From Ceratodon purpureus (Eukaryota; Streptophyta; Bryopsida; Pseudoditrichales; Ditrichaceae), in contig CM026426.1 of assembly GCA_014871385.1 (NCBI GenBank), forward strand, positions 19,168,270-19,232,269: a DNA stretch of 64,000 nt, given 5' to 3'. Positions 1 through 64,000 of the stretch are shown piece by piece (position 1 is the first letter of the stretch; each line of letters starts with the position of its first letter). A program made the translations under genes and the position numbers. The notes beneath the pieces are model-generated. The model was given only the letters and a program-made list of their open reading frames with translations, did not search any database and was not told the origin of the DNA.

Positions 1-400
1 GACTTCCCCATAAAACTCTTCAAACCCCAATTCACAACAAGAGCATGCGGAAACAAACCAAGACACTGAAAACCTAAAACCCAGGCTCACATAATCTCTC
101 AACTACTGAACAAAGCAAATAGTCCAGGGGAAACAATACGAAAGAGAAAAAAACATCAACCCCACTTTGCGGCAAATAGTGGAAAGCAAAAGTTGCAAAA
201 CAACAATGCGCGCCTAAAGAACAAAGCGCGCCACAACACAAACACACACAGACAGAGAGAGAGAGGACCTCCCCTTCCCGGGTCTGTGAGCGAGGACGGG
301 GTCAGGTTCCTCATCCTCTCGGGGGCTGATAACCGCGCTGCCAAAAGCCAAGCTCCATCACCGCGGGATCCGGGGCCCGTCCCTGCGGGCTGATAGTATT
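1..400. other. GC-richer segment without recognisable gene
   Basis: The first 400 bases are clearly richer in G+C than the following 3.7 kb and contain short CA and GA dinucleotide runs around 237-265. Short open frames exist on both strands but have no recognisable motif, intron signal or homology inside the window. I see no rRNA or tRNA signature that I can support. It may be the edge of an element lying outside the window. Confidence 0.4.
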
Positions 401-3400
401 TACTTTTTATTTAAATTCAAGCAATTAAAATTACATGAAGTAATATTCTTTACAGTAGGCAAAATAATCATCTTCCAAAATAACTCCGGGTTATTGTATG
501 CCTCGTATGATTGGCATGAAATTAACTAATTTGTAATCAATTCAATAACGTTCTACCATAACCAATATTTTTTCGAATTTTTCAATTTCTTAAACAGAAC
601 TTGATTTTCTTACTCTTTTATATAATTCCAAAAATATAATCCCCATTTTATGGATTCAAATTAATCCTCTTACATCAATGATCATCATTGTTGTAGTATT
701 AATATATGATATTGTGTAATGGTCTAGACACTTGAGCAAGCCTACAATCTAAGTAGGCAAATTATTAACATTTTTTAGAGAATTGAAATTTTTATATTTA
801 TTCATGAGAAGCAAATATTTTAAATTTAGTACAAATTTATTACTTTCTAATAAGAAGAAAATATACTACTTTTATTAAATATTCATGTGAATCAAATATT
901 TTTGTACAAAAATGCTTCTTATTAGAGAAAATAAATTTGTACAAAATTTTAAATATTCATGAGAAGCAAATATTCGTACAAATTTATCACTTTCTAAAAT
1001 ACATGTTGAATATTTGTTTCATTCATATATTTAAAATTTTTTAATATCAATTGAATATGAGACGTCTACAAATTTGATTAACATAATAATCCTTTCAGAT
1101 ATATGAAGTTAATATTTGTTCAAAGACGAATTTAATTTGAATACACAAGATTAGAGTTTAAATAATAATTTGTAATTATATGACGAAAGCATCAAATATG
1201 AATACACTATTAGCAATGAAAATTAATTTTCTATACTCTAATTGGAAACATATTTACGTAAATGTTATCATCATATTCTTAAAATACATGTTAGTATCAT
1301 TGGGGTATAATAATATATTATGGTGTACTAAGTTACTAATATATTCATTTACAATTTTATATTCAATTAATAATAGTACGAGAATAATAAACTATATTCA
1401 AGTATATACAAATTTTAAAATGATATACAAGTATATTCAAGTATATATATGAAGTACATTGTCAAAAATAATAGTATTAAATTAAAGAATTCAATTCATT
1501 TATTATGGAAAATTATTAACATTTTTTAGAGGATTAAAATTTTTATATTTATTCATGAGAAGCAAATATTTAAAACATTGTATGCCTTGTATGATTGGCA
1601 TGTAAATTAAATAAATTGTAATCAATTCATTAACGATCTACCTTGACCATTATCCGTACAAATTTATTACATTCTAATAAGAAAGTAGAATATTTGGTGA
1701 CTTCATATAATTTTAAAAAACAAAACACATAATTCATGGATTCAAAGAAATCGTCTTAAATCAGTGATCATAATGATTGTAGTATTAATATATGATATCG
1801 AGTAAGGCTCTAGATGCTTGTGCAAGCATACAATCTCATTAATCAATTTTAAAATCCAATCACATTATTTTACCCTAATAAATAACAATTAGTTCAACTG
1901 GAATGTGAAATATCTTAAACTTAAACAAATCAATCAATGTTGTACCCCAACTAATATTCATGTATTACTGAAATGCTTAAGAAAATTAATGAAATTGAGG
2001 TTTGGTTAATTTATATATGTTAAATATTTACTCTTAATTGAATATGGAACCTCGACGTATTTGATAGACATAATATTCCGAAAAAGATATATGAAGTTAA
2101 TATAGCACCAAATATGATTACACTATTAGCAATAAAATTATTGCATCAAATATGAATATACTATTAGCAATGACATTGAATTTACTATGCTCTAGTATGG
2201 AATCATATTTAAGCAAACTTTATCGTTATGTTCTTAAAGTTCAAATTAGTATTATGATTTTTCTATAATATAAATTATACTATAGTAAACTACGTTACTA
2301 ATATAATTTATTTATAATTATATATTCTAATAATAATCCTACGATAACAACAAAGTACATTAAACTATATACAAATTTTATAAGAATATTCAAGTATATT
2401 CATGTACATGTACGAAGTAGATGATTAGAAATAGTAGTATTAAATTAAAGAATTCTTTCATTTGATGCTTTCATATTTGTGTATTTAGTATTCTAATATT
2501 TTCATGGTTAACTATAAACTGAGTAATGGAGAGGCTAAAAATTAATAAAAACATTAAAAACATATTTCTCTTTCTTTGATACATAGAAGTTCAAAAGTCA
2601 AAAACTAATGTAGATTCATAAATTTATATGAATCCAAATATCTACACATATGCTAACTACCACGAACATTTCAATATTTTAAATATCAAAAACAAAAATA
2701 AAACTACACCATTCGAGATTAATTAATACAAAGTCTTGAAAACAATACAATTATTTGATAACGTACATCCGGAACTAAGATTCGTATTAGTTTAGAGGTC
2801 TTAAAATAATGAAAATTCAAGAATTTATATCATTCCAATTTTCTTCTCATTTTTAAAAAACACATACATAATGCAGACCAAAGTATCACAGACACAATGC
2901 AGACCAAAACAAATACAATCAAAATGCAATACCAACTTCACATAATGCAAGCATGATTTGAAGCATGGTAATTTTTTTTTTTACTTTTCATCAAAATAAT
3001 TAAAAAAAAAAAAGTTCCCTATCCTATTTAGTTTTCATTGGAACTCACATTGGGTTGGCAACCATGCATTTCATTCACACTACACATTGAGGGACATGGT
3101 TCTCCAATCCCATGTAGTTATTGGAGCCATCATAATGAATTCTACTTTAGGTAAGAAAGAGCAAGTTTACCAAACCATATGGGGTTAACAATATGGAGAC
3201 TGGACCGCACTATCTATCTTTAAAGTAACTTCCTAAGAAGAGTTATTTTCACTTTCTCACTATCCGAATCAGGTTCATACAAATAAAAAATTTAAAAAAG
3301 TGACAGTAATATTTAACTCGCAATTCCTACAAATATTAATATTGCAATTCAGTGATTCTGATATAACTAAACTAAACTATTCCATAATGAAAATTAAAAT

Positions 3401-4110
3401 TTTAAATTTCAGTATCTATGTACATGCTTGTACATGACAATTTTCCTTATTTTCATAATTATTTTTTTGGCTCGAAATCATTTTTCCGCATGTTCTACCT
3501 AGTCCACTCCAAAAAGGATGTCAAACACCTAGAATAAAATAACAGAATGAAAAACAAGTGCCCAAAAAATGTAAACAACGTATATAAAAAACCGATTCAT
3601 AATAGATATTACTAATCGTAGCAATACTTCACCGATTTCAAAATTTCAATGGATATTTCTCTTCGTATCTAATCTGAATCAAATTTAGATTAGATATGTG
3701 TATATAAACATATTAATATTCTAAAAAGCAAAAAAATAAATAAACTTACACCATTCATGGCAAACCAAATACACTTTGAAATACATAAAGAACTAAATAA
3801 ACATATGTCATGAATATAGATACATAATTATTATATCCAACTAAATTTTTACATAAAGATTTATTTGTAGATTTAAAAATATATATCTACCTAGGTATCT
3901 CAAGAATTATTCATTGTCTCACATGTAATGATTTGAATTTCCACATTATATTAAATACTAAATTTATTAAAAAATGCATCCACTAGTACATCGAGTTATG
4001 TACCTCTTTAACAATGTACATCTCTATATAAACCTTACTCTCAAAATTCAAATAGGTTCAAACAATTTTCGAATTAATTTTATTCCCTGTACGATAAATT
4101 TAATGTTCCT
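401..4110. repeat. AT-rich block with diverged internal repeats
   Basis: About 3.7 kb of very AT-rich DNA with no credible gene. Segments recur in diverged form. 497-560 resembles 1578-1655, 640-755 resembles 1720-1835, 771-822 resembles 1521-1572, and about 1180-1250 resembles 2100-2205. The spacing is near 1.08 kb for the first two pairs and about 0.75-0.95 kb for the others, so this looks like a decayed tandem or nested repeat. Short ORFs such as 1180-1452 are low-complexity products of the base composition. Confidence 0.6.
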
Positions 4111-4112
4111 AT

Positions 4113-4190
4113 AAAACCCTAAACCCTATACCCTAAACCCTAAATCGTGGACCTCAGACCCTAAACCCTTAAATGAACCCTGAACCCTAC
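4113..4190. repeat. Interstitial telomere-like CCCTAAA cluster
   Basis: Several CCCTAAA/CCCTATA heptamers in direct succession, followed by looser copies ending near 4190. This is the plant-type telomere repeat in C-strand orientation. It lies at the boundary between the AT-rich block and element A. Similar clusters occur near 29,994 and 30,397, at the presumed edge of element B. Confidence 0.7.
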
Positions 4191-4416
4191 TCCCTGGTAG
4201 AAGAGGATAAGTTCGGGGTTCAAAGTCAACTTTCTCACTGGCGCTATGACGTATCCAACCCTTCCCACTTGATACAAATAATGCACCAAATATTTTGCAC
4301 CAAATAAAGGGCCCAGGAATAGGGAAAGTTATATTTCCCGCGCTTGCTCGCACCACCAAATGTGGAGGGACGAATGGCCCGGCATTAATCCCGCCTATAT
4401 TCAAAAGTAAAGCGGC

Positions 4417-5000
4417 ATGAAAAACGGTCACACGTTAGAGAATGACCTCTGGAATCGTCCCCGCTCGAAGTCTTTTCTCTACTCACTTGCTTCTCTCGCA
4501 TGTAGGAGCTCTCGGCGCTCTCTTGGAAGTCGTTGTTTTCTGGGCGGAAGCTATATTGCGCCGTTTCTCTTGTACGACTTCTCTTCAGTTTTCTTTGTTC
4601 ATCAACACGTATCATTGATTTTTGGTTGTTCTATGCTTGCCATTGTTGCAATTCTCGGTGTATTAGCAGTGTCCTTCTTTACTACTTGGAAACATTTGAG
4701 AGCGGAAACCGTCAGCATACTCTGAGTCTGCAACTCTGAATTCCGATGATGTGTGCACCTATTAACGCGCCACTTTATGCGGAGTGCAATCTAGCTCGAC
4801 TCAAGCTAAACTGCGCGGCCCTGTGGATGCCACGGAGTTTAGCTCGACTCGAGCCAAACTGCGTTCCCTGTGGATCCAGCACAGTTTAGCTCGAGTTGAG
4901 CTAAATTGCGTCTGGACTATGGTCTCTGACTAGCAGATGAATTCTCATCAAGGAGTATAGTGTGTTCTCATATGATTGGATCTGTTGCATTATAGGTACA
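4417..5000 (+). promoter_or_regulatory. Leader region of element A
   Basis: GC-balanced stretch between the AT-rich block and the first ATG (5001) of the element A gene. It has no convincing coding content. An AG at about 4994-4995 just before the ATG could be a splice acceptor. Three palindromic A-family motifs lie here (separate entry). The position mirrors the palindrome-rich leaders in front of the element B and C genes, so I read it as the 5' regulatory region of element A. This is inference from position only. Confidence 0.35.
4791..4906. repeat. A-family palindromes, upstream cluster (3 copies)
   Basis: Three imperfect palindromes at 4791-4812, 4837-4860 and 4884-4906. The core is GTTTAGCTCGA joined to a variant of its reverse complement (for example GTTTAGCTC, five bases, GAGCTAAAT). 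They sit in tandem units of about 46 bp that also share the string CTGTGGAT. Related copies follow the gene at 7996-8018, 8152-8174 and 8306-8328. I find none of this family outside about 4.8-8.8 kb. Confidence 0.75.
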
Positions 5001-7864
5001 ATGGATTACTCCTCAGATGACGAGGGACCGGTTGAAGTGCCCTTAAACCCAGACCTTCCAAACTTTGTGGTTGTCCCCTCAAGATTGTGGCAAAACAAGA
5101 CTGTTACAATTTACAGTGACGACAATATCCCATTAGCAGACGGTTTGATCCGGAACCCACAGTCCAGCTTGGTATCTAACTCGGTTGGCCCCCTTGGTGC
5201 TTATTTGTCGTCGTCCAGGTATCACGTTCGTTAGTCGAAGAAGAGTCAGAGGATGATTGGAGGTACTCCTTCAAAACGTGGCCTATCAGCCACGTCTATC
5301 TGGATGGAGTTAGTCTGCACCACCATAGTCAACGTGATGTTTATAACCGTTGGGTTGCGGAGCGTAATCGATCCCTGAGTGATCGTACACGATCGTATGA
5401 TAACTCCTCTAGGAATACCCCCCCCCCCCCCCCCCCACCTATATCACGTCACGCTGAGTTTCTGATGACCCAGACATTGATTAACTCTGTAGCGGCAAAT
5501 ACGTGCTGCGCTCAAATGTGCGTAAACACTATTCCAGAGATAAAATCTCTACTCTACAGTCACGTATGTACGACAAGACCACAGTGCAGTTGCGAAACTA
5601 CATAAAACTCGACGTGCATAGACACACTCACAAGAACTCAGTGGGGTGGAGTGTGGTGACTCTGGAGGGCATAGATGTTTGCCCCTTCGCGTGGATGAAG
5701 ATTATGGGAGTGAGCTCCAGTACATTTTATAGAAATGCCAAGTATGCTGCTGCTGGTTTCGAAGCTCAATTTCACCTTAATACTGGTTTACGTAAACCTA
5801 GAAATCACACAGTGGTAGCAAGTGCCGTCCTAGGGGCCATCCTTGACAGGCATGCCGACCACATGCCCCACAAGAGTCGTGTTCTGCCTTCAGGGGAGAG
5901 AGTTGTAGCTAAAGTTCTGCCTTCCAGTTTCAAATGGAAGGAACAAATTCCGATCCTCGATGAACATCTAGCGGACTGTGGATTGCCTCCGATGTCCGCT
6001 TCTAACTTGAGCAAGATCAGGAGGCTTAGCTATCCAGAATATTACGCCAAACGGGCAGGAGACAACTTCGCTCGTTGCTCAAAATGTGATGAGTTCAAGT
6101 CCCAGAAGAAGTTGACGTTAACAGGATCTCAGGCGTCCCTGTTATGGTCTAGGAAAATGAGGCTGCACAATAACTTTGCAATGGCGTATAGGGACTTGTA
6201 CTACCTAAATCCATTCAGGTCGAAGGCTACTCCTCATGAAGTTCTTATAATTATTCATGACAAGATGGACCACTCCAAGACAGCGTCGCCGGCCTTATCC
6301 CACAAGGTCAAACACTTAGACGGTCTCATGAAGCTTCCTCTTGCTGTCACGGGAATGCTTGCTCATGGGCATGTGGACCAACGTTACGCCCATTATGGCC
6401 TTGACATTTATTCACACGACGCTAATTACACGGTTGGATCGTTTGCGAAGCTCCTTCGGGATCTTGAGTCACCTCCAATATCCACCTCCAGGGAACTCTT
6501 TCAAGAAAATCCGTCTCACCCATTGTATGCCGCGCTTTTGCATGATTCAGAGATGTGTTTGGATCCTCTTGGCCCTCCTCCCTAGGTTCCTGTTGCTGCT
6601 AAACCCTTGCCTCCCATTCTTAACGTCCAAATGGATAATGCTGTCAGCAATAACAAGAATAGATTTGTATTTTCATTCTGGTCCCTATTAGTCGCAAAGC
6701 GGGTGTTTCGCGAAGCGGGTGTTTCACGAAGTGTACGTGAACTTCATGCTGGTCGGCCATACTCATGACGATATTGATGCCCTTTTCGGACGATGGAGCA
6801 TGGCTTTGCAGAGGGAGGACTTCCCCATAGTACCTCTCCTCATGAAGTCCTTCATGAAAAATGAAGCTGTACCAACAATTCCCCATCTCATTCAGGAGGT
6901 CTCAGATTTCAAGAAATTCATCGCGGAGTGGATGCTTGATGGCGACGATACGTTAATGGGTCACACTAAAGCTCATCAGTTCAAATTCTATGTAGATTCT
7001 TCAGGATGCCCAGTCATGAAGTATAAAATCTTCTGTCACGACGACGACTGGTTGCCAAAAGGAGATGGTTGTGGCATCAAGTTGTGGAAGGAGGATTCTG
7101 AAGGTCAATCTTTATGGCCCCGTGGTGTTCCTGGTGGCGTGGCGCCTCGCGAGATGCGGCACCTGCCTGATGTGATTAACGGCTTGTCGGATTTTGTAGA
7201 TCATTGGGAGAGGCTATCTTCGGATTCAGTCGAGTCCAGAAGAATCTATGAGCCACTCTCATACTATTGGAACGATGTTAAAGAGGCTCTTTCCATCCCC
7301 TTTGATGCAGTCCCCACCGTAGAGCATGGTTTCTGGCCATCCACTCGGCTCGCTCATTCCGTCAAAGACGAGTTTCAGGAAGATGGAACTTTGCGCGAGG
7401 AGTTCGCAGAGGATGATCACTTTGTTGGTCACAAACGAGATCGCCCAGGACCATCATTCCGTGTTGCGCGAGACCTTTTTGCAGGGTACTTCTTAGCATT
7501 ACGACCCTGCGATGAAGACGATCGTCTTTTCTGGCTTGCGAGGGCCTTGACTGACCCTAATTCGAACCCTGACCTCCCGAAGACGATCCAAGTAGAGTTC
7601 TACCGTCCAATTTCCCGAGATGAAAATGTTTTGAAATTCTATACTGGCTGGGATGTGGATGGGAGACTTCGTTGGACAATAGAGAAGGATGTACCTGAGT
7701 CTTGGCAGAGTACTGATGCAGTCTTAACAGCTTGGAAATCAAAAGTTAAGATAAATGTGAACGAGCGGGGGCGTGGCAAGGATCCAACGCTAAAGATTCC
7801 ACTCAAACAACTGGACATTATAAAGGCCTCCTTGGAGAGATTTGTTTCTCTGGATTCCGAATAA
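5001..7864 (+). pseudogene. Transposase-like DUF7869-family gene, element A (broken)
   Basis: Homologous over most of its length to the minus-strand gene at 32,080-36,173, so the family assignment rests on two copies in this window. The order of recognisable parts is an acidic N-terminus (5001-5234), a Cys-rich CCxxxC segment near 5495, a central region (5503-6585), and a C-terminal core with IIHDKMDHSKTA (about 6250), QMDNAVSNNKNRF (about 6630) and VGHTHDDIDALF (about 6750). The conserved Asp/Glu positions suggest an RNase H-like DDE transposase; that is inference. The reading frame is broken near 5230, around 5420-5500 (a 17-18-base C run), by a TAG at 6583-6585 and by a tandemly doubled 16-mer near 6685-6720. 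The frame then stays open to a TAA at 7862-7864. Mobility is unlikely unless helped by another copy. Confidence 0.7.
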
Positions 7865-7995
7865 ACATATAGCTTTCAAGTTGGTAGTCTTGAAGTTCTA
7901 AATTGAGGCAGATCACTTATATTTGTTTGGAGACAACTAAACTGAATTTTGTTCATCCATTCATCCAACATTATGTTTTCTAGTCAAAGGTAGAT

Positions 7996-8800
7996 GTTTA
8001 GCTCGAGTCGACCTGAATGAGATATAGCGTATTAGTTGATAGTGTTTATGTTTTGAATACTAGCAAATTACATATATTTTGTTGGAGGGAACACTACTTA
8101 AGTGTTTAAGTCCATTCCTTATTTATCATTTGTATCACATTATAGGCAGCAGTTTAGGTTGAGGCGACCTAAACTACATTTGGCGTTGAAGTTCGTACTT
8201 TACGAGTGCAGAATACCAACATGTCACTTATAGTTCTTCTTCTAGATTTTTACTTAGTACCCTAAACCGTTGATTCTATATCATATGTACTGGCACATAG
8301 CAGCCGTTTAGGTTGAGGCGACCTAAACGACATCTAGCGTTGAAGTTCCTAGTTTGGATTTCTGAAAGTAGAGCCGTTAACATACATTTGTTGGCATGGG
8401 ACTATACTAAAGTCCGTATGTTCTTTGATTGCATATCATACAGTGGAAACTGTAGGCAGCTATGTTGGTCGAACAACTTGATTGTTTGTACAGGTCTGAA
8501 AGGGCCCGTCATGGATTCAACATTTAAAGAGTGTCGACCTAAATTGTATTTCCACACATATATATAATATAAGTTTGCCCAAGTTATCCGTTGCGTTCAT
8601 TTTCTGTTATTTGCATGATGTTCATTTAGGGTGGTTCGACCTACCTTGTATTTTTTCATATATTTCTAGTAAACTATCTGTTTCTTTCATTTCCTATTAC
8701 TAGTGTGTGATCATCTCCCAATTTAATGGAAATTGCTTATTAGCTTTTCCTGGCCAAGTATGAGACCATTGTGCCCATTTTAGCTCAACCTGACCTAATG
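7996..8800. repeat. A-family palindromes, downstream cluster
   Basis: Palindromes at 7996-8018, 8152-8174 and 8306-8328, with decayed half copies near 8535, 8627 and 8778-8799. The best two read GTTTAGGT, seven bases (TGAGGCG), ACCTAAAC. They are embedded in longer near-repeats that share GGCAGC upstream and GGCGTTGAAGTTC-like sequence downstream. No gene is supported between 7865 and 8900; the open frame at 8313-8567 is composed of this repeat. Confidence 0.7.
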
Positions 8801-8934
8801 CATTATTTTGGGAGACGATAAATCTCTTAAAATAACAAATATGGTGTTCCAACAGTCTTTTCAGACCAAGCGTTTGGTCTGGCTACGACAAGGCCTAGAA
8901 AGACATATGTCAAGCCGAGAATAATAATAGTTGT

Positions 8935-9620
8935 GGTGGTGCAGATCGTAGGGAGAGGACTGCTATGTGGCAAGCCTTTGAAGAGGTTCTACCATACTTC
9001 AGCCGTTTGGTGTTGACAGCATAACAATGACTCGAGTTCAAAGGGAAGATAGAAACGTGGGGAAGAACATTTTTGGAGGCCTTTGGAGAGAGGCATGTTT
9101 TCCATTACATGGTGAGTTCTATTCAAGATGTTTGAGATTATTTAAGGATTGATGACTGAGCTTACTTTCTTCAATTTGCCAATGACTTTTAGCATTGTTC
9201 AGCCTGTTGACAGAATGTACTTGTGAGGCACGCCAATTGGTTTGTGGAGGAATATGGTAGCCTGTCCGTCTCGAGTTGCCAGGGTTTGGAGAAATCTCAT
9301 CATCAAGCAAAGGCAGCAAATCAGGCGCATACAGCTCATGGTGGTGGCAAAGAGCGCATCAGTGTTATTTTGCAACAATTCAAGCATTAGTACTCAAATA
9401 TACAACATCGGTATAACAAGAAACTAGAGTGGACCTGAGTTTTTAGTACTCCGATTGATGAAGCAAGGTTGGCAACTACGTGTAGAAGGCGCGAGCAATG
9501 GCATCAATCAAATGCTGCTAGGGCGTTTATGGACCGACGGTTTAGACGACGACGTGCTGGCAACGCTTGGGTTGTGTGATGACTCCGTTGGAGGTGGTGG
9601 GCGCAACAATGTCCATGAAT
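8935..9620 (+). pseudogene. Fragment of a transposon-derived protein
   Basis: Pieces of coding-like sequence lie in one orientation. A frame from about 8957 reads AMWQAFEEVLPYFSRLV and then, after a stop, FLEAFGERHVFHYM, ending at a good donor (ATG|GTGAGT, near 9112). A second frame around 9270-9400 reads CQGLEKSHHQAKAANQAH followed by HGGGK. The combination of a closing HY motif and a QGLEK...HGGG motif resembles uncharacterised transposon proteins I have seen from several eukaryotes, but I cannot name the family. Several stops interrupt it, so it is a remnant. It could belong to element A or to the block containing copy E. Confidence 0.35.
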
Positions 9621-9754
9621 CAGATTCTGACAACAAAGTGGACCCCGAGGAGGCTGGCAACAATGTGGATCCTAAGGAAGGTAGCAACTCCACTGACGGT
9701 GAGGACGCTGGCAACAACGTGGACAGTGATGATGTTGCCAACATCCGTGTGTGA
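9455..9754 (+). CDS. Short acidic low-complexity ORF
   Basis: Open frame of 99 codons rich in Asp, Asn, Ser and Glu, with a repeated NNVD-(S/P)(D/K)-type motif (NNVHESD, NNVDPKE, NNVDSDD). No known domain. The 3' half is part of a diverged tandem duplication (9661-9970 versus 9973-10,250). It could be a real acidic protein tail or a chance frame in a repeat. I have no intron or homology support. Confidence 0.25.
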   Translation: MMKQGWQLRVEGASNGINQMLLGRLWTDGLDDDVLATLGLCDDSVGGGGRNNVHESDSDNKVDPEEAGNNVDPKEGSNSTDGEDAGNNVDSDDVANIRV

Positions 9755-10250
9755 ATTGAGTGCATTGCGTCCTAAACTCACTATATGGACATATAGAATG
9801 TTGCTGCCACCAATGTTTGTATTTAGATAGGTTAGACCACAGTTATTCCGTAAACATGTTTTTTGGGTTTATTCTTCAATAGTCATCCACGGATAGATAT
9901 GTCAAATTTTTCGGATGTTTTTAGTAAGTCACTAAAGTGGCTAATCTAAGCAAATATTAATCTCTATAATGAGGGATCCTGGGGAAGGTAGCAACTCCAC
10001 AGACGGTGAGGACGATAGCAACAGTGTGGATAGTGACAAAGCTCCCAAAATTTGTCTGTGAATTGAGTGAAATGTGTTTTAGTAATTATGTTGTGGCCAT
10101 GTAGAATGTGGCTGCCAACAATGTTTTCATTTTGATAGGTTATACCATGGTTCTCCCCTAAACATTTTCCTTGGGTAATTCACTACAATGGCCAATCCAA
10201 GCAATTATTACTCTATATAATGAGGAATTCAATGAATGTGTCTTAGTAAT
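9661..10250. repeat. Diverged tandem duplication, unit about 310 bp
   Basis: 9664-9960 and 9973-10,250 align over most of their length. They share AAGGTAGCAACTCCAC, the TGTGTGAATTGAGTG region, TAGAATGT..GCTGCCA and ..GGTTA(G/T)ACCA. The second copy has lost the open frame of the first. No gene is supported from 10,250 to 10,440. Confidence 0.6.
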
Positions 10251-10439
10251 CATATATACTAGTCACTCTAAAATTTTAATTTTAAACTGTGAGGCGATTT
10301 TCCTTGAATCCACATCAAATGGAGAAGTTAGGTGTAAGGCCGTGGCAATGATTGGCAATTAAGGTCAATGTCAGGTTCCCACCAACTCCTTCAGATCCCC
10401 TTAATAAACGTCGTTTAAGAGTCTCAACCCCCCCTTAAA

Positions 10440-11165
10440 GCACGTTATCCATTGCAAGTACGCTCCGCCTTGTTCTCAAACGGAAGCAGGCGGTTGACTC
10501 CAGCAAGATTGTCCGGAACTCTCTTCTTTGGCCTTGTTCCCCTACAGCATAGGTGGTTGACTCCAACACTATTCTCCGCCTCTCTCTTCTTTGGCTGCCC
10601 TCTTGCTTCCAGCAAGCGCCCTCGCAATTGCATTGGCAAGGCAGTCCTGTGGCGCCGTGGAGATGGCATGTGCTTAAGAAGTCGTCACGATCAAATACCC
10701 CCTTCATGTCATTGAGGACCACGGCAGGTGCAGAAGAGGAGCGCCATCATTGACTTAGGAGGAGGGGGCTGTGGAGAGTTTTTGGTCAGAGTAGCTGCAA
10801 CGTGAGGAGCGGACCGTGGAGGAGGGAGCCGTGGTGATTTTGGAGCCGGTGGAGCTACAACGTGAGGAACGGGTCAAAAGGTGCGGCGAGAGGAGCATGG
10901 AGGAGTTGCAGCGGAAAGAGCGGGGTGGAGCTGTAGTGTGAGGAGCTAGTCAAGAGTTGAAGCGTGAGAAGCGGGGTGGAGTTGTAGCATGAGGAGCGGG
11001 GTGGAGCAGCAGCATCGGCAGCAAGGGGGGAGCTACGGAGCAAGGAGCGGGGTGGAGCTGCAGCGGAAGTAGCGCGGTAGAGCTGCAAGCTCCGGGGCGT
11101 GTTGAACTGTAGCATGAGGAGCGAGCGCATTGTCACGCGCAGCATGAGGGGCAGCAAGCTGCACG
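10440..11165. repeat. GC-rich degenerate minisatellite
   Basis: About 700 bp with many irregular copies of a unit built on GTGGAGCTGCAACGTGAGGAG and GCGGGGTGGAG, clearest from 10,790 to 11,110. Open frames on both strands through this stretch (for example 10,435-10,722 and 10,855-11,172 minus) are translations of the repeat. No independent support for a gene. From 11,165 to 11,659 I see only broken coding-like fragments that lead into the tandem array. Confidence 0.55.
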
Positions 11166-11659
11166 CCTTCACGCATTGTTAGTGAAGCGATGCGAGGTAA
11201 GTTGTTACACATTACTTCATTTTCTTCTAAGCTCCTTTTTTTTGTTGTGTTGGAGTGTATCGGCCATGGAAAAGACGACAGAGTCATTCAGCCATGGCCA
11301 CAAAGGTCCTCAGTTCTGTAGTTTTGCTGTTGCATAGCTTAAACATCTAATCCGCAATATAAACCCCCCGTTGTTTTCCTCCTTTCAATTGCCATGCGCG
11401 ATCCCAAAATAAATTTGTTTGTTTTTGGAATACCAACGCCAAGGATGTCGAGCCGTAGCAAGGGGAAGGTAGGTGCTTCTTTGGTTGAGGATGACATCTA
11501 CCAAGGGTGAAAAGAGACAACCTAGAGGTTGGTGACAGCAAGGATGACGCCGCGGTGGAGAATTGTGGAATGAGCCGTTCGACGTCCAGGCCTTACTGTC
11601 TGCACTCATAGGTCAGCTCCATCACCTCGCCCCATTTCTAGTGGGGTAGGCTCATAGGT

Positions 11660-12005
11660 GACTACAACAAAGACTTCTTCCATTGCATCTTGGGGCTCTC
11701 CAATAGTGGCTACAAGTTCTCGGACCTCAATAGTGACAAGCATTGCAAGAAGTCGGCGTTCTTGGAGAAATTGCCAAAGCGGTCGTCTGGGCGACACTAT
11801 GTCGCCAACTGTAAGGATGGGAAAGCGGTGAGGACCTACTTGCAGACCCACGGGAAGGTTTATGGAGGTGACCTTGACAACTGCTCATTCCGGACTTCCT
11901 TCCTTTGAGCGTGCCACTTGTTCTTTGAGGAGGGCAAGAACGTCAACTTTACCCTGAAGGCAGAAGTCCTACGGAAGGCGCGTAAGAAGCAGGGTGGAGG
12001 AATCC
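11660..12005 (+). pseudogene. Cys/His-containing ORF fragment, unit copy 1
   Basis: A reading frame runs from the unit start (DYNKDFFHCILG...) to a TGA at 11,906-11,908, and continues after it with ACHLFFEEGKNVNFTLKAEV to a TAA near 12,007. The duplication breakpoint cuts into this frame, because upstream sequence in the same frame (...WGRLIG) is coding-like in copy 1 only. No family recognised. Positive and aromatic residues are common. The same segment recurs at 16,629 and 21,599. Confidence 0.35.
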
Positions 12006-12168
12006 AATAAAGCTTTCACTACCAACCTTGAGGGAGCAGATCAAAGCCATTATTGACTTCCTTGCTAGCCACATCCCCAGCGGTGGTGGCAGGAAGGGCA
12101 AAGGCGCAGTTGATGATGAACCGCTCAGTTGCTAGACAGTTGGAGCCACCACCAAGGCAGTCAAGACC

Positions 12169-12747
12169 TTGGAGGCAAAGAGGGTGAGAGCTCGTAGATG
12201 CGTAGTTGCACCAATAAAGACCATGGAGGAGAAAAAGCGCAAGCCACCTGCCGATGCCAACACGGAGAAGCCATTGATGGCAACAGATCTGAAGCAGGTT
12301 CTAGAACAGCAGCGCGTGAAGAAGAAGTCGTTGGAGGCCTCACTTGTGAAGGTGGAGGCTAATTGGGAGCGCGTAAAGACAAATTTGGCAAACCAGCGGG
12401 CCTTCATGACGGAGAAGGAAGAAGAAGAGTCCAAGTTCTATGAGGACATTGCAGTTGCCCGTGCTGCCAACAAGAAGGCACCGGCTACTGGCAACAGCAC
12501 AGAGAAGAGGTGCTTTGAGCAGATGGCCCGTTTAGGCCAAGAGATGCTGGCTCTTGCAAGCAGAGCAACTGAAGAGGTCCAGGCGCGGATTGACAGAGTA
12601 CTCAAGAAATTGGTGGAGAAGGAAGCCGATGAGGAGAAACGCCATGCTGAGATTGATGCCATGGCAGCGGAGATCTTGGCCTTGGAGTTGGCATCAGCAT
12701 TCTTGCAACCAAAGAAAGTGCTGGCACGGTACCCATGGGAGTTTTGA
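12169..12747 (+). CDS. Coiled-coil protein ORF, unit copy 1
   Basis: Open frame of 192 codons, rich in Lys, Glu, Ala and Leu, with long heptad-like stretches (LKQVLEQQRVKKKSLEASLV, then EVQARIDRVLKKLVEKEADE), so a predicted coiled coil over most of its length. The same frame extends upstream through a TAG at about 12,133-12,135 into EQIKAIIDFLASHIPSGGGR, suggesting a longer ancestral protein. No enzymatic motif. It could be a transposon-encoded structural or gag-like protein or a captured host fragment. The identical ORF is present in copies 2 and 3. Confidence 0.45.
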   Translation: MEAKRVRARRCVVAPIKTMEEKKRKPPADANTEKPLMATDLKQVLEQQRVKKKSLEASLVKVEANWERVKTNLANQRAFMTEKEEEESKFYEDIAVARAANKKAPATGNSTEKRCFEQMARLGQEMLALASRATEEVQARIDRVLKKLVEKEADEEKRHAEIDAMAAEILALELASAFLQPKKVLARYPWEF

Positions 12748-12834
12748 GTCCTGCCAATAGCTCTGAATGACCCATGCCCCTTCTGCTAGCATTACTTTGT
12801 TGACACCTGTTGCGTACCTCTAACTTGCGGCTGC

Positions 12835-13494
12835 TTGGCACATCCTCGTTGTAAGGTTGAAGTTGTTTTCTCCCAGGATGCCCAATGTTGTCATTGCAAG
12901 GGTGGTATGACCAGAGGATGGCTTGGACAGTGGAGATTTGAACTAGATTCCAAGGCCGTGGAGGAACTGCGCTTAACCGAGGAGATTCTGATGTTCGAGC
13001 CTACTTCACCACGTGCTGGCAGCAAACCCATGCTGGAAGCAAGAGGTCCGCTCCCCCTACTCTGTCCATGCTTTCTTGGAAGAATCCAAAGCTTGGCGCT
13101 AAAGACTCCGCTGGACTGTCAAACACTGCCACCAAATGTGTGGCTCCTGCCAAAGCCGATCCAAGTTTGTTGGCACATGCCTTAGCCACCCCACTTTTGT
13201 TGCCAAATGCTTGCAGATCCCTGGGTTCTCAAGTTCCCACTACAACTTAGTAATCTAGGTTTGTTGGCACCAACTGCAGTGGAGGTGAAAGACGATGACA
13301 ATACACTAGCTTTTGACGCCATGGAGCCTACACAAGTCTCTCTTCATGAGACCCATGGTGACAACGACGGAGACAAACGTAGCTCTGACAGTGAGGCGCC
13401 CGATGTGGACCTTGGTGAGAACGTTGAGGACGAGGCCAACATAGAAGGTCTTACGAGCCTTGTTGAGGCAATCGCTAGTGATGCAGTAGTGTAG
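12835..13494 (+). pseudogene. Cys-rich to acidic ORF, frameshifted, unit copy 1
   Basis: Two overlapping frames. The first (from 12,835) has a Cys/His-rich start (HPRCKVEV...DAQCCHCKGG) that could bind zinc. In copy 1 it is frameshifted by the missing C at about 13,028, so the protein ends early at 13,185. In copies 2 and 3 the frame stays open longer. A second frame (13,207-13,494) encodes an acidic tail (VKDDDNTLAF..., DVDLGENVEDEANIEG). The two may have been one protein; a stop separates them. No family recognised. Confidence 0.3.
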
Positions 13495-13499
13495 TAGAT

Positions 13500-14940
13500 G
13501 CCCACGCTATATTGTGCATAGGACTTTTTTGAGGGTTGCCACCAATGTTATGGTTTAGAATACGGGCATTGATTGTAGCCAGGGACTGTAGAACTCCGTC
13601 ATTGTTTGCTGGCAGCACTCTGAACTAGGGACCGTTCGCGTCCAGACACCTCAGACTTTCTTCAATTTCAAAACAATTTTTATTTCGAAACTTGGACTTT
13701 TTGAAAGAAATGGGATTCTTTAAATTTTACCATTTTTATTTTATTTTTTATTTGCAACTTTGGAAGAGCATGTAGGCACCAAAGTCAAGTAGAGGAATAC
13801 GGCCTAGGTTTATGTACCACCTCCCTCAAAAATCTCTTCAGTAGTTTCTACTAGCATAGACCGAGATGAAGATCTCTTTAGTGAGGCGACAAGTGAGTTG
13901 TAGACTCATGAAAAAACGTACAATATCTGTTGTACGTTCTATGAAGGGCTAGGTGAAGAAAAGCTGCAAAATTTAGAAAATCATATGGAATAGTATTAAT
14001 AATAGTGGTTTATGTTGCGTCCACTACGAATTAGTGCTAAGGCAAATCATAGAGTATTTTCTGTTAATGTATTTTTCACATTGTAGCAAATATTTACATA
14101 CATTATTTTAATTTATCATAATTATACCTCCTAGGAATGTGATAATCATTTTCAGTGTGTAACTGAATCTCTTAACTATACTCTATAGAAATGATGTATC
14201 GTGAATTGAATGATGCATTTTTTACTCAAGTAAATCTACATACTATCTAGTGGCTCCTTGATCATTGAATGAATAGTATAGAATGGATAAAGATTTGTGG
14301 ATGAAAAATATATTAGGTTAGAACCCGCGCGGGTGCCCTCTTCAACTCCACATTCTTTTTCTCATTGTCTCCCTGCTCAAGTGTGTACAGTTTGCACTCG
14401 TAGGAGCTGTGTGGGTGGGTCTTTCGGATTCAACTAGTGAGTCATTGATTTTACAGTGAATGTTCAATGATTTGTTTGTGTGGTATGCGAGTGGAGTCGT
14501 CATTCTATTAGATTAAGCAAAGGAGACTATGAACTTTCACTTGTGATTAGATCTAGTCGGATTTGAGTGTGTGAACATTTTGAAAGATGTGTTGAATGAA
14601 ATTAGAATGGGTGATTAAAATACGTGTTCGGCACAGAATAGGGCAAGAAGTAGATGTGAGTGTGATAGAAATATGCAGTTGGGATTGTAGTCTACTTTAG
14701 GTCGTTCATTGGAGTGACAAGTTTTTGGTTTAAATCACACTACTTAAATGTCAATGAACTAGGTTCTGTGCCGAACAAGCTTTTTGGACTAAGTATGATT
14801 AAAAATGTGATGTTCACATGATACAAAGCTTGTGATCATGTCAATGAGATGTCGTTGTTCAGTGCCAAACGGATAACATACCCATGTTTGACTATGTAGA
14901 TTTTCGTTACAGATTGTATCCCAAGGGAGCGTGGTAGCAA
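13500..14940. promoter_or_regulatory. Non-coding part of unit; presumed leader of gene copy E (copy 1)
   Basis: AT-rich 1.4-kb stretch without a supported gene, directly upstream of the first ATG of copy E at 14,942. It holds E-family motifs at 14,626-14,639 (GTTCGGCACAGAAT), 14,763-14,776 (GTTCTGTGCCGAAC, nearly the reverse complement of the first) and 14,857-14,870 (GTTCAGTGCCAAAC). The position matches the palindrome-loaded leaders and introns of the B and C genes. The same stretch recurs 4970 bp later in each unit. Confidence 0.4.
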
Positions 14941-14941
14941 G

Positions 14942-16628
14942 ATGGCCGACGCATCAAGTGCAGGCAATACCAATGTCCATGGAGATACATGTACTTCCAT
15001 TCTCCTTTATTTAATATTCACAAATTATTGAATTGGCAATTGGTAATTGAATTTCCAATGTTCTGAACCGAACTCCATACATGGTTAGACTTAAATAGTG
15101 TGATGATTATGAATGTTTTGAAATTGCATGACGGACATGGTTGAGGATGGGCATAAGACTGCAAGCCCTATTGAGCTAACACAAGGAATTCAAGGTATCT
15201 AATCCTTGATCATTAGGTAATTTCCTTGGTATCATTTGTTTCCTTAAGTAAAATGAATCTACCTCCACAGATGTTCATGTTTAAGCAGTTGCAAGAAATG
15301 ATGCAGAAGGATCAGAAAATGACGACTAGGCCAAAAATCACAAAGAAGCCAATACGGGTACTTTACTAATCCTATGACCACATCACCATTTGATTATAAG
15401 CATATAAATTAGATGGATATATCAGTGCCTTTGCTTGATCTCAAGTTCCTCGTTCTGTGCCAAATGACCTATCTGATTGAAACTGATGCTGCTCAATCGC
15501 TATTGTCACGAGGAAGACAACGATAATAATTTGGGAATGGACGGAGATGATGGTAATGAGGGTGAGGACATGATTGAAGATGGAATCAGTGAAGATGACG
15601 CATCCGATCAAATTGAAGTCCCTGCTCAAGATGAGAATATTGATGAAGACGAAGTACTTGAGTTCGGACTGGAGATGACTAAAGCCAATTTGGATGCTAT
15701 GGAGGAGGACGACTTGATCGTTGCTCACAAGACGACAAGGATCAATTCAATCCAAATACAAAAGCGCTAAGAGATTTTCAAGGGGGGGAAGTCTCATATT
15801 GACATACCGCTTTGTGCAATGCGGAAGCTGCAAGTGGTTCGTTTGGCGCTTGAAAATGATATCATAAAAATGCAAGCGGATTTCATACATGGCTATCAAT
15901 AGGGGGCTACAACTTTCTATGTTTCCACCACTAATTTTGAAGGCCATGAGAAGATGGTCATCCAAGAAGAGCCATAAAAATGGAGTCCACATTGGCAGAG
16001 AAGAGATTTGGAGTTTGAAGAGTTCCTAAAAAGCGACAACGAACTTTGTGAGCTGTCCAACAAGTTTTTTATGTGTGGGATGGCAACCATTGTTTGGTTG
16101 CCTAGTATGATTTTATCAAAAAAATTCATCGTAAGGAGTATGATTGGCATTTCAGGGTGTGATCGATTATCCTACGCTCAAAGAACAACGTTACAGATGT
16201 TCTCAATGCTATGCACGACATCAACAAATCCAACAATAACTCACATGTCAAACAGAACACAGTTCACACACTTCACCGAATTCAAAAACTTGGATCCTTG
16301 CCCATTGAGCAGTTTTGGAAATTCCTGGCCCTAGAGGAGATGTATGTGGCAATGAAAGGATTCGGATGTTCCTCCTAAGAAAAAGCCGTCCAAGAGCAAA
16401 GTTCTTAGACTTGATTCATTGTGTAAGCATGCCTTACGTTTCAAATTGTATTCCATGGTCAGTTTTTATGAAAGTAACGTGTATATTCAATGAGTCTCGA
16501 CATTTGAATATGTTGTGTAACATGAAATCACCGAGGTATGAGATGAAGGCCAACGGAAATACAAAGAGGAGACACTTAGGCAGAGGCGCGTTGCAAATGG
16601 TTTGCTGAAGGCAATTAACGGCGCGATG
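14942..16628 (+). pseudogene. ParB-like gene copy E, 5' half, unit copy 1
   Basis: Several short exons appear likely: 14,942-14,990 (MADASSAGNT...), about 15,120-15,195, 15,271-15,357 and 15,450 onward, each ending or starting near GT/AG. After an acidic stretch (15,530-15,700) the frame aligns with the element C gene. KSHIDIPLC matches KSRLCIPLC, FIHGY matches FVRGY, and NKFFYVWDGNHCLVA matches KKFFHVYEGNHRVTA. The last is a ParB-like GNHR box in which Arg has become Cys. Stops interrupt the frame (15,768 TAA, 15,899 TAG, 15,975 TAA, a TAG just after the box, a TGA near 16,160), several at positions where the C gene has a residue. The copy is cut at GAMD by the tandem duplication. Role by homology: DNA-site recognition; this copy is not functional as read. 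Confidence 0.55.
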
Positions 16629-16877
16629 GACTACAACAAAGACTTCTTCCATTGCATCTTGGGGCTCTCCAATAGTGGCTACAAGTTCTCGGACCTCAAT
16701 AGTGACAAGCATTGCAAGAAGTCGGCGTTCTTGGAGAAATTGCCAAAGCGGTCGTCTGGGCGACACTATGTCGCCAACTGTAAGGATGGGAAAGCGGTGA
16801 GGACCTACTTGCAGACCCACGGGAAGGTTTATGGAGGTGACCTTGACAACTGCTCATTCCGGACTTCCTTCCTTTGA
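16602..16877 (+). CDS. Chimeric ORF at first duplication junction
   Basis: Open frame of 91 codons created by the duplication. The first nine residues (MLKAINGAM) come from the end of the copy E exon; the rest (YNKDFFHCILG...) comes from the ORF at the left end of the unit. The two parts are separate in the flanks (11,660 and 26,572), so this fusion did not exist before the duplication. Expression is unknown. Confidence 0.35.
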   Translation: MLKAINGAMDYNKDFFHCILGLSNSGYKFSDLNSDKHCKKSAFLEKLPKRSSGRHYVANCKDGKAVRTYLQTHGKVYGGDLDNCSFRTSFL

Positions 16878-17137
16878 GCGTGCCACTTGTTCTTTGAGGA
16901 GGGCAAGAACGTCAACTTTACCCTGAAGGCAGAAGTCCTACGGAAGGCGCGTAAGAAGCAGGGTGGAGGAATCCAATAAAGCTTTCACTACCAACCTTGA
17001 GGGAGCAGATCAAAGCCATTATTGACTTCCTTGCTAGCCACATCCCCAGCGGTGGTGGCAGGAAGGGCAAAGGCGCAGTTGATGATGAACCGCTCAGTTG
17101 CTAGACAGTTGGAGCCACCACCAAGGCAGTCAAGACC

Positions 17138-17716
17138 TTGGAGGCAAAGAGGGTGAGAGCTCGTAGATGCGTAGTTGCACCAATAAAGACCATGGAGGAG
17201 AAAAAGCGCAAGCCACCTGCCGATGCCAACACGGAGAAGCCATTGATGGCAACAGATCTGAAGCAGGTTCTAGAACAGCAGCGCGTGAAGAAGAAGTCGT
17301 TGGAGGCCTCACTTGTGAAGGTGGAGGCTAATTGGGAGCGCGTAAAGACAAATTTGGCAAACCAGCGGGCCTTCATGACGGAGAAGGAAGAAGAAGAGTC
17401 CAAGTTCTATGAGGACATTGCAGTTGCCCGTGCTGCCAACAAGAAGGCACCGGCTACTGGCAACAGCACAGAGAAGAGGTGCTTTGAGCAGATGGCCCGT
17501 TTAGGCCAAGAGATGCTGGCTCTTGCAAGCAGAGCAACTGAAGAGGTCCAGGCGCGGATTGACAGAGTACTCAAGAAATTGGTGGAGAAGGAAGCCGATG
17601 AGGAGAAACGCCATGCTGAGATTGATGCCATGGCAGCGGAGATCTTGGCCTTGGAGTTGGCATCAGCATTCTTGCAACCAAAGAAAGTGCTGGCACGGTA
17701 CCCATGGGAGTTTTGA
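17138..17716 (+). CDS. Coiled-coil protein ORF, unit copy 2
   Basis: Identical in translation to the 192-codon ORF at 12,169-12,747: Lys/Glu/Ala-rich, predicted coiled coil, no enzymatic motif. It is present because of the tandem duplication. Confidence 0.45.
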   Translation: MEAKRVRARRCVVAPIKTMEEKKRKPPADANTEKPLMATDLKQVLEQQRVKKKSLEASLVKVEANWERVKTNLANQRAFMTEKEEEESKFYEDIAVARAANKKAPATGNSTEKRCFEQMARLGQEMLALASRATEEVQARIDRVLKKLVEKEADEEKRHAEIDAMAAEILALELASAFLQPKKVLARYPWEF

Positions 17717-17803
17717 GTCCTGCCAATAGCTCTGAATGACCCATGCCCCTTCTGCTAGCATTACTTTGTTGACACCTGTTGCGTACCTCTAACTTGCGGC
17801 TGC

Positions 17804-18464
17804 TTGGCACATCCTCGTTGTAAGGTTGAAGTTGTTTTCTCCCAGGATGCCCAATGTTGTCATTGCAAGGGTGGTATGACCAGAGGATGGCTTGGACAGT
17901 GGAGATTTGAACTAGATTCCAAGGCCGTGGAGGAACTGCGCTTAACCGAGGAGATTCTGATGTTCGAGCCTACTTCACCACGTGCTGGCAGCAAACCCCA
18001 TGCTGGAAGCAAGAGGTCCGCTCCCCCTACTCTGTCCATGCTTTCTTGGAAGAATCCAAAGCTTGGCGCTAAAGACTCCGCTGGACTGTCAAACACTGCC
18101 ACCAAATGTGTGGCTCCTGCCAAAGCCGATCCAAGTTTGTTGGCACATGCCTTAGCCACCCCACTTTTGTTGCCAAATGCTTGCAGATCCCTGGGTTCTC
18201 AAGTTCCCACTACAACTTAGTAATCTAGGTTTGTTGGCACCAACTGCAGTGGAGGTGAAAGACGATGACAATACACTAGCTTTTGACGCCATGGAGCCTA
18301 CACAAGTCTCTCTTCATGAGACCCATGGTGACAACGACGGAGACAAACGTAGCTCTGACAGTGAGGCGCCCGATGTGGACCTTGGTGAGAACGTTGAGGA
18401 CGAGGCCAACATAGAAGGTCTTACGAGCCTTGTTGAGGCAATCGCTAGTGATGCAGTAGTGTAG
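17804..18464 (+). pseudogene. Cys-rich to acidic ORFs, unit copy 2
   Basis: Here the first frame is 138 codons (17,804-18,220) because the four-C run is intact. It is followed out of frame by the acidic ORF 18,177-18,464. The Cys/His start (HPRCKVEV, CCHCKGG) could be a small zinc-binding segment. No family recognised. Confidence 0.3.
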
Positions 18465-19911
18465 TAGATGCCCACGCTATATTGTGCATAGGACTTTTTT
18501 GAGGGTTGCCACCAATGTTATGGTTTAGAATACGGGCATTGATTGTAGCCAGGGACTGTAGAACTCCGTCATTGTTTGCTGGCAGCACTCTGAACTAGGG
18601 ACCGTTCGCGTCCAGACACCTCAGACTTTCTTCAATTTCAAAACAATTTTTATTTCGAAACTTGGACTTTTTGAAAGAAATGGGATTCTTTAAATTTTAC
18701 CATTTTTATTTTATTTTTTATTTGCAACTTTGGAAGAGCATGTAGGCACCAAAGTCAAGTAGAGGAATACGGCCTAGGTTTATGTACCACCTCCCTCAAA
18801 AATCTCTTCAGTAGTTTCTACTAGCATAGACCGAGATGAAGATCTCTTTAGTGAGGCGACAAGTGAGTTGTAGACTCATGAAAAAACGTACAATATCTGT
18901 TGTACGTTCTATGAAGGGCTAGGTGAAGAAAAGCTGCAAAATTTAGAAAATCATATGGAATAGTATTAATAATAGTGGTTTATGTTGCGTCCACTACGAA
19001 TTAGTGCTAAGGCAAATCATAGAGTATTTTCTGTTAATGTATTTTTCACATTGTAGCAAATATTTACATACATTATTTTAATTTATCATAATTATACCTC
19101 CTAGGAATGTGATAATCATTTTCAGTGTGTAACTGAATCTCTTAACTATACTCTATAGAAATGATGTATCGTGAATTGAATGATGCATTTTTTACTCAAG
19201 TAAATCTACATACTATCTAGTGGCTCCTTGATCATTGAATGAATAGTATAGAATGGATAAAGATTTGTGGATGAAAAATATATTAGGTTAGAACCCGCGC
19301 GGGTGCCCTCTTCAACTCCACATTCTTTTTCTCATTGTCTCCCTGCTCAAGTGTGTACAGTTTGCACTCGTAGGAGCTGTGTGGGTGGGTCTTTCGGATT
19401 CAACTAGTGAGTCATTGATTTTACAGTGAATGTTCAATGATTTGTTTGTGTGGTATGCGAGTGGAGTCGTCATTCTATTAGATTAAGCAAAGGAGACTAT
19501 GAACTTTCACTTGTGATTAGATCTAGTCGGATTTGAGTGTGTGAACATTTTGAAAGATGTGTTGAATGAAATTAGAATGGGTGATTAAAATACGTGTTCG
19601 GCACAGAATAGGGCAAGAAGTAGATGTGAGTGTGATAGAAATATGCAGTTGGGATTGTAGTCTACTTTAGGTCGTTCATTGGAGTGACAAGTTTTTGGTT
19701 TAAATCACACTACTTAAATGTCAATGAACTAGGTTCTGTGCCGAACAAGCTTTTTGGACTAAGTATGATTAAAAATGTGATGTTCACATGATACAAAGCT
19801 TGTGATCATGTCAATGAGATGTCGTTGTTCAGTGCCAAACGGATAACATACCCATGTTTGACTATGTAGATTTTCGTTACAGATTGTATCCCAAGGGAGC
19901 GTGGTAGCAAG

Positions 19912-21598
19912 ATGGCCGACGCATCAAGTGCAGGCAATACCAATGTCCATGGAGATACATGTACTTCCATTCTCCTTTATTTAATATTCACAAATTATTG
20001 AATTGGCAATTGGTAATTGAATTTCCAATGTTCTGAACCGAACTCCATACATGGTTAGACTTAAATAGTGTGATGATTATGAATGTTTTGAAATTGCATG
20101 ACGGACATGGTTGAGGATGGGCATAAGACTGCAAGCCCTATTGAGCTAACACAAGGAATTCAAGGTATCTAATCCTTGATCATTAGGTAATTTCCTTGGT
20201 ATCATTTGTTTCCTTAAGTAAAATGAATCTACCTCCACAGATGTTCATGTTTAAGCAGTTGCAAGAAATGATGCAGAAGGATCAGAAAATGACGACTAGG
20301 CCAAAAATCACAAAGAAGCCAATACGGGTACTTTACTAATCCTATGACCACATCACCATTTGATTATAAGCATATAAATTAGATGGATATATCAGTGCCT
20401 TTGCTTGATCTCAAGTTCCTCGTTCTGTGCCAAATGACCTATCTGATTGAAACTGATGCTGCTCAATCGCTATTGTCACGAGGAAGACAACGATAATAAT
20501 TTGGGAATGGACGGAGATGATGGTAATGAGGGTGAGGACATGATTGAAGATGGAATCAGTGAAGATGACGCATCCGATCAAATTGAAGTCCCTGCTCAAG
20601 ATGAGAATATTGATGAAGACGAAGTACTTGAGTTCGGACTGGAGATGACTAAAGCCAATTTGGATGCTATGGAGGAGGACGACTTGATCGTTGCTCACAA
20701 GACGACAAGGATCAATTCAATCCAAATACAAAAGCGCTAAGAGATTTTCAAGGGGGGGAAGTCTCATATTGACATACCGCTTTGTGCAATGCGGAAGCTG
20801 CAAGTGGTTCGTTTGGCGCTTGAAAATGATATCATAAAAATGCAAGCGGATTTCATACATGGCTATCAATAGGGGGCTACAACTTTCTATGTTTCCACCA
20901 CTAATTTTGAAGGCCATGAGAAGATGGTCATCCAAGAAGAGCCATAAAAATGGAGTCCACATTGGCAGAGAAGAGATTTGGAGTTTGAAGAGTTCCTAAA
21001 AAGCGACAACGAACTTTGTGAGCTGTCCAACAAGTTTTTTATGTGTGGGATGGCAACCATTGTTTGGTTGCCTAGTATGATTTTATCAAAAAAATTCATC
21101 GTAAGGAGTATGATTGGCATTTCAGGGTGTGATCGATTATCCTACGCTCAAAGAACAACGTTACAGATGTTCTCAATGCTATGCACGACATCAACAAATC
21201 CAACAATAACTCACATGTCAAACAGAACACAGTTCACACACTTCACCGAATTCAAAAACTTGGATCCTTGCCCATTGAGCAGTTTTGGAAATTCCTGGCC
21301 CTAGAGGAGATGTATGTGGCAATGAAAGGATTCGGATGTTCCTCCTAAGAAAAAGCCGTCCAAGAGCAAAGTTCTTAGACTTGATTCATTGTGTAAGCAT
21401 GCCTTACGTTTCAAATTGTATTCCATGGTCAGTTTTTATGAAAGTAACGTGTATATTCAATGAGTCTCGACATTTGAATATGTTGTGTAACATGAAATCA
21501 CCGAGGTATGAGATGAAGGCCAACGGAAATACAAAGAGGAGACACTTAGGCAGAGGCGCGTTGCAAATGGTTTGCTGAAGGCAATTAACGGCGCGATG
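19912..21598 (+). pseudogene. ParB-like gene copy E, 5' half, unit copy 2
   Basis: Same structure and same internal stops as the copy at 14,942-16,628, and also truncated at GAMD by a duplication junction. E-family motifs precede it at +4970 from those in copy 1, and one (GTTCTGAACCGAAC) lies inside the presumed first intron. Confidence 0.5.
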
Positions 21599-21847
21599 GA
21601 CTACAACAAAGACTTCTTCCATTGCATCTTGGGGCTCTCCAATAGTGGCTACAAGTTCTCGGACCTCAATAGTGACAAGCATTGCAAGAAGTCGGCGTTC
21701 TTGGAGAAATTGCCAAAGCGGTCGTCTGGGCGACACTATGTCGCCAACTGTAAGGATGGGAAAGCGGTGAGGACCTACTTGCAGACCCACGGGAAGGTTT
21801 ATGGAGGTGACCTTGACAACTGCTCATTCCGGACTTCCTTCCTTTGA
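21572..21847 (+). CDS. Chimeric ORF at second duplication junction
   Basis: Same 91-codon fusion frame as at 16,602-16,877, formed at the copy 2/copy 3 junction. It joins the truncated copy E exon (MLKAINGAM) to the left-end ORF of the unit. Confidence 0.35.
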   Translation: MLKAINGAMDYNKDFFHCILGLSNSGYKFSDLNSDKHCKKSAFLEKLPKRSSGRHYVANCKDGKAVRTYLQTHGKVYGGDLDNCSFRTSFL

Positions 21848-22107
21848 GCGTGCCACTTGTTCTTTGAGGAGGGCAAGAACGTCAACTTTACCCTGAAGGC
21901 AGAAGTCCTACGGAAGGCGCGTAAGAAGCAGGGTGGAGGAATCCAATAAAGCTTTCACTACCAACCTTGAGGGAGCAGATCAAAGCCATTATTGACTTCC
22001 TTGCTAGCCACATCCCCAGCGGTGGTGGCAGGAAGGGCAAAGGCGCAGTTGATGATGAACCGCTCAGTTGCTAGACAGTTGGAGCCACCACCAAGGCAGT
22101 CAAGACC

Positions 22108-22686
22108 TTGGAGGCAAAGAGGGTGAGAGCTCGTAGATGCGTAGTTGCACCAATAAAGACCATGGAGGAGAAAAAGCGCAAGCCACCTGCCGATGCCAAC
22201 ACGGAGAAGCCATTGATGGCAACAGATCTGAAGCAGGTTCTAGAACAGCAGCGCGTGAAGAAGAAGTCGTTGGAGGCCTCACTTGTGAAGGTGGAGGCTA
22301 ATTGGGAGCGCGTAAAGACAAATTTGGCAAACCAGCGGGCCTTCATGACGGAGAAGGAAGAAGAAGAGTCCAAGTTCTATGAGGACATTGCAGTTGCCCG
22401 TGCTGCCAACAAGAAGGCACCGGCTACTGGCAACAGCACAGAGAAGAGGTGCTTTGAGCAGATGGCCCGTTTAGGCCAAGAGATGCTGGCTCTTGCAAGC
22501 AGAGCAACTGAAGAGGTCCAGGCGCGGATTGACAGAGTACTCAAGAAATTGGTGGAGAAGGAAGCCGATGAGGAGAAACGCCATGCTGAGATTGATGCCA
22601 TGGCAGCGGAGATCTTGGCCTTGGAGTTGGCATCAGCATTCTTGCAACCAAAGAAAGTGCTGGCACGGTACCCATGGGAGTTTTGA
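22108..22686 (+). CDS. Coiled-coil protein ORF, unit copy 3
   Basis: Identical in translation to the ORFs at 12,169 and 17,138; 192 codons, predicted coiled coil, function unknown. Confidence 0.45.
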   Translation: MEAKRVRARRCVVAPIKTMEEKKRKPPADANTEKPLMATDLKQVLEQQRVKKKSLEASLVKVEANWERVKTNLANQRAFMTEKEEEESKFYEDIAVARAANKKAPATGNSTEKRCFEQMARLGQEMLALASRATEEVQARIDRVLKKLVEKEADEEKRHAEIDAMAAEILALELASAFLQPKKVLARYPWEF

Positions 22687-22773
22687 GTCCTGCCAATAGC
22701 TCTGAATGACCCATGCCCCTTCTGCTAGCATTACTTTGTTGACACCTGTTGCGTACCTCTAACTTGCGGCTGC

Positions 22774-23434
22774 TTGGCACATCCTCGTTGTAAGGTTGAA
22801 GTTGTTTTCTCCCAGGATGCCCAATGTTGTCATTGCAAGGGTGGTATGACCAGAGGATGGCTTGGACAGTGGAGATTTGAACTAGATTCCAAGGCCGTGG
22901 AGGAACTGCGCTTAACCGAGGAGATTCTGATGTTCGAGCCTACTTCACCACGTGCTGGCAGCAAACCCCATGCTGGAAGCAAGAGGTCCGCTCCCCCTAC
23001 TCTGTCCATGCTTTCTTGGAAGAATCCAAAGCTTGGCGCTAAAGACTCCGCTGGACTGTCAAACACTGCCACCAAATGTGTGGCTCCTGCCAAAGCCGAT
23101 CCAAGTTTGTTGGCACATGCCTTAGCCACCCCACTTTTGTTGCCAAATGCTTGCAGATCCCTGGGTTCTCAAGTTCCCACTACAACTTAGTAATCTAGGT
23201 TTGTTGGCACCAACTGCAGTGGAGGTGAAAGACGATGACAATACACTAGCTTTTGACGCCATGGAGCCTACACAAGTCTCTCTTCATGAGACCCATGGTG
23301 ACAACGACGGAGACAAACGTAGCTCTGACAGTGAGGCGCCCGATGTGGACCTTGGTGAGAACGTTGAGGACGAGGCCAACATAGAAGGTCTTACGAGCCT
23401 TGTTGAGGCAATCGCTAGTGATGCAGTAGTGTAG
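22774..23434 (+). pseudogene. Cys-rich to acidic ORFs, unit copy 3
   Basis: Same pair of frames as in unit copy 2 (138-codon Cys/His-rich frame, then acidic frame 23,147-23,434). Confidence 0.3.
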
Positions 23435-24881
23435 TAGATGCCCACGCTATATTGTGCATAGGACTTTTTTGAGGGTTGCCACCAATGTTATGGTTTAGAA
23501 TACGGGCATTGATTGTAGCCAGGGACTGTAGAACTCCGTCATTGTTTGCTGGCAGCACTCTGAACTAGGGACCGTTCGCGTCCAGACACCTCAGACTTTC
23601 TTCAATTTCAAAACAATTTTTATTTCGAAACTTGGACTTTTTGAAAGAAATGGGATTCTTTAAATTTTACCATTTTTATTTTATTTTTTATTTGCAACTT
23701 TGGAAGAGCATGTAGGCACCAAAGTCAAGTAGAGGAATACGGCCTAGGTTTATGTACCACCTCCCTCAAAAATCTCTTCAGTAGTTTCTACTAGCATAGA
23801 CCGAGATGAAGATCTCTTTAGTGAGGCGACAAGTGAGTTGTAGACTCATGAAAAAACGTACAATATCTGTTGTACGTTCTATGAAGGGCTAGGTGAAGAA
23901 AAGCTGCAAAATTTAGAAAATCATATGGAATAGTATTAATAATAGTGGTTTATGTTGCGTCCACTACGAATTAGTGCTAAGGCAAATCATAGAGTATTTT
24001 CTGTTAATGTATTTTTCACATTGTAGCAAATATTTACATACATTATTTTAATTTATCATAATTATACCTCCTAGGAATGTGATAATCATTTTCAGTGTGT
24101 AACTGAATCTCTTAACTATACTCTATAGAAATGATGTATCGTGAATTGAATGATGCATTTTTTACTCAAGTAAATCTACATACTATCTAGTGGCTCCTTG
24201 ATCATTGAATGAATAGTATAGAATGGATAAAGATTTGTGGATGAAAAATATATTAGGTTAGAACCCGCGCGGGTGCCCTCTTCAACTCCACATTCTTTTT
24301 CTCATTGTCTCCCTGCTCAAGTGTGTACAGTTTGCACTCGTAGGAGCTGTGTGGGTGGGTCTTTCGGATTCAACTAGTGAGTCATTGATTTTACAGTGAA
24401 TGTTCAATGATTTGTTTGTGTGGTATGCGAGTGGAGTCGTCATTCTATTAGATTAAGCAAAGGAGACTATGAACTTTCACTTGTGATTAGATCTAGTCGG
24501 ATTTGAGTGTGTGAACATTTTGAAAGATGTGTTGAATGAAATTAGAATGGGTGATTAAAATACGTGTTCGGCACAGAATAGGGCAAGAAGTAGATGTGAG
24601 TGTGATAGAAATATGCAGTTGGGATTGTAGTCTACTTTAGGTCGTTCATTGGAGTGACAAGTTTTTGGTTTAAATCACACTACTTAAATGTCAATGAACT
24701 AGGTTCTGTGCCGAACAAGCTTTTTGGACTAAGTATGATTAAAAATGTGATGTTCACATGATACAAAGCTTGTGATCATGTCAATGAGATGTCGTTGTTC
24801 AGTGCCAAACGGATAACATACCCATGTTTGACTATGTAGATTTTCGTTACAGATTGTATCCCAAGGGAGCGTGGTAGCAAG

Positions 24882-26703
24882 ATGGCCGACGCATCAAGTG
24901 CAGGCAATACCAATGTCCATGGAGATACATGTACTTCCATTCTCCTTTATTTAATATTCACAAATTATTGAATTGGCAATTGGTAATTGAATTTCCAATG
25001 TTCTGAACCGAACTCCATACATGGTTAGACTTAAATAGTGTGATGATTATGAATGTTTTGAAATTGCATGACGGACATGGTTGAGGATGGGCATAAGACT
25101 GCAAGCCCTATTGAGCTAACACAAGGAATTCAAGGTATCTAATCCTTGATCATTAGGTAATTTCCTTGGTATCATTTGTTTCCTTAAGTAAAATGAATCT
25201 ACCTCCACAGATGTTCATGTTTAAGCAGTTGCAAGAAATGATGCAGAAGGATCAGAAAATGACGACTAGGCCAAAAATCACAAAGAAGCCAATACGGGTA
25301 CTTTACTAATCCTATGACCACATCACCATTTGATTATAAGCATATAAATTAGATGGATATATCAGTGCCTTTGCTTGATCTCAAGTTCCTCGTTCTGTGC
25401 CAAATGACCTATCTGATTGAAACTGATGCTGCTCAATCGCTATTGTCACGAGGAAGACAACGATAATAATTTGGGAATGGACGGAGATGATGGTAATGAG
25501 GGTGAGGACATGATTGAAGATGGAATCAGTGAAGATGACGCATCCGATCAAATTGAAGTCCCTGCTCAAGATGAGAATATTGATGAAGACGAAGTACTTG
25601 AGTTCGGACTGGAGATGACTAAAGCCAATTTGGATGCTATGGAGGAGGACGACTTGATCGTTGCTCACAAGACGACAAGGATCAATTCAATCCAAATACA
25701 AAAGCGCTAAGAGATTTTCAAGGGGGGGAAGTCTCATATTGACATACCGCTTTGTGCAATGCGGAAGCTGCAAGTGGTTCGTTTGGCGCTTGAAAATGAT
25801 ATCATAAAAATGCAAGCGGATTTCATACATGGCTATCAATAGGGGGCTACAACTTTCTATGTTTCCACCACTAATTTTGAAGGCCATGAGAAGATGGTCA
25901 TCCAAGAAGAGCCATAAAAATGGAGTCCACATTGGCAGAGAAGAGATTTGGAGTTTGAAGAGTTCCTAAAAAGCGACAACGAACTTTGTGAGCTGTCCAA
26001 CAAGTTTTTTATGTGTGGGATGGCAACCATTGTTTGGTTGCCTAGTATGATTTTATCAAAAAAATTCATCGTAAGGAGTATGATTGGCATTTCAGGGTGT
26101 GATCGATTATCCTACGCTCAAAGAACAACGTTACAGATGTTCTCAATGCTATGCACGACATCAACAAATCCAACAATAACTCACATGTCAAACAGAACAC
26201 AGTTCACACACTTCACCGAATTCAAAAACTTGGATCCTTGCCCATTGAGCAGTTTTGGAAATTCCTGGCCCTAGAGGAGATGTATGTGGCAATGAAAGGA
26301 TTCGGATGTTCCTCCTAAGAAAAAGCCGTCCAAGAGCAAAGTTCTTAGACTTGATTCATTGTGTAAGCATGCCTTACGTTTCAAATTGTATTCCATGGTC
26401 AGTTTTTATGAAAGTAACGTGTATATTCAATGAGTCTCGACATTTGAATATGTTGTGTAACATGAAATCACCGAGGTATGAGATGAAGGCCAACGGAAAT
26501 ACAAAGAGGAGACACTTAGGCAAAGGCGCGTTGCAAATGGTTTGCTGAAGGCAATTAACGGCGCGATGGACGCCAAGAGGAAGACATTGTCTGCTGCGTT
26601 CACAAAATTCCTATCAATTTCAAACCCAACAAATTGGAAACACTTCTTAACCGAAGTATGGTTAAATCAACATTTTCTTCCTTGTGTGCCACATGTATCA
26701 TGA
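24882..26703 (+). pseudogene. ParB-like gene copy E, 5' half and next exon part, unit copy 3
   Basis: The only one of the three 5' halves that still continues into original sequence. Around 26,500-26,690 one frame reads RRVANGLLKAINGAMDAKRK and then TLSAAFTKF...SNPTNWKHFLTE. This aligns with the element C exon 5 segment HGVWKAMETAVQKC...KTIRGKNFDKLVAVANP...FEKE. The junction at GAMD therefore lies inside a genuine exon. Upstream, the ParB-like box NKFFYVWDGNH is at about 26,005-26,040. The frame ends at TGA 26,701-26,703, and the same upstream stops as in the other copies apply. This is the best anchor for locating the ancestral gene. Confidence 0.55.
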
Positions 26704-26750
26704 AGATTAGAATTTTGAGCATAATGTATCTTAAGATATGCATTACAAAT

Positions 26751-26851
26751 GCCGTTCGGTACCAAACGGCATAGATATGAAGCGACATCGTTGGCATTTG
26801 GTACCAAACATGTTTTCTTTTAGGCAAGGTAGATGTTGTTCAGTACCAAAG
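26751..26851. repeat. E-family palindromes downstream of the array (3 copies)
   Basis: 26,751-26,770 reads GCCGTTCGGTACCAAACGGC, a 20-bp palindrome with one mismatched pair. 26,796-26,810 carries ATTTGGTACCAAAC and 26,838-26,851 GTTCAGTACCAAAG. The last two lie in a short tandem repeat that shares GATGTTTTCTTTTA and AGATGTTGTT. They fall between the two halves of gene copy E, where an enlarged intron would be. Confidence 0.7.
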
Positions 26852-26899
26852 ATGTTTTCTTTTAAGCAAGATAGATGTTGTTTAATGATCATCCTACCT

Positions 26900-28200
26900 C
26901 TCCTTCCCCAACCTCTTCCTTCCCTTCCCTCTAATGGCTACCCATTAACTAGAAGAGAAATTGCAAGTCGAGGACCCCAGCCAGCCAGCTTGTGCCCGTG
27001 CTTGCAATCGAAACGAGCCATGAGTGAAGTCATGAGTAAACAATGACGTCGTTGTGCGGAAGTCAAAAGTGAGTTGAATGTACCCAAGTGCATATGACCC
27101 TTCCTATCACTATATATGGCTTGAGCACAACTACCAAATTACTCTTGACTAGCCCGTTCGGATGCTAAGCTACTGAGTGAAAGCCGTCATATTGCATTTA
27201 TTGATAGATTTGAATCTTGTATTAAGATGGTTTAGAATGCAGTTTACTTAGGGCAAAGTGATGATACTTATCAACTGCATATAGACGCTGAGGCTAAGGC
27301 ACTTTAGCCGAGAGCTGTTACTACAGCTGTTGCTTTATCGGGTAGTACTAAGTTTATGATATCAATTAAGTTCTCTCATGTTAACTAGGGATTTAAGGTA
27401 GTAGAATAGAGGAGCAGTAAAACTGTAGGGGAGCAAAAAAACTGCAGTTACTAAGCAAAAAAACTGCAGTAACTCTGTTTTGGATGAACTGTCACTTTTG
27501 GATGAAAACTGTCGGATGGATGGAAATCTGGTGGTTGGATGAAGTCTGGTGGTCGGATGAAAACTGTTAGGGTTTAGGGTGGCGGCTAGGGTTTTTGAGG
27601 TGACGGCTAGGGTTTTGGGTGGGGTTGTGAGGGAGGGGGCTGCGAAGCTCATTCTCTCTCTCTCCCCTTGGGAATTTTCTTTGGAGCTCTCAGATTTTAG
27701 TGTGTAGGATGTGTTGTAGGATTGTAGGAGAGTTGCTGCTAGGACAGTTTTGAGGATCCTGGAGGGTCCAGGGATTGCACAAGTAGGGAGCAGTATGATG
27801 TACTGATTTACAGTGAGTAAAGGACAGGAATTGATTACATTTGTGTGTACATGCTTAGATTTGCAGTAACGAGTGGTTGAAGGACCAGATTGGTTAATTC
27901 ACTTGGTGGGTATAGTAGATCTGGTGTTTAAATGAGTGGGTATTGTAGATTAGACCAAGGAGAGTAGGAATATGTATCAGATCTGAGGATATACCTCCAG
28001 AATTTTCGTAGATCTAGGTGGACAGTTTCAGATCTAGGGCAGGATTTGGGGCAGTTTCAGGGGGACAGTACAGTAGTTTTCACAGGATTTCGGAGAGTTT
28101 TAGGACAGTATTTATTTTTGAAGGAGTAGGTAAAAATACTCCTTTCACATCTCATTAAGTAGAGGGAACACTTTATTTGTTTCAACTAGCACTATTTTAT
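26900..28200. other. Intervening sequence between halves of gene copy E
   Basis: No supported gene. 27,560-27,640 contains several TAGGGTTT-type telomere-like motifs in a TTTTGGGTGG context. The short minus frame at 27,362-27,652 is made of them. The rest looks non-coding and may be the enlarged intron of copy E. Confidence 0.35.
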
Positions 28201-28211
28201 TCGTGATGTAG

Positions 28212-28505
28212 ATGAGTAGTTTAGTAACACGAGCACAGGAAATTTGCAAGCTCAACTTCACCACCTCCAAAGTCAATGCGTCGAAGTTGATAATTCCAGC
28301 ACAAGTGGTATTTGGCGATTCCATAGTCGATGCAAGCACCAATAACTACCTGCACACCATTATCAAGTCTGATTTTGTGCCGTATGGTATGAATTTTGAA
28401 GGCCATGTACCCACGGGCCGCTTCAGTAATAGATTGCTGACCACGGACTTCACAAAGTCAAGGGTGTTTGATACCGGACAGGTTAGTTCTCAACCTAAGA
28501 AATAG
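28212..28505 (+). pseudogene. GDSL esterase/lipase 5' fragment
   Basis: The frame contains IPAQVVFGDSIVDASTNNYL and then FVPYGMNFEGHVPTGRFSN. These match the conserved N-terminal block of plant GDSL-type esterase/lipases: the FGDS nucleophile block, the D-x-x-NNNY stretch and PYG...PTGRFSNG. Full plant members are about 350 residues with further blocks carrying the catalytic Asp and His; here only roughly the first 70 residues of the domain are present and the frame then ends. It lies between the two halves of gene copy E and is most simply a captured exon fragment of a host gene. The plant-type sequence supports the taxonomic reading of the window. Confidence 0.75.
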
Positions 28506-28713
28506 TGTTTGATACCGAATGGGTTAGTATTGTTCGTTTGTCGTTAAAGTGAAGTCAAGTCCTAACCTACTCGCGCAACAATATAATAGTTACATTGCAA
28601 GTTGTTAATGTTGAGTTTTGGAAAGGGTTTTGTATTTTTCTTGGGCTTATTTGTGTCTTGACTTGTTAGAATATCATCACTATTTACTTACACTAAGTCG
28701 GCCTTTTCTTTAC

Positions 28714-29166
28714 TATGCAGATTGCAAAGCATCGGTCCGCGAATTTGACACCAAAGATGACTACCGAAAAATTACAAAATTTGGCATCTTCTTACATTAC
28801 ATCCAGAGAGAATGAGGCAATTCTGAAAATCTGGAACTCGTCGAAGTTTGAGAGGAAGATCAAAAAATTCCCTCTTGTCCCTTTCAATGACAATGTGTTC
28901 AACACCTACCTTCATAAGTATGTCTTCCGGCATCAGTTGAAGGAGAATTCTTTGGAATTCTACAAAGCCATCATGAGTAATTATCCTACATCAAACACCA
29001 TTCCAAATCAACATTTTCAGAAGTATATTGAGACCAATAGGATCAGACAATGGGATTATGCGTTTAATAAACATATTCTCAACAAGGAGATAATCAAGTT
29101 AGCATAGCGAGGGACTCCTAATCAACCTCATGGTGAACCCACCATGAATCGCCTCGTCTACAGGTA
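28714..29166 (+). pseudogene. ParB-like gene copy E, central exon (3' half)
   Basis: An acceptor (TATGCAG) precedes the exon. MTTEKLQNLASSYI...EAILKIWN...KKFPLVPFND...TYLHKYVF aligns with the element C gene segment LTLDRLHKIATT...KWLKWWN...KFPADRPMKD...WLHTASLW. A TAG at 29,105-29,107 interrupts an otherwise continuous frame that goes on RGTPNQPHGEPTMNRLVYR and ends at a donor (ACAG|GTATGC). The C gene has the same exon end (GGKMVGKRLLYR|GTATCA), so the intron position is conserved. This shows that 28.7-29.2 kb is the continuation of the gene whose 5' half was triplicated. Confidence 0.6.
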
Positions 29167-29269
29167 TGCATTTTCCAAGCTTTGTTGTTTGTTATTGACA
29201 TGTTTCAAAATGCTTAGGAAATTGTAGTTTATTGTCAATGTTAACAGACTCACATTGTTATATTTTTCC

Positions 29270-29391
29270 TTGAAAATATCGGACAAATATCCTTCAAGCG
29301 GAAGGAGTTGTACCAGAGGGGTGAGAGTACACTAGAGATAGTGCAATTTTGGCAAAACTCCACTGTACCATTGGGACCTTTGAGTACTTAA
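29270..29391 (+). pseudogene. ParB-like gene copy E, following exon remnant
   Basis: FKRKELYQRGESTLEIVQ aligns with YLRNELVHKGALGAWAMP at the start of element C exon 8. The usual acceptor AG is not clear. The frame ends at TAA 29,389-29,391. It is a short remnant, and no downstream methyltransferase-like part could be aligned. Confidence 0.45.
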
Positions 29392-29493
29392 GTGTACAAT
29401 AAGTACTCTGATTCACTCAATCTGAGCCGTTCAATTTCCATGGAAGAGGAGGGGTGCGGCAATGTAGATGGGCCAATCAGGATAGCGTGCTCT

Positions 29494-29758
29494 AACACTA
29501 GGGATTCCCTTTGATGTAGATCCATATGGGCCAGCTGTTCTCGATTTGACATGTGGCAAAATTCAAATACACGGGCTGGCGGGAGTTGATGTCCAGCCTC
29601 GGCGGCAGGATCTACACTTTATTAAATCACACAGCATCCTAGCGTCTCCAGACAACGTTGCACAGATTGGTCATTTGATTACCATCATCCATGTAATGTA
29701 GAATCATCCTGCTCCTGAGAACTGTGTATTTGTTAAGCGTCTGAAAGTTATGGAGTAA
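29494..29758 (+). pseudogene. Coding-like remnant of unknown family
   Basis: An open frame reads IPFDVDPYGPAVLDLTCGKI and continues with HFIKSHSILASPDNVAQIGH. A TAG at 29,699-29,701 interrupts it before NHPAPENCVFVKRLKVME and a TAA at 29,756-29,758. Residue composition looks coding. It may be a later part of copy E, but it does not align convincingly with the B or C genes. Confidence 0.3.
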
Positions 29759-29993
29759 GGGGTATTTAAGTAATTATGGACAAAACGCTCAATTATGGAC
29801 TACTTTGCATCATCAGTAGACGTCCAATTCATGTGTTATCCCTCAAATTTAAAGACAAAGATGTCAAATATTTATGAAAAAATGCATTCCGCTTACAAGG
29901 GATAAAATCATTTGAGTGAATTCTACTATAATGTTGAATAGAGGACATCCAAGTCCCACTGTCATGGCCAAATCTCTCGGCGAGTGGCTGACT

Positions 29994-30410
29994 GAGAACC
30001 CTAAACCCTAGAAACCCTAAATCCTAGAAACCCTATCCGCTGAAATCTATCTATTCTAATAAAAGGAAATACTTGCTCTGCAAATTGTGGATCTGTGAAG
30101 TGAAGCGGGTGAAGGAAAGATCGTCGTCGACCCGCTGAGTGGACACGACTGCCAGGCATCTCACATTAGGGTGTCCGTCTGTGAGGACTCCGGAGTCGTC
30201 GTTTAGAATGAACAGTATTCACGGTCACAACGAATGGAAGTCCTTTCTAGTCGGCTGGCTGTCGACTAGGAGAGCCAACGTCTTCCTCATTGAACCGACC
30301 TCTGGAATTTGAAGTACATATAAAAATGATGAGTAAATAAAGTCACATAGTGATGCATTAAAAATACATCAGGAAGAAAAGTAACTACCCATATGGTTTA
30401 GGGTTTAGGG
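29994..30410. repeat. Telomere-like motifs in opposite orientations
   Basis: 29,994-30,040 has several CCCTAAA/CCCTAGAA motifs. About 30,397-30,410 carries TTTAGGGTTTAGGG on the same strand, so the two clusters are inverted about 360 bp apart. They precede the first B-family palindromes and could mark the left edge of element B. No gene is supported between 29,760 and 30,900. Confidence 0.45.
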
Positions 30411-30713
30411 TGTTCGCCTAAAAGAGCGTTCAAAGGAGACAATGCCTGGTCCTAACATTAGAAATTGGGATAAGTTGTCATATGATAAATTGTACTCTTC
30501 AAAAGTAGACCATATTAGGAGAAGTACACAATATTGGTTAATTGCGCTTAGATAAATATCTGCAAAAGACGATAAGTTATATCTACTTTGGTTAGTCCGA
30601 GTTAAGGTGGTCTTGGTCAGCTACCTGCCGACTAGGAGAGTATGCGCTAGTAGGCTAGCTGCGGCTAGCTGCAGATAGTTAAGCTAGTCCTAGTCGGCTA
30701 CCAGCCAAGTAGG
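30247..30713. repeat. Diverged B-family palindromes at left of element B (3 copies)
   Basis: 30,247-30,269 reads CTAGTCG, nine bases, CGACTAG. Weaker relatives lie at 30,615-30,635 and 30,690-30,713. All are followed by AGGAGAG. The core (AGTCGGCTGGCTGTCGACT) is a variant of the element B motif CGTCGGCTGCCCGCCGACG. They sit just upstream of the accessory gene at 30,906. Confidence 0.55.
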
Positions 30714-30905
30714 AGAGTAGGGGCTACTAGACTAGGTCCACGTTGGCAACTAGTCGTCCAGAAAACCCTAGAGAAGTGGATTACTAGAACGTTTACCAGT
30801 ATACTAGACGAACTCCAACCGGATACTGTAGAAGAAGGTCGCATACTGTAGAAGTTAGTCACAAACTGTAGAAGTTAGTCGCATATTGTCAAATATTTTG
30901 TCGTT

Positions 30906-31311
30906 ATGGGGAGGCGGGGTAGCAATGTGTGGTATCCGCAGTATCAGAAGACACCTGCTGACGTCGAGGAGCTCCGGCCATGGTTTAGGGCGGTGGTCGC
31001 CCGTTCTCGCAACACAGCTATTCCTGCGTTCAAACACATCAGTGAGATTCTGCAGCCAGGTGCGGAGTGGACCGTGGTTTTGGAGTATTGCTCACACCAT
31101 AGAGTTGCTGGAGATCTCTGACGCATCCGGCATCGCCTTCCCACTGACATTCGAGGAGTCCGAGGAGTCCGGGAGTGTTGGCAGCGTTCACTTTAGCCAC
31201 ACAGGGGAAGTGTCAACGCAAACCATGTCAACTGCAGGGTGGCTCCGCCTTGTTGACGAAGCTTACGACATCTCGGAGGGTGCTGGAAGTTGGTGCTCTG
31301 GCCAAGATTAG
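30906..31311 (+). pseudogene. Accessory gene of element B (frameshifted)
   Basis: The first frame (ATG 30,906) reads ...TPADVEELRPWFRAVVARSR and ...IPAFKHISEIL...AEWTVV. The homologous gene in element C (41,720-42,082) has ...PASYEELRPWLVEVERARKR and ...IPPFRHIGRLR...EWRWTV. After about 31,090 the similarity moves to another frame (HTIELLEISDASGIAFPLT against CTIEMVKIMTESLIPYPLT). A one-base frameshift therefore breaks this copy; the second frame ends at 31,311. No known domain. The gene lies tail-to-tail with the transposase-like gene in both elements, so it is a shared accessory gene of unknown function. Confidence 0.55.
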
Positions 31312-31740
31312 TGGTGCGGAGGGAACGCAAGCCCGCAGTCCACGTATTCGTCTTTTAAATCCGTGCAACCATCCGTCGATACTGGGTGTAGTGTTGTCCG
31401 AGCGAAATCTACTGCGAAGGACTGATCGCTGCATGGCGTTGGCGACCATATGCGGCTTTTCTCCATGTTCAAAGGCTTTAGTGTGAATTATTGTGTGTTA
31501 AAATTGTCCAGCTCGTTTTCAATAGAGCTGCTTCACACACTCGGATAGTTGTAGAATTCATGGTTAGCATTTGTTACTGAGGCTTTAGGAGTAGTGGCAT
31601 CTCTGATGTATACACAATACAAAGTAACATGTAAAGGGCGGAACACTACCGTTGTACTTCGATAAGAATATAATGAAATGGATAAATATTTTTTCCCAGT
31701 TTCTCAAAGCGCATAGTGGTTCTACCAATGTTGTGGAAAG

Positions 31741-32080
31741 CGTCGGCGGGCAGCCGACTAGTGTAACAGTGTCCACCGTAAAAATCATAGGCCATACAAT
31801 ATAGACCAGCCTCACAAAGTCACCGATCATGATGCTTATCTAGTATGGTTAGAGGCATCGGCGGACACCCGACGACCACCGAAGAAGGAAAAGTAAGGCA
31901 TCAGAACAACAAATAGAAGACAAAGCGTAATACATTACTAGTATTGGGTCTATGGTAAAATACAATTCTTATTCGAAGGAATCACAGTGTTTACAATATT
32001 CAACTATAACGTTTACAGAGGAAACCATCACAACCTAAGTCTTCTACAGCTAAGATCACAATCGTCGGCGGGCAGCCGAC
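31741..32080. repeat. B-family palindromes downstream of transposase-like gene B
   Basis: 31,741-31,758 and 32,063-32,080 both read CGTCGGCGGGCAGCCGAC. A decayed copy (CATCGGCGGACACCCGACG) lies near 31,856-31,874. The copy at 32,063-32,080 abuts the stop codon of the minus-strand gene, whose TAG occupies 32,080-32,082. No gene is supported between 31,490 and 32,080. Confidence 0.8.
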
Positions 32081-34142
32081 TAGTCTTCCTCCTCGTCATT
32101 CCAGTTCATCGAGATTCCATGCGATTTGAAGTTTGCCATGGCAGCGTTGACAACATCTTCGGGTATTAGATGGGACTTTGGGGGGCCCTCATGCGTAGTT
32201 TTCTTGGTCCTATGAGTGTATACAACGGATTTACACTCCACCCACTCCGCAAGAGTCAACTCCCTTTCCCACCGTCTTGTCCAGCACTCTCTCGCAACTT
32301 TCTTCTTACCTTCCTTCTTGCCCTTCATCGGAGTCCACCATTCAACCTTGAACTTACCGTAATTAGGACCAGGCTCTGTTATAATAGGCTCTATCGCCCT
32401 ACCCATCCAAATGGGTAGGTGGTCTTCCTTACACGGACGACGTAACACCCAATAGCCACGTAACACGTCACGATATGGGTTAAACACAGACTTCCGCCTA
32501 GAGTTTTTCGGACCGCAAAAAGGATAAGGCTCCACCTCATCCTCGTCACCGGGACGAATATCTGGATCCGGTATATATTCGTCCTCTGCATCGAATGTGG
32601 TGACGTGGTCCCACTTCCAGTCTGAGATAGGCCAGAATCCTTCCTGTAAGGTGGCGGAATTGGTGGGCAGTGGCTCGTTGACCTCCTTTAAAATTCGCTC
32701 CCAATACAGTACATGTCTTGGTAACATGTCTTGTGCGTATTTCTTATCCCGAGCCATGCCAATTCTCCAGTACTCAATGTACTTAGATAATCCACTTTTA
32801 ATGAAATTTCTCTTCTCTGAACACTCCGCTGCTCGTGCCACCTCTTTATCCGCGTTCCTCTTGCCCTCATCGACTTCAACACTGCCCCATAAGTGCTTAT
32901 GAGGAACCGGTTTGGGACCAGCGATGGGCAAACGTTGTTTACCTTCTTTGTCTGCCCTCCACATTTTCACGGGTTTGCCAGGTGGAAGCCATGACGGATC
33001 AGTAGCCCGCTTCTTGTACCTCATCACGGGCCACCCCGCATCCTCCCCATCCTCCACTACATAAAACTTAAAAAGATGCATTTCACTGTGACCTTCTATC
33101 GCATTACCTCCGTCGTGATGAAAATCAGCAACATAACTTTTGAAGTCTGCCACTTCCTGAACAACCTCTGGAATAAAGGCAACTGTCTTCTGAGAATCCA
33201 TGAATGCCTTCATAAGGTCGGCAAGGCAGTATGTGTTCTTTCGCTTAATGAGTTTCGACAGGTGACTGAAGTGGGCGTCGATGTCCTCATGTGTGTGTCC
33301 CACAATCAGGAAACCAACTGTAACTTCCTTGAATATTCGCCTCGCGGTCAGCAACGAGCAGAATGCTAGAAGAAACCGGTTCTTGTTGTCCTTCGCTGAA
33401 TTGTCAAGCTGGAGATACAACTTCTTCGGCAAAGGAACAGCAGGCCTACCAGGCAGAGGCGGAGTGACTTGTTCGACTCTAGAGGGTGGAACTGAGGGGA
33501 TGCAACGTGACGATCCATGCATTAGCGCTTCAAAGAATTCATTCTGTGGCGGAGCCTCGAAGAGTGCTTTTGACTCCCGGACAGGTAGTCTCTCCAAGGC
33601 ACGGAATACCCTGCACAACGAGGAGATTGTGAAATTTGGGTCTCCTGGCTACAGGGCAGTTGCATAGTGTGCGTAGGCGCCATCTCTGTGACCGTGAGTC
33701 AGCATTCCAGTACAGGAAATTGGAATTTGACCAAGCCCTGCCGTAGCCTTCGTGATACGTTGCATCCGCGGGATTGCTGTTTTCGATGTGTCCATCTTAT
33801 CGTGTATGATGCATAGGAACTCAGTAGGACTCTGTATAGATTGGGTTGTCCATCCGTAATAAATGTTGCGACAAGCTCGCTGATAGTTCAAATGCCTGGT
33901 CCTATCCTCTATCAAGCTCTGCCACTCGTCCGACCCTCTAGGATACTTGGCAATGAGTTCAACGAGGAAGTCACACTCAGTGCACTTGGAGAAATTACTT
34001 CCTACCGCCTTGACCTCAACGTTGCGGAAGTACTCCTTCGTCATGCGACTAACAGAGGAGTGCGAAATCGGCTTCGCGTTGCAGTGCTCATTGACCTCAA
34101 TAACACAGAGTGAGGCCGATCAGTTGGCAAGTTTGTCATCCA

Positions 34143-34160
34143 GTCGGCGGGCAGCCGACG
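34143..34160. repeat. B palindrome inside intron of transposase-like gene
   Basis: GTCGGCGGGCAGCCGACG within the 125-bp intron (34,096-34,220) of the minus-strand gene. It is one of several introns in element B that hold exactly one copy. Confidence 0.85.
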
Positions 34161-35303
34161 ACAGTAATCACTACAAATCAATAAACTATCCAAAGTGAAA
34201 GAAGATGAGGAGGAACTTACGGCGTTGGCCATTTTGCGCATGTGGTTCCAGTTCATCGCAGACGGGAGTACTTTGAGCGCGGCCACTCTCTTCTTGCCAA
34301 TCATCCGAAACTCATTGGGCATTTGGTCGGCATTCTCATTAACGATAGTGGTCAACGTCGCGCGGGCCTGGATTGTGTGAATCTGGGGACGATGTACACC
34401 GGAATTTCCGTGACTCCCATTGACACGGCCACTTCGGGCCGAAGCCTTGTAGCTGTAGTACGCGGATTTCGATACTCCGTGAATGATATACCACGCCACT
34501 TCACATACGTCAACGTTCGCAAGAGTAACATAGAGCTTCCGCTTGCCGGGTACAGTATGTAAGTGGCCTTGCACAGCGAAGGACATCTCTCGCCTCGCCT
34601 CGAATGTTGTTGCGTAAAATTTACGACGAATTCTCACAGTATCTTCCCATCTAAAAGTCTGGCAACATCGGTCCTTGCAACAGCGCTTTGAGCTCACTAA
34701 GCGGCATTCAGCAGGGACAACCATTCGACGAAGCTTAGTGGAAGAGACGTCATCTTTTTCGCGAACTTTCCTCCGCACCAATCGATAGGCATTCTTCGGG
34801 ACACCATCCAGACCATCGTCCGCGTCGGCTTCTGCTAAATTCTCGGAGCAGTAAGTAATTATATCAGAGAGAAGGTGACCCCCTTTTAAGCGAGTGTGAG
34901 TCAGACGCCATCTAAGAGTTGTCATCTGCAGATGATCGTCTTCAGAGACGAAGAGAACCCCACCCTCTGTATCCCCTAGGACTTCATCATCACATGCCTC
35001 GTCCGGTAAACATACTTGAATCATTGCTCTACCACGGACTGATAGGTCATCATTAAGAAGTTCGACATACCGATTTCTCAAGAAGTGGCGGTCAGGATAA
35101 GAAGCATCTGGAGTGGAAGGACTACCCGAGGTCCCGGAATCCGGACCCCAACAATGATCATCTGTGTCTACGTCAGATTCCCCCTGTTTAGACACATCGT
35201 CGTCACTGCTGATATTTATTGGAGACCTAGTCCTCAGATCCTGCTCAGACGGAGCGGAGTTGCTTTCATCAATTTCTTCATTGTCGTTCCCCAAGTGAGG
35301 TTT

Positions 35304-35322
35304 CGTCGGCGGGCAGCCGACG
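35304..35322. repeat. B palindrome inside coding sequence (VGCPPT)
   Basis: CGTCGGCGGGCAGCCGACG lying in exon 1 of the minus-strand gene. It reads through in frame as VGCPPT on the minus strand. Confidence 0.85.
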
Positions 35323-35660
35323 GGACATGTGCCAGCCAACGCGCCGTTCACAAGTGGACATACCTTGTATCCACTCCAAAGTACCAATCGCCCCACAGCA
35401 CACCCGATCGTTAACACATCCGGAAACTCGCAGAAAGCAGGAGTTTCAGAGAATTCTGGATTGACGGACGACACTCTCACTATTAGAAAGAAGCTGTGAG
35501 GAATCAAGAACCCCTCCCACGTTCCTTTAGGAGAGCACTCCATAATGACTCCCGCGGCTACACAACGCTTTGAGCCTCCGGATTCCTCGAGGAGCGCATT
35601 TTCCATCTGCTCTGCGAGGTCCAGGAATTCTTGAACGGGCTTGACATCTTCTTCAACATC

Positions 35661-35679
35661 CGTCGGCGGGCAGCCAACG
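35661..35679. repeat. B palindrome inside coding sequence (VGCPPT)
   Basis: CGTCGGCGGGCAGCCAACG, one base from the consensus, again translated in frame as VGCPPT in the minus-strand gene. Confidence 0.85.
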
Positions 35680-36013
35680 GCGTTGATGTCATCGTCTTCC
35701 ACCTCTCCGAAAGGCCTGAGGTCAGCCGCCTCCCACAATATCATGCGCCCTAAGCAGTTGCTCAAGGACTTCACACCCTCATCCGGAAATGGTATATTCA
35801 TTTCCATGCTGTCTGAAACCTCAATCACTTTTACCATCACCACTATAGGATCAAATTCTACAACACGTTGGATCACTGCCCTGCCTGCATAATAGAGCCC
35901 AGAATGAGTAAGGGCCACGACAACGCCCTTTTTAACCTTCCACCGCCCGGATCGGCCATTCCTTAGAAACGTCTGGATCGGCTCTACTTCCATTGGATAA
36001 AAGATGAAGACCT

Positions 36014-36160
36014 CGTCGGCGGACAGCCGACAGGGTCGACGGGAAATGTCCCCGCCGACGGAGTAAAATGTATCCGCCGACAACGAAGACGACTCGGCGG
36101 GCAGCCGACGCGGATCGTACAACTCGGAGTGTGCACAGAAATAGTATCCGCCGACGAAGA
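36014..36160. repeat. B palindromes at the 5' end of transposase-like gene B
   Basis: A full copy at 36,014-36,031 (CGTCGGCGGACAGCCGAC) and another at 36,093-36,110 (CTCGGCGGGCAGCCGACG), with half-sites CCGCCGACG near 36,052, 36,074 and 36,152. All fall in the first 60 codons of the minus-strand gene, in a different frame from the VGCPPT copies. Confidence 0.8.
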
Positions 36161-36173
36161 CGGACACGTCCAC

Positions 36174-36990
36174 CGACAGAATTTGTAGGGGACCTTAGTT
36201 GAGAAGCAGTATGATGTCCTCTAACCTGTCTAATCAAAGACTCCTCTTAACCGTCCAATCAGAAACGATAGACGAAGACAACAGAAACGGCAACAGAAGG
36301 TGCTCGACATTTAAGCACATGCGAGAATAATAACGGTCCTCTCAGGAAACGTGTGCGTCAGGAGCACTCTCAGAGGGAATCGAAAGTGCAATGACAGAAA
36401 TAGAATGAAGTATGCGCATCTGACGGGGGGTTAGTTATGAATTCCCAGGAGTACAAATTGGCGCCACAATCGAATTCAATTTTGCGCGCCTTGAACAGAT
36501 CAAGATCCCATCATGGTGGCGAGATACCCCCGCCGTCACAGAAGAATGTTACTTCATTATTACGAATCTGAACGTGGCGATTGGAGCAGCTGTCATATCA
36601 CATGCCCACGCCATCATGACTTGGTGACGGATTGAAAAAAAGTCAAAACACGTCCCATCAACATCCTACGTGGCGTGATGGGACGGATGTTAGGGATGAC
36701 CATCCATGCATGGATGGTATGTACATAGCCATACCTCATGACCCATCGGGCGTGACGATTCGGTCTCGGGAGGTGGGGGTCTGCAGGTTATACACCTGCC
36801 ACCCCCGACATTTCCAGACTTCTCTTTTTCAGCTCTCTTTTGTCCTCTTCTCAGCGCTCCGCGGAGGTCTTGTCGGCTGCTAGGTTTTCCTGCGTCGGCT
36901 GCTAGGGTTGAGGGCGTCGGCTCCTTCACCATCGCGCGTCGGCTGCTGTTCGTGGATCATCCGCCGACGGTGAAATGCCATCCGCCGACG
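36174..36990. promoter_or_regulatory. Divergent promoter region of element B
   Basis: About 800 bp between two divergently transcribed genes (transposase-like gene leftward, ParB-like gene rightward). No convincing gene inside. The last 120 bases contain half-sites of the B palindrome (GCGTCGGCTGCT, CCGCCGACG), the last one directly touching the ATG at 36,991. This is the natural place for a bidirectional promoter. Confidence 0.45.
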
Positions 36991-37010
36991 ATGGCTGCCT
37001 CTGAGAGTGG

Positions 37011-37619
37011 GTAAGTTGTCCAGTCGGCTGTCCGCCGACGCTCCCCTTCTTGAATCCTTCATGTTTCCGTTTTTTCGCATGGGTTTGTCCCTCCCGTCGG
37101 CTGTCCGCCGACGCCACCCCTTCTTTTGTCCTTCATGTTTCCGTTTTCTCGCATGGGTTTGTCCCTCCCGTCGGCTGTCCGCCTACGCCACCCCTTCTAT
37201 TGTCCTTCATGTTTCCGTTTTCTCGCATGGGTTTGTCCCTCACGTCGACTGTCCGCCGACGCCACCCCTTCTTTTGTCCTTCATGTTTTGTGTTCTCTCG
37301 CATGGGTTTGTCCCTCTTGTCGGCTGACCACCGACGCCACCCCTTCTTGAGTCCTTCAATTCTCTATTTTCTCACATGGGTTTTCCCCCCTATTGGCTGT
37401 CCGCCGATGTAGAGTTTCTGATTTGGGTTTATCCCCCTCGTCAGCTGTCCGCCGATGAGGGGCTGTCCATCCTCCTCGTCGGCTGTCCGCCGATGGAAGG
37501 GAGTGCCCATCCCCTCGTCGGCTGTCCGCCGATGGGGAGGGAGTGTCCATCCCCCCAGTCGGCTGCCCGCCGATGAAGTGAGAATCTGATGGTCTAATCT
37601 TGTGATTCTGATTTTGCAG
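37011..37619 (+). repeat. First-intron minisatellite with one palindrome per unit
   Basis: The first intron of gene B (donor TGG|GTAAGT, acceptor TTTGCAG) is almost wholly a minisatellite. Units of 72-75 bp carry B palindromes at 37,023, 37,095, 37,169, 37,243 and 37,318, with TTGTCCTTCATGTTTCCG between them. Units of about 40 bp carry copies at 37,439, 37,478, 37,518 and 37,558, and a further copy lies near 37,393. The palindrome core CGTCGGCTGTCCGCCGACG is the best conserved part. Open frames here on both strands are repeat translations. Confidence 0.85.
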
Positions 37620-39066
37620 GGCGATGGTCGACCCCACCGCAAAACCAAATGGGTTACGGTGGCTCTGTGACAAGGTTGTTGATCCTGAAGGAAGAATAGA
37701 AGCACGGGGCTTGAAACCGAGGGTGACATTCCTCGCTGATTCGAAGATAACGGAGTGGGGCATCACCTGGCGTGACACTCCCACGTCACTGGGCTTCGTG
37801 ACCAAAACAGGTCAGAAGCAAATGGCGGGTGGACCAAGATTCGAGCTTATTGGAGCCAGGGAATGCAAGGATAAGGACAACGTGTGGTTGGTGTTTGCAT
37901 CGGTTCCTGTGGCGGAGGGGACTCCAGTGGACTGCTTCGCCGTTGTAATTCCGGCTAAGAAGTGCATGGACAGCTTGTGCTCCAAGGAAGTACAGGAAGC
38001 GGCTCCTTGGGGCAGGGGCGCGAACACAGAAATGAAAAGTGACGACATACTCGACGTGATTGATACGCTCGGGGACAAAGTGATGGAAGAGAAGACGAAG
38101 AGCTTGGTTAAGCCTTCACCAAAGAAAAGAGACGGCCGCAAGTCCGCTGTAGAAGCGGGCACTAGTACAGTCACTCCCGAGACCGGAGAGACACAGGCGA
38201 CAGGGGAGTCATTGAGAAAGAAGAAGGGAAAGGCAGCGGCTGCTGAGGGCGAGGGTGGGAGACAGAAGAGAGGTGGGAAGAAGGAAGAGTAAAAGCAGAC
38301 CGTCGCCGAAGCTCTCATGCTTGCAAACAATCTCACTTCCAAAACAAAGGACACCGACGTCCTTGCTATGTACCAGACGTTGGAGGAGGGACTTGGGCAC
38401 TGCTTCCCCAACGGGCAACGTGCCCTTCCTTGTTAGATTCCATATAACAGGATACACATAGATCCCGACGAATTTAAGTACAGAGCGATATTCAGGAAGA
38501 GGCAGGATCAGATAAGTCTTTTCTACAAAGGACTTGGAGCAATCCGGAAGAAGCCCGAGCTGTACTGCCTTCCTATGAGTAGTGACCCCAGAGTAAAGGA
38601 TCCAGTGACGGGCGAGATTAAGCTTAAAGGTTTGGAAGGACTTCTTAGACCTTTGCCAGCTCTAAATATCAAGTATTCACTTAGACAGGATGACGGCACA
38701 GATAAGCTGGTACCTTGGTATGAAGATGAGCACATCCACTAGTACATAATTGGGGGCCAGCACACGTTTGAGGCTTGTCGAGAACTAGGAGAGAAGGAAC
38801 CACTAGACTCTCCTATGCGGCAGTATTACCTTAACCACAATATCATTCCTGTATATTCTGATGACAAGGATACCCTCATTAAGGTCTCTAACGCATTGAA
38901 CATCGAGGTGAAGGATAAAGTCGCCGAAGTAAATTTTAGGTCTCAGCTGGAGAAGATGCGCGCCAAATGGATCGAGAAGGGGAGAATCGACAAGAAAAAT
39001 GGCTACAGCGCACGGAAGGTAATTCACATCTTCCTCTTTTCCTGTTGTTTCCATGTATTTGAAAGT

Positions 39067-39085
39067 CGTCGGCGGCCCGCCGACG
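39067..39085. repeat. B palindrome in intron 2 of gene B
   Basis: CGTCGGCGGCCCGCCGACG, a single copy in the 133-bp intron 39,019-39,151. Confidence 0.85.
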
Positions 39086-40528
39086 CTCAGGTGGTTTTCC
39101 GTATTGTAGAACTGGGATTATTTATTGATGTCATTTTCTTCTTCCTTGCAGGAATTCTGCAAGGAGTACCTCAGTCCGATTCTCGGAAAGTCCCCTACGT
39201 CCCAAACCTTCAAGCTGCCCTTAGTCTTCGTGTCTGACAAAACATACAACGAGTGGCAACTGGTCTTCAACGCATGGGAGGAGGGAAGGATCATTGGAAA
39301 GGACGGTTTAAAACCAGGATTTCCCCTAAAGCCAGTCCGCCGGGACATAACACTCAACGACATGCAGTACGTGATTGGTCTTCGGGACCACGAATGCAAG
39401 AGGCTGGCCAAGGAAGTTCTCGACCTTAAAGTGTACGTCAAGGTCACTGGGAAAGAGGTGGTTCAACGGGATGGAATATCATTGGAGAATTGGTGTTTTC
39501 ATGTGAAGTACGAGTATGTTGTCCGAAACGAGCTTATGTGCATTTTCAGGGGCTTCGCACTTAGGAAGCCAGGGACTGGGAAGCATAATGAGTGGACCAT
39601 GGATGACTGGAATTCCCTTCAAGTCGAGAAGGGGTTCAATGATACGATGATTAGTAATATTCGGGCTGACTTGGAAGATAGTCCTGAGGGGAAGGAGTGG
39701 CTTAAGGGATGGAATCATCCGCTCACGCCGTCGCACCGGCAAACACCCGAATTCTTCAAAGACATTGTGCAGAAGTACTGGAAGTCGGATGTGGACCAGT
39801 CTTCGCAGTCGTCTGTACAGTTCGATGCCCGGATTGCACAGGACCTGGGTGAAGTGTGCACAGCTCTTGACGTTCGCGGAGCGTTCTCCTTCGACAAGGG
39901 GCAGTATGAGATGTTCGTAGTCTTTGGCTACGATCCAGCGGGAAAGGAGATGCCGAACATGCGACAACAACACGTTCTAACTGTCGCTGAGAGGATTCAC
40001 CGTGAGGTGGAGGAGGAGGTCATTCAGGTGGATGGGGATGTAGATACAATTAAGGTGAATAAGCTTGTCACCCCATCCTTGTGGCTACTCGATGTTGAGT
40101 CAAAATACATTCTTCAAGGCGTGTCAAGGCTGACGGGTAGTTCGTGAACGGTGCATACTATGCAATACTTCCCTGATAGTTCCGCCAGGTTTCAAAGGAG
40201 TTCTCTCATTGACTCTAGACCCAAGGTTCATGTGTCCGTTATGTATCCAAAAACAACGCCCGGGGATGCATGGAATACCTTCTCGGACTTCACGGGTTTG
40301 AAACGTCCGCTTCCTCCCTATGTGGACGAAGGAGAAGATGGTCTTGGGGAGGATTGGTCTAATGGAGACTGCCACGCTAGTTACTCTTTCCTCCAATCTC
40401 TTCTGGAGAAAGCGATGCAGTTTGAGGACGTTCGGGTGATCAATTGCTGGGGAGGGGGGAACGTCATGGCCCTCGCTCTGGTAAGTCACTGCTGTCTTTT
40501 TTGGTGCCTTCGCTGTTTGCTCACCGAT

Positions 40529-40547
40529 CGTCGGCGGGCAGCCGACG
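40529..40547. repeat. B palindrome in intron 3 of gene B
   Basis: CGTCGGCGGGCAGCCGACG, a single copy in the 134-bp intron 40,481-40,614. Confidence 0.85.
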
Positions 40548-41053
40548 CTCATTGCATCCTTTGTGTTTCTTGGGTACAAGATTTCCTTAACCATTTCGTC
40601 TTGTTCTTCTGCAGAAAAACCATTTGACTGTAATTGAGATCGTGCGTATTGAGGAAGAGAGATACAAAGCGCACTGTCGGGTTCGGAATATGACGTTCAT
40701 TCCGGGCGTTTATAACGTGCCCGTCGAAGCTCCAGTTCAGACCACGCAGTCTGGGGCCGGGCCGTCTGTCCCAGCCTCTGCTAGAGGCAGGACTGGCACT
40801 CTCACGGCTGCCGACTTGGGTGTGAATGCGGAGGAGGCCCATTTGGTCGGAAAGGGTGGATGTATGGGTTCGGGGAAGAGTGCGAGGGTTTCCTCACAGA
40901 ATTTTCAGGACTCCGACGACGATGTCGACGAGGACCCACCAGATGTACCCGACCAAGACGTTGAAGATGAAGCTTACCTTCCAACTAAAGATGCAGAGGA
41001 ACAGCCAAGAAACCAGGACGACCAAGCTGAAGCTCGCATTCCAACTGGAGATG

Positions 41054-41063
41054 CAGAGGTAGC
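41054..41063. repeat. Left target-site duplication of element C
   Basis: CAGAGGTAGC, repeated exactly at 59,581-59,590 on the other side of the MULE-like element. A duplication of 9-10 bp is typical for Mutator-like insertions. Confidence 0.85.
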
Positions 41064-41118
41064 GGACGTTACTCGGGTGTGAGCGTAGAGCGTAGAGCAT
41101 AGAGCGTAGAGATAGAAT
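41064..41118. repeat. Left terminal inverted repeat of element C
   Basis: After 16 poorly matched bases comes TGAGCGTAGAGCGTAGAGC and further AGCGTAG-type heptamers to about 41,113. It matches the reverse complement of the right end. A weaker second inverted match (CCTATTACC..GGAATTT, near 41,248) has partners near 59,391 and 59,468. Confidence 0.8.
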
Positions 41119-41719
41119 GTCAGATCTGAGAGCGGTGAGGGTACATTTTTAGTCAGTCTTGTACTAAAAATAAATTTAAAAAAATGATTCCTAGAATATT
41201 CTCATGAATATGATGAAATTAGACAGAATATTTGAATATTCTGGTACCTATTACCGTGGAATTTCTTACCCAAACCCGTGGTTTTAAGGGTGAAAATGTG
41301 GACTTCGGTGAAGTCTATATAGAAACTCTTTACATGAACTAAAGCGACATGGAGAGAAATGACCCAGTCATAGATTTTAGTATTGTATTTTATTACAAAG
41401 GTTTCAGATTTCTGATTTTCTAAACGTGTGAACTACATGAGTATACGAATAATCTATACATCATGTAAAGTTCATCTATTGTGAGACGAGGTCTAAGATT
41501 CCTATCTGCAGCCCGATTTTGGATTTTATGAGAGGAGGTCTATGATTCCTTTCTACATCCAGTTTTTGGATTTTCTGTGGGCTTTGGAGTGAGGACTTAG
41601 CATACTGACGCGGGCTGTGTCAATCCACTACTTGTCAAGATTTGCAACAGAACGATAGGCAAAGTTCATTCCGGGGTAGCTTGAATCGGTTTAGAGGCAA
41701 CGAGAGAGCGTCGGGAGAG
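41119..41719. other. Subterminal spacer of element C
   Basis: No supported gene. AT-rich, with the inverted CCTATTACC..GGAATTT motif near 41,248 and a locally repeated sequence (GAGGTCTA(A/T)GATTCCT at about 41,488 and 41,537). Confidence 0.4.
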
Positions 41720-42082
41720 ATGCCGAAGGTACGTAATCGGATGTCAAGGAGGACAAGGGCGGCTGTGGGTTTAGCCCTAGAGGCACCTGCGAGTTATGAG
41801 GAGCTGCGGCCATGGCTGGTGGAGGTGGAGCGCGCTAGGAAACGAGGCGTGGTCATTCCGCCGTTTAGGCACATCGGACGCCTCCGTGTTGGTGATGGGG
41901 AATGGCGGTGGACAGTGGCTTGTACCATCGAGATGGTGAAGATCATGACCGAGTCCCTCATTCCCTATCCCTTGACCTCCACCTCCGACGTGAATCCAGT
42001 TGTTCAGTTGCCGTCTGTGATCATATCGGATGGCGCAAATTTGTATATCAACAAGAGTTGGACGGGTTGTCCTTTACAGTAA
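41720..42082 (+). CDS. Accessory gene of element C
   Basis: 120 codons from ATG 41,720; the open frame begins earlier at 41,642. Lys/Arg-rich start (MPKVRNRMSRRTR), then SYEELRPWLVEVERARKR, IPPFRHIGRLRVGDGEWRW and CTIEMVKIMTESLIPYPLT. These are shared with the frameshifted gene at 30,906-31,311 in element B. No known domain, signal peptide or membrane segment. In both elements it sits between the left end and the 3' end of the transposase gene. The intact copy here argues that the B copy is the broken one. Function unknown; a small DNA-binding or regulatory protein would fit the basic start, but that is speculation. Confidence 0.6.
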   Translation: MPKVRNRMSRRTRAAVGLALEAPASYEELRPWLVEVERARKRGVVIPPFRHIGRLRVGDGEWRWTVACTIEMVKIMTESLIPYPLTSTSDVNPVVQLPSVIISDGANLYINKSWTGCPLQ

Positions 42083-42345
42083 GAAACAGGAAACTGGATC
42101 TCATAGTGCAGAGTTTGCTGTAAGGACTTTTCAAGTTCTGAAGGCCTAAGTCTGAGTGTCGGAGGGAATGAGATGTTTGCTATGGCGTATGCATCGTTAT
42201 GATAGTAGTGTCTATTATATTGATTTACACAGTGCTGTGTAACAATATTACATACTGTATGAACCACAAGATTATATGAGTAATCTATATGTAATGTACT
42301 ATCTCATCTACTCTATAAATTATCTATATTTATGTAAAGTCACAT

Positions 42346-45300
42346 CTATTCTGAGAGGAGGTCTAGGATTCCCCTCTCCATGATCATTTTCACCTCGTTG
42401 AAACTAAGGGTAGGTGCCTGGATGAAGAGGTCCACATCTGCTTCAAAATGACACACTAACACAAAAACGTAGTACAGGTGCTTGCAAGGTCTGTAAGGTT
42501 CTCCTCTACGCCCTAACTTAGCAATCGTGGTTTTAAAGACCGGACAGGTGCAGTAAGGGAATGTACCAATTGACAGCTGATATACTGCATGTGAGTCCGA
42601 CTCCATCGAAATAATGCATCCAATACCAGGATGCGGTAGTAATGTAACCTTCAAGATTTTTGCTTGCATCGCCCGGGCTGAGTCAATGTTCTTCGTATGC
42701 TTGGAACTAACATTTGTGATGCGACGGAGTGTCTTTGACTTCCTTGATTTCGGGAAGACATCGGCATTTTCGGGCACTGGAACATTGGACAAGTCCCGGG
42801 GTACTAATGTATTATTGAATGAACGGTTAGGAGGAAGTCGTTCCTTCTGAGGTAGTTGAAAACCAGCATTCTCCAAGGCCTCCATTTCTGAACGAGTCAG
42901 ATTGGTCCCTATCTTCACGGGCCAGACGATTGGGAGGGGGGGTCTAGATTGAGTTAGTGAGAATGGCTCAACCCACTTCCGACGAGTGCCCTTCACACAC
43001 CTCTCAATATCGTCGGGGCAGAAATAAAATTCTTCCATCTTCTTGCGTTGACCATTTTGAGGAGGCATCCATATGCCAGTGTACGTTGGAGCAGGGGTGG
43101 ACTTCCCCTTCTGGACTATGCGCGATTCACACTTCTTCTTTGTCACTGCCATCTGAGCCCAGCAGGACTACGCCGAGTTGTAATTAAGCCGAGCAATGTG
43201 CCATTGCTTTACATCCACAGAAGTCTCCTGCACAGCTGTCACGCGCTGAATTTCGGACGGAATAGAGGTCGAAGGCTGAATAGGGTTTATCTCAACATCA
43301 TCGTCTTCTTGGATGGTGTTCAAGCTTCCACCACGGGCACGGGTAACCCTTCTTCCTATTCGAGGACGTGAGAAATTCACGGTGTCTGGTCTATGAGTTT
43401 CCTTTCAGCTCCGATTGGAACATTGGCTTTACGTTTCCGCGTACCAAATACTTCTACTCCCTCTAAGTGCCCATCTCGAGTAGAGAATTCTTCTGCTCCT
43501 GGGAACTCTGTCACCATGTTACTGAGTGCCGAAGGATCACCGCTCCGTTGAGCACGACGTTGGGCACTACGTAGCCTAAGTTCTTCTCTGGATGGACCAA
43601 ATCCACCCGTTCCACCTTTTGTGTACTGATAGTACGCAACAACTTGGAGAAATGCTCGTACATAATCATCGACAGCTGCCACATACAAGTCCCCACCCTT
43701 GTTTCCAGAAGCTTGTAACCATTTGTTGTGAATAGACTCCGCAAGGTTACAGGACGGCATCTCAGCCAGCTCTTCGGCAGAATATTTGTTTTCCTGCAAA
43801 TTAATTGATGAGCAATAAATCAATGAAATTATATTTTGACCTCATGGGAGAGGCTTGCGTTATCGCAACCCTCTCCTAAACATAGATATTATAATTTCTT
43901 ATAATTTATTTAAAATATAAGAAAGGATAAAAGAAGAAAAAAAGATAAACATGAAGTATATTACAGTAAGATAGAACTGACCAGTTCCATGAATCCACCC
44001 CACTGTCTGTAACGATGATGCCAATATGATAGCCAGTGACCAAGATGATAGAGTCCTGTTTCTATTGTAGCATTTGAGGATGACCACCAAGCCTTGATCG
44101 CCAAGTAACGTGTCTCTGCTTCATCCATGGTAAGTGCATCTTTATATTGTTTGCACAAAACCTTGTGCTGGTCCTGCAAGTCGTGAATAATATACTTCTT
44201 GGTGTGAGTCTCTAGCGACTGCGTCCAATGAAAGTAGCAAGTCCTTTCTTGGCCCTCCATCGGGACACTGGGGTCACCGGAGCCATAAACAATGCGCACG
44301 GCGTTCCAATTGGCCTGCGCACTATCAGCCATGAATCCTTGGAATTGAGGCATTGGTATTCCGTGCCTTGCCATCACGTCATTGAGATTCGTCCAGAACA
44401 ACACCTGTGCTTCTGTGTCCTCAGATTGGAATTCACAGCAAGGAATAGTTAGTATGCGTTGATAAGTGGAGTCGTACACGTGGCACCCCATCGTGGCCCA
44501 AGGTTTCACCCGTTTGACATGGTCAAACATCATCCAGGCTTGAGAAAGGGACCCACTGCGCTGCATACGCCGGACTAGATCAACACCACTTCCAGGACCG
44601 ACCTCTGACATCTTGAAAATGAAGACCTTATCAGCGTCGTCGCCTTGGCCGGGAAAGATATTCTTCTGGACGTAGGCCCAATTACTAAGACCTCTGAGTT
44701 TCGTGATCCCATCTATGACGCCATATCTTCGTAACATTTTGAAACTGTAGATACGGTTCCGTAATGCAAGGGAGTTCAATTCTCTACATTGTTCAAAGAC
44801 AGGTTCTAGATCATGGAGAGAGAGGGGAGAAGTCTGTGGGTCAGCTTTGTCACGAAGAAGGAAATTACCAAGAAGGTCCTTACTGGTTTCTAGAACTATC
44901 TTTGAGATGGTAGCATCAGGGGTTAGTCCAACATGCTCCTCTATCAACTCATCTACCTTCCCTCGGAAGCATCTATTGTCTCCTACTTTCACCAGATGTT
45001 CGTGAGTACCAATATGCACACAGGCACGCTCTTGACTATCCTCACCGAAGATGTAGAATATTTTGGCACTACAGAGACTCACACAGACAGGGGGTTCTTT
45101 GCAGATCTTACAGACCAGAGTTGATGCAGATGGAGGCGCCTCTCCCACAGAGAATAGGTCTTTGGTGACGCCTTCGAATTCCAACTCGTTCACTCCATGC
45201 GCACGGTCTGGACGTTGCAAGAAACTGCACTGAGGGTTGTGGCACTGCAGATGCCCTACACAGTGGGAGTATCTGAATGTCAACCCTAGTGTGTTGCTAA

Positions 45301-46105
45301 TGTTGGTGGTCATAGTCCTGGTCCAAACGTGACCATCGTATCGTTTGTCTATGCCGTCCAAGGACTTCGCAGTCCTTGGGGATGCCGATGAAGGAGCAGG
45401 AGGGAGAATGAAAAGTACGTCGCCATTGAATGACGGGGGTAGGAAAGATGTAGTCACAGTACGGATGGATTTAAAATTTATTTTTTTTAGGATGTTTTTA
45501 CTACCGGCCATACTAGAGAGAGCGAGAAGAGATGGAAGAATCGTCTTTTGTTTTGTTGATTGAGGAGGGGGTAAGTGAGATTGGGTTGACCTATGCGAGT
45601 GTAGAGATGAAAACGAAGAAGAAGGAAGATTTGACGAGGCGGGACGAGCCTCAACAGAAGACTTATTCTCATCGTCGGACAAATCTGAAATATCTATACT
45701 GACGCGAGTTCCTGGCTCAACCTTGACACGAGCAGTCATCGGAACCACAGTGGAGAGAGTAGAGGAACTACGAGGAGTTAGGAGAACTGTGGAGGCATTC
45801 ATGATAGACTCAGTCAAACCATATAGACGGTACTTCCCAGGACATAGCTTCCACATCTTGACGTTGTTAACAGAAGAGGAAGGCTCTACAACCTTGGAGT
45901 ACTAAACTTGCTGAGTTACAGGATCTAAAACTTCTGTCTCTAACCAGAGAATAGACGCATCGTATCCAAAACGAATTCCTAGCCATTGAGAAGTAATATC
46001 TGCCAACCCATCGAGACCAGGGGGGATGCAGATGGGAGCACTGGAACCAACAGAAGAAATCTCAATAGCAGTGAGGATTGGAGGCAGAGAAGAAGAGGAA
46101 GCCAT
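42346..46105 (-). pseudogene. MULE-type transposase with SWIM zinc finger
   Basis: Start ATG at 46,105 (MASSSSLPPILTAIE). Exon 1 runs to 43,982 and exon 2 starts at 43,793 (AATTTGCAG|GAAAAC). The catalytic region carries MMFDHVKRVKPWATMG, EFQSEDTEAQVLFW and FMADSAQANWNAV, then CYFHWTQSL, which fits the D...D...E plus C..H pattern of Mutator-type transposases. Upstream are paired Cys motifs (HCVGHLQCHNPQC, CKICKEPPVC). Near the C-terminus, PYCTCPVF...RPCKHLYYV is a SWIM zinc finger (CxC...CxH). Breaks: TAG 45,902-45,904, a one-base frameshift near 43,377 and TAG 43,168-43,170. It lies inside the 18.5-kb element whose ends it presumably recognised. Confidence 0.82.
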
Positions 46106-46632
46106 GGGGAGGGCAGGTGATAGTGAGCATGGACAATTCACATGAGAAAGGATTGTTCAGACCTTGTGAACCTCTTTATAATGCATAAAGGTTAACGCAC
46201 GATTGCTGATAAATAAAGATGACAGCGAATTATTGATGTTGGTGTATTATATATTAATGTTGTAATGGATTATGGTGAGTGCATGTTAGATATAATGATA
46301 ATGCATCAAATTATATTAGGCCTTGAAAGTAGAGTTGTTAGTATTTAGTTCACTTGTTAGATTAGAAACGCGCCGGCGGCCGTCATTGTAACCTGCCATT
46401 GAGATGAGATTAGAAATTCTTGTCAGACGCGGAATGCCATATTGTTAGGCAGTGGTGGCTGATGGAAAAGTAGAATGCGCGTGCATAAAATCAGGGAGAG
46501 TATTGAGATCTAGAATTCATATATCTAGAGGTGGAATGCAAGAGTTATGTCTCTTTGTACTTGAGTGAGATCTAGTGGACTTGGAGGGGCAATGTTGTAG
46601 ATAGAAATCCGGTATTGAAGAGTGCATGTAGT
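46106..46632. promoter_or_regulatory. Divergent spacer between transposase and cargo gene
   Basis: About 530 bp without a gene, between the start of the minus-strand transposase and the first plus-strand ORF. The arrangement copies that of element B (36,174-36,990). No palindromic C-family motif was found here. A promoter role is inferred from position. Confidence 0.35.
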
Positions 46633-47031
46633 ATGGACCTAGTTGACAATGTAGGAAAGAGAGTGAAGGTAGATACAACGCAGAAGAAGAAAAAGAAGAG
46701 GGGTGGCATGAAGTTTAGTAATACGAAGGCGATGAAGCGCAATGCTCAACGTAGGAAGGAGGCATCATTGTCTATAGGAGAGGAACAACATGGTGACAAA
46801 ATAGAGAAATCTGATGACGAGGAATCAGTTTTGTTTAGGAGACATACTAAGATGCGTTCTATTAATTTGGAGTCTGTTGTAGAAATCATAGTGACGAAGG
46901 ACATGGACGACGGCAAAGATGGAGAGGCCGATCAAGAGGAACAAGACTCTGCTCATCAATCTTCTCCGCATTGCGACTCTCTTGGGTTTGATAGTTTTCT
47001 GAATGACAAATGTGGAGAAGCAGGGTAGAAG
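46633..47031 (+). CDS. Lys-rich/acidic ORF, possible first exon of cargo gene C
   Basis: 131 codons from ATG 46,633. The start is basic (TTQKKKKKRGGMKFSNTKAM), like a nuclear localisation signal, followed by acidic stretches. The frame ends with TAG at 47,026-47,028, one codon before a consensus donor (AAG|GTACGT). If the TAG is a recent mutation, exon phase 0 fits an acceptor at 48,012-48,013 (TTTCAG|GGAGTT), which would link it to the cargo gene at 48,014. It could otherwise be an independent small gene. Confidence 0.4.
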
Positions 47032-47384
47032 GTACGTAATTTGAAATGCATAATATGAGTTTATTTTGTATTGTTTACTATAGTTTTCATTGTGTTAATT
47101 TTTTGGTTGTAGACTATAAAGGATGGAGTACTATTGGTTTAATATATCTTTAGCACGAGGTCTTCATTTAAGTGACTCTTATGGATGTTTTATAATCTAA
47201 TGTTGCCTATAGTGAAACTACATATTAAAATATGAACATCCTTTGAATGTTCATTATGCATTCTTAATAAAAATTGCGAGCTTTTTGGTTTTTAATACCA
47301 TTATTTTAATATTAATTATGTGTTTCTTTTAAAATGATAGAATTGACAAAGTACACAAAGTAAGCTTACAATTAAAAGTCATGA

Positions 47385-47600
47385 TACCCAGGCAGAAGCT
47401 GCCGGACAGGGTATGAGGTCAAAACCCGAGTATTATCCTGGTTTGTATTTTAGACTTCCAGAACCCGGGTAGATGACCACTTGGAATCCGGGTATGTGGC
47501 CATATGATATCCGAGATTATGGCCATATGGAACCCGGGTTGGTATTAGTGTATATGGCCAGGTATCAGGGTATATGGGTAGGATAATATGTTCAGGGTAT
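47385..47600. repeat. Short tandem repeat of CCCGGGT / TATGGCCATA motifs
   Basis: Irregular tandem units of about 24 bp combining GAACCCGGGT with TATGGCCATATG: 47,458, 47,482, 47,506 and 47,530, with weaker copies near 47,400 and 47,560. Both sub-motifs are self-complementary (CCCGGG, CATATGGCCATATG). They lie in the presumed intron 47,032-48,013. No gene is supported in this stretch. Confidence 0.55.
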
Positions 47601-48708
47601 TTGACCAAGCTGTTGAACCCCACCAAGGTCCATCGACAATGGACTTGGGGCGCCTAATTTGGGGATTTGTAGTTGGAAATTGTCCAGTGATGGTCTTGGA
47701 TCTTTGTGTGTAAATATGTATAGTGTGTAAATATGCTACCAAGTTTAGAGTGCTTATCAACACGATCGCCTCAGAACAGAATTTCGATATCACTTTGCAG
47801 GAATTGAATTAGCAAGTGACAAATACTATAATGGAGCTTCTGTTTTTAGAGTACTCCAAGATCGGTTCGTTGATTAGGAGAAGCGAAGTGCTTTCGAGGG
47901 CTTCGATTAGATCTGGAGGTCTTGGCCTACTTATGGGAAGGTGTTCGAATTATCAGTTATCTTTCTTTCGTGAACACGGTTGGATTTTTGAGTTTAGGTT
48001 AAAAATCTTTCAGGGAGTTGCGATGGAGATTGGAGGAGAAGAGTCTCAGGCAATCGAGATGGAGGTTGGAGGAGATCCTTCGCACGCAATCGCGATGGAG
48101 GTTGAAGGAGCAGCTGCTGTTCTTGGCGACGTATCTCAAACGGTGGACGTGCAATTTGATCATGTGAGTTGAAACTACCAATTCTTATTTTTGCCCTAAA
48201 CCCTAATAAATGTGTAAGGGGATTGCTTAATGCAGCCCGTAGAGACAGCGACATATAGGAGCGCTACAGCTATTGGAGCTTCATAATCCTTCTCCGTAGA
48301 GGTAAGCCCTAATTTGAAATGGTATGCTGCACTGATTGATGAATACGTGAAAGTGCTGTATAAAGATTGATTGATTTTGTAAATTTGGTCACGGTTGATG
48401 TTGTTGATTATCGAATTCTGTTCTGGTGAGAGGATGGTGATATATGAATTCGGTTGGTGATATAGTGCTGTCTTTTAAGTTGAGGTTTATACTTTGTGGA
48501 GGTAGTGTCTCGGTTTTACATTCTGTATGTAATTTCCCAAGTTTATTTTTTGAGTGCAAAATTCAAATGTCGAGAATGAATCCGTTATGTGACTTCGAAG
48601 TGTATGTTCTTAGATTAAGAGTGATGGAGAGTAAGAGTTAGAAACTATATAGTACGCGTTATTTTTTGCGATTTGACAGGAGGAGTTTAATTTTATTTCA
48701 TATCGGTT

Positions 48709-50567
48709 GCAGCCTACGTTAACGTAGGCTGCGTTATTTGCATTTTGACATGCTCTTTACAGCTTGATAATCAGCATCAAGTGGGATTTATTTTCTTGAA
48801 CAGATTTTGAAGGGTTGAGCTTAAGGTTGAGATTGAGGGTTGGGGATGAGGTTATGTCACCTCCTCATGCGAAACCGAGAGGAATATATCACAGAGCTCG
48901 TGAAATGCTAACCATAAACGAAATACACTACTATTTCAGGTTCCACAGTCGAGAGCTTATCTCTTCATAACCTGGTGACTCTAACCTACATAAAATACAC
49001 ATATAGTTATGCCATGTCTTGAGCAGGTTCTGATCTAGCTCACTTTTATTTTAATCTAGTTGCAGCCTACGTTAATGTAGGCTGCGTTGAAAAGCTTGTA
49101 TGTTGCCGAGAGTTAATATTCTATGATTTCATACCGGGTGGGTTAAGACATGTGCATTTCATAGATTTTTGCTTGCAGCCTACGTTAACGTAGGCTGATC
49201 TGTTGTGCTCCTCTTGGTTGATATTCTCGTTGATATGTTTCCGGAAATCTGCAGATTCTGAGATTTGGCAGGGTTTAGGCACCAATTATTTGCATTGAAA
49301 TATTGCTTGATTGAGTTTTATTTGCTTGATTGCGTTTTATTTTCATATTGGGAGTTCTGTTTATATATTAACAGTTAATATATTTCAATTTTTTTATATT
49401 ATGATTAGTTTGGTTATGATAAATTTACATTTTGATTATTTCAGCGAGCAGCCTACATTAACGTAGGCTGCTTTGTTCTGCTCCTCTTGGTTGATATTTT
49501 CGTTTCTCATTGTTATATTCTCGGAAATCTCCAGATTCTGAGATTCGGCAGGGTTTAGGCACCAATTATTTGCATTGAAATGTTGCTTGATTGAGTTTTA
49601 TTTGCTTGATTGAGTTTTATTTGCTTGATTGCGTTTTATTTTCATATTGGGAGTTCTATTTATATATTAACAGTTAATATATTTCAAGTTTTTTATATTA
49701 TGATTGGTTTGGTTTTGATAAATTTACATTTTGATTACGTTAACGTAGGCTGCTTTGTTCTGCTCCTTGGTTGCGTATGAAATGCTTTAGTTGGGATTTG
49801 AGATGGTTCAGGATGCATATTATGTTGAGATGCTGCGTTGATATAATTGTAACTTAGTGACTGTTGTTAAATTCCACATATTATATGTTATGATTTGAGA
49901 TAAGTTTAGGTTAAGATTGTCTAGTTGCAGCCTACGTTAACGTAGGCTGCGTTAATGTACGTTGTTTGCATTTTCACATTCCTCTGTGAGCTTCGTTATG
50001 AGCTTCAATTAATTTTTAGAAGGATTACGATTGCATAAGATATCATTTTGGTTGCAGCCTACGTTAACATAGGCTGCGTTGAATATTTTTTAGCTTGTTG
50101 CATGTTGCTGTGTTATTCTTGTTGTTTTTTAGCTTGTTGCATGTTAGTCTTGCTGCATGTTCCTCTTTCAGCAAATGCAAATGCTATTTTATTGTTGACG
50201 TGTTTTATGTTTCTGGGAATGAGCGGCAATGGATTCTCTGGGAATCTCGAGTTGCAGTAACATCGCTGTTCTCTCATATGAGTTCTTTGATAGTGGGTAG
50301 TTCCATCTGTTGCTCATTCGTTTCTAGCTACGTTTGTTTTTGTGGGTTTGGTCTTAGGAGTTCAGGGGGACGGGAATGCAGAGATTGAAGCTGTGTATGA
50401 ATAGTGCCGATGCTTACTGATATGTTTGATGGGGGTGTGGCTTATTGTGAAATAGTGGATGGAAAGATTTTGTGAACAGAGCACCACGAAGTACATTTAA
50501 TAGCTTGTCTATTTCAAGTCTCGTTACAGAGTTCATAAATGTTGCAGCCTACGATAACGTAGGCTGC
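48709..50567. repeat. C-family palindromes in intron 2 of gene C (8 copies)
   Basis: Palindromes of 24 bp, GCAGCCTACGTT joined to its exact reverse complement, at 48,709-48,732, 49,062-49,085, 49,175-49,198, 49,448-49,471, 49,736-49,753 (left part missing), 49,927-49,950, 50,054-50,077 and 50,544-50,567. All lie in the 2.6-kb intron 48,302-50,900, each with 0-2 differences, while the DNA between them is not conserved except in a local tandem. None of this family was found outside element C. Confidence 0.9.
49175..49753. repeat. Tandem repeat of about 280 bp opening with a palindrome
   Basis: Two units (49,175-49,447 and 49,448-49,735), and the start of a third at 49,736, each begin with the C palindrome. 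They share GCTCCTCTTGGTTGATATT, CGGAAATCT.CAGATTCTGAG and GGCAGGGTTTAGGCACC. The periods are 273 and 288 bp. Confidence 0.8.
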
Positions 50568-52211
50568 GTGGATATGCATTTGGTTTGCACACTAGTGGAT
50601 ATATTGCTTGTAAATTAGTATTTCGGTTGTTCACAATGCTTCTGAAGAAAAGTGCCGCTGCAGGCTGGTGATCAGTTCAAGTGATCAGTATGCTCCTTGG
50701 TACTGATACTTTTTTTGATCAATGCTCTTGCAGAATGATGTTCCTTCGAAGACTATCCCATTGGGTTCACATTGTTCAGCTTGTTTTGAATTTTGGTTTT
50801 AATAGTTCATATTCATGTATTTAGTGGTTGATGTTTCGAAATGATAATACACTTCCTATATTTTTTAAACTAACTCAATATGTGCATTCTGTTGACTCAG
50901 ATGAAGCTATCATCTACTACGACTCCAGATGATCCTCTTACATTGCCTCGACAAATCATTCTCGAATCGCATGGTGTCGTTGCAGCGCAAGGAAAGAACA
51001 ATATTTCATAACAAGCAGCTGCTCCCGTTCTTAACGAGCCCCATGTGCCAGACCTTGTTCAATCGCCTTTAATCGATGCTCCTCTCAGTGTTGAAACAAC
51101 TTTAGGTGCTGATCCTGGGTTGATCCCGCCGCTTCCTTCCAGGCCTCACTTGGCGCCGGACGCACCTGCGACCTTTGACTCTCCGATGGCTTCTGAAACA
51201 GATTTCGGTGCTAAGCAGATGCCTAATCATCTTGCTGACCAGGACCCTCTTTTTACCGCGAATGAGATGCGACTGTTGCACAAGAATGACTGCGTGGGAA
51301 TCATTAATCGACTCAAGAATGTGCCTCAATCGAAGTCCAGGTTGTGTATTCCCCTTTGCCGTCTAATTGCTTGTCCACTTGTTCGCCCCATCATCGAGCA
51401 AGACGTTCGAAAATTGGAAAATGATTTTGTACGAGGTTACCGCGAAGGTGACCGTGTCATGTACGTATCCTTGTATGATGCACATGACTTGGAGACTCCA
51501 GTGACCGGGTTGGAAGAAGTGTGGTCAAATCCCTTATGGAAGGAAGAGAACGAGAGATTCAAGGCGCTTCTTCAGGCGGATCCTGACCTTCATCAGTTTA
51601 AGAAGAAATTCTTTCACGTGTACGAGGGTAATCACAGAGTCACTGCGTGGACACAACACATTCAAACCCTTCATGCTGATGACCCTGATTGGTACATCTC
51701 ACCTGATTGCATCATCTTAGATGGACGCCGACAGCATGGACTTCTACTCAACGCCATAAACGACATCAATTGGTACTCACTTTAAACCTTAATATTGTTA
51801 AGTATGCATCGCAGTTACCTTGACTCTAATTCCTCAATTTCCATTGAATAACAGGTCAACAGAGAATGACCACATCACACAGGGTCTACCGGCTAAACTA
51901 CAACGAGTGCGAACTTTCGGAAAACTAGAACTTCAAGCCTTTTCTGAATTGATCAGTGAGGAGGACATGGACCTCTGCCAAAAGGTCAAAGGGAGACAAC
52001 CGACTTGGTATTCTTTAACAATGGATGTCTTCGTCAAATTTCTCTTCTCGGTATGTCTTAGAGTTTCCCTTGATTTGTTTGATGGCTGTCACTTGTTGCA
52101 AATAAGTAATGCACAAATTCTGGTTTAGGGCACTGCTTTAGCCTTTGATCATTTACTATCTATGAATGGGGGCCCGAGGGGCTTTATAAATCTATTCCTG
52201 CTCGTTCGCTT

Positions 52212-52235
52212 GCAGACTACGGTAACGTAGCCTGC
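52212..52235. repeat. C-family palindrome in intron 4 of gene C
   Basis: GCAGACTACGGT followed by AACGTAGCCTGC, a diverged copy, alone in the 1.05-kb intron 52,051-53,097. Confidence 0.75.
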
Positions 52236-54739
52236 CCTTACTATCTCTTGATGCTGCAATTCTGGGGCATCTGGAAGCATTCTTTATGTTCGTGAAGGTT
52301 TCGGCTGTAAGTGGTTGGTTTTCGTTTGGGTCGTAGGGCTTGAATGTCTCGGATTGGTTTCTTCTACGATCAGTGGAGGTTGGGAGGCTTTGAGTTAGAG
52401 GATTAGTCCTTTTTTTAATGTCTTAGTGAATCATTAAAATACGTATCATTTAAATTCTGATTTCCACTGACTCTACATGATTTCGACTGAAGTTTAGAGT
52501 GCCGCCTTGTCTGTTTTGAGAAATAGAGACCTTGTTCACATTTTTTTGGACTTTCAAATTAAGGTTTTAATTTGCAATATAATAATTTAATTTCATTGTT
52601 AATACTTTTCAGCAGTTCATTTAAGTTCTGCTGTACGCAGTGAAAGGGCATACAGTCTCTCCTATCGGATAATACGCAATATAAATGCTTACTGCTGTTG
52701 CTTGATTGTTGCTTAAAGCTTAATGCTTACATTTGGTGTTCATATTCCAGATTTTGAAACGATTAGAAATGTCTTAAGTTCATTGAGTAAAAAATCATTT
52801 GCCCAGATTTAATTAATGAATCTGTTTGTAATAAATTAGTTTAGTTGTAGATATATTACCCTAAACAGTCTAGTAACGAATATATATTTACTCCAAGTAT
52901 ATTTCCGTGACTTGAATTGTCACTGCTGACGAGCTTCCATGGGCAGGTTTTCGTTTGTTCATTGTTAATATATCACATCCCTCGATTGATATTATCATGT
53001 ACCCAATTAAAGGCGATACAAGCTACTACCTCTGATTCATATTTCTTGCAGATCTGTATAGGTTTTATGATTTATTACTTATAATCTGCTTATACAGGGC
53101 GAGGTCTCAAAAGCCTCCGACATTGCATGCGCAATTTATTACGAAAACACTCCTAAACCAACGGGACATGGTGTTTGGAAGGCCATGGAGACAGCTGTGC
53201 AGAAATGTATCAAGACAATTCGAGGAAAGAACTTTGACAAATTGGTAGCAGTTGCTAATCCTGCACTCGGAGAACCTTTTGAGAAAGAGGTACTTTCAAT
53301 ACTTTTGCACCTCAATTTTTACATTTCTCTATAACATTAAAAACTGACCTCAAATTCTGGCAGATCAATTATCACTACTCGTATTTTCCTTCACCACATG
53401 ATTTGACACTCGACCGGCTTCACAAGATTGCCACGACCAACGTCCCATGCGATTATAAGACGAAGTGGCTAAAATGGTGGAATGCAACGCTCGCCGTACG
53501 CAAATCAGTTAAATTTCCTGCAGATCGTCCTATGAAGGACAAGATTCTTGACCCCTGGCTTCATACAGCATCCTTGTGGGCTCAGGTATTCACACGACCT
53601 TAACTTTTACAATTTCCTTCTGTAAACGTGTCATCTACTTCCCATTAAGTACTCTAACAATTTTAATAATTACTTCTGCAGTTGGAGGTTTACCTTGTTG
53701 GTGAGGTCCAGAAGTTGGTAACCACGCAGAAGCTCCACATTGATTGGTCAGTTGATGTACTGAAACCGGCTGAGTATGTTGAGAAATGGAGGATTTCGAT
53801 GTGGAAGAAAGCATACGGGTTTTTACTTTCGCCTACTGCAAGCCCCAAATTCCATAAGGGATCGGACCTGTTGAAGATTGATGGTGGAAAGATGGTTGGG
53901 AAGCGTCTGCTCTACAGGTATCATGATTCGGTACCCATCTCTACATTCTTTCATATTCCTTCCTGGAAATTTGATCAAGTGACAGAATCATTTGTAGTAG
54001 TTTGAATTTAACTGAATTCATTTTGAATAAATGCTTGTTCTTCATGAACCTTGCGAACCAAGGTTTTAGTCTACTTAAATGCTTAGCTCAGTTTAGGAGT
54101 GTATATCTCACACAGTGTCTAACAAATAGAAATCAATTTTTGTGCTCTACATCGAAATAGTACACGGTAGTAACCATTTTACACAAGTTAACAATTATTT
54201 TGCTTATTGCGTTTTTTTACACGAGGTATCATTGAGCTCGTAACCAGGCTCTCTACTGTTCCCATTGCAATTTATAGTTTCCAATTATATTCATTTTGTA
54301 TTGTTTTATTCAGATCTGTAGTAAGCAGCTTTAAAGCCTGAAGCTTAAAACTGAAATGACTTCATCTGAGCTTCGGGGTATTGTAGAGCCATCAGGTAGA
54401 AGACCCTAAATTCTATAATCACTAACTGCCCCGGCTTCGATAAAGCTTTTACGACTTCTGTACATATTAACTAAAGCTATTATGGTTTTTTTGTCTTCTT
54501 CAAATTTATTTAAATAACTTTCTTGGTCTGCAGGTACCTTCGAAACGAGCTGGTCCATAAGGGAGCACTAGGAGCCTGGGCCATGCCCAACGAGTTCGAG
54601 AATGTTGCTTCACCAGATGCTGTCGACAGCATCTTCACACAAGATCAAAAGCAGCGTTTCGATTATGAGTTGTTATCATCTGGGGCTTGGTTCCTGGAAT
54701 GTGAACGAAATATTGTTCACAAAGAAGAAGCTCACCTGG

Positions 54740-54761
54740 TCCCCCCCCCCCCCCCCCCCCC
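54740..54761. repeat. Poly-C tract in exon 8 of gene C
   Basis: Uninterrupted run of about 22 C that codes for a polyproline stretch and shifts the frame. The downstream coding frame (RIDDEEVEFEEATEVPA...) is not the one entering the run. Such a tract is also prone to sequencing error. A similar run of 17-18 C lies near 5419-5436 in the element A gene. Confidence 0.8.
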
Positions 54762-57700
54762 CAAGTCCATCATCGAACGCCACCACACAGCTACGTATTG
54801 ATGACGAAGAAGTTGAATTCGAAGAAGCCACTGAGGTACCTGCTGCGTCGGTCAACCAGAGCAAGGGTCGTGGTGTTCGTGGCACTAAACGGAAGAACAA
54901 AAAAGCAACCACCCCTTGAAGAAGGGAACGGAGATCAGGTAGAAGACCCCGTCCTTCCCCACCATACCGCGCCAAATACATCTAGACCCTTGGCAGCTCC
55001 TGGTGCTGGTTTAGGTGCAGAGATTTTGAGTCAAACTTCTCATGGGGCTGCTCCGCCTGTTGGTAGACTTGGAACCCACTCTTCCCAAGCGTCTGAGGGT
55101 GGTGTTGTGAATGCGTGCTCCCGTCCTTCTTCCAAGCTTCATGGAGACTCCGCTCATTCTCCTCATCGGGGAGGTCACGCCAAGCTATCCATGCGACCTA
55201 TACCTGTGCCTAAGCCACTTGGCTCTACCTCTACCGCTCCTAACGTCCCAAACTTGCCTATGTACTTGGAAAAGGGAGATCTGGTCCAGTTGGTATGCGA
55301 GTCCAACCACAAGAGTACTTGGGTTCCCCAGATTTTAGACATCGTCCGCCATATTCATAAGGTACTCAATTCCACCTTCAGTATTAAACCACATTCGTTA
55401 GTACAATCATTGTCTACTCTTTTGAATATCATGTTCACTAACAATCCACCGTATGTTTTCAGATTGGACAAGGCCGCAACTATCCCGTCACGTGTATGGA
55501 ATTCAAACCAAAACATCCAGGCATTGACTTGATAATTGCAGATGCTCCGGATGGATTGCCTATTCCAATCATCTCAGAGTTTGAAGTTCCATCGTGGAAC
55601 GTACGGGATAAGGACTACGTGGAAAACCTTTTTTACTTTGGATCCTATCATCTGACCGACGTGGGATGTATCCTTCTTATGCATGCGAAGGATCGAAAGC
55701 TTGAACGCGTTTTGGATGACCGTTCTCGTGCATACGATTTTTGTGTTGTTCGGGATTGGTGGGGATACAATCCTCTCCCCATGGCATCTACTCTACCTCA
55801 TCAGAAACTAGTAAGTCTTTCACATTTATGCTTACATTTATGCCAAACCAATACTGCAATAGTAACTGCGTCAGTAGAATGGGTTTGAAAGGGTGCATGA
55901 GAACCATATTCGAAATTGCACATCTTAGGGCTGTTATCCTTTTGTAATTTCTGCTTGTACAGACTGAACGTGCTCGGATTTGTATACACTCTTATGTTAC
56001 ATTGCTCACATTACTAATCGAAATCATGCCAGTTCAAAATTGCACCGTACTGGAAATTTAGTGAATGACTGCTATTGGAATTTGCGATCCACCTTTTCTC
56101 AAAGAGTAATCATGTTAGAGACATTGACTATATTAACTTTTCTTCGTATTTGTTTCCTTCATAAACCTGCAACTACACTCAGTTCAGTATATAATGGTGA
56201 TTCCAATATAACATGGTACACTATTAGTGAACATGCTGACTAGGATAAAAATTTAACAGCCCTTTATGTACAGCTGATGTGTGCTACCTGAACCTTCTGA
56301 CTGACTAGGATAAATATTTAACATCCCTTTATGTATAATTGATGTGTGCTACCTGAACCTTCTGACTGACTAGGATAAATATTTAACAGCCCTTTATGTA
56401 TAGCTGATGTGTGCTACATGAACCTTCTGAGTTAATTTGCAGTTACATTCACGAGTCTGAATTTGTCATAATTATATTGCTAGACCAGATTTTTAGAGTA
56501 TTCATTCAGATGATTGTTTATCTCATTTAAGATGTATCAGCCATGCATTTGAGTTGGAAATTAAGATCTTGCTTTTTTGGATGCAGAGCCTATAGTTCTT
56601 TAGCTCTTCTGGTCGGAGCTTATTATTGAAACATTTACTTACTAACTACTGCATTTTTTGTAGACACGCAATTTCAACATCAAGGTCTATGCTCGCAAAA
56701 CAGTGGGTCTTAAATTCAGAACTCGACAGTTGACTCAGGAGTATGCTGGAGTTAACGTCGTTCCAGATGAGCAGGATGATTTGTGTAACTTCACCGATGA
56801 GCAGTCACAGCTCCTGCGTCCTGACGGGACACCTTGGCGTGGCGCCCGTGAGAAGGACCCTTCTTTCATCCAGAGCTTTGTGGACTTACTCACTGACGAA
56901 AGGGACATTGTCTTTGACTGGAGTGCTAGTACAGGTATGCTGATGTCCGCTTCTCTCATTTGCTTAATCCATTTTCGTAAATCTGCCATAGAAAGCTGTT
57001 ATCTTGTGTTAGACATAGTTTGCCAACTCTCTGCTTTGTGATTCGTGTTAATACCCTTTCATTGTGCTTTTTTGTAAACCATGCTTTCGTTTCATTGTGC
57101 TTTCAATTCCTCCTTTACATTCACGACGGATTTAGCCTGGTTAATTTGTTTCTGTCCTACGTTTTGGTTACGCTTTCTGGTTTAAAATGCTTGCCTACCT
57201 TTGCTCAGTCTGAGTGGTTCCATTCTGATTATTTATTATAGTACCTTTTCGATTTCTAACAAGTCAGAAATCAATATTCGTCAATATCTAATTTGTTAAT
57301 CCATTTTTTCAGATTTTTTGGTTCAACCTCTGGTCACTGTCGAGGGATCAGTCTGCTTGATCTCTTCTGTTAATTTTTTTTATTGGATCGCCTCATGCCT
57401 CAAAATGTTCATTTTCATTTACCATCTTCATGTCGATTTAATGTTTAAAACTTTCTCGCATTTATTCCCTAATTTTTCATTCTTTTCATAATGCTTGTTA
57501 TTTTCATCCTGGATCTCCTACCTATTTCAAATTTTTCTTGACAGTCCTTCTCACCTATGTCTGTTTCCTGTCTGAGTTGATTATATTTATTTGAATTTTT
57601 ATCCAATTGCGCGGGCTGTTTTTAGTTCTAGATTTTCTCCCTTCAGTTTCATTTAGTATCGCTCCGTTCTATAAACTATGATCTTCTTCACTATGCTTCA

Positions 57701-58512
57701 GGGCACATGTCGATGCCTTAATTGTTCTTTGGACTGTCCTTTTTCTGTATACATCTTGAGACTCCCTTATCTTGCTTTCCGGTTCTGACTGTATATGTGT
57801 GCCCATATCCAATTACTAACTTATACTTGGTCTTTTATAGGTGCATCGATCATTGTCTGTGCACGCTCCAACCGTCACTTGATCGCATTGGAGCGTGACA
57901 GTGAAATTTTTGACGGAGTACTAGCTGCGTACAAGTCCAATCCCATTGTCACCGAACATATTGCTGAGTCTCAGTTTGACTCTGACAGTGACTCTCCCCC
58001 CCCAAAAAGAGGGCGCAAACATATGGGTGCGTAGCAATTTCTTCCCCAAATCATCTTCTACCATTTTCTTTTCAGATACCAATCGAATCATACTTTATTT
58101 TGTTTGCATTTGTAGGTATGCAGGAATCATACAGCGAGTGACGGTTAACTCCGACCTCTAGAACAGCCCTCCGTCTACTTTTTCTCTACCTTCCTATGCC
58201 GAGGGCATTGCACAAGAATTTATCCGTGCACCTTCTCCTATCATCCCCGACATTACTCGTTACCGCTACAGCGATGGAGTGTTCCGTCTTTTAGACATCG
58301 AAGCTGATCAGTGTGACCAACATCCAAGTGATAGTTCCCCTTCTACTTAGTGCCTGGCTCTTTATTCCCATGTTTACATTACATGGCATTTGTAGTGATG
58401 ATTCACCCTCTACTTAGTCTATGGCTATTTATTTTCATGTTTACAGTATTTATCATTCTTCATGATAGACATCATGTGTCTCTATAACATGATATAAACT
58501 TTGTTTGATTAA

Positions 58513-58953
58513 CTAGTCCTCTTGCAAGTATTGAACTGCTTCATCTAGGGTACTGAATGACTTGTATTGGGCGCCGCTGTACCTATGCACCCTTCTCTTG
58601 CACTCCTCCCACTCTTGAACCACACCCGGTTTCAATCCTCGTCGTACAGCGTAGTATCTCCCTTCCTTCTTTGTCAAAACCCTAGATCTGAGATTTGACA
58701 TCTCCCTTCCCAATTGCACCTCCCGTCTCATCAAATCCACAACATCACCCTGTTCAGTCTCCTCTTCTGCCTGCAGAATCTGAACTCTAGAATCCCGTCT
58801 CTGACCTTCCCTAAACCATCGATCTACCCGTTCAAACAAGACTTCGCAGATACGCAACATCAACGCCGCCACTGCCCACACTATCAAAGCAACAATTTCT
58901 CTCACTCCTCTTCTATCGGACAAACCTCTATGACTACTACAACTTTCCACCAT
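58513..58953 (-). CDS. Small protein with viroplasmin-type (RNase H hybrid-binding) domain
   Basis: 146 codons from ATG 58,953. Residues about 20-42 (EIVALIVWAVAALMLRICEVLF) could form one membrane segment. Residues about 60-95 look helical and charged. The C-terminal 45 residues, GRYYAVRRGLKPGVVQEW then EECKRRVHRYSGAQYKSF and TLDEAVQYL, match the RNase HI N-terminal hybrid-binding (viroplasmin) domain: YYAVrkGr.pGiy..W.eck..v.g..ga.yKsF.t..eA..fl. There is no RNase H catalytic domain attached. It lies tail-to-tail with gene C at the right end of element C. The known domain binds RNA/DNA hybrids or duplex RNA; a role in the transposon is unknown. Confidence 0.7.
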   Translation of the reverse strand: MVESCSSHRGLSDRRGVREIVALIVWAVAALMLRICEVLFERVDRWFREGQRRDSRVQILQAEEETEQGDVVDLMRREVQLGREMSNLRSRVLTKKEGRYYAVRRGLKPGVVQEWEECKRRVHRYSGAQYKSFSTLDEAVQYLQED

Positions 58954-58980
58954 TTCTGCAACGACACACTACCACTATAA

Positions 58981-59525
58981 AGTGACTAACGCACGCAGCG
59001 AATACAAGAAACTAAGGTCCTGAGAATGGCTTCCTAAGCCTCCTCGATGTAACTTATACTAGAATGTTAACTGCCTCCTATTCTCTGTTAGGGTTTCATC
59101 AATAGCGATTGTCAGACATTCATCCGTACTATGAACTATCAGTAGAAGTGGATGCTGGTATTGTATTTTCACCGTCGTTTCATATATGACCACTTATAGA
59201 TTATGATGTCAGCCCTAATCTTGCACTAAACATATTCTAACATTAATTATTCTATAAATTTAATAAAACTCTTAGACATTAAAAGCATCGACAGTCTAAC
59301 CTTCTAATAATGATCTTCTATTATTCATCTTTCTAATGATGATGTCAGCCCTAATTTACCACGATAGAAATATTATAATTAGTTTTTAGGACCTTATTAC
59401 CACGGAATTAGGGTAGTCTTCTGCGTAGAAAAAAACTCCACAGAATTCAATAATGTCAAAATCCGTGGTAATAGGGTCTTCCTGTTCCATTAAATGTTTT
59501 TGATCAGAGCGTAGGCCAGCAGAAT
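58981..59525. other. Right subterminal spacer of element C
   Basis: No gene. AT-rich. It contains ATTACCACGGAATTAGGG near 59,396 and TCCGTGGTAATAGGG near 59,462, which are inverted to each other and match the left subterminal CCTATTACC..GGAATTT motif near 41,248. Confidence 0.45.
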
Positions 59526-59580
59526 TTCTACGCTCTACGCTCTACGCTCTACGCTCTACGCTCACACGTGTGTTTTTCCC
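59526..59580. repeat. Right terminal inverted repeat of element C
   Basis: Five CTACGCT-type heptamers ending in CTCACACGTG. In reverse complement it reads ...TGAGCGTAGAGCGTAGAG, the same as the left end at the same distance (16 bases) from the border. The outer bases are CCC on this strand. Confidence 0.82.
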
Positions 59581-59590
59581 CAGAGGTAGC
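59581..59590. repeat. Right target-site duplication of element C
   Basis: CAGAGGTAGC, identical to 41,054-41,063. Confidence 0.85.
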
Positions 59591-60344
59591 CGAGAAATAC
59601 ACGGACGACTTAGACTATGAACCAGAACCCGACGTGGTACCACTGGAAGATTCGAATCCTCGTTACGTGAACCCACCGCTGTCGCAAGTTACAGGGGAGC
59701 AAGGAAATGACTCCCTCAGCTTCGGTATTAATTTTCCTACAATACATGAGCAAGAGACTCCTCTCGCCGAGCCAGAACGTGACCGAGACCAGGCGGGGCC
59801 TCCAAAGAAGATGCAGGTTCCTCTAGCATCGAGGCTTGAGGATGAAGTGGTTGTTTGTGTCCATAAGCCAACCCAGGAGCCTGCAGTGAGCATTGAAGGG
59901 CCTCTTCCTCCTGCTGCCGTTGGCGGGCAGCCGACGGCAGACGAGAAAACCTCATCTAACCCCTCTGCCAAGTCCAAGTTGACAAGGAAGTCAATCGCAT
60001 TTGTCACTCAAGGTGCGAAGGGCGCAACTCGGATGATTGGCCCAGATGAGAACCCTCTAGGCAAGACACGAGCATTGAAGAGAAGTAAGATCGATGGTAC
60101 TGCTCAGGATTCCTCTCTTGTGGGTAACCTATCCCGTGATTCCTCAGGGGTTCAGGAAGGGGAGGAGTCCTTTGGGAAGGGCAAACGGAAGGCTGCTTCG
60201 AAGAAGACTTCCTCCAAGAAGGGCACATCTGGGGATTAGCTCATGAGTCCTAAGAATGTGGACGCTCCAGAGGACGTTCTGTCACCTCCGCGGGCATCCA
60301 AACGGGAGCCTAGGATGAAGAAGCACAAAGGTGGAGGTCAGTAA
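59591..60344 (+). pseudogene. Gene B, part right of the MULE insertion
   Basis: Directly continues the frame of exon 4 that breaks off at 41,063: ...DAEVA on the left, then EKYTDDLDYEPEPDVVPL here. The product is a hydrophilic, charged linker (acidic, then Lys/Arg/Ser-rich: KGKRKAASKKTSSKKG) without a known domain. One B palindrome (59,918-59,936) is translated in frame as VGGQPT. A TAG at 60,237-60,239 interrupts it; the frame then runs to TAA 60,342. A donor at 60,336 (GGAG|GTCAGT) is in the right phase to splice to 60,595, so the FCP1-like module may have been part of the same gene. Confidence 0.55.
59918..59936. repeat. B palindrome inside coding sequence (VGGQPT)
   Basis: CGTTGGCGGGCAGCCGACG, in frame in the right part of gene B. 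The same motif class appears here in the opposite orientation relative to the VGCPPT copies of the minus-strand gene. Confidence 0.85.
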
Positions 60345-60507
60345 ATCAGGCGGTGGCCCAGTCCATCTTTTAAATGCCTGCATTGATAAATTAGTGTAGT
60401 GATCGGGCGCTAGGATTGTGTTAGATGTTTGTACTGCCAAATATGAATAAATTTTCAGTAAATGCCAAGTTGTACGCTCTCCCTTTCTCCAAATAATGTT
60501 GCTTGCA

Positions 60508-60526
60508 AGTCGGCTGTCCGCCGACC
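60508..60526. repeat. B palindrome between gene B and first FCP1-like module
   Basis: AGTCGGCTGTCCGCCGACC in the presumed intron 60,337-60,594, followed by two half-sites (CCGCCGACCG near 60,536). Confidence 0.8.
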
Positions 60527-60594
60527 GTCGTCCTACCGCCGACCGTCGTCCTAACCGTCACGTTTGTCTTCTGCTTCATTTTCTGTGACTCCAG

Positions 60595-61364
60595 AGTCCG
60601 CGGACAAGGAAGTCCATGGAAAACTTCGCAAAGACAGACCCAGTGCAGTTCTGGAGCAGGGACCTCCACCTCTGAATTCACTTCACATAGCCCCGGAACA
60701 GGCTAGTACTCAAGTACACGATCCAGTGCTGAAGTACTTTCTGGTTCTGGATATTAACGGCCTGCTATTAGTCCTGACGAAGCAGGGCACTAGGTGGAAT
60801 ACTAAACTTAGACCGGGTTTAGAGAAGTTCCTAGAGTTCTGCCTGGACAATTTTGAGGTGGTCTTCTGGAGCTGCGTTCAGGAAAAGAGGTTCGAGATTC
60901 TGTGGACAGTGTTGCAGCAGCGCTGTCCTCGTCTAGATGCCGAAGTGCGCTACAAGTTCGACCAGAGTTTCTGCGAGACTTGCGTACATAAGGCTGGTAG
61001 GGAGTTTTATTTGAAGAGACTCCAGACCCTCTTTGACCTCGATGACGGGCTGAAGGAGACGGGGGCGTCTTCAATTAACACTCTCTTGGTTGATGATTCC
61101 CCTTATAAGAATGTCGCAAACACTCCTTGGAACGCTGTGCACCCTACACCATATACCTTCGATTTGAAGGAGTCGGAAAATAAGAGGAATTATTTGGTTG
61201 GAGAATTGATTCCTTGGCTTACCAGTTTGAAAGAATCTAAACTACCCGTGCCCGAGTACTGCCAGAAACACTCCGAATTCGGTCAGCGTCGTTTGTTTCC
61301 GGGGGATGAAGCTTATAGTCTCTTCTCTCCACACATTGATTGCCCTAAACGAAAGAGAACATAG
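60595..61364 (+). CDS. FCP1-like HAD phosphatase module 1 (degenerate catalytic motif)
   Basis: Exon opened by acceptor CTCCAG (60,594). After a hydrophilic leader come KYFLVLDINGLLLVL, LRPGLEKFLEFCLDNFEVVFW and NTLLVDDSPYKNV..NPW-type motifs, which are typical of the FCP1/NIF (CTD phosphatase-like) branch of the HAD superfamily. The family signature DxDx(T/V) is changed to DINGL, so the second Asp (general acid/base) is missing. The VDDSPYK metal-binding motif is kept. Family size (about 180 residues of domain) is complete. Ends at TAG 61,362-61,364. Probably a pseudophosphatase or phospho-protein binding module. It could be the 3' end of gene B or a separate gene. Confidence 0.68.
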
Positions 61365-61402
61365 TAGATGTAGAAACTGTTTTAGAGAACATGCACATGA
61401 TT

Positions 61403-61421
61403 CAGTCGGTTGCCCGCCGAT
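61403..61421. repeat. B palindrome between FCP1-like modules 1 and 2
   Basis: AGTCGGTTGCCCGCCGATG in the spacer or intron 61,365-61,622; no gene lies in that spacer. Confidence 0.75.
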
Positions 61422-61788
61422 GAGATCTTCATGTATTTAGACTTATACAGTAAATAAAGTTTTCCTCCTTTTAAATATATGAGAACGGAACTCAGTGTCG
61501 AGACTGTGTATTCTGTCGTGGGTGTCTTATTGTATCTCCTATTGTGCACTACAGCAAGTATGAAGTGTGAGCACGCGATAAATCACCCATGTTTTCTTGG
61601 AATTTGTCCTTCATTGTTCAAGAGTCACTGGAGGATGACGCTGAAATTGAAGTGCACCAGGGACCTTCCCTTCTTAGTACGCTCTTGGAGCAGTACCCAG
61701 CATCTCCTAATGGTGATGTTCACAGAGAAGAGTCTCTGGGAGCGGAAGCCGAGAACGACAGTGATGGAGAGGACGAGTACGACTATTC

Positions 61789-61807
61789 AGTCGGCGGGCC
61801 GCCGACG
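61789..61807. repeat. B palindrome inside coding sequence (VGGPPT)
   Basis: AGTCGGCGGGCCGCCGACG, translated in frame as SVGGPPT in the leader of module 2. Confidence 0.85.
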
Positions 61808-62694
61808 CTGTCTGCTGCACATAGCTCCGGCCGGTGTGCTATGGCTTCCACCTCGTTCGTCGAGACCAACGATGCGATCCCGCGCACCGGTTCCCCGCGC
61901 GATGATTCCGTCAGTGTCAGCACTGATATTATTGCGCGTAATATTGAGGTACCTCTCCAACGATACTACCTTGTCCTTGACATTAAGGGATTGCTCATCG
62001 CGGAGCACCATGGGTATATCGGTGATGACCTGAAGACAAAAATTCATATCCGGGCTAGACCAGGACTTTTTTCATTTCTAGAGTTCTGCACGGCGAATTT
62101 CGAGGTAGTCTTTTGGTCCACGGTTTCTGAAAAGAATCTCGATCGTCACTACCAGAAGCTGTTAGCCATTCATCCTTTGCTCAGGAGCAATTACAGACGC
62201 CTTCCAGGATTCTGGTGTGATATCTCAACACGGACTAATCTGAATGGGAAACGGGAGTACTTGTTGAAGCGTCTGGATAGACTTTTCTGCGACACTAGGC
62301 TACTCGCTCAATCAGGTGCCACTGTCCAGAATACCCTACTGGTAGACGACCGGCCGTATAGGAATGTACTTAATCATCCATTTAGCGCTGTCCATCCTAA
62401 TTCTTTTGTCTGGGACTCTGCAGAGTGCAAAGAACCTCAATCCACCCCCAATCCCTATTTAACTAGGGTAGTTACACCATTCCTTGCAGGACTTAAGCAG
62501 TCTGGATTGGATGTCTAGGAGTATTGTAGGAAGAATTCTAGCGTGGGGAAGCCACGTCTTTTTCCAGAATCTCGCAAATACCAGAAGTATAGGGAGGTTA
62601 TTCCTTCTCATGCATGCGGGTTTGACGTCCCGGGTAATCCTGGATCTTGGTTTGTGAATTTACCTTGTCCTCTGGAGGCCCCTGGTAGTTCCAT

Positions 62695-62713
62695 CGTCGG
62701 CCGGCAGCCGACT
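62695..62713. repeat. B palindrome at the 3' end of module 2
   Basis: CGTCGGCCGGCAGCCGACT, in frame as VGRQPT just before the stop. Confidence 0.8.
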
Positions 62714-62928
62714 GATTAGAGCCCATACCAGCGGCGCCACTTGTTTTAAAAATCATATATGATACTCTACGCTCTTTAGTTTAATACGCTAAGACTATTC
62801 CCTTTCTGAACTTCCCTGCACCACACATTTGTTTCCAGTGCTGCAATTCGGTACTTCTTTTTGTAGATGCATGCATGACATTTCCCTTGCTGCACATTTA
62901 CCTTTGAGGTTTCTTCAATTCATCGTTT

Positions 62929-62947
62929 TGTCGGCGGGTCGCCGACA
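62929..62947. repeat. B palindrome between modules 2 and 3
   Basis: TGTCGGCGGGTCGCCGACA in the spacer or intron before the acceptor at 63,028. Confidence 0.8.
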
Positions 62948-63028
62948 ACTTTGAATATAGTCCATTTCTTTCATATACTTCGTCCTGTTCCTTGATTTCC
63001 TTCACTGATTACACTTCATATTCTTCAG

Positions 63029-63706
63029 GGTTCCTCGTTTTATTTCAAATGCCTTCACGGTCCACCCCATCATGTCAAGCAATGTATTGTCCTATGCGTC
63101 AATGGCCTTCTCTGCTATGTGGATCCCATGATAGAGGCTTTGCCATGGGATACGCATTGGAATGTAGTGAAGCGCCCAGGTTTGAAGAAGCTTTTCGACA
63201 TGCTTTTCTTGCATTTCCATGTTGGTCTATGGTCGAAGATGCCCTTGGGAGAACTGAAGCCTTTACTCACACATATTCTGCCGGCCGGTGTAATGGAGAG
63301 GCTGTCCTTCGTGTATAGCAGAAGTGACCTTATCGACCGGGAGAATTTCCCCTAGAGTTATAAGACGTTAGGTCAAGTTTGCTCCAAGGTACAGTCTCGT
63401 AACGTCTGCAAACTAGATCAGGTGCTATTTGTGGATGTTGACCCGAGGTCATTGAGGAAGACACCAAACTGTATGTGCTACATTCCTTGGCCTTTTCAGG
63501 GTCATCTAAACTTTCCGAACGATGACGGCGTTATACCTAACATTGCTACAGATATCCTTCCTCTGGTTTATCCCTTGCACAAGTTCGGATCTGTACCGGA
63601 GTATATGGCGCAGGCGTGTAGGCCGGGGCAAGTGCACTGGGCAATTGAAGCTGCGAGAAAGTTTGGACGTGCACGAGTGGACTGGACTGAAGTTTGCTGG
63701 GACTGA
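63029..63706 (+). pseudogene. FCP1-like HAD module 3 (in-frame TAG)
   Basis: Exon after acceptor TTCTTCAG (63,028). One frame reads CIVLCVNGLLCYVDP, KRPGLKKLFDMLFLHFHVGL and, after a TAG at 63,353-63,355, DQVLFVDVDPRSLRKT and later PLHKFGSVPEYM. The place of DxDx(T/V) is CVNGL, so both catalytic Asp are gone, while the pattern RPGL..F...F.VG.W.. and LFVDVDP keeps the FCP1-like fold signature. It is the most diverged of the three tandem modules. Frame ends at TGA 63,704-63,706. Confidence 0.55.
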
Positions 63707-64000
63707 GTTAGGCGGACTTTTTCGCCTACAACTTGCACTTCTTCCCTCCTCCTGACCAACAGAACACCTTCCATCGGCTGCCCGCCGACTTGGTCGATCC
63801 GTTTGTGCGGCCTTCAAATATATGATTTACTCATTGACCTTACGGCTATGCTTTCAGGGAAATAGTTCCCCGAGTAGGTTATAATGTGATAGGATTTACG
63901 TCAACTTGGTACATAGTGGTGGGTGTAGACTTAATGTTGTAGGACTTAGTGACTCAAAGTGCTACGGGACTAGTTAGTTTAGCGTGTTCTATTATCGGCG
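63707..64000. other. Tail of window with B palindrome
   Basis: CATCGGCTGCCCGCCGACT at 63,772-63,790 shows that element B still extends here. No further gene is visible; the right end of element B is not recognisable inside the window. Confidence 0.5.

Follow-up and report, generated by a model that had tools for sequence, protein, structure and literature searches.

Two transposons in a 64,000-nucleotide stretch of Ceratodon purpureus DNA (the window), here termed B and C, each carry a palindrome family of their own, and in both an array of these palindromes separates a transposase-like gene pointing left from a ParB-like gene pointing right (Table 1). In the data seen, the palindromes are largely specific to their elements, conserved against diverged flanks and changed between ParB clades. 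On balance, we favor the view that the palindromes of each family act in cis as sites of the ParB-like protein from the same transposon family, with a logic like that of the VANC proteins and, in parts, like that of ParB-parS.

Six loci on C1 (K1-K6) match the left part of the B element at 94-95.5% identity, and element ends with 4-bp target duplications (TTAT, ATAA, ACAT and AACA) were identified by eye at K1, K2, K3 and K5/K6. Its DUF7869 gene is presumably transposase-like, judging from its position within the element, and NIF-phosphatase-like genes (Pfam NIF) lie in the right part. For the B ParB-like protein, 67 relatives were found, and the exon segment at 39125-40144 has at least 119 scored matches in the genome; the window copy of the gene contains stops in 38293-39031 and is split by the C insertion, resuming at 59591. 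The 10-bp duplication bordering C, CAGAGGTAGC, occurs at 41054 and 59581 and is absent elsewhere in the window. MULE target duplications are 9-11 bp long, a range into which the 10 bp found at both borders of C falls. The 646-aa open reading frame of C gave no Pfam match at E<=10, and a SWIM-like Cys/His pattern was seen, by eye only, in 42349-43167.

Table 1 Positions of the elements, genes and palindromes in the window
Feature	Position	Strand	Details
E ParB-like pseudogene	15600..16330	+	tblastn with P0001-P0014; stops and frameshifts
E palindrome ATGCCGTTCGGTACCAAACGGCAT plus two degenerate neighbours, spaced at 42 bp	26749..26851	.	
B element, left part	29757..41063	.	DNA transposon of 15.6-15.8 kb; imperfect inverted ends of ~28 bp (AAGGGGTATTTAAGTAATTATGGACAAAA-like)
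B palindromes, left part	31742..40546	.	exact at 31742, 32064, 34143, 35305, 36015, 37023, 37096, 39068, 40530; plus near matches
DUF7869 gene of B	32083..36194	-	Pfam PF25273, E=2e-38 in 32080-33618
Tandem arrays of B palindromes	37019..37582	.	74-bp and ~40-bp units, between DUF7869 gene and ParB-like gene
B ParB-like gene	37624..41063	+	exons ~37624-39018, 39152-40480, 40615 onward; splice sites by eye
C element	41064..59580	.	18.5-kb MULE-like insertion in B ParB-like gene, with the 10-bp duplication
C transposase-like ORF (646 aa)	43964..45901	-	68 scored of 2659 candidate genome places
C palindromes GCAGCCTACGTTAACGTAGGCTGC	48709..50567	.	48709, 49062, 49175, 49448, 49730 (half), 49927, 50054, 50544; degenerate at 52212
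C ParB-like core exons (VYEGNHRVTAW)	51012..52125	+	14 relatives; 148 scored of 1869 candidate genome places
B element, right part	59581..64000	.	aligns to K1-K6 beside left part; extends beyond window end
B palindromes, right part	60509..62946	.	exact at 60509, 61790, 62696, 62930; near matches at 59919, 63773

The B palindrome GTCGGCKGNCMGCCGAC has 30 sites at <=1 mismatch in one 15.8-kb transposon copy, compared to a shuffle mean of 0.02. Within the window, the form GTCGGCN5GCCGAC has 13 exact sites, at 31.7-40.5 and 60.5-62.9 kb, and the B element contains 26 sites at <=1 mismatch; some B sites fall within an open reading frame. At 3 mismatches the pattern gave 50 matches versus 19 for its reversed control, and because this control is high only closer matches were counted for B. 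All 50 exact sites listed, of 1231 in the genome, group into six clusters, each with a B ParB-like gene, and 162 sites were found inside B elements versus none in 29 kb of their flanks. Judged from these 50 of 1231 sites, the motif behaves as VANC motifs do, being abundant within its own element family and scarce outside it. As an earlier annotation of the window (the initial annotation) had proposed, the B sites stop at the MULE borders, that is, at the 10-bp duplication flanking the C insertion. The only match to the B pattern within 41064-59580 at <=3 mismatches, at 49440, overlaps a C site. The claim that no family crosses into another element also holds within the window, at <=1 mismatch for B and <=3 mismatches for C.

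The C palindrome is 24 bp long, with eight sites at <=3 mismatches of GCAGCCTACGTTAACGTAGGCTGC in the window and no match to its reversed control at <=6 mismatches. The postulated conservation of the palindromes against diverged or unrelated surroundings was confirmed for both motifs, and it bears on whether they could be functionless passive repeats, spread by minisatellite expansion or gene conversion. Arrays are indeed present, with units of 74 bp in B and of 138 (L048), 108 (L051), 128 (L050), 171 (L052) and ~213 bp (L054) in relatives of the C protein, and the C units share weak flank similarity (identity 0.34-0.35). Against this, identity within the C motif is 0.92, and for B sites not in the array flank identity is at the chance level of 0.25; these sites, picked by motif, also show lower diversity than the remainder of the element, CpG included, making a passive origin very improbable.

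In contrast to the six B clusters, the 50 exact C sites listed, of 181 in the genome, form 13 clusters, of which five have a ParB-C gene within ~2.4 kb; among the scored matches, none was detected near the other eight, nor was any C-like transposase. Palindromes without the genes, which the initial annotation had named as a finding that would speak against it, were thus seen in part. Such clusters would be expected of non-autonomous elements moved in trans, and the B and C palindromes lie between divergent genes, where a shared promoter would be. Both observations are in line with binding by the transposase, another element-encoded protein or a host factor, at promoter or similar sites, rather than by the ParB-like protein. 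Yet B sites are spread through 16 kb and not limited to the element ends. Moreover, between C and a copy at 9.12 Mb of C1 the transposase is 96% identical, but the ParB-like protein only 73% (84% in the core), and the palindrome is altered, indicating that the motif changes with the ParB-like protein and not with the transposase. We therefore regard binding by another protein as unlikely.

Among relatives of the C protein, the palindrome is the same at 89% identity and shifted at 84%, and a sister clade has 24-bp palindromes quite unlike that of C; cross-occurrence of the palindromes is nearly diagonal. Convincing palindromes were found in four of the eight ParB-C relatives sampled, and none in the other four within the 4 kb examined. 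Palindromes with 6-bp arms in L050 and L052 were discounted, each being by our estimate one chance palindrome per unit multiplied by the array. For the ParB core, C and L048 differ by a dS of 1.67 and a dN of 0.12, and the blastn alignment of L048 with the C element is confined to the part starting just ahead of the core, so that exchange of a module is as likely as selection; selection is not claimed here as the cause of the ParB-like protein evolving faster than the transposase.

Three palindrome families had been proposed, and whereas those of B and C are far above chance, the third, E, is weak. The E string originally reported occurs once, at 26754, within a single good 24-bp palindrome in which 11 of 12 positions pair. 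A 4970-bp triplication repeats the E pseudogene at ~20570 and ~25540 and has multiplied one degenerate site. At 3 mismatches the E pattern gave nine matches versus five in its reversed control, and the family is not significant by mismatch count. The initial reading of the palindromes as sites of the element's own, VANC-like protein is partly supported: B sites track B elements in six of six clusters (50 of 1231 sites listed), and palindromes are common within a ParB clade and different between clades, whereas E and the four relatives without a convincing palindrome do not bear it out.

The three genes had also been described as homologous, which tblastn upheld for C and E. Between B and C no homology was detectable (hhalign probability 0.33%), and sequence homology of B with C and E was dropped; a ParB-like signature is present in both B and C. 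The predicted fold of the B-family protein best matches ParB, with a modest Z; a Foldseek search of PDB and viral structures with this model yielded no match at E<=0.001. An AlphaFold2 model of the C family (pLDDT 37.7) was set aside. No curated Pfam or NCBIfam ParB model matched the ParB-like proteins, and phrog_1033 matched P0005 no better than at E 0.35. Profile searches against solved structures gave no match, one scan of viral contigs confirmed no B relative, and phage records contained no match to P0012.

Alternatively, the palindromes might be modification sites, methylated now or in the past by the element's own ParB-like protein, which would be a degenerate ParB-methyltransferase fusion. 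By eye, the B gene contains VINCWGGGNVTALAL and, in the next exon, LTVIEIVRTEEERYEAHCRVRN, and DLIIADAPDGLP and VFDWSASTGMLMSA lie in open frames downstream of the ParB core of C, all resembling methyltransferase motifs; but these catalytic motifs appear altered, and a Pfam search of the B and C pieces at E<=10 found no methyltransferase, so that we consider this possibility quite unlikely. A related precedent is the algal transposon Sola1-1_Ec32 of Ectocarpus, whose ParB-like and DNA methyltransferase accessory genes have been suggested to bind and modify their own element (PMC12477816). As there, the moss ParB-like gene is an accessory gene on the strand opposite the transposase, but the moss elements lack a methyltransferase profile match and belong to another host and other transposon types. 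The text of that account available to us does not mention private palindromes ("palindrom", 0 occurrences; PMC12477816).

Returning to the favored view, we infer binding by the ParB-like protein, acting as a dimer or clamp with anti-silencing or regulation as the outcome. It would bind its private palindrome as a dimer and load at the array lying between the divergent gene pair; in B it would also load at about 20 more positions within the element. From these loading sites it would coat the element, and the coat would regulate the element's own genes or shield it from host silencing, in the manner of VANC. ParB proteins are described as CTP-dependent DNA clamps (PMC12704722), and the moss protein may likewise be an NTP-dependent clamp. 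A palindromic site family adjoining a protein with ParB as its best predicted fold match (in B only) would resemble bacterial ParB-parS (ParABS), although the moss sites are many, transposon-borne and eukaryotic, and no DNA-binding domain was recognised in the moss protein.

In the available text on Arabidopsis VANDAL transposons, VANC anti-silencing proteins are paired with short, element-specific motifs that are dense and often tandem, and both motif and protein differ between related families (PMC5735166). The B motif shares these features and the C motif may do so, and by analogy anti-silencing may be their role as well. The VANC21 motifs are arrayed words of 9 bp that share one orientation and lie mostly in noncoding DNA, and "palindrom" is absent from the main text (PMC5735166); the moss words, in contrast, are 17-24-bp palindromes accompanied by a ParB-like protein in at least two transposon types, with some B sites within an open reading frame. 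A literature search of open-licence PMC papers found no moss-transposon ParB-like genes with private palindromes. It is as if each ParB-like protein marked its own DNA by address, different transposons each having a largely private palindrome word. More speculatively, and with some doubt, at least two plant transposon types may each have joined with ParB-like NTP-switch proteins and developed 'parS' palindromes of their own. This would amount to ParB-parS-like addressing in a eukaryote, carried by transposons, with each protein clamping onto and coating the DNA of its own element alone. The favored view would carry motif-protein co-evolution in transposons beyond one Arabidopsis group, into a moss, onto another protein fold and across two or more types of transposon. 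Since proteins and sites come in pairs, recognition, anti-silencing or modification is directly testable, and the B exon matches (at least 119), together with the diversity of the C clade, provide a ready-made series of natural protein-site pairs.

B and C, two different transposons, share one layout, in which a leftward transposase-like gene is followed by a palindrome array and a rightward ParB-like gene, each element having its private palindrome (Table). This architecture and the specificity of the palindrome sites are established by the comparisons described here. The B element was defined by comparing the window with six palindrome clusters fetched from contig C1 (K1-K6; K4 aligned only partially), which gave a transposon of 15.6-15.8 kb. 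Its inverted ends, about 28 bp long, are imperfect, and its 4-bp target duplications, read by eye, differ among copies (TTAT, ATAA, ACAT, AACA). K5 and K6 have their flanks in common and represent one segmental duplication. Identity is 97.1-99.99% among K1-K6 and 94.1-95.5% to the window's copy, and one ParB-B exon has at least 119 scored matches of 400 candidates in the genome, all at least 87% identical. The locus tag KC19_VG030900 of a database relative (P0004, hypothetical protein, partial) suggests that the window's contig is the V sex chromosome of Ceratodon purpureus.

Table. Features of the window and of related loci (window positions unless a contig or locus is named)
Feature	Position	Direction	Remark
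Window	G000:C6:19168270-19232269		scanned genome of 362 Mb
Second DUF7869 gene	5485-7861		outside B; 31-38% identical to B's over longer pieces
Three head-to-tail copies of 4970-bp unit	11660-26571		99.96-99.98% identical; contains E ParB-like pseudogene
B copy	29757-41063; 59581 to beyond window end		split by insertion
10-bp duplication CAGAGGTAGC	41054; 59581		flanks insertion in B; only these two in window
B DUF7869 gene		leftward
B ParB-like gene		rightward
B sites in DUF7869 gene	35305; 36015		within long open frame
B sites in introns	39068; 40530		by eye
B NIF-phosphatase-like genes	60564-62518		two NLI-interacting-factor-like phosphatase genes, 40% identical to each other
Third related frame in B	K5 element 14518-15225		related to NLI-interacting-factor-like phosphatases
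EELRPW-motif small gene	30859-31308 (B); 41609-42079 (C)		45% identity over 31-42 aa
C transposase-like ORF	43964-45901	leftward	within 18.5-kb insertion
C palindrome cluster	48.7-50.6 kb		within 18.5-kb insertion
C ParB-like gene	51012 onward	rightward	within 18.5-kb insertion
C clusters without scored ParB-C or transposase match nearby	C4:5302226; C6:5569813, 23432774, 29478120, 55165222, 78343925, 99183356; C9:4288527
Dense exact C array	C9:4288527-4290109		12 sites listed; no ParB-C or transposase among scored matches
Dense exact C array	C6:55165222-55166402		8 sites; no ParB-C or transposase among scored matches
Near-palindrome TAGTGGACCTCTNGAGGTCCACTC	L051:1602-1625; L052:1585-1608		common to both; upstream of ParB; unlike array words

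The B palindrome is GTCGGCKGNCMGCCGAC. With at most one arm mismatch, K5 carries 30 sites in 15,819 bp, where 60 shuffles average 0.017 and never exceed 1, and the six C1 loci together hold 162 sites within the element and none in approximately 29 kb of flanks. The 19-bp form occurs 1231 times genome-wide (reversed control, 0). Twelve exact sites that are not part of the 74-bp array have a similarity of 0.86 across the 19 columns of the word, while their surroundings are at the chance level of 0.25, and thus these sites have not spread along with their flanks; beyond the intronic and open-frame sites, those outside the array lie between genes. Over 18 sites, arm columns are about half as variable as the whole element (0.017 vs 0.031) and arm CpG columns vary six times less than other CpG (0.008 vs 0.047); because these sites were picked for the motif being present in most copies, which favours conservation, the lower arm diversity is supporting evidence only.

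In C, the palindrome is GCAGCCTACGTTAACGTAGGCTGC, and eight aligned sites show an identity of 0.92 versus 0.34-0.35 in the flanks, so that conservation against diverged surroundings, proposed in the initial annotation, was borne out in both elements. A genome scan for its 20-bp core, with two mismatches or fewer, gave 181 occurrences (reversed control, 0). The initial annotation also expected each palindrome to co-occur with its own gene. This held for B, where the 50 sites listed of 1231 form six clusters, all on C1 and all with a ParB-B exon match, but only partly for C, where the listing of 50 exact sites resolves into 13 clusters. Five of these have a ParB-C match within about 2.4 kb, the cluster always being upstream of the gene; the other eight have neither ParB-C nor a C-like transposase nearby among the matches listed. 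These eight stand against strict co-occurrence, with the proviso that the gene lists are incomplete and genes may be missed; they are putative non-autonomous derivatives.

The C protein gave 148 scored places of 1869 candidates in the genome, and eight 4-kb relative loci (L047-L054) were picked blind to their DNA, on protein identity and open-frame length. L047 (core 89% identical to C) has eight sites of the C palindrome. Eleven sites in L048 (84%) group around CAGCCTACGGTGACGCAGGCTG, in which the outer arms of C are unchanged and the centre is altered and only partly symmetric; none passes a 10-of-12-pair palindrome filter. Fifteen sites around CCCACATTCTGTACAGAATGTGGG were found in L051 and eight of CCTACTGTCGTCAACGACAGTAGG in L054, counts that are not independent because the palindrome comes once per tandem unit in L054 and mostly so in L051; in shuffles of these two loci, windows with 10 or more of 12 pairs number 0.25-0.45 per 4 kb on average. 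Their two cores share 75% identity, and identity to the C group is 46-52%. In all four loci the sites lie upstream of ParB, like those of C. Within their 4 kb, L050 and L052 have tandem arrays and no convincing palindrome, and L049 and L053 have neither. Motif counts across regions were diagonal (the 16 for L054 being its 8 sites on both strands), with these exceptions: L047 has a single L048-type match, and in K6 two C sites lie beyond the B element, at distances of 0.2 and 0.9 kb.

The best 15 of 68 transposase places (68-100% identity, the window's included) all share their contig with a divergent ParB-C match, which is no more than 9.1 kb away in 13 cases and 18 and 29 kb away in the remaining two. 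A divergent transposase partner accompanies 14 of 16 ParB-C places at ≥70% identity; none is among the matches listed for C6:31251910 (L047) and C6:51850933. Over 13 pairs, with the window as reference and C6:91.7 Mb left out, mean identity is 92% for transposases and 76% for ParB exons. Between C and L047 the ParB core has a dN of 0.05 and a dS of 0.40, and between C and L048 a dN of 0.12 and a dS of 1.67, where silent sites are near saturation; the cores are under purifying selection. Given both this saturation and this selection, exchange of ParB-plus-array modules would explain the identities no less well than fast co-evolution would.

Based on the common layout, the motif change between ParB clades and the conservation relative to flanks, we favour the palindromes as candidate sites for their own element's ParB-like protein, which may bind them, use nucleotide and affect silencing. 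In Arabidopsis, VANC proteins of VANDAL elements form protein-motif pairs able to serve anti-silencing (PMC5735166); B and C likewise pair an element with a private motif, and by analogy might have such a role. Algal transposons carry ParB-like methyltransferase genes that point to self-modification (PMC12477816), which would be conceivable for B and C, also transposons with a ParB-like gene. A 2025 survey of the ParB-CTPase fold gives sulfiredoxin as the commonest eukaryotic form, and 'plant', 'transpos' and 'palindrom' have no occurrence in its main text (PMC12704722).

The 4970-bp triplication is either very recent or an assembly product. An EELRPW-motif gene is present in both B and the MULE-like C, and therefore the two elements may have a second accessory gene in common.
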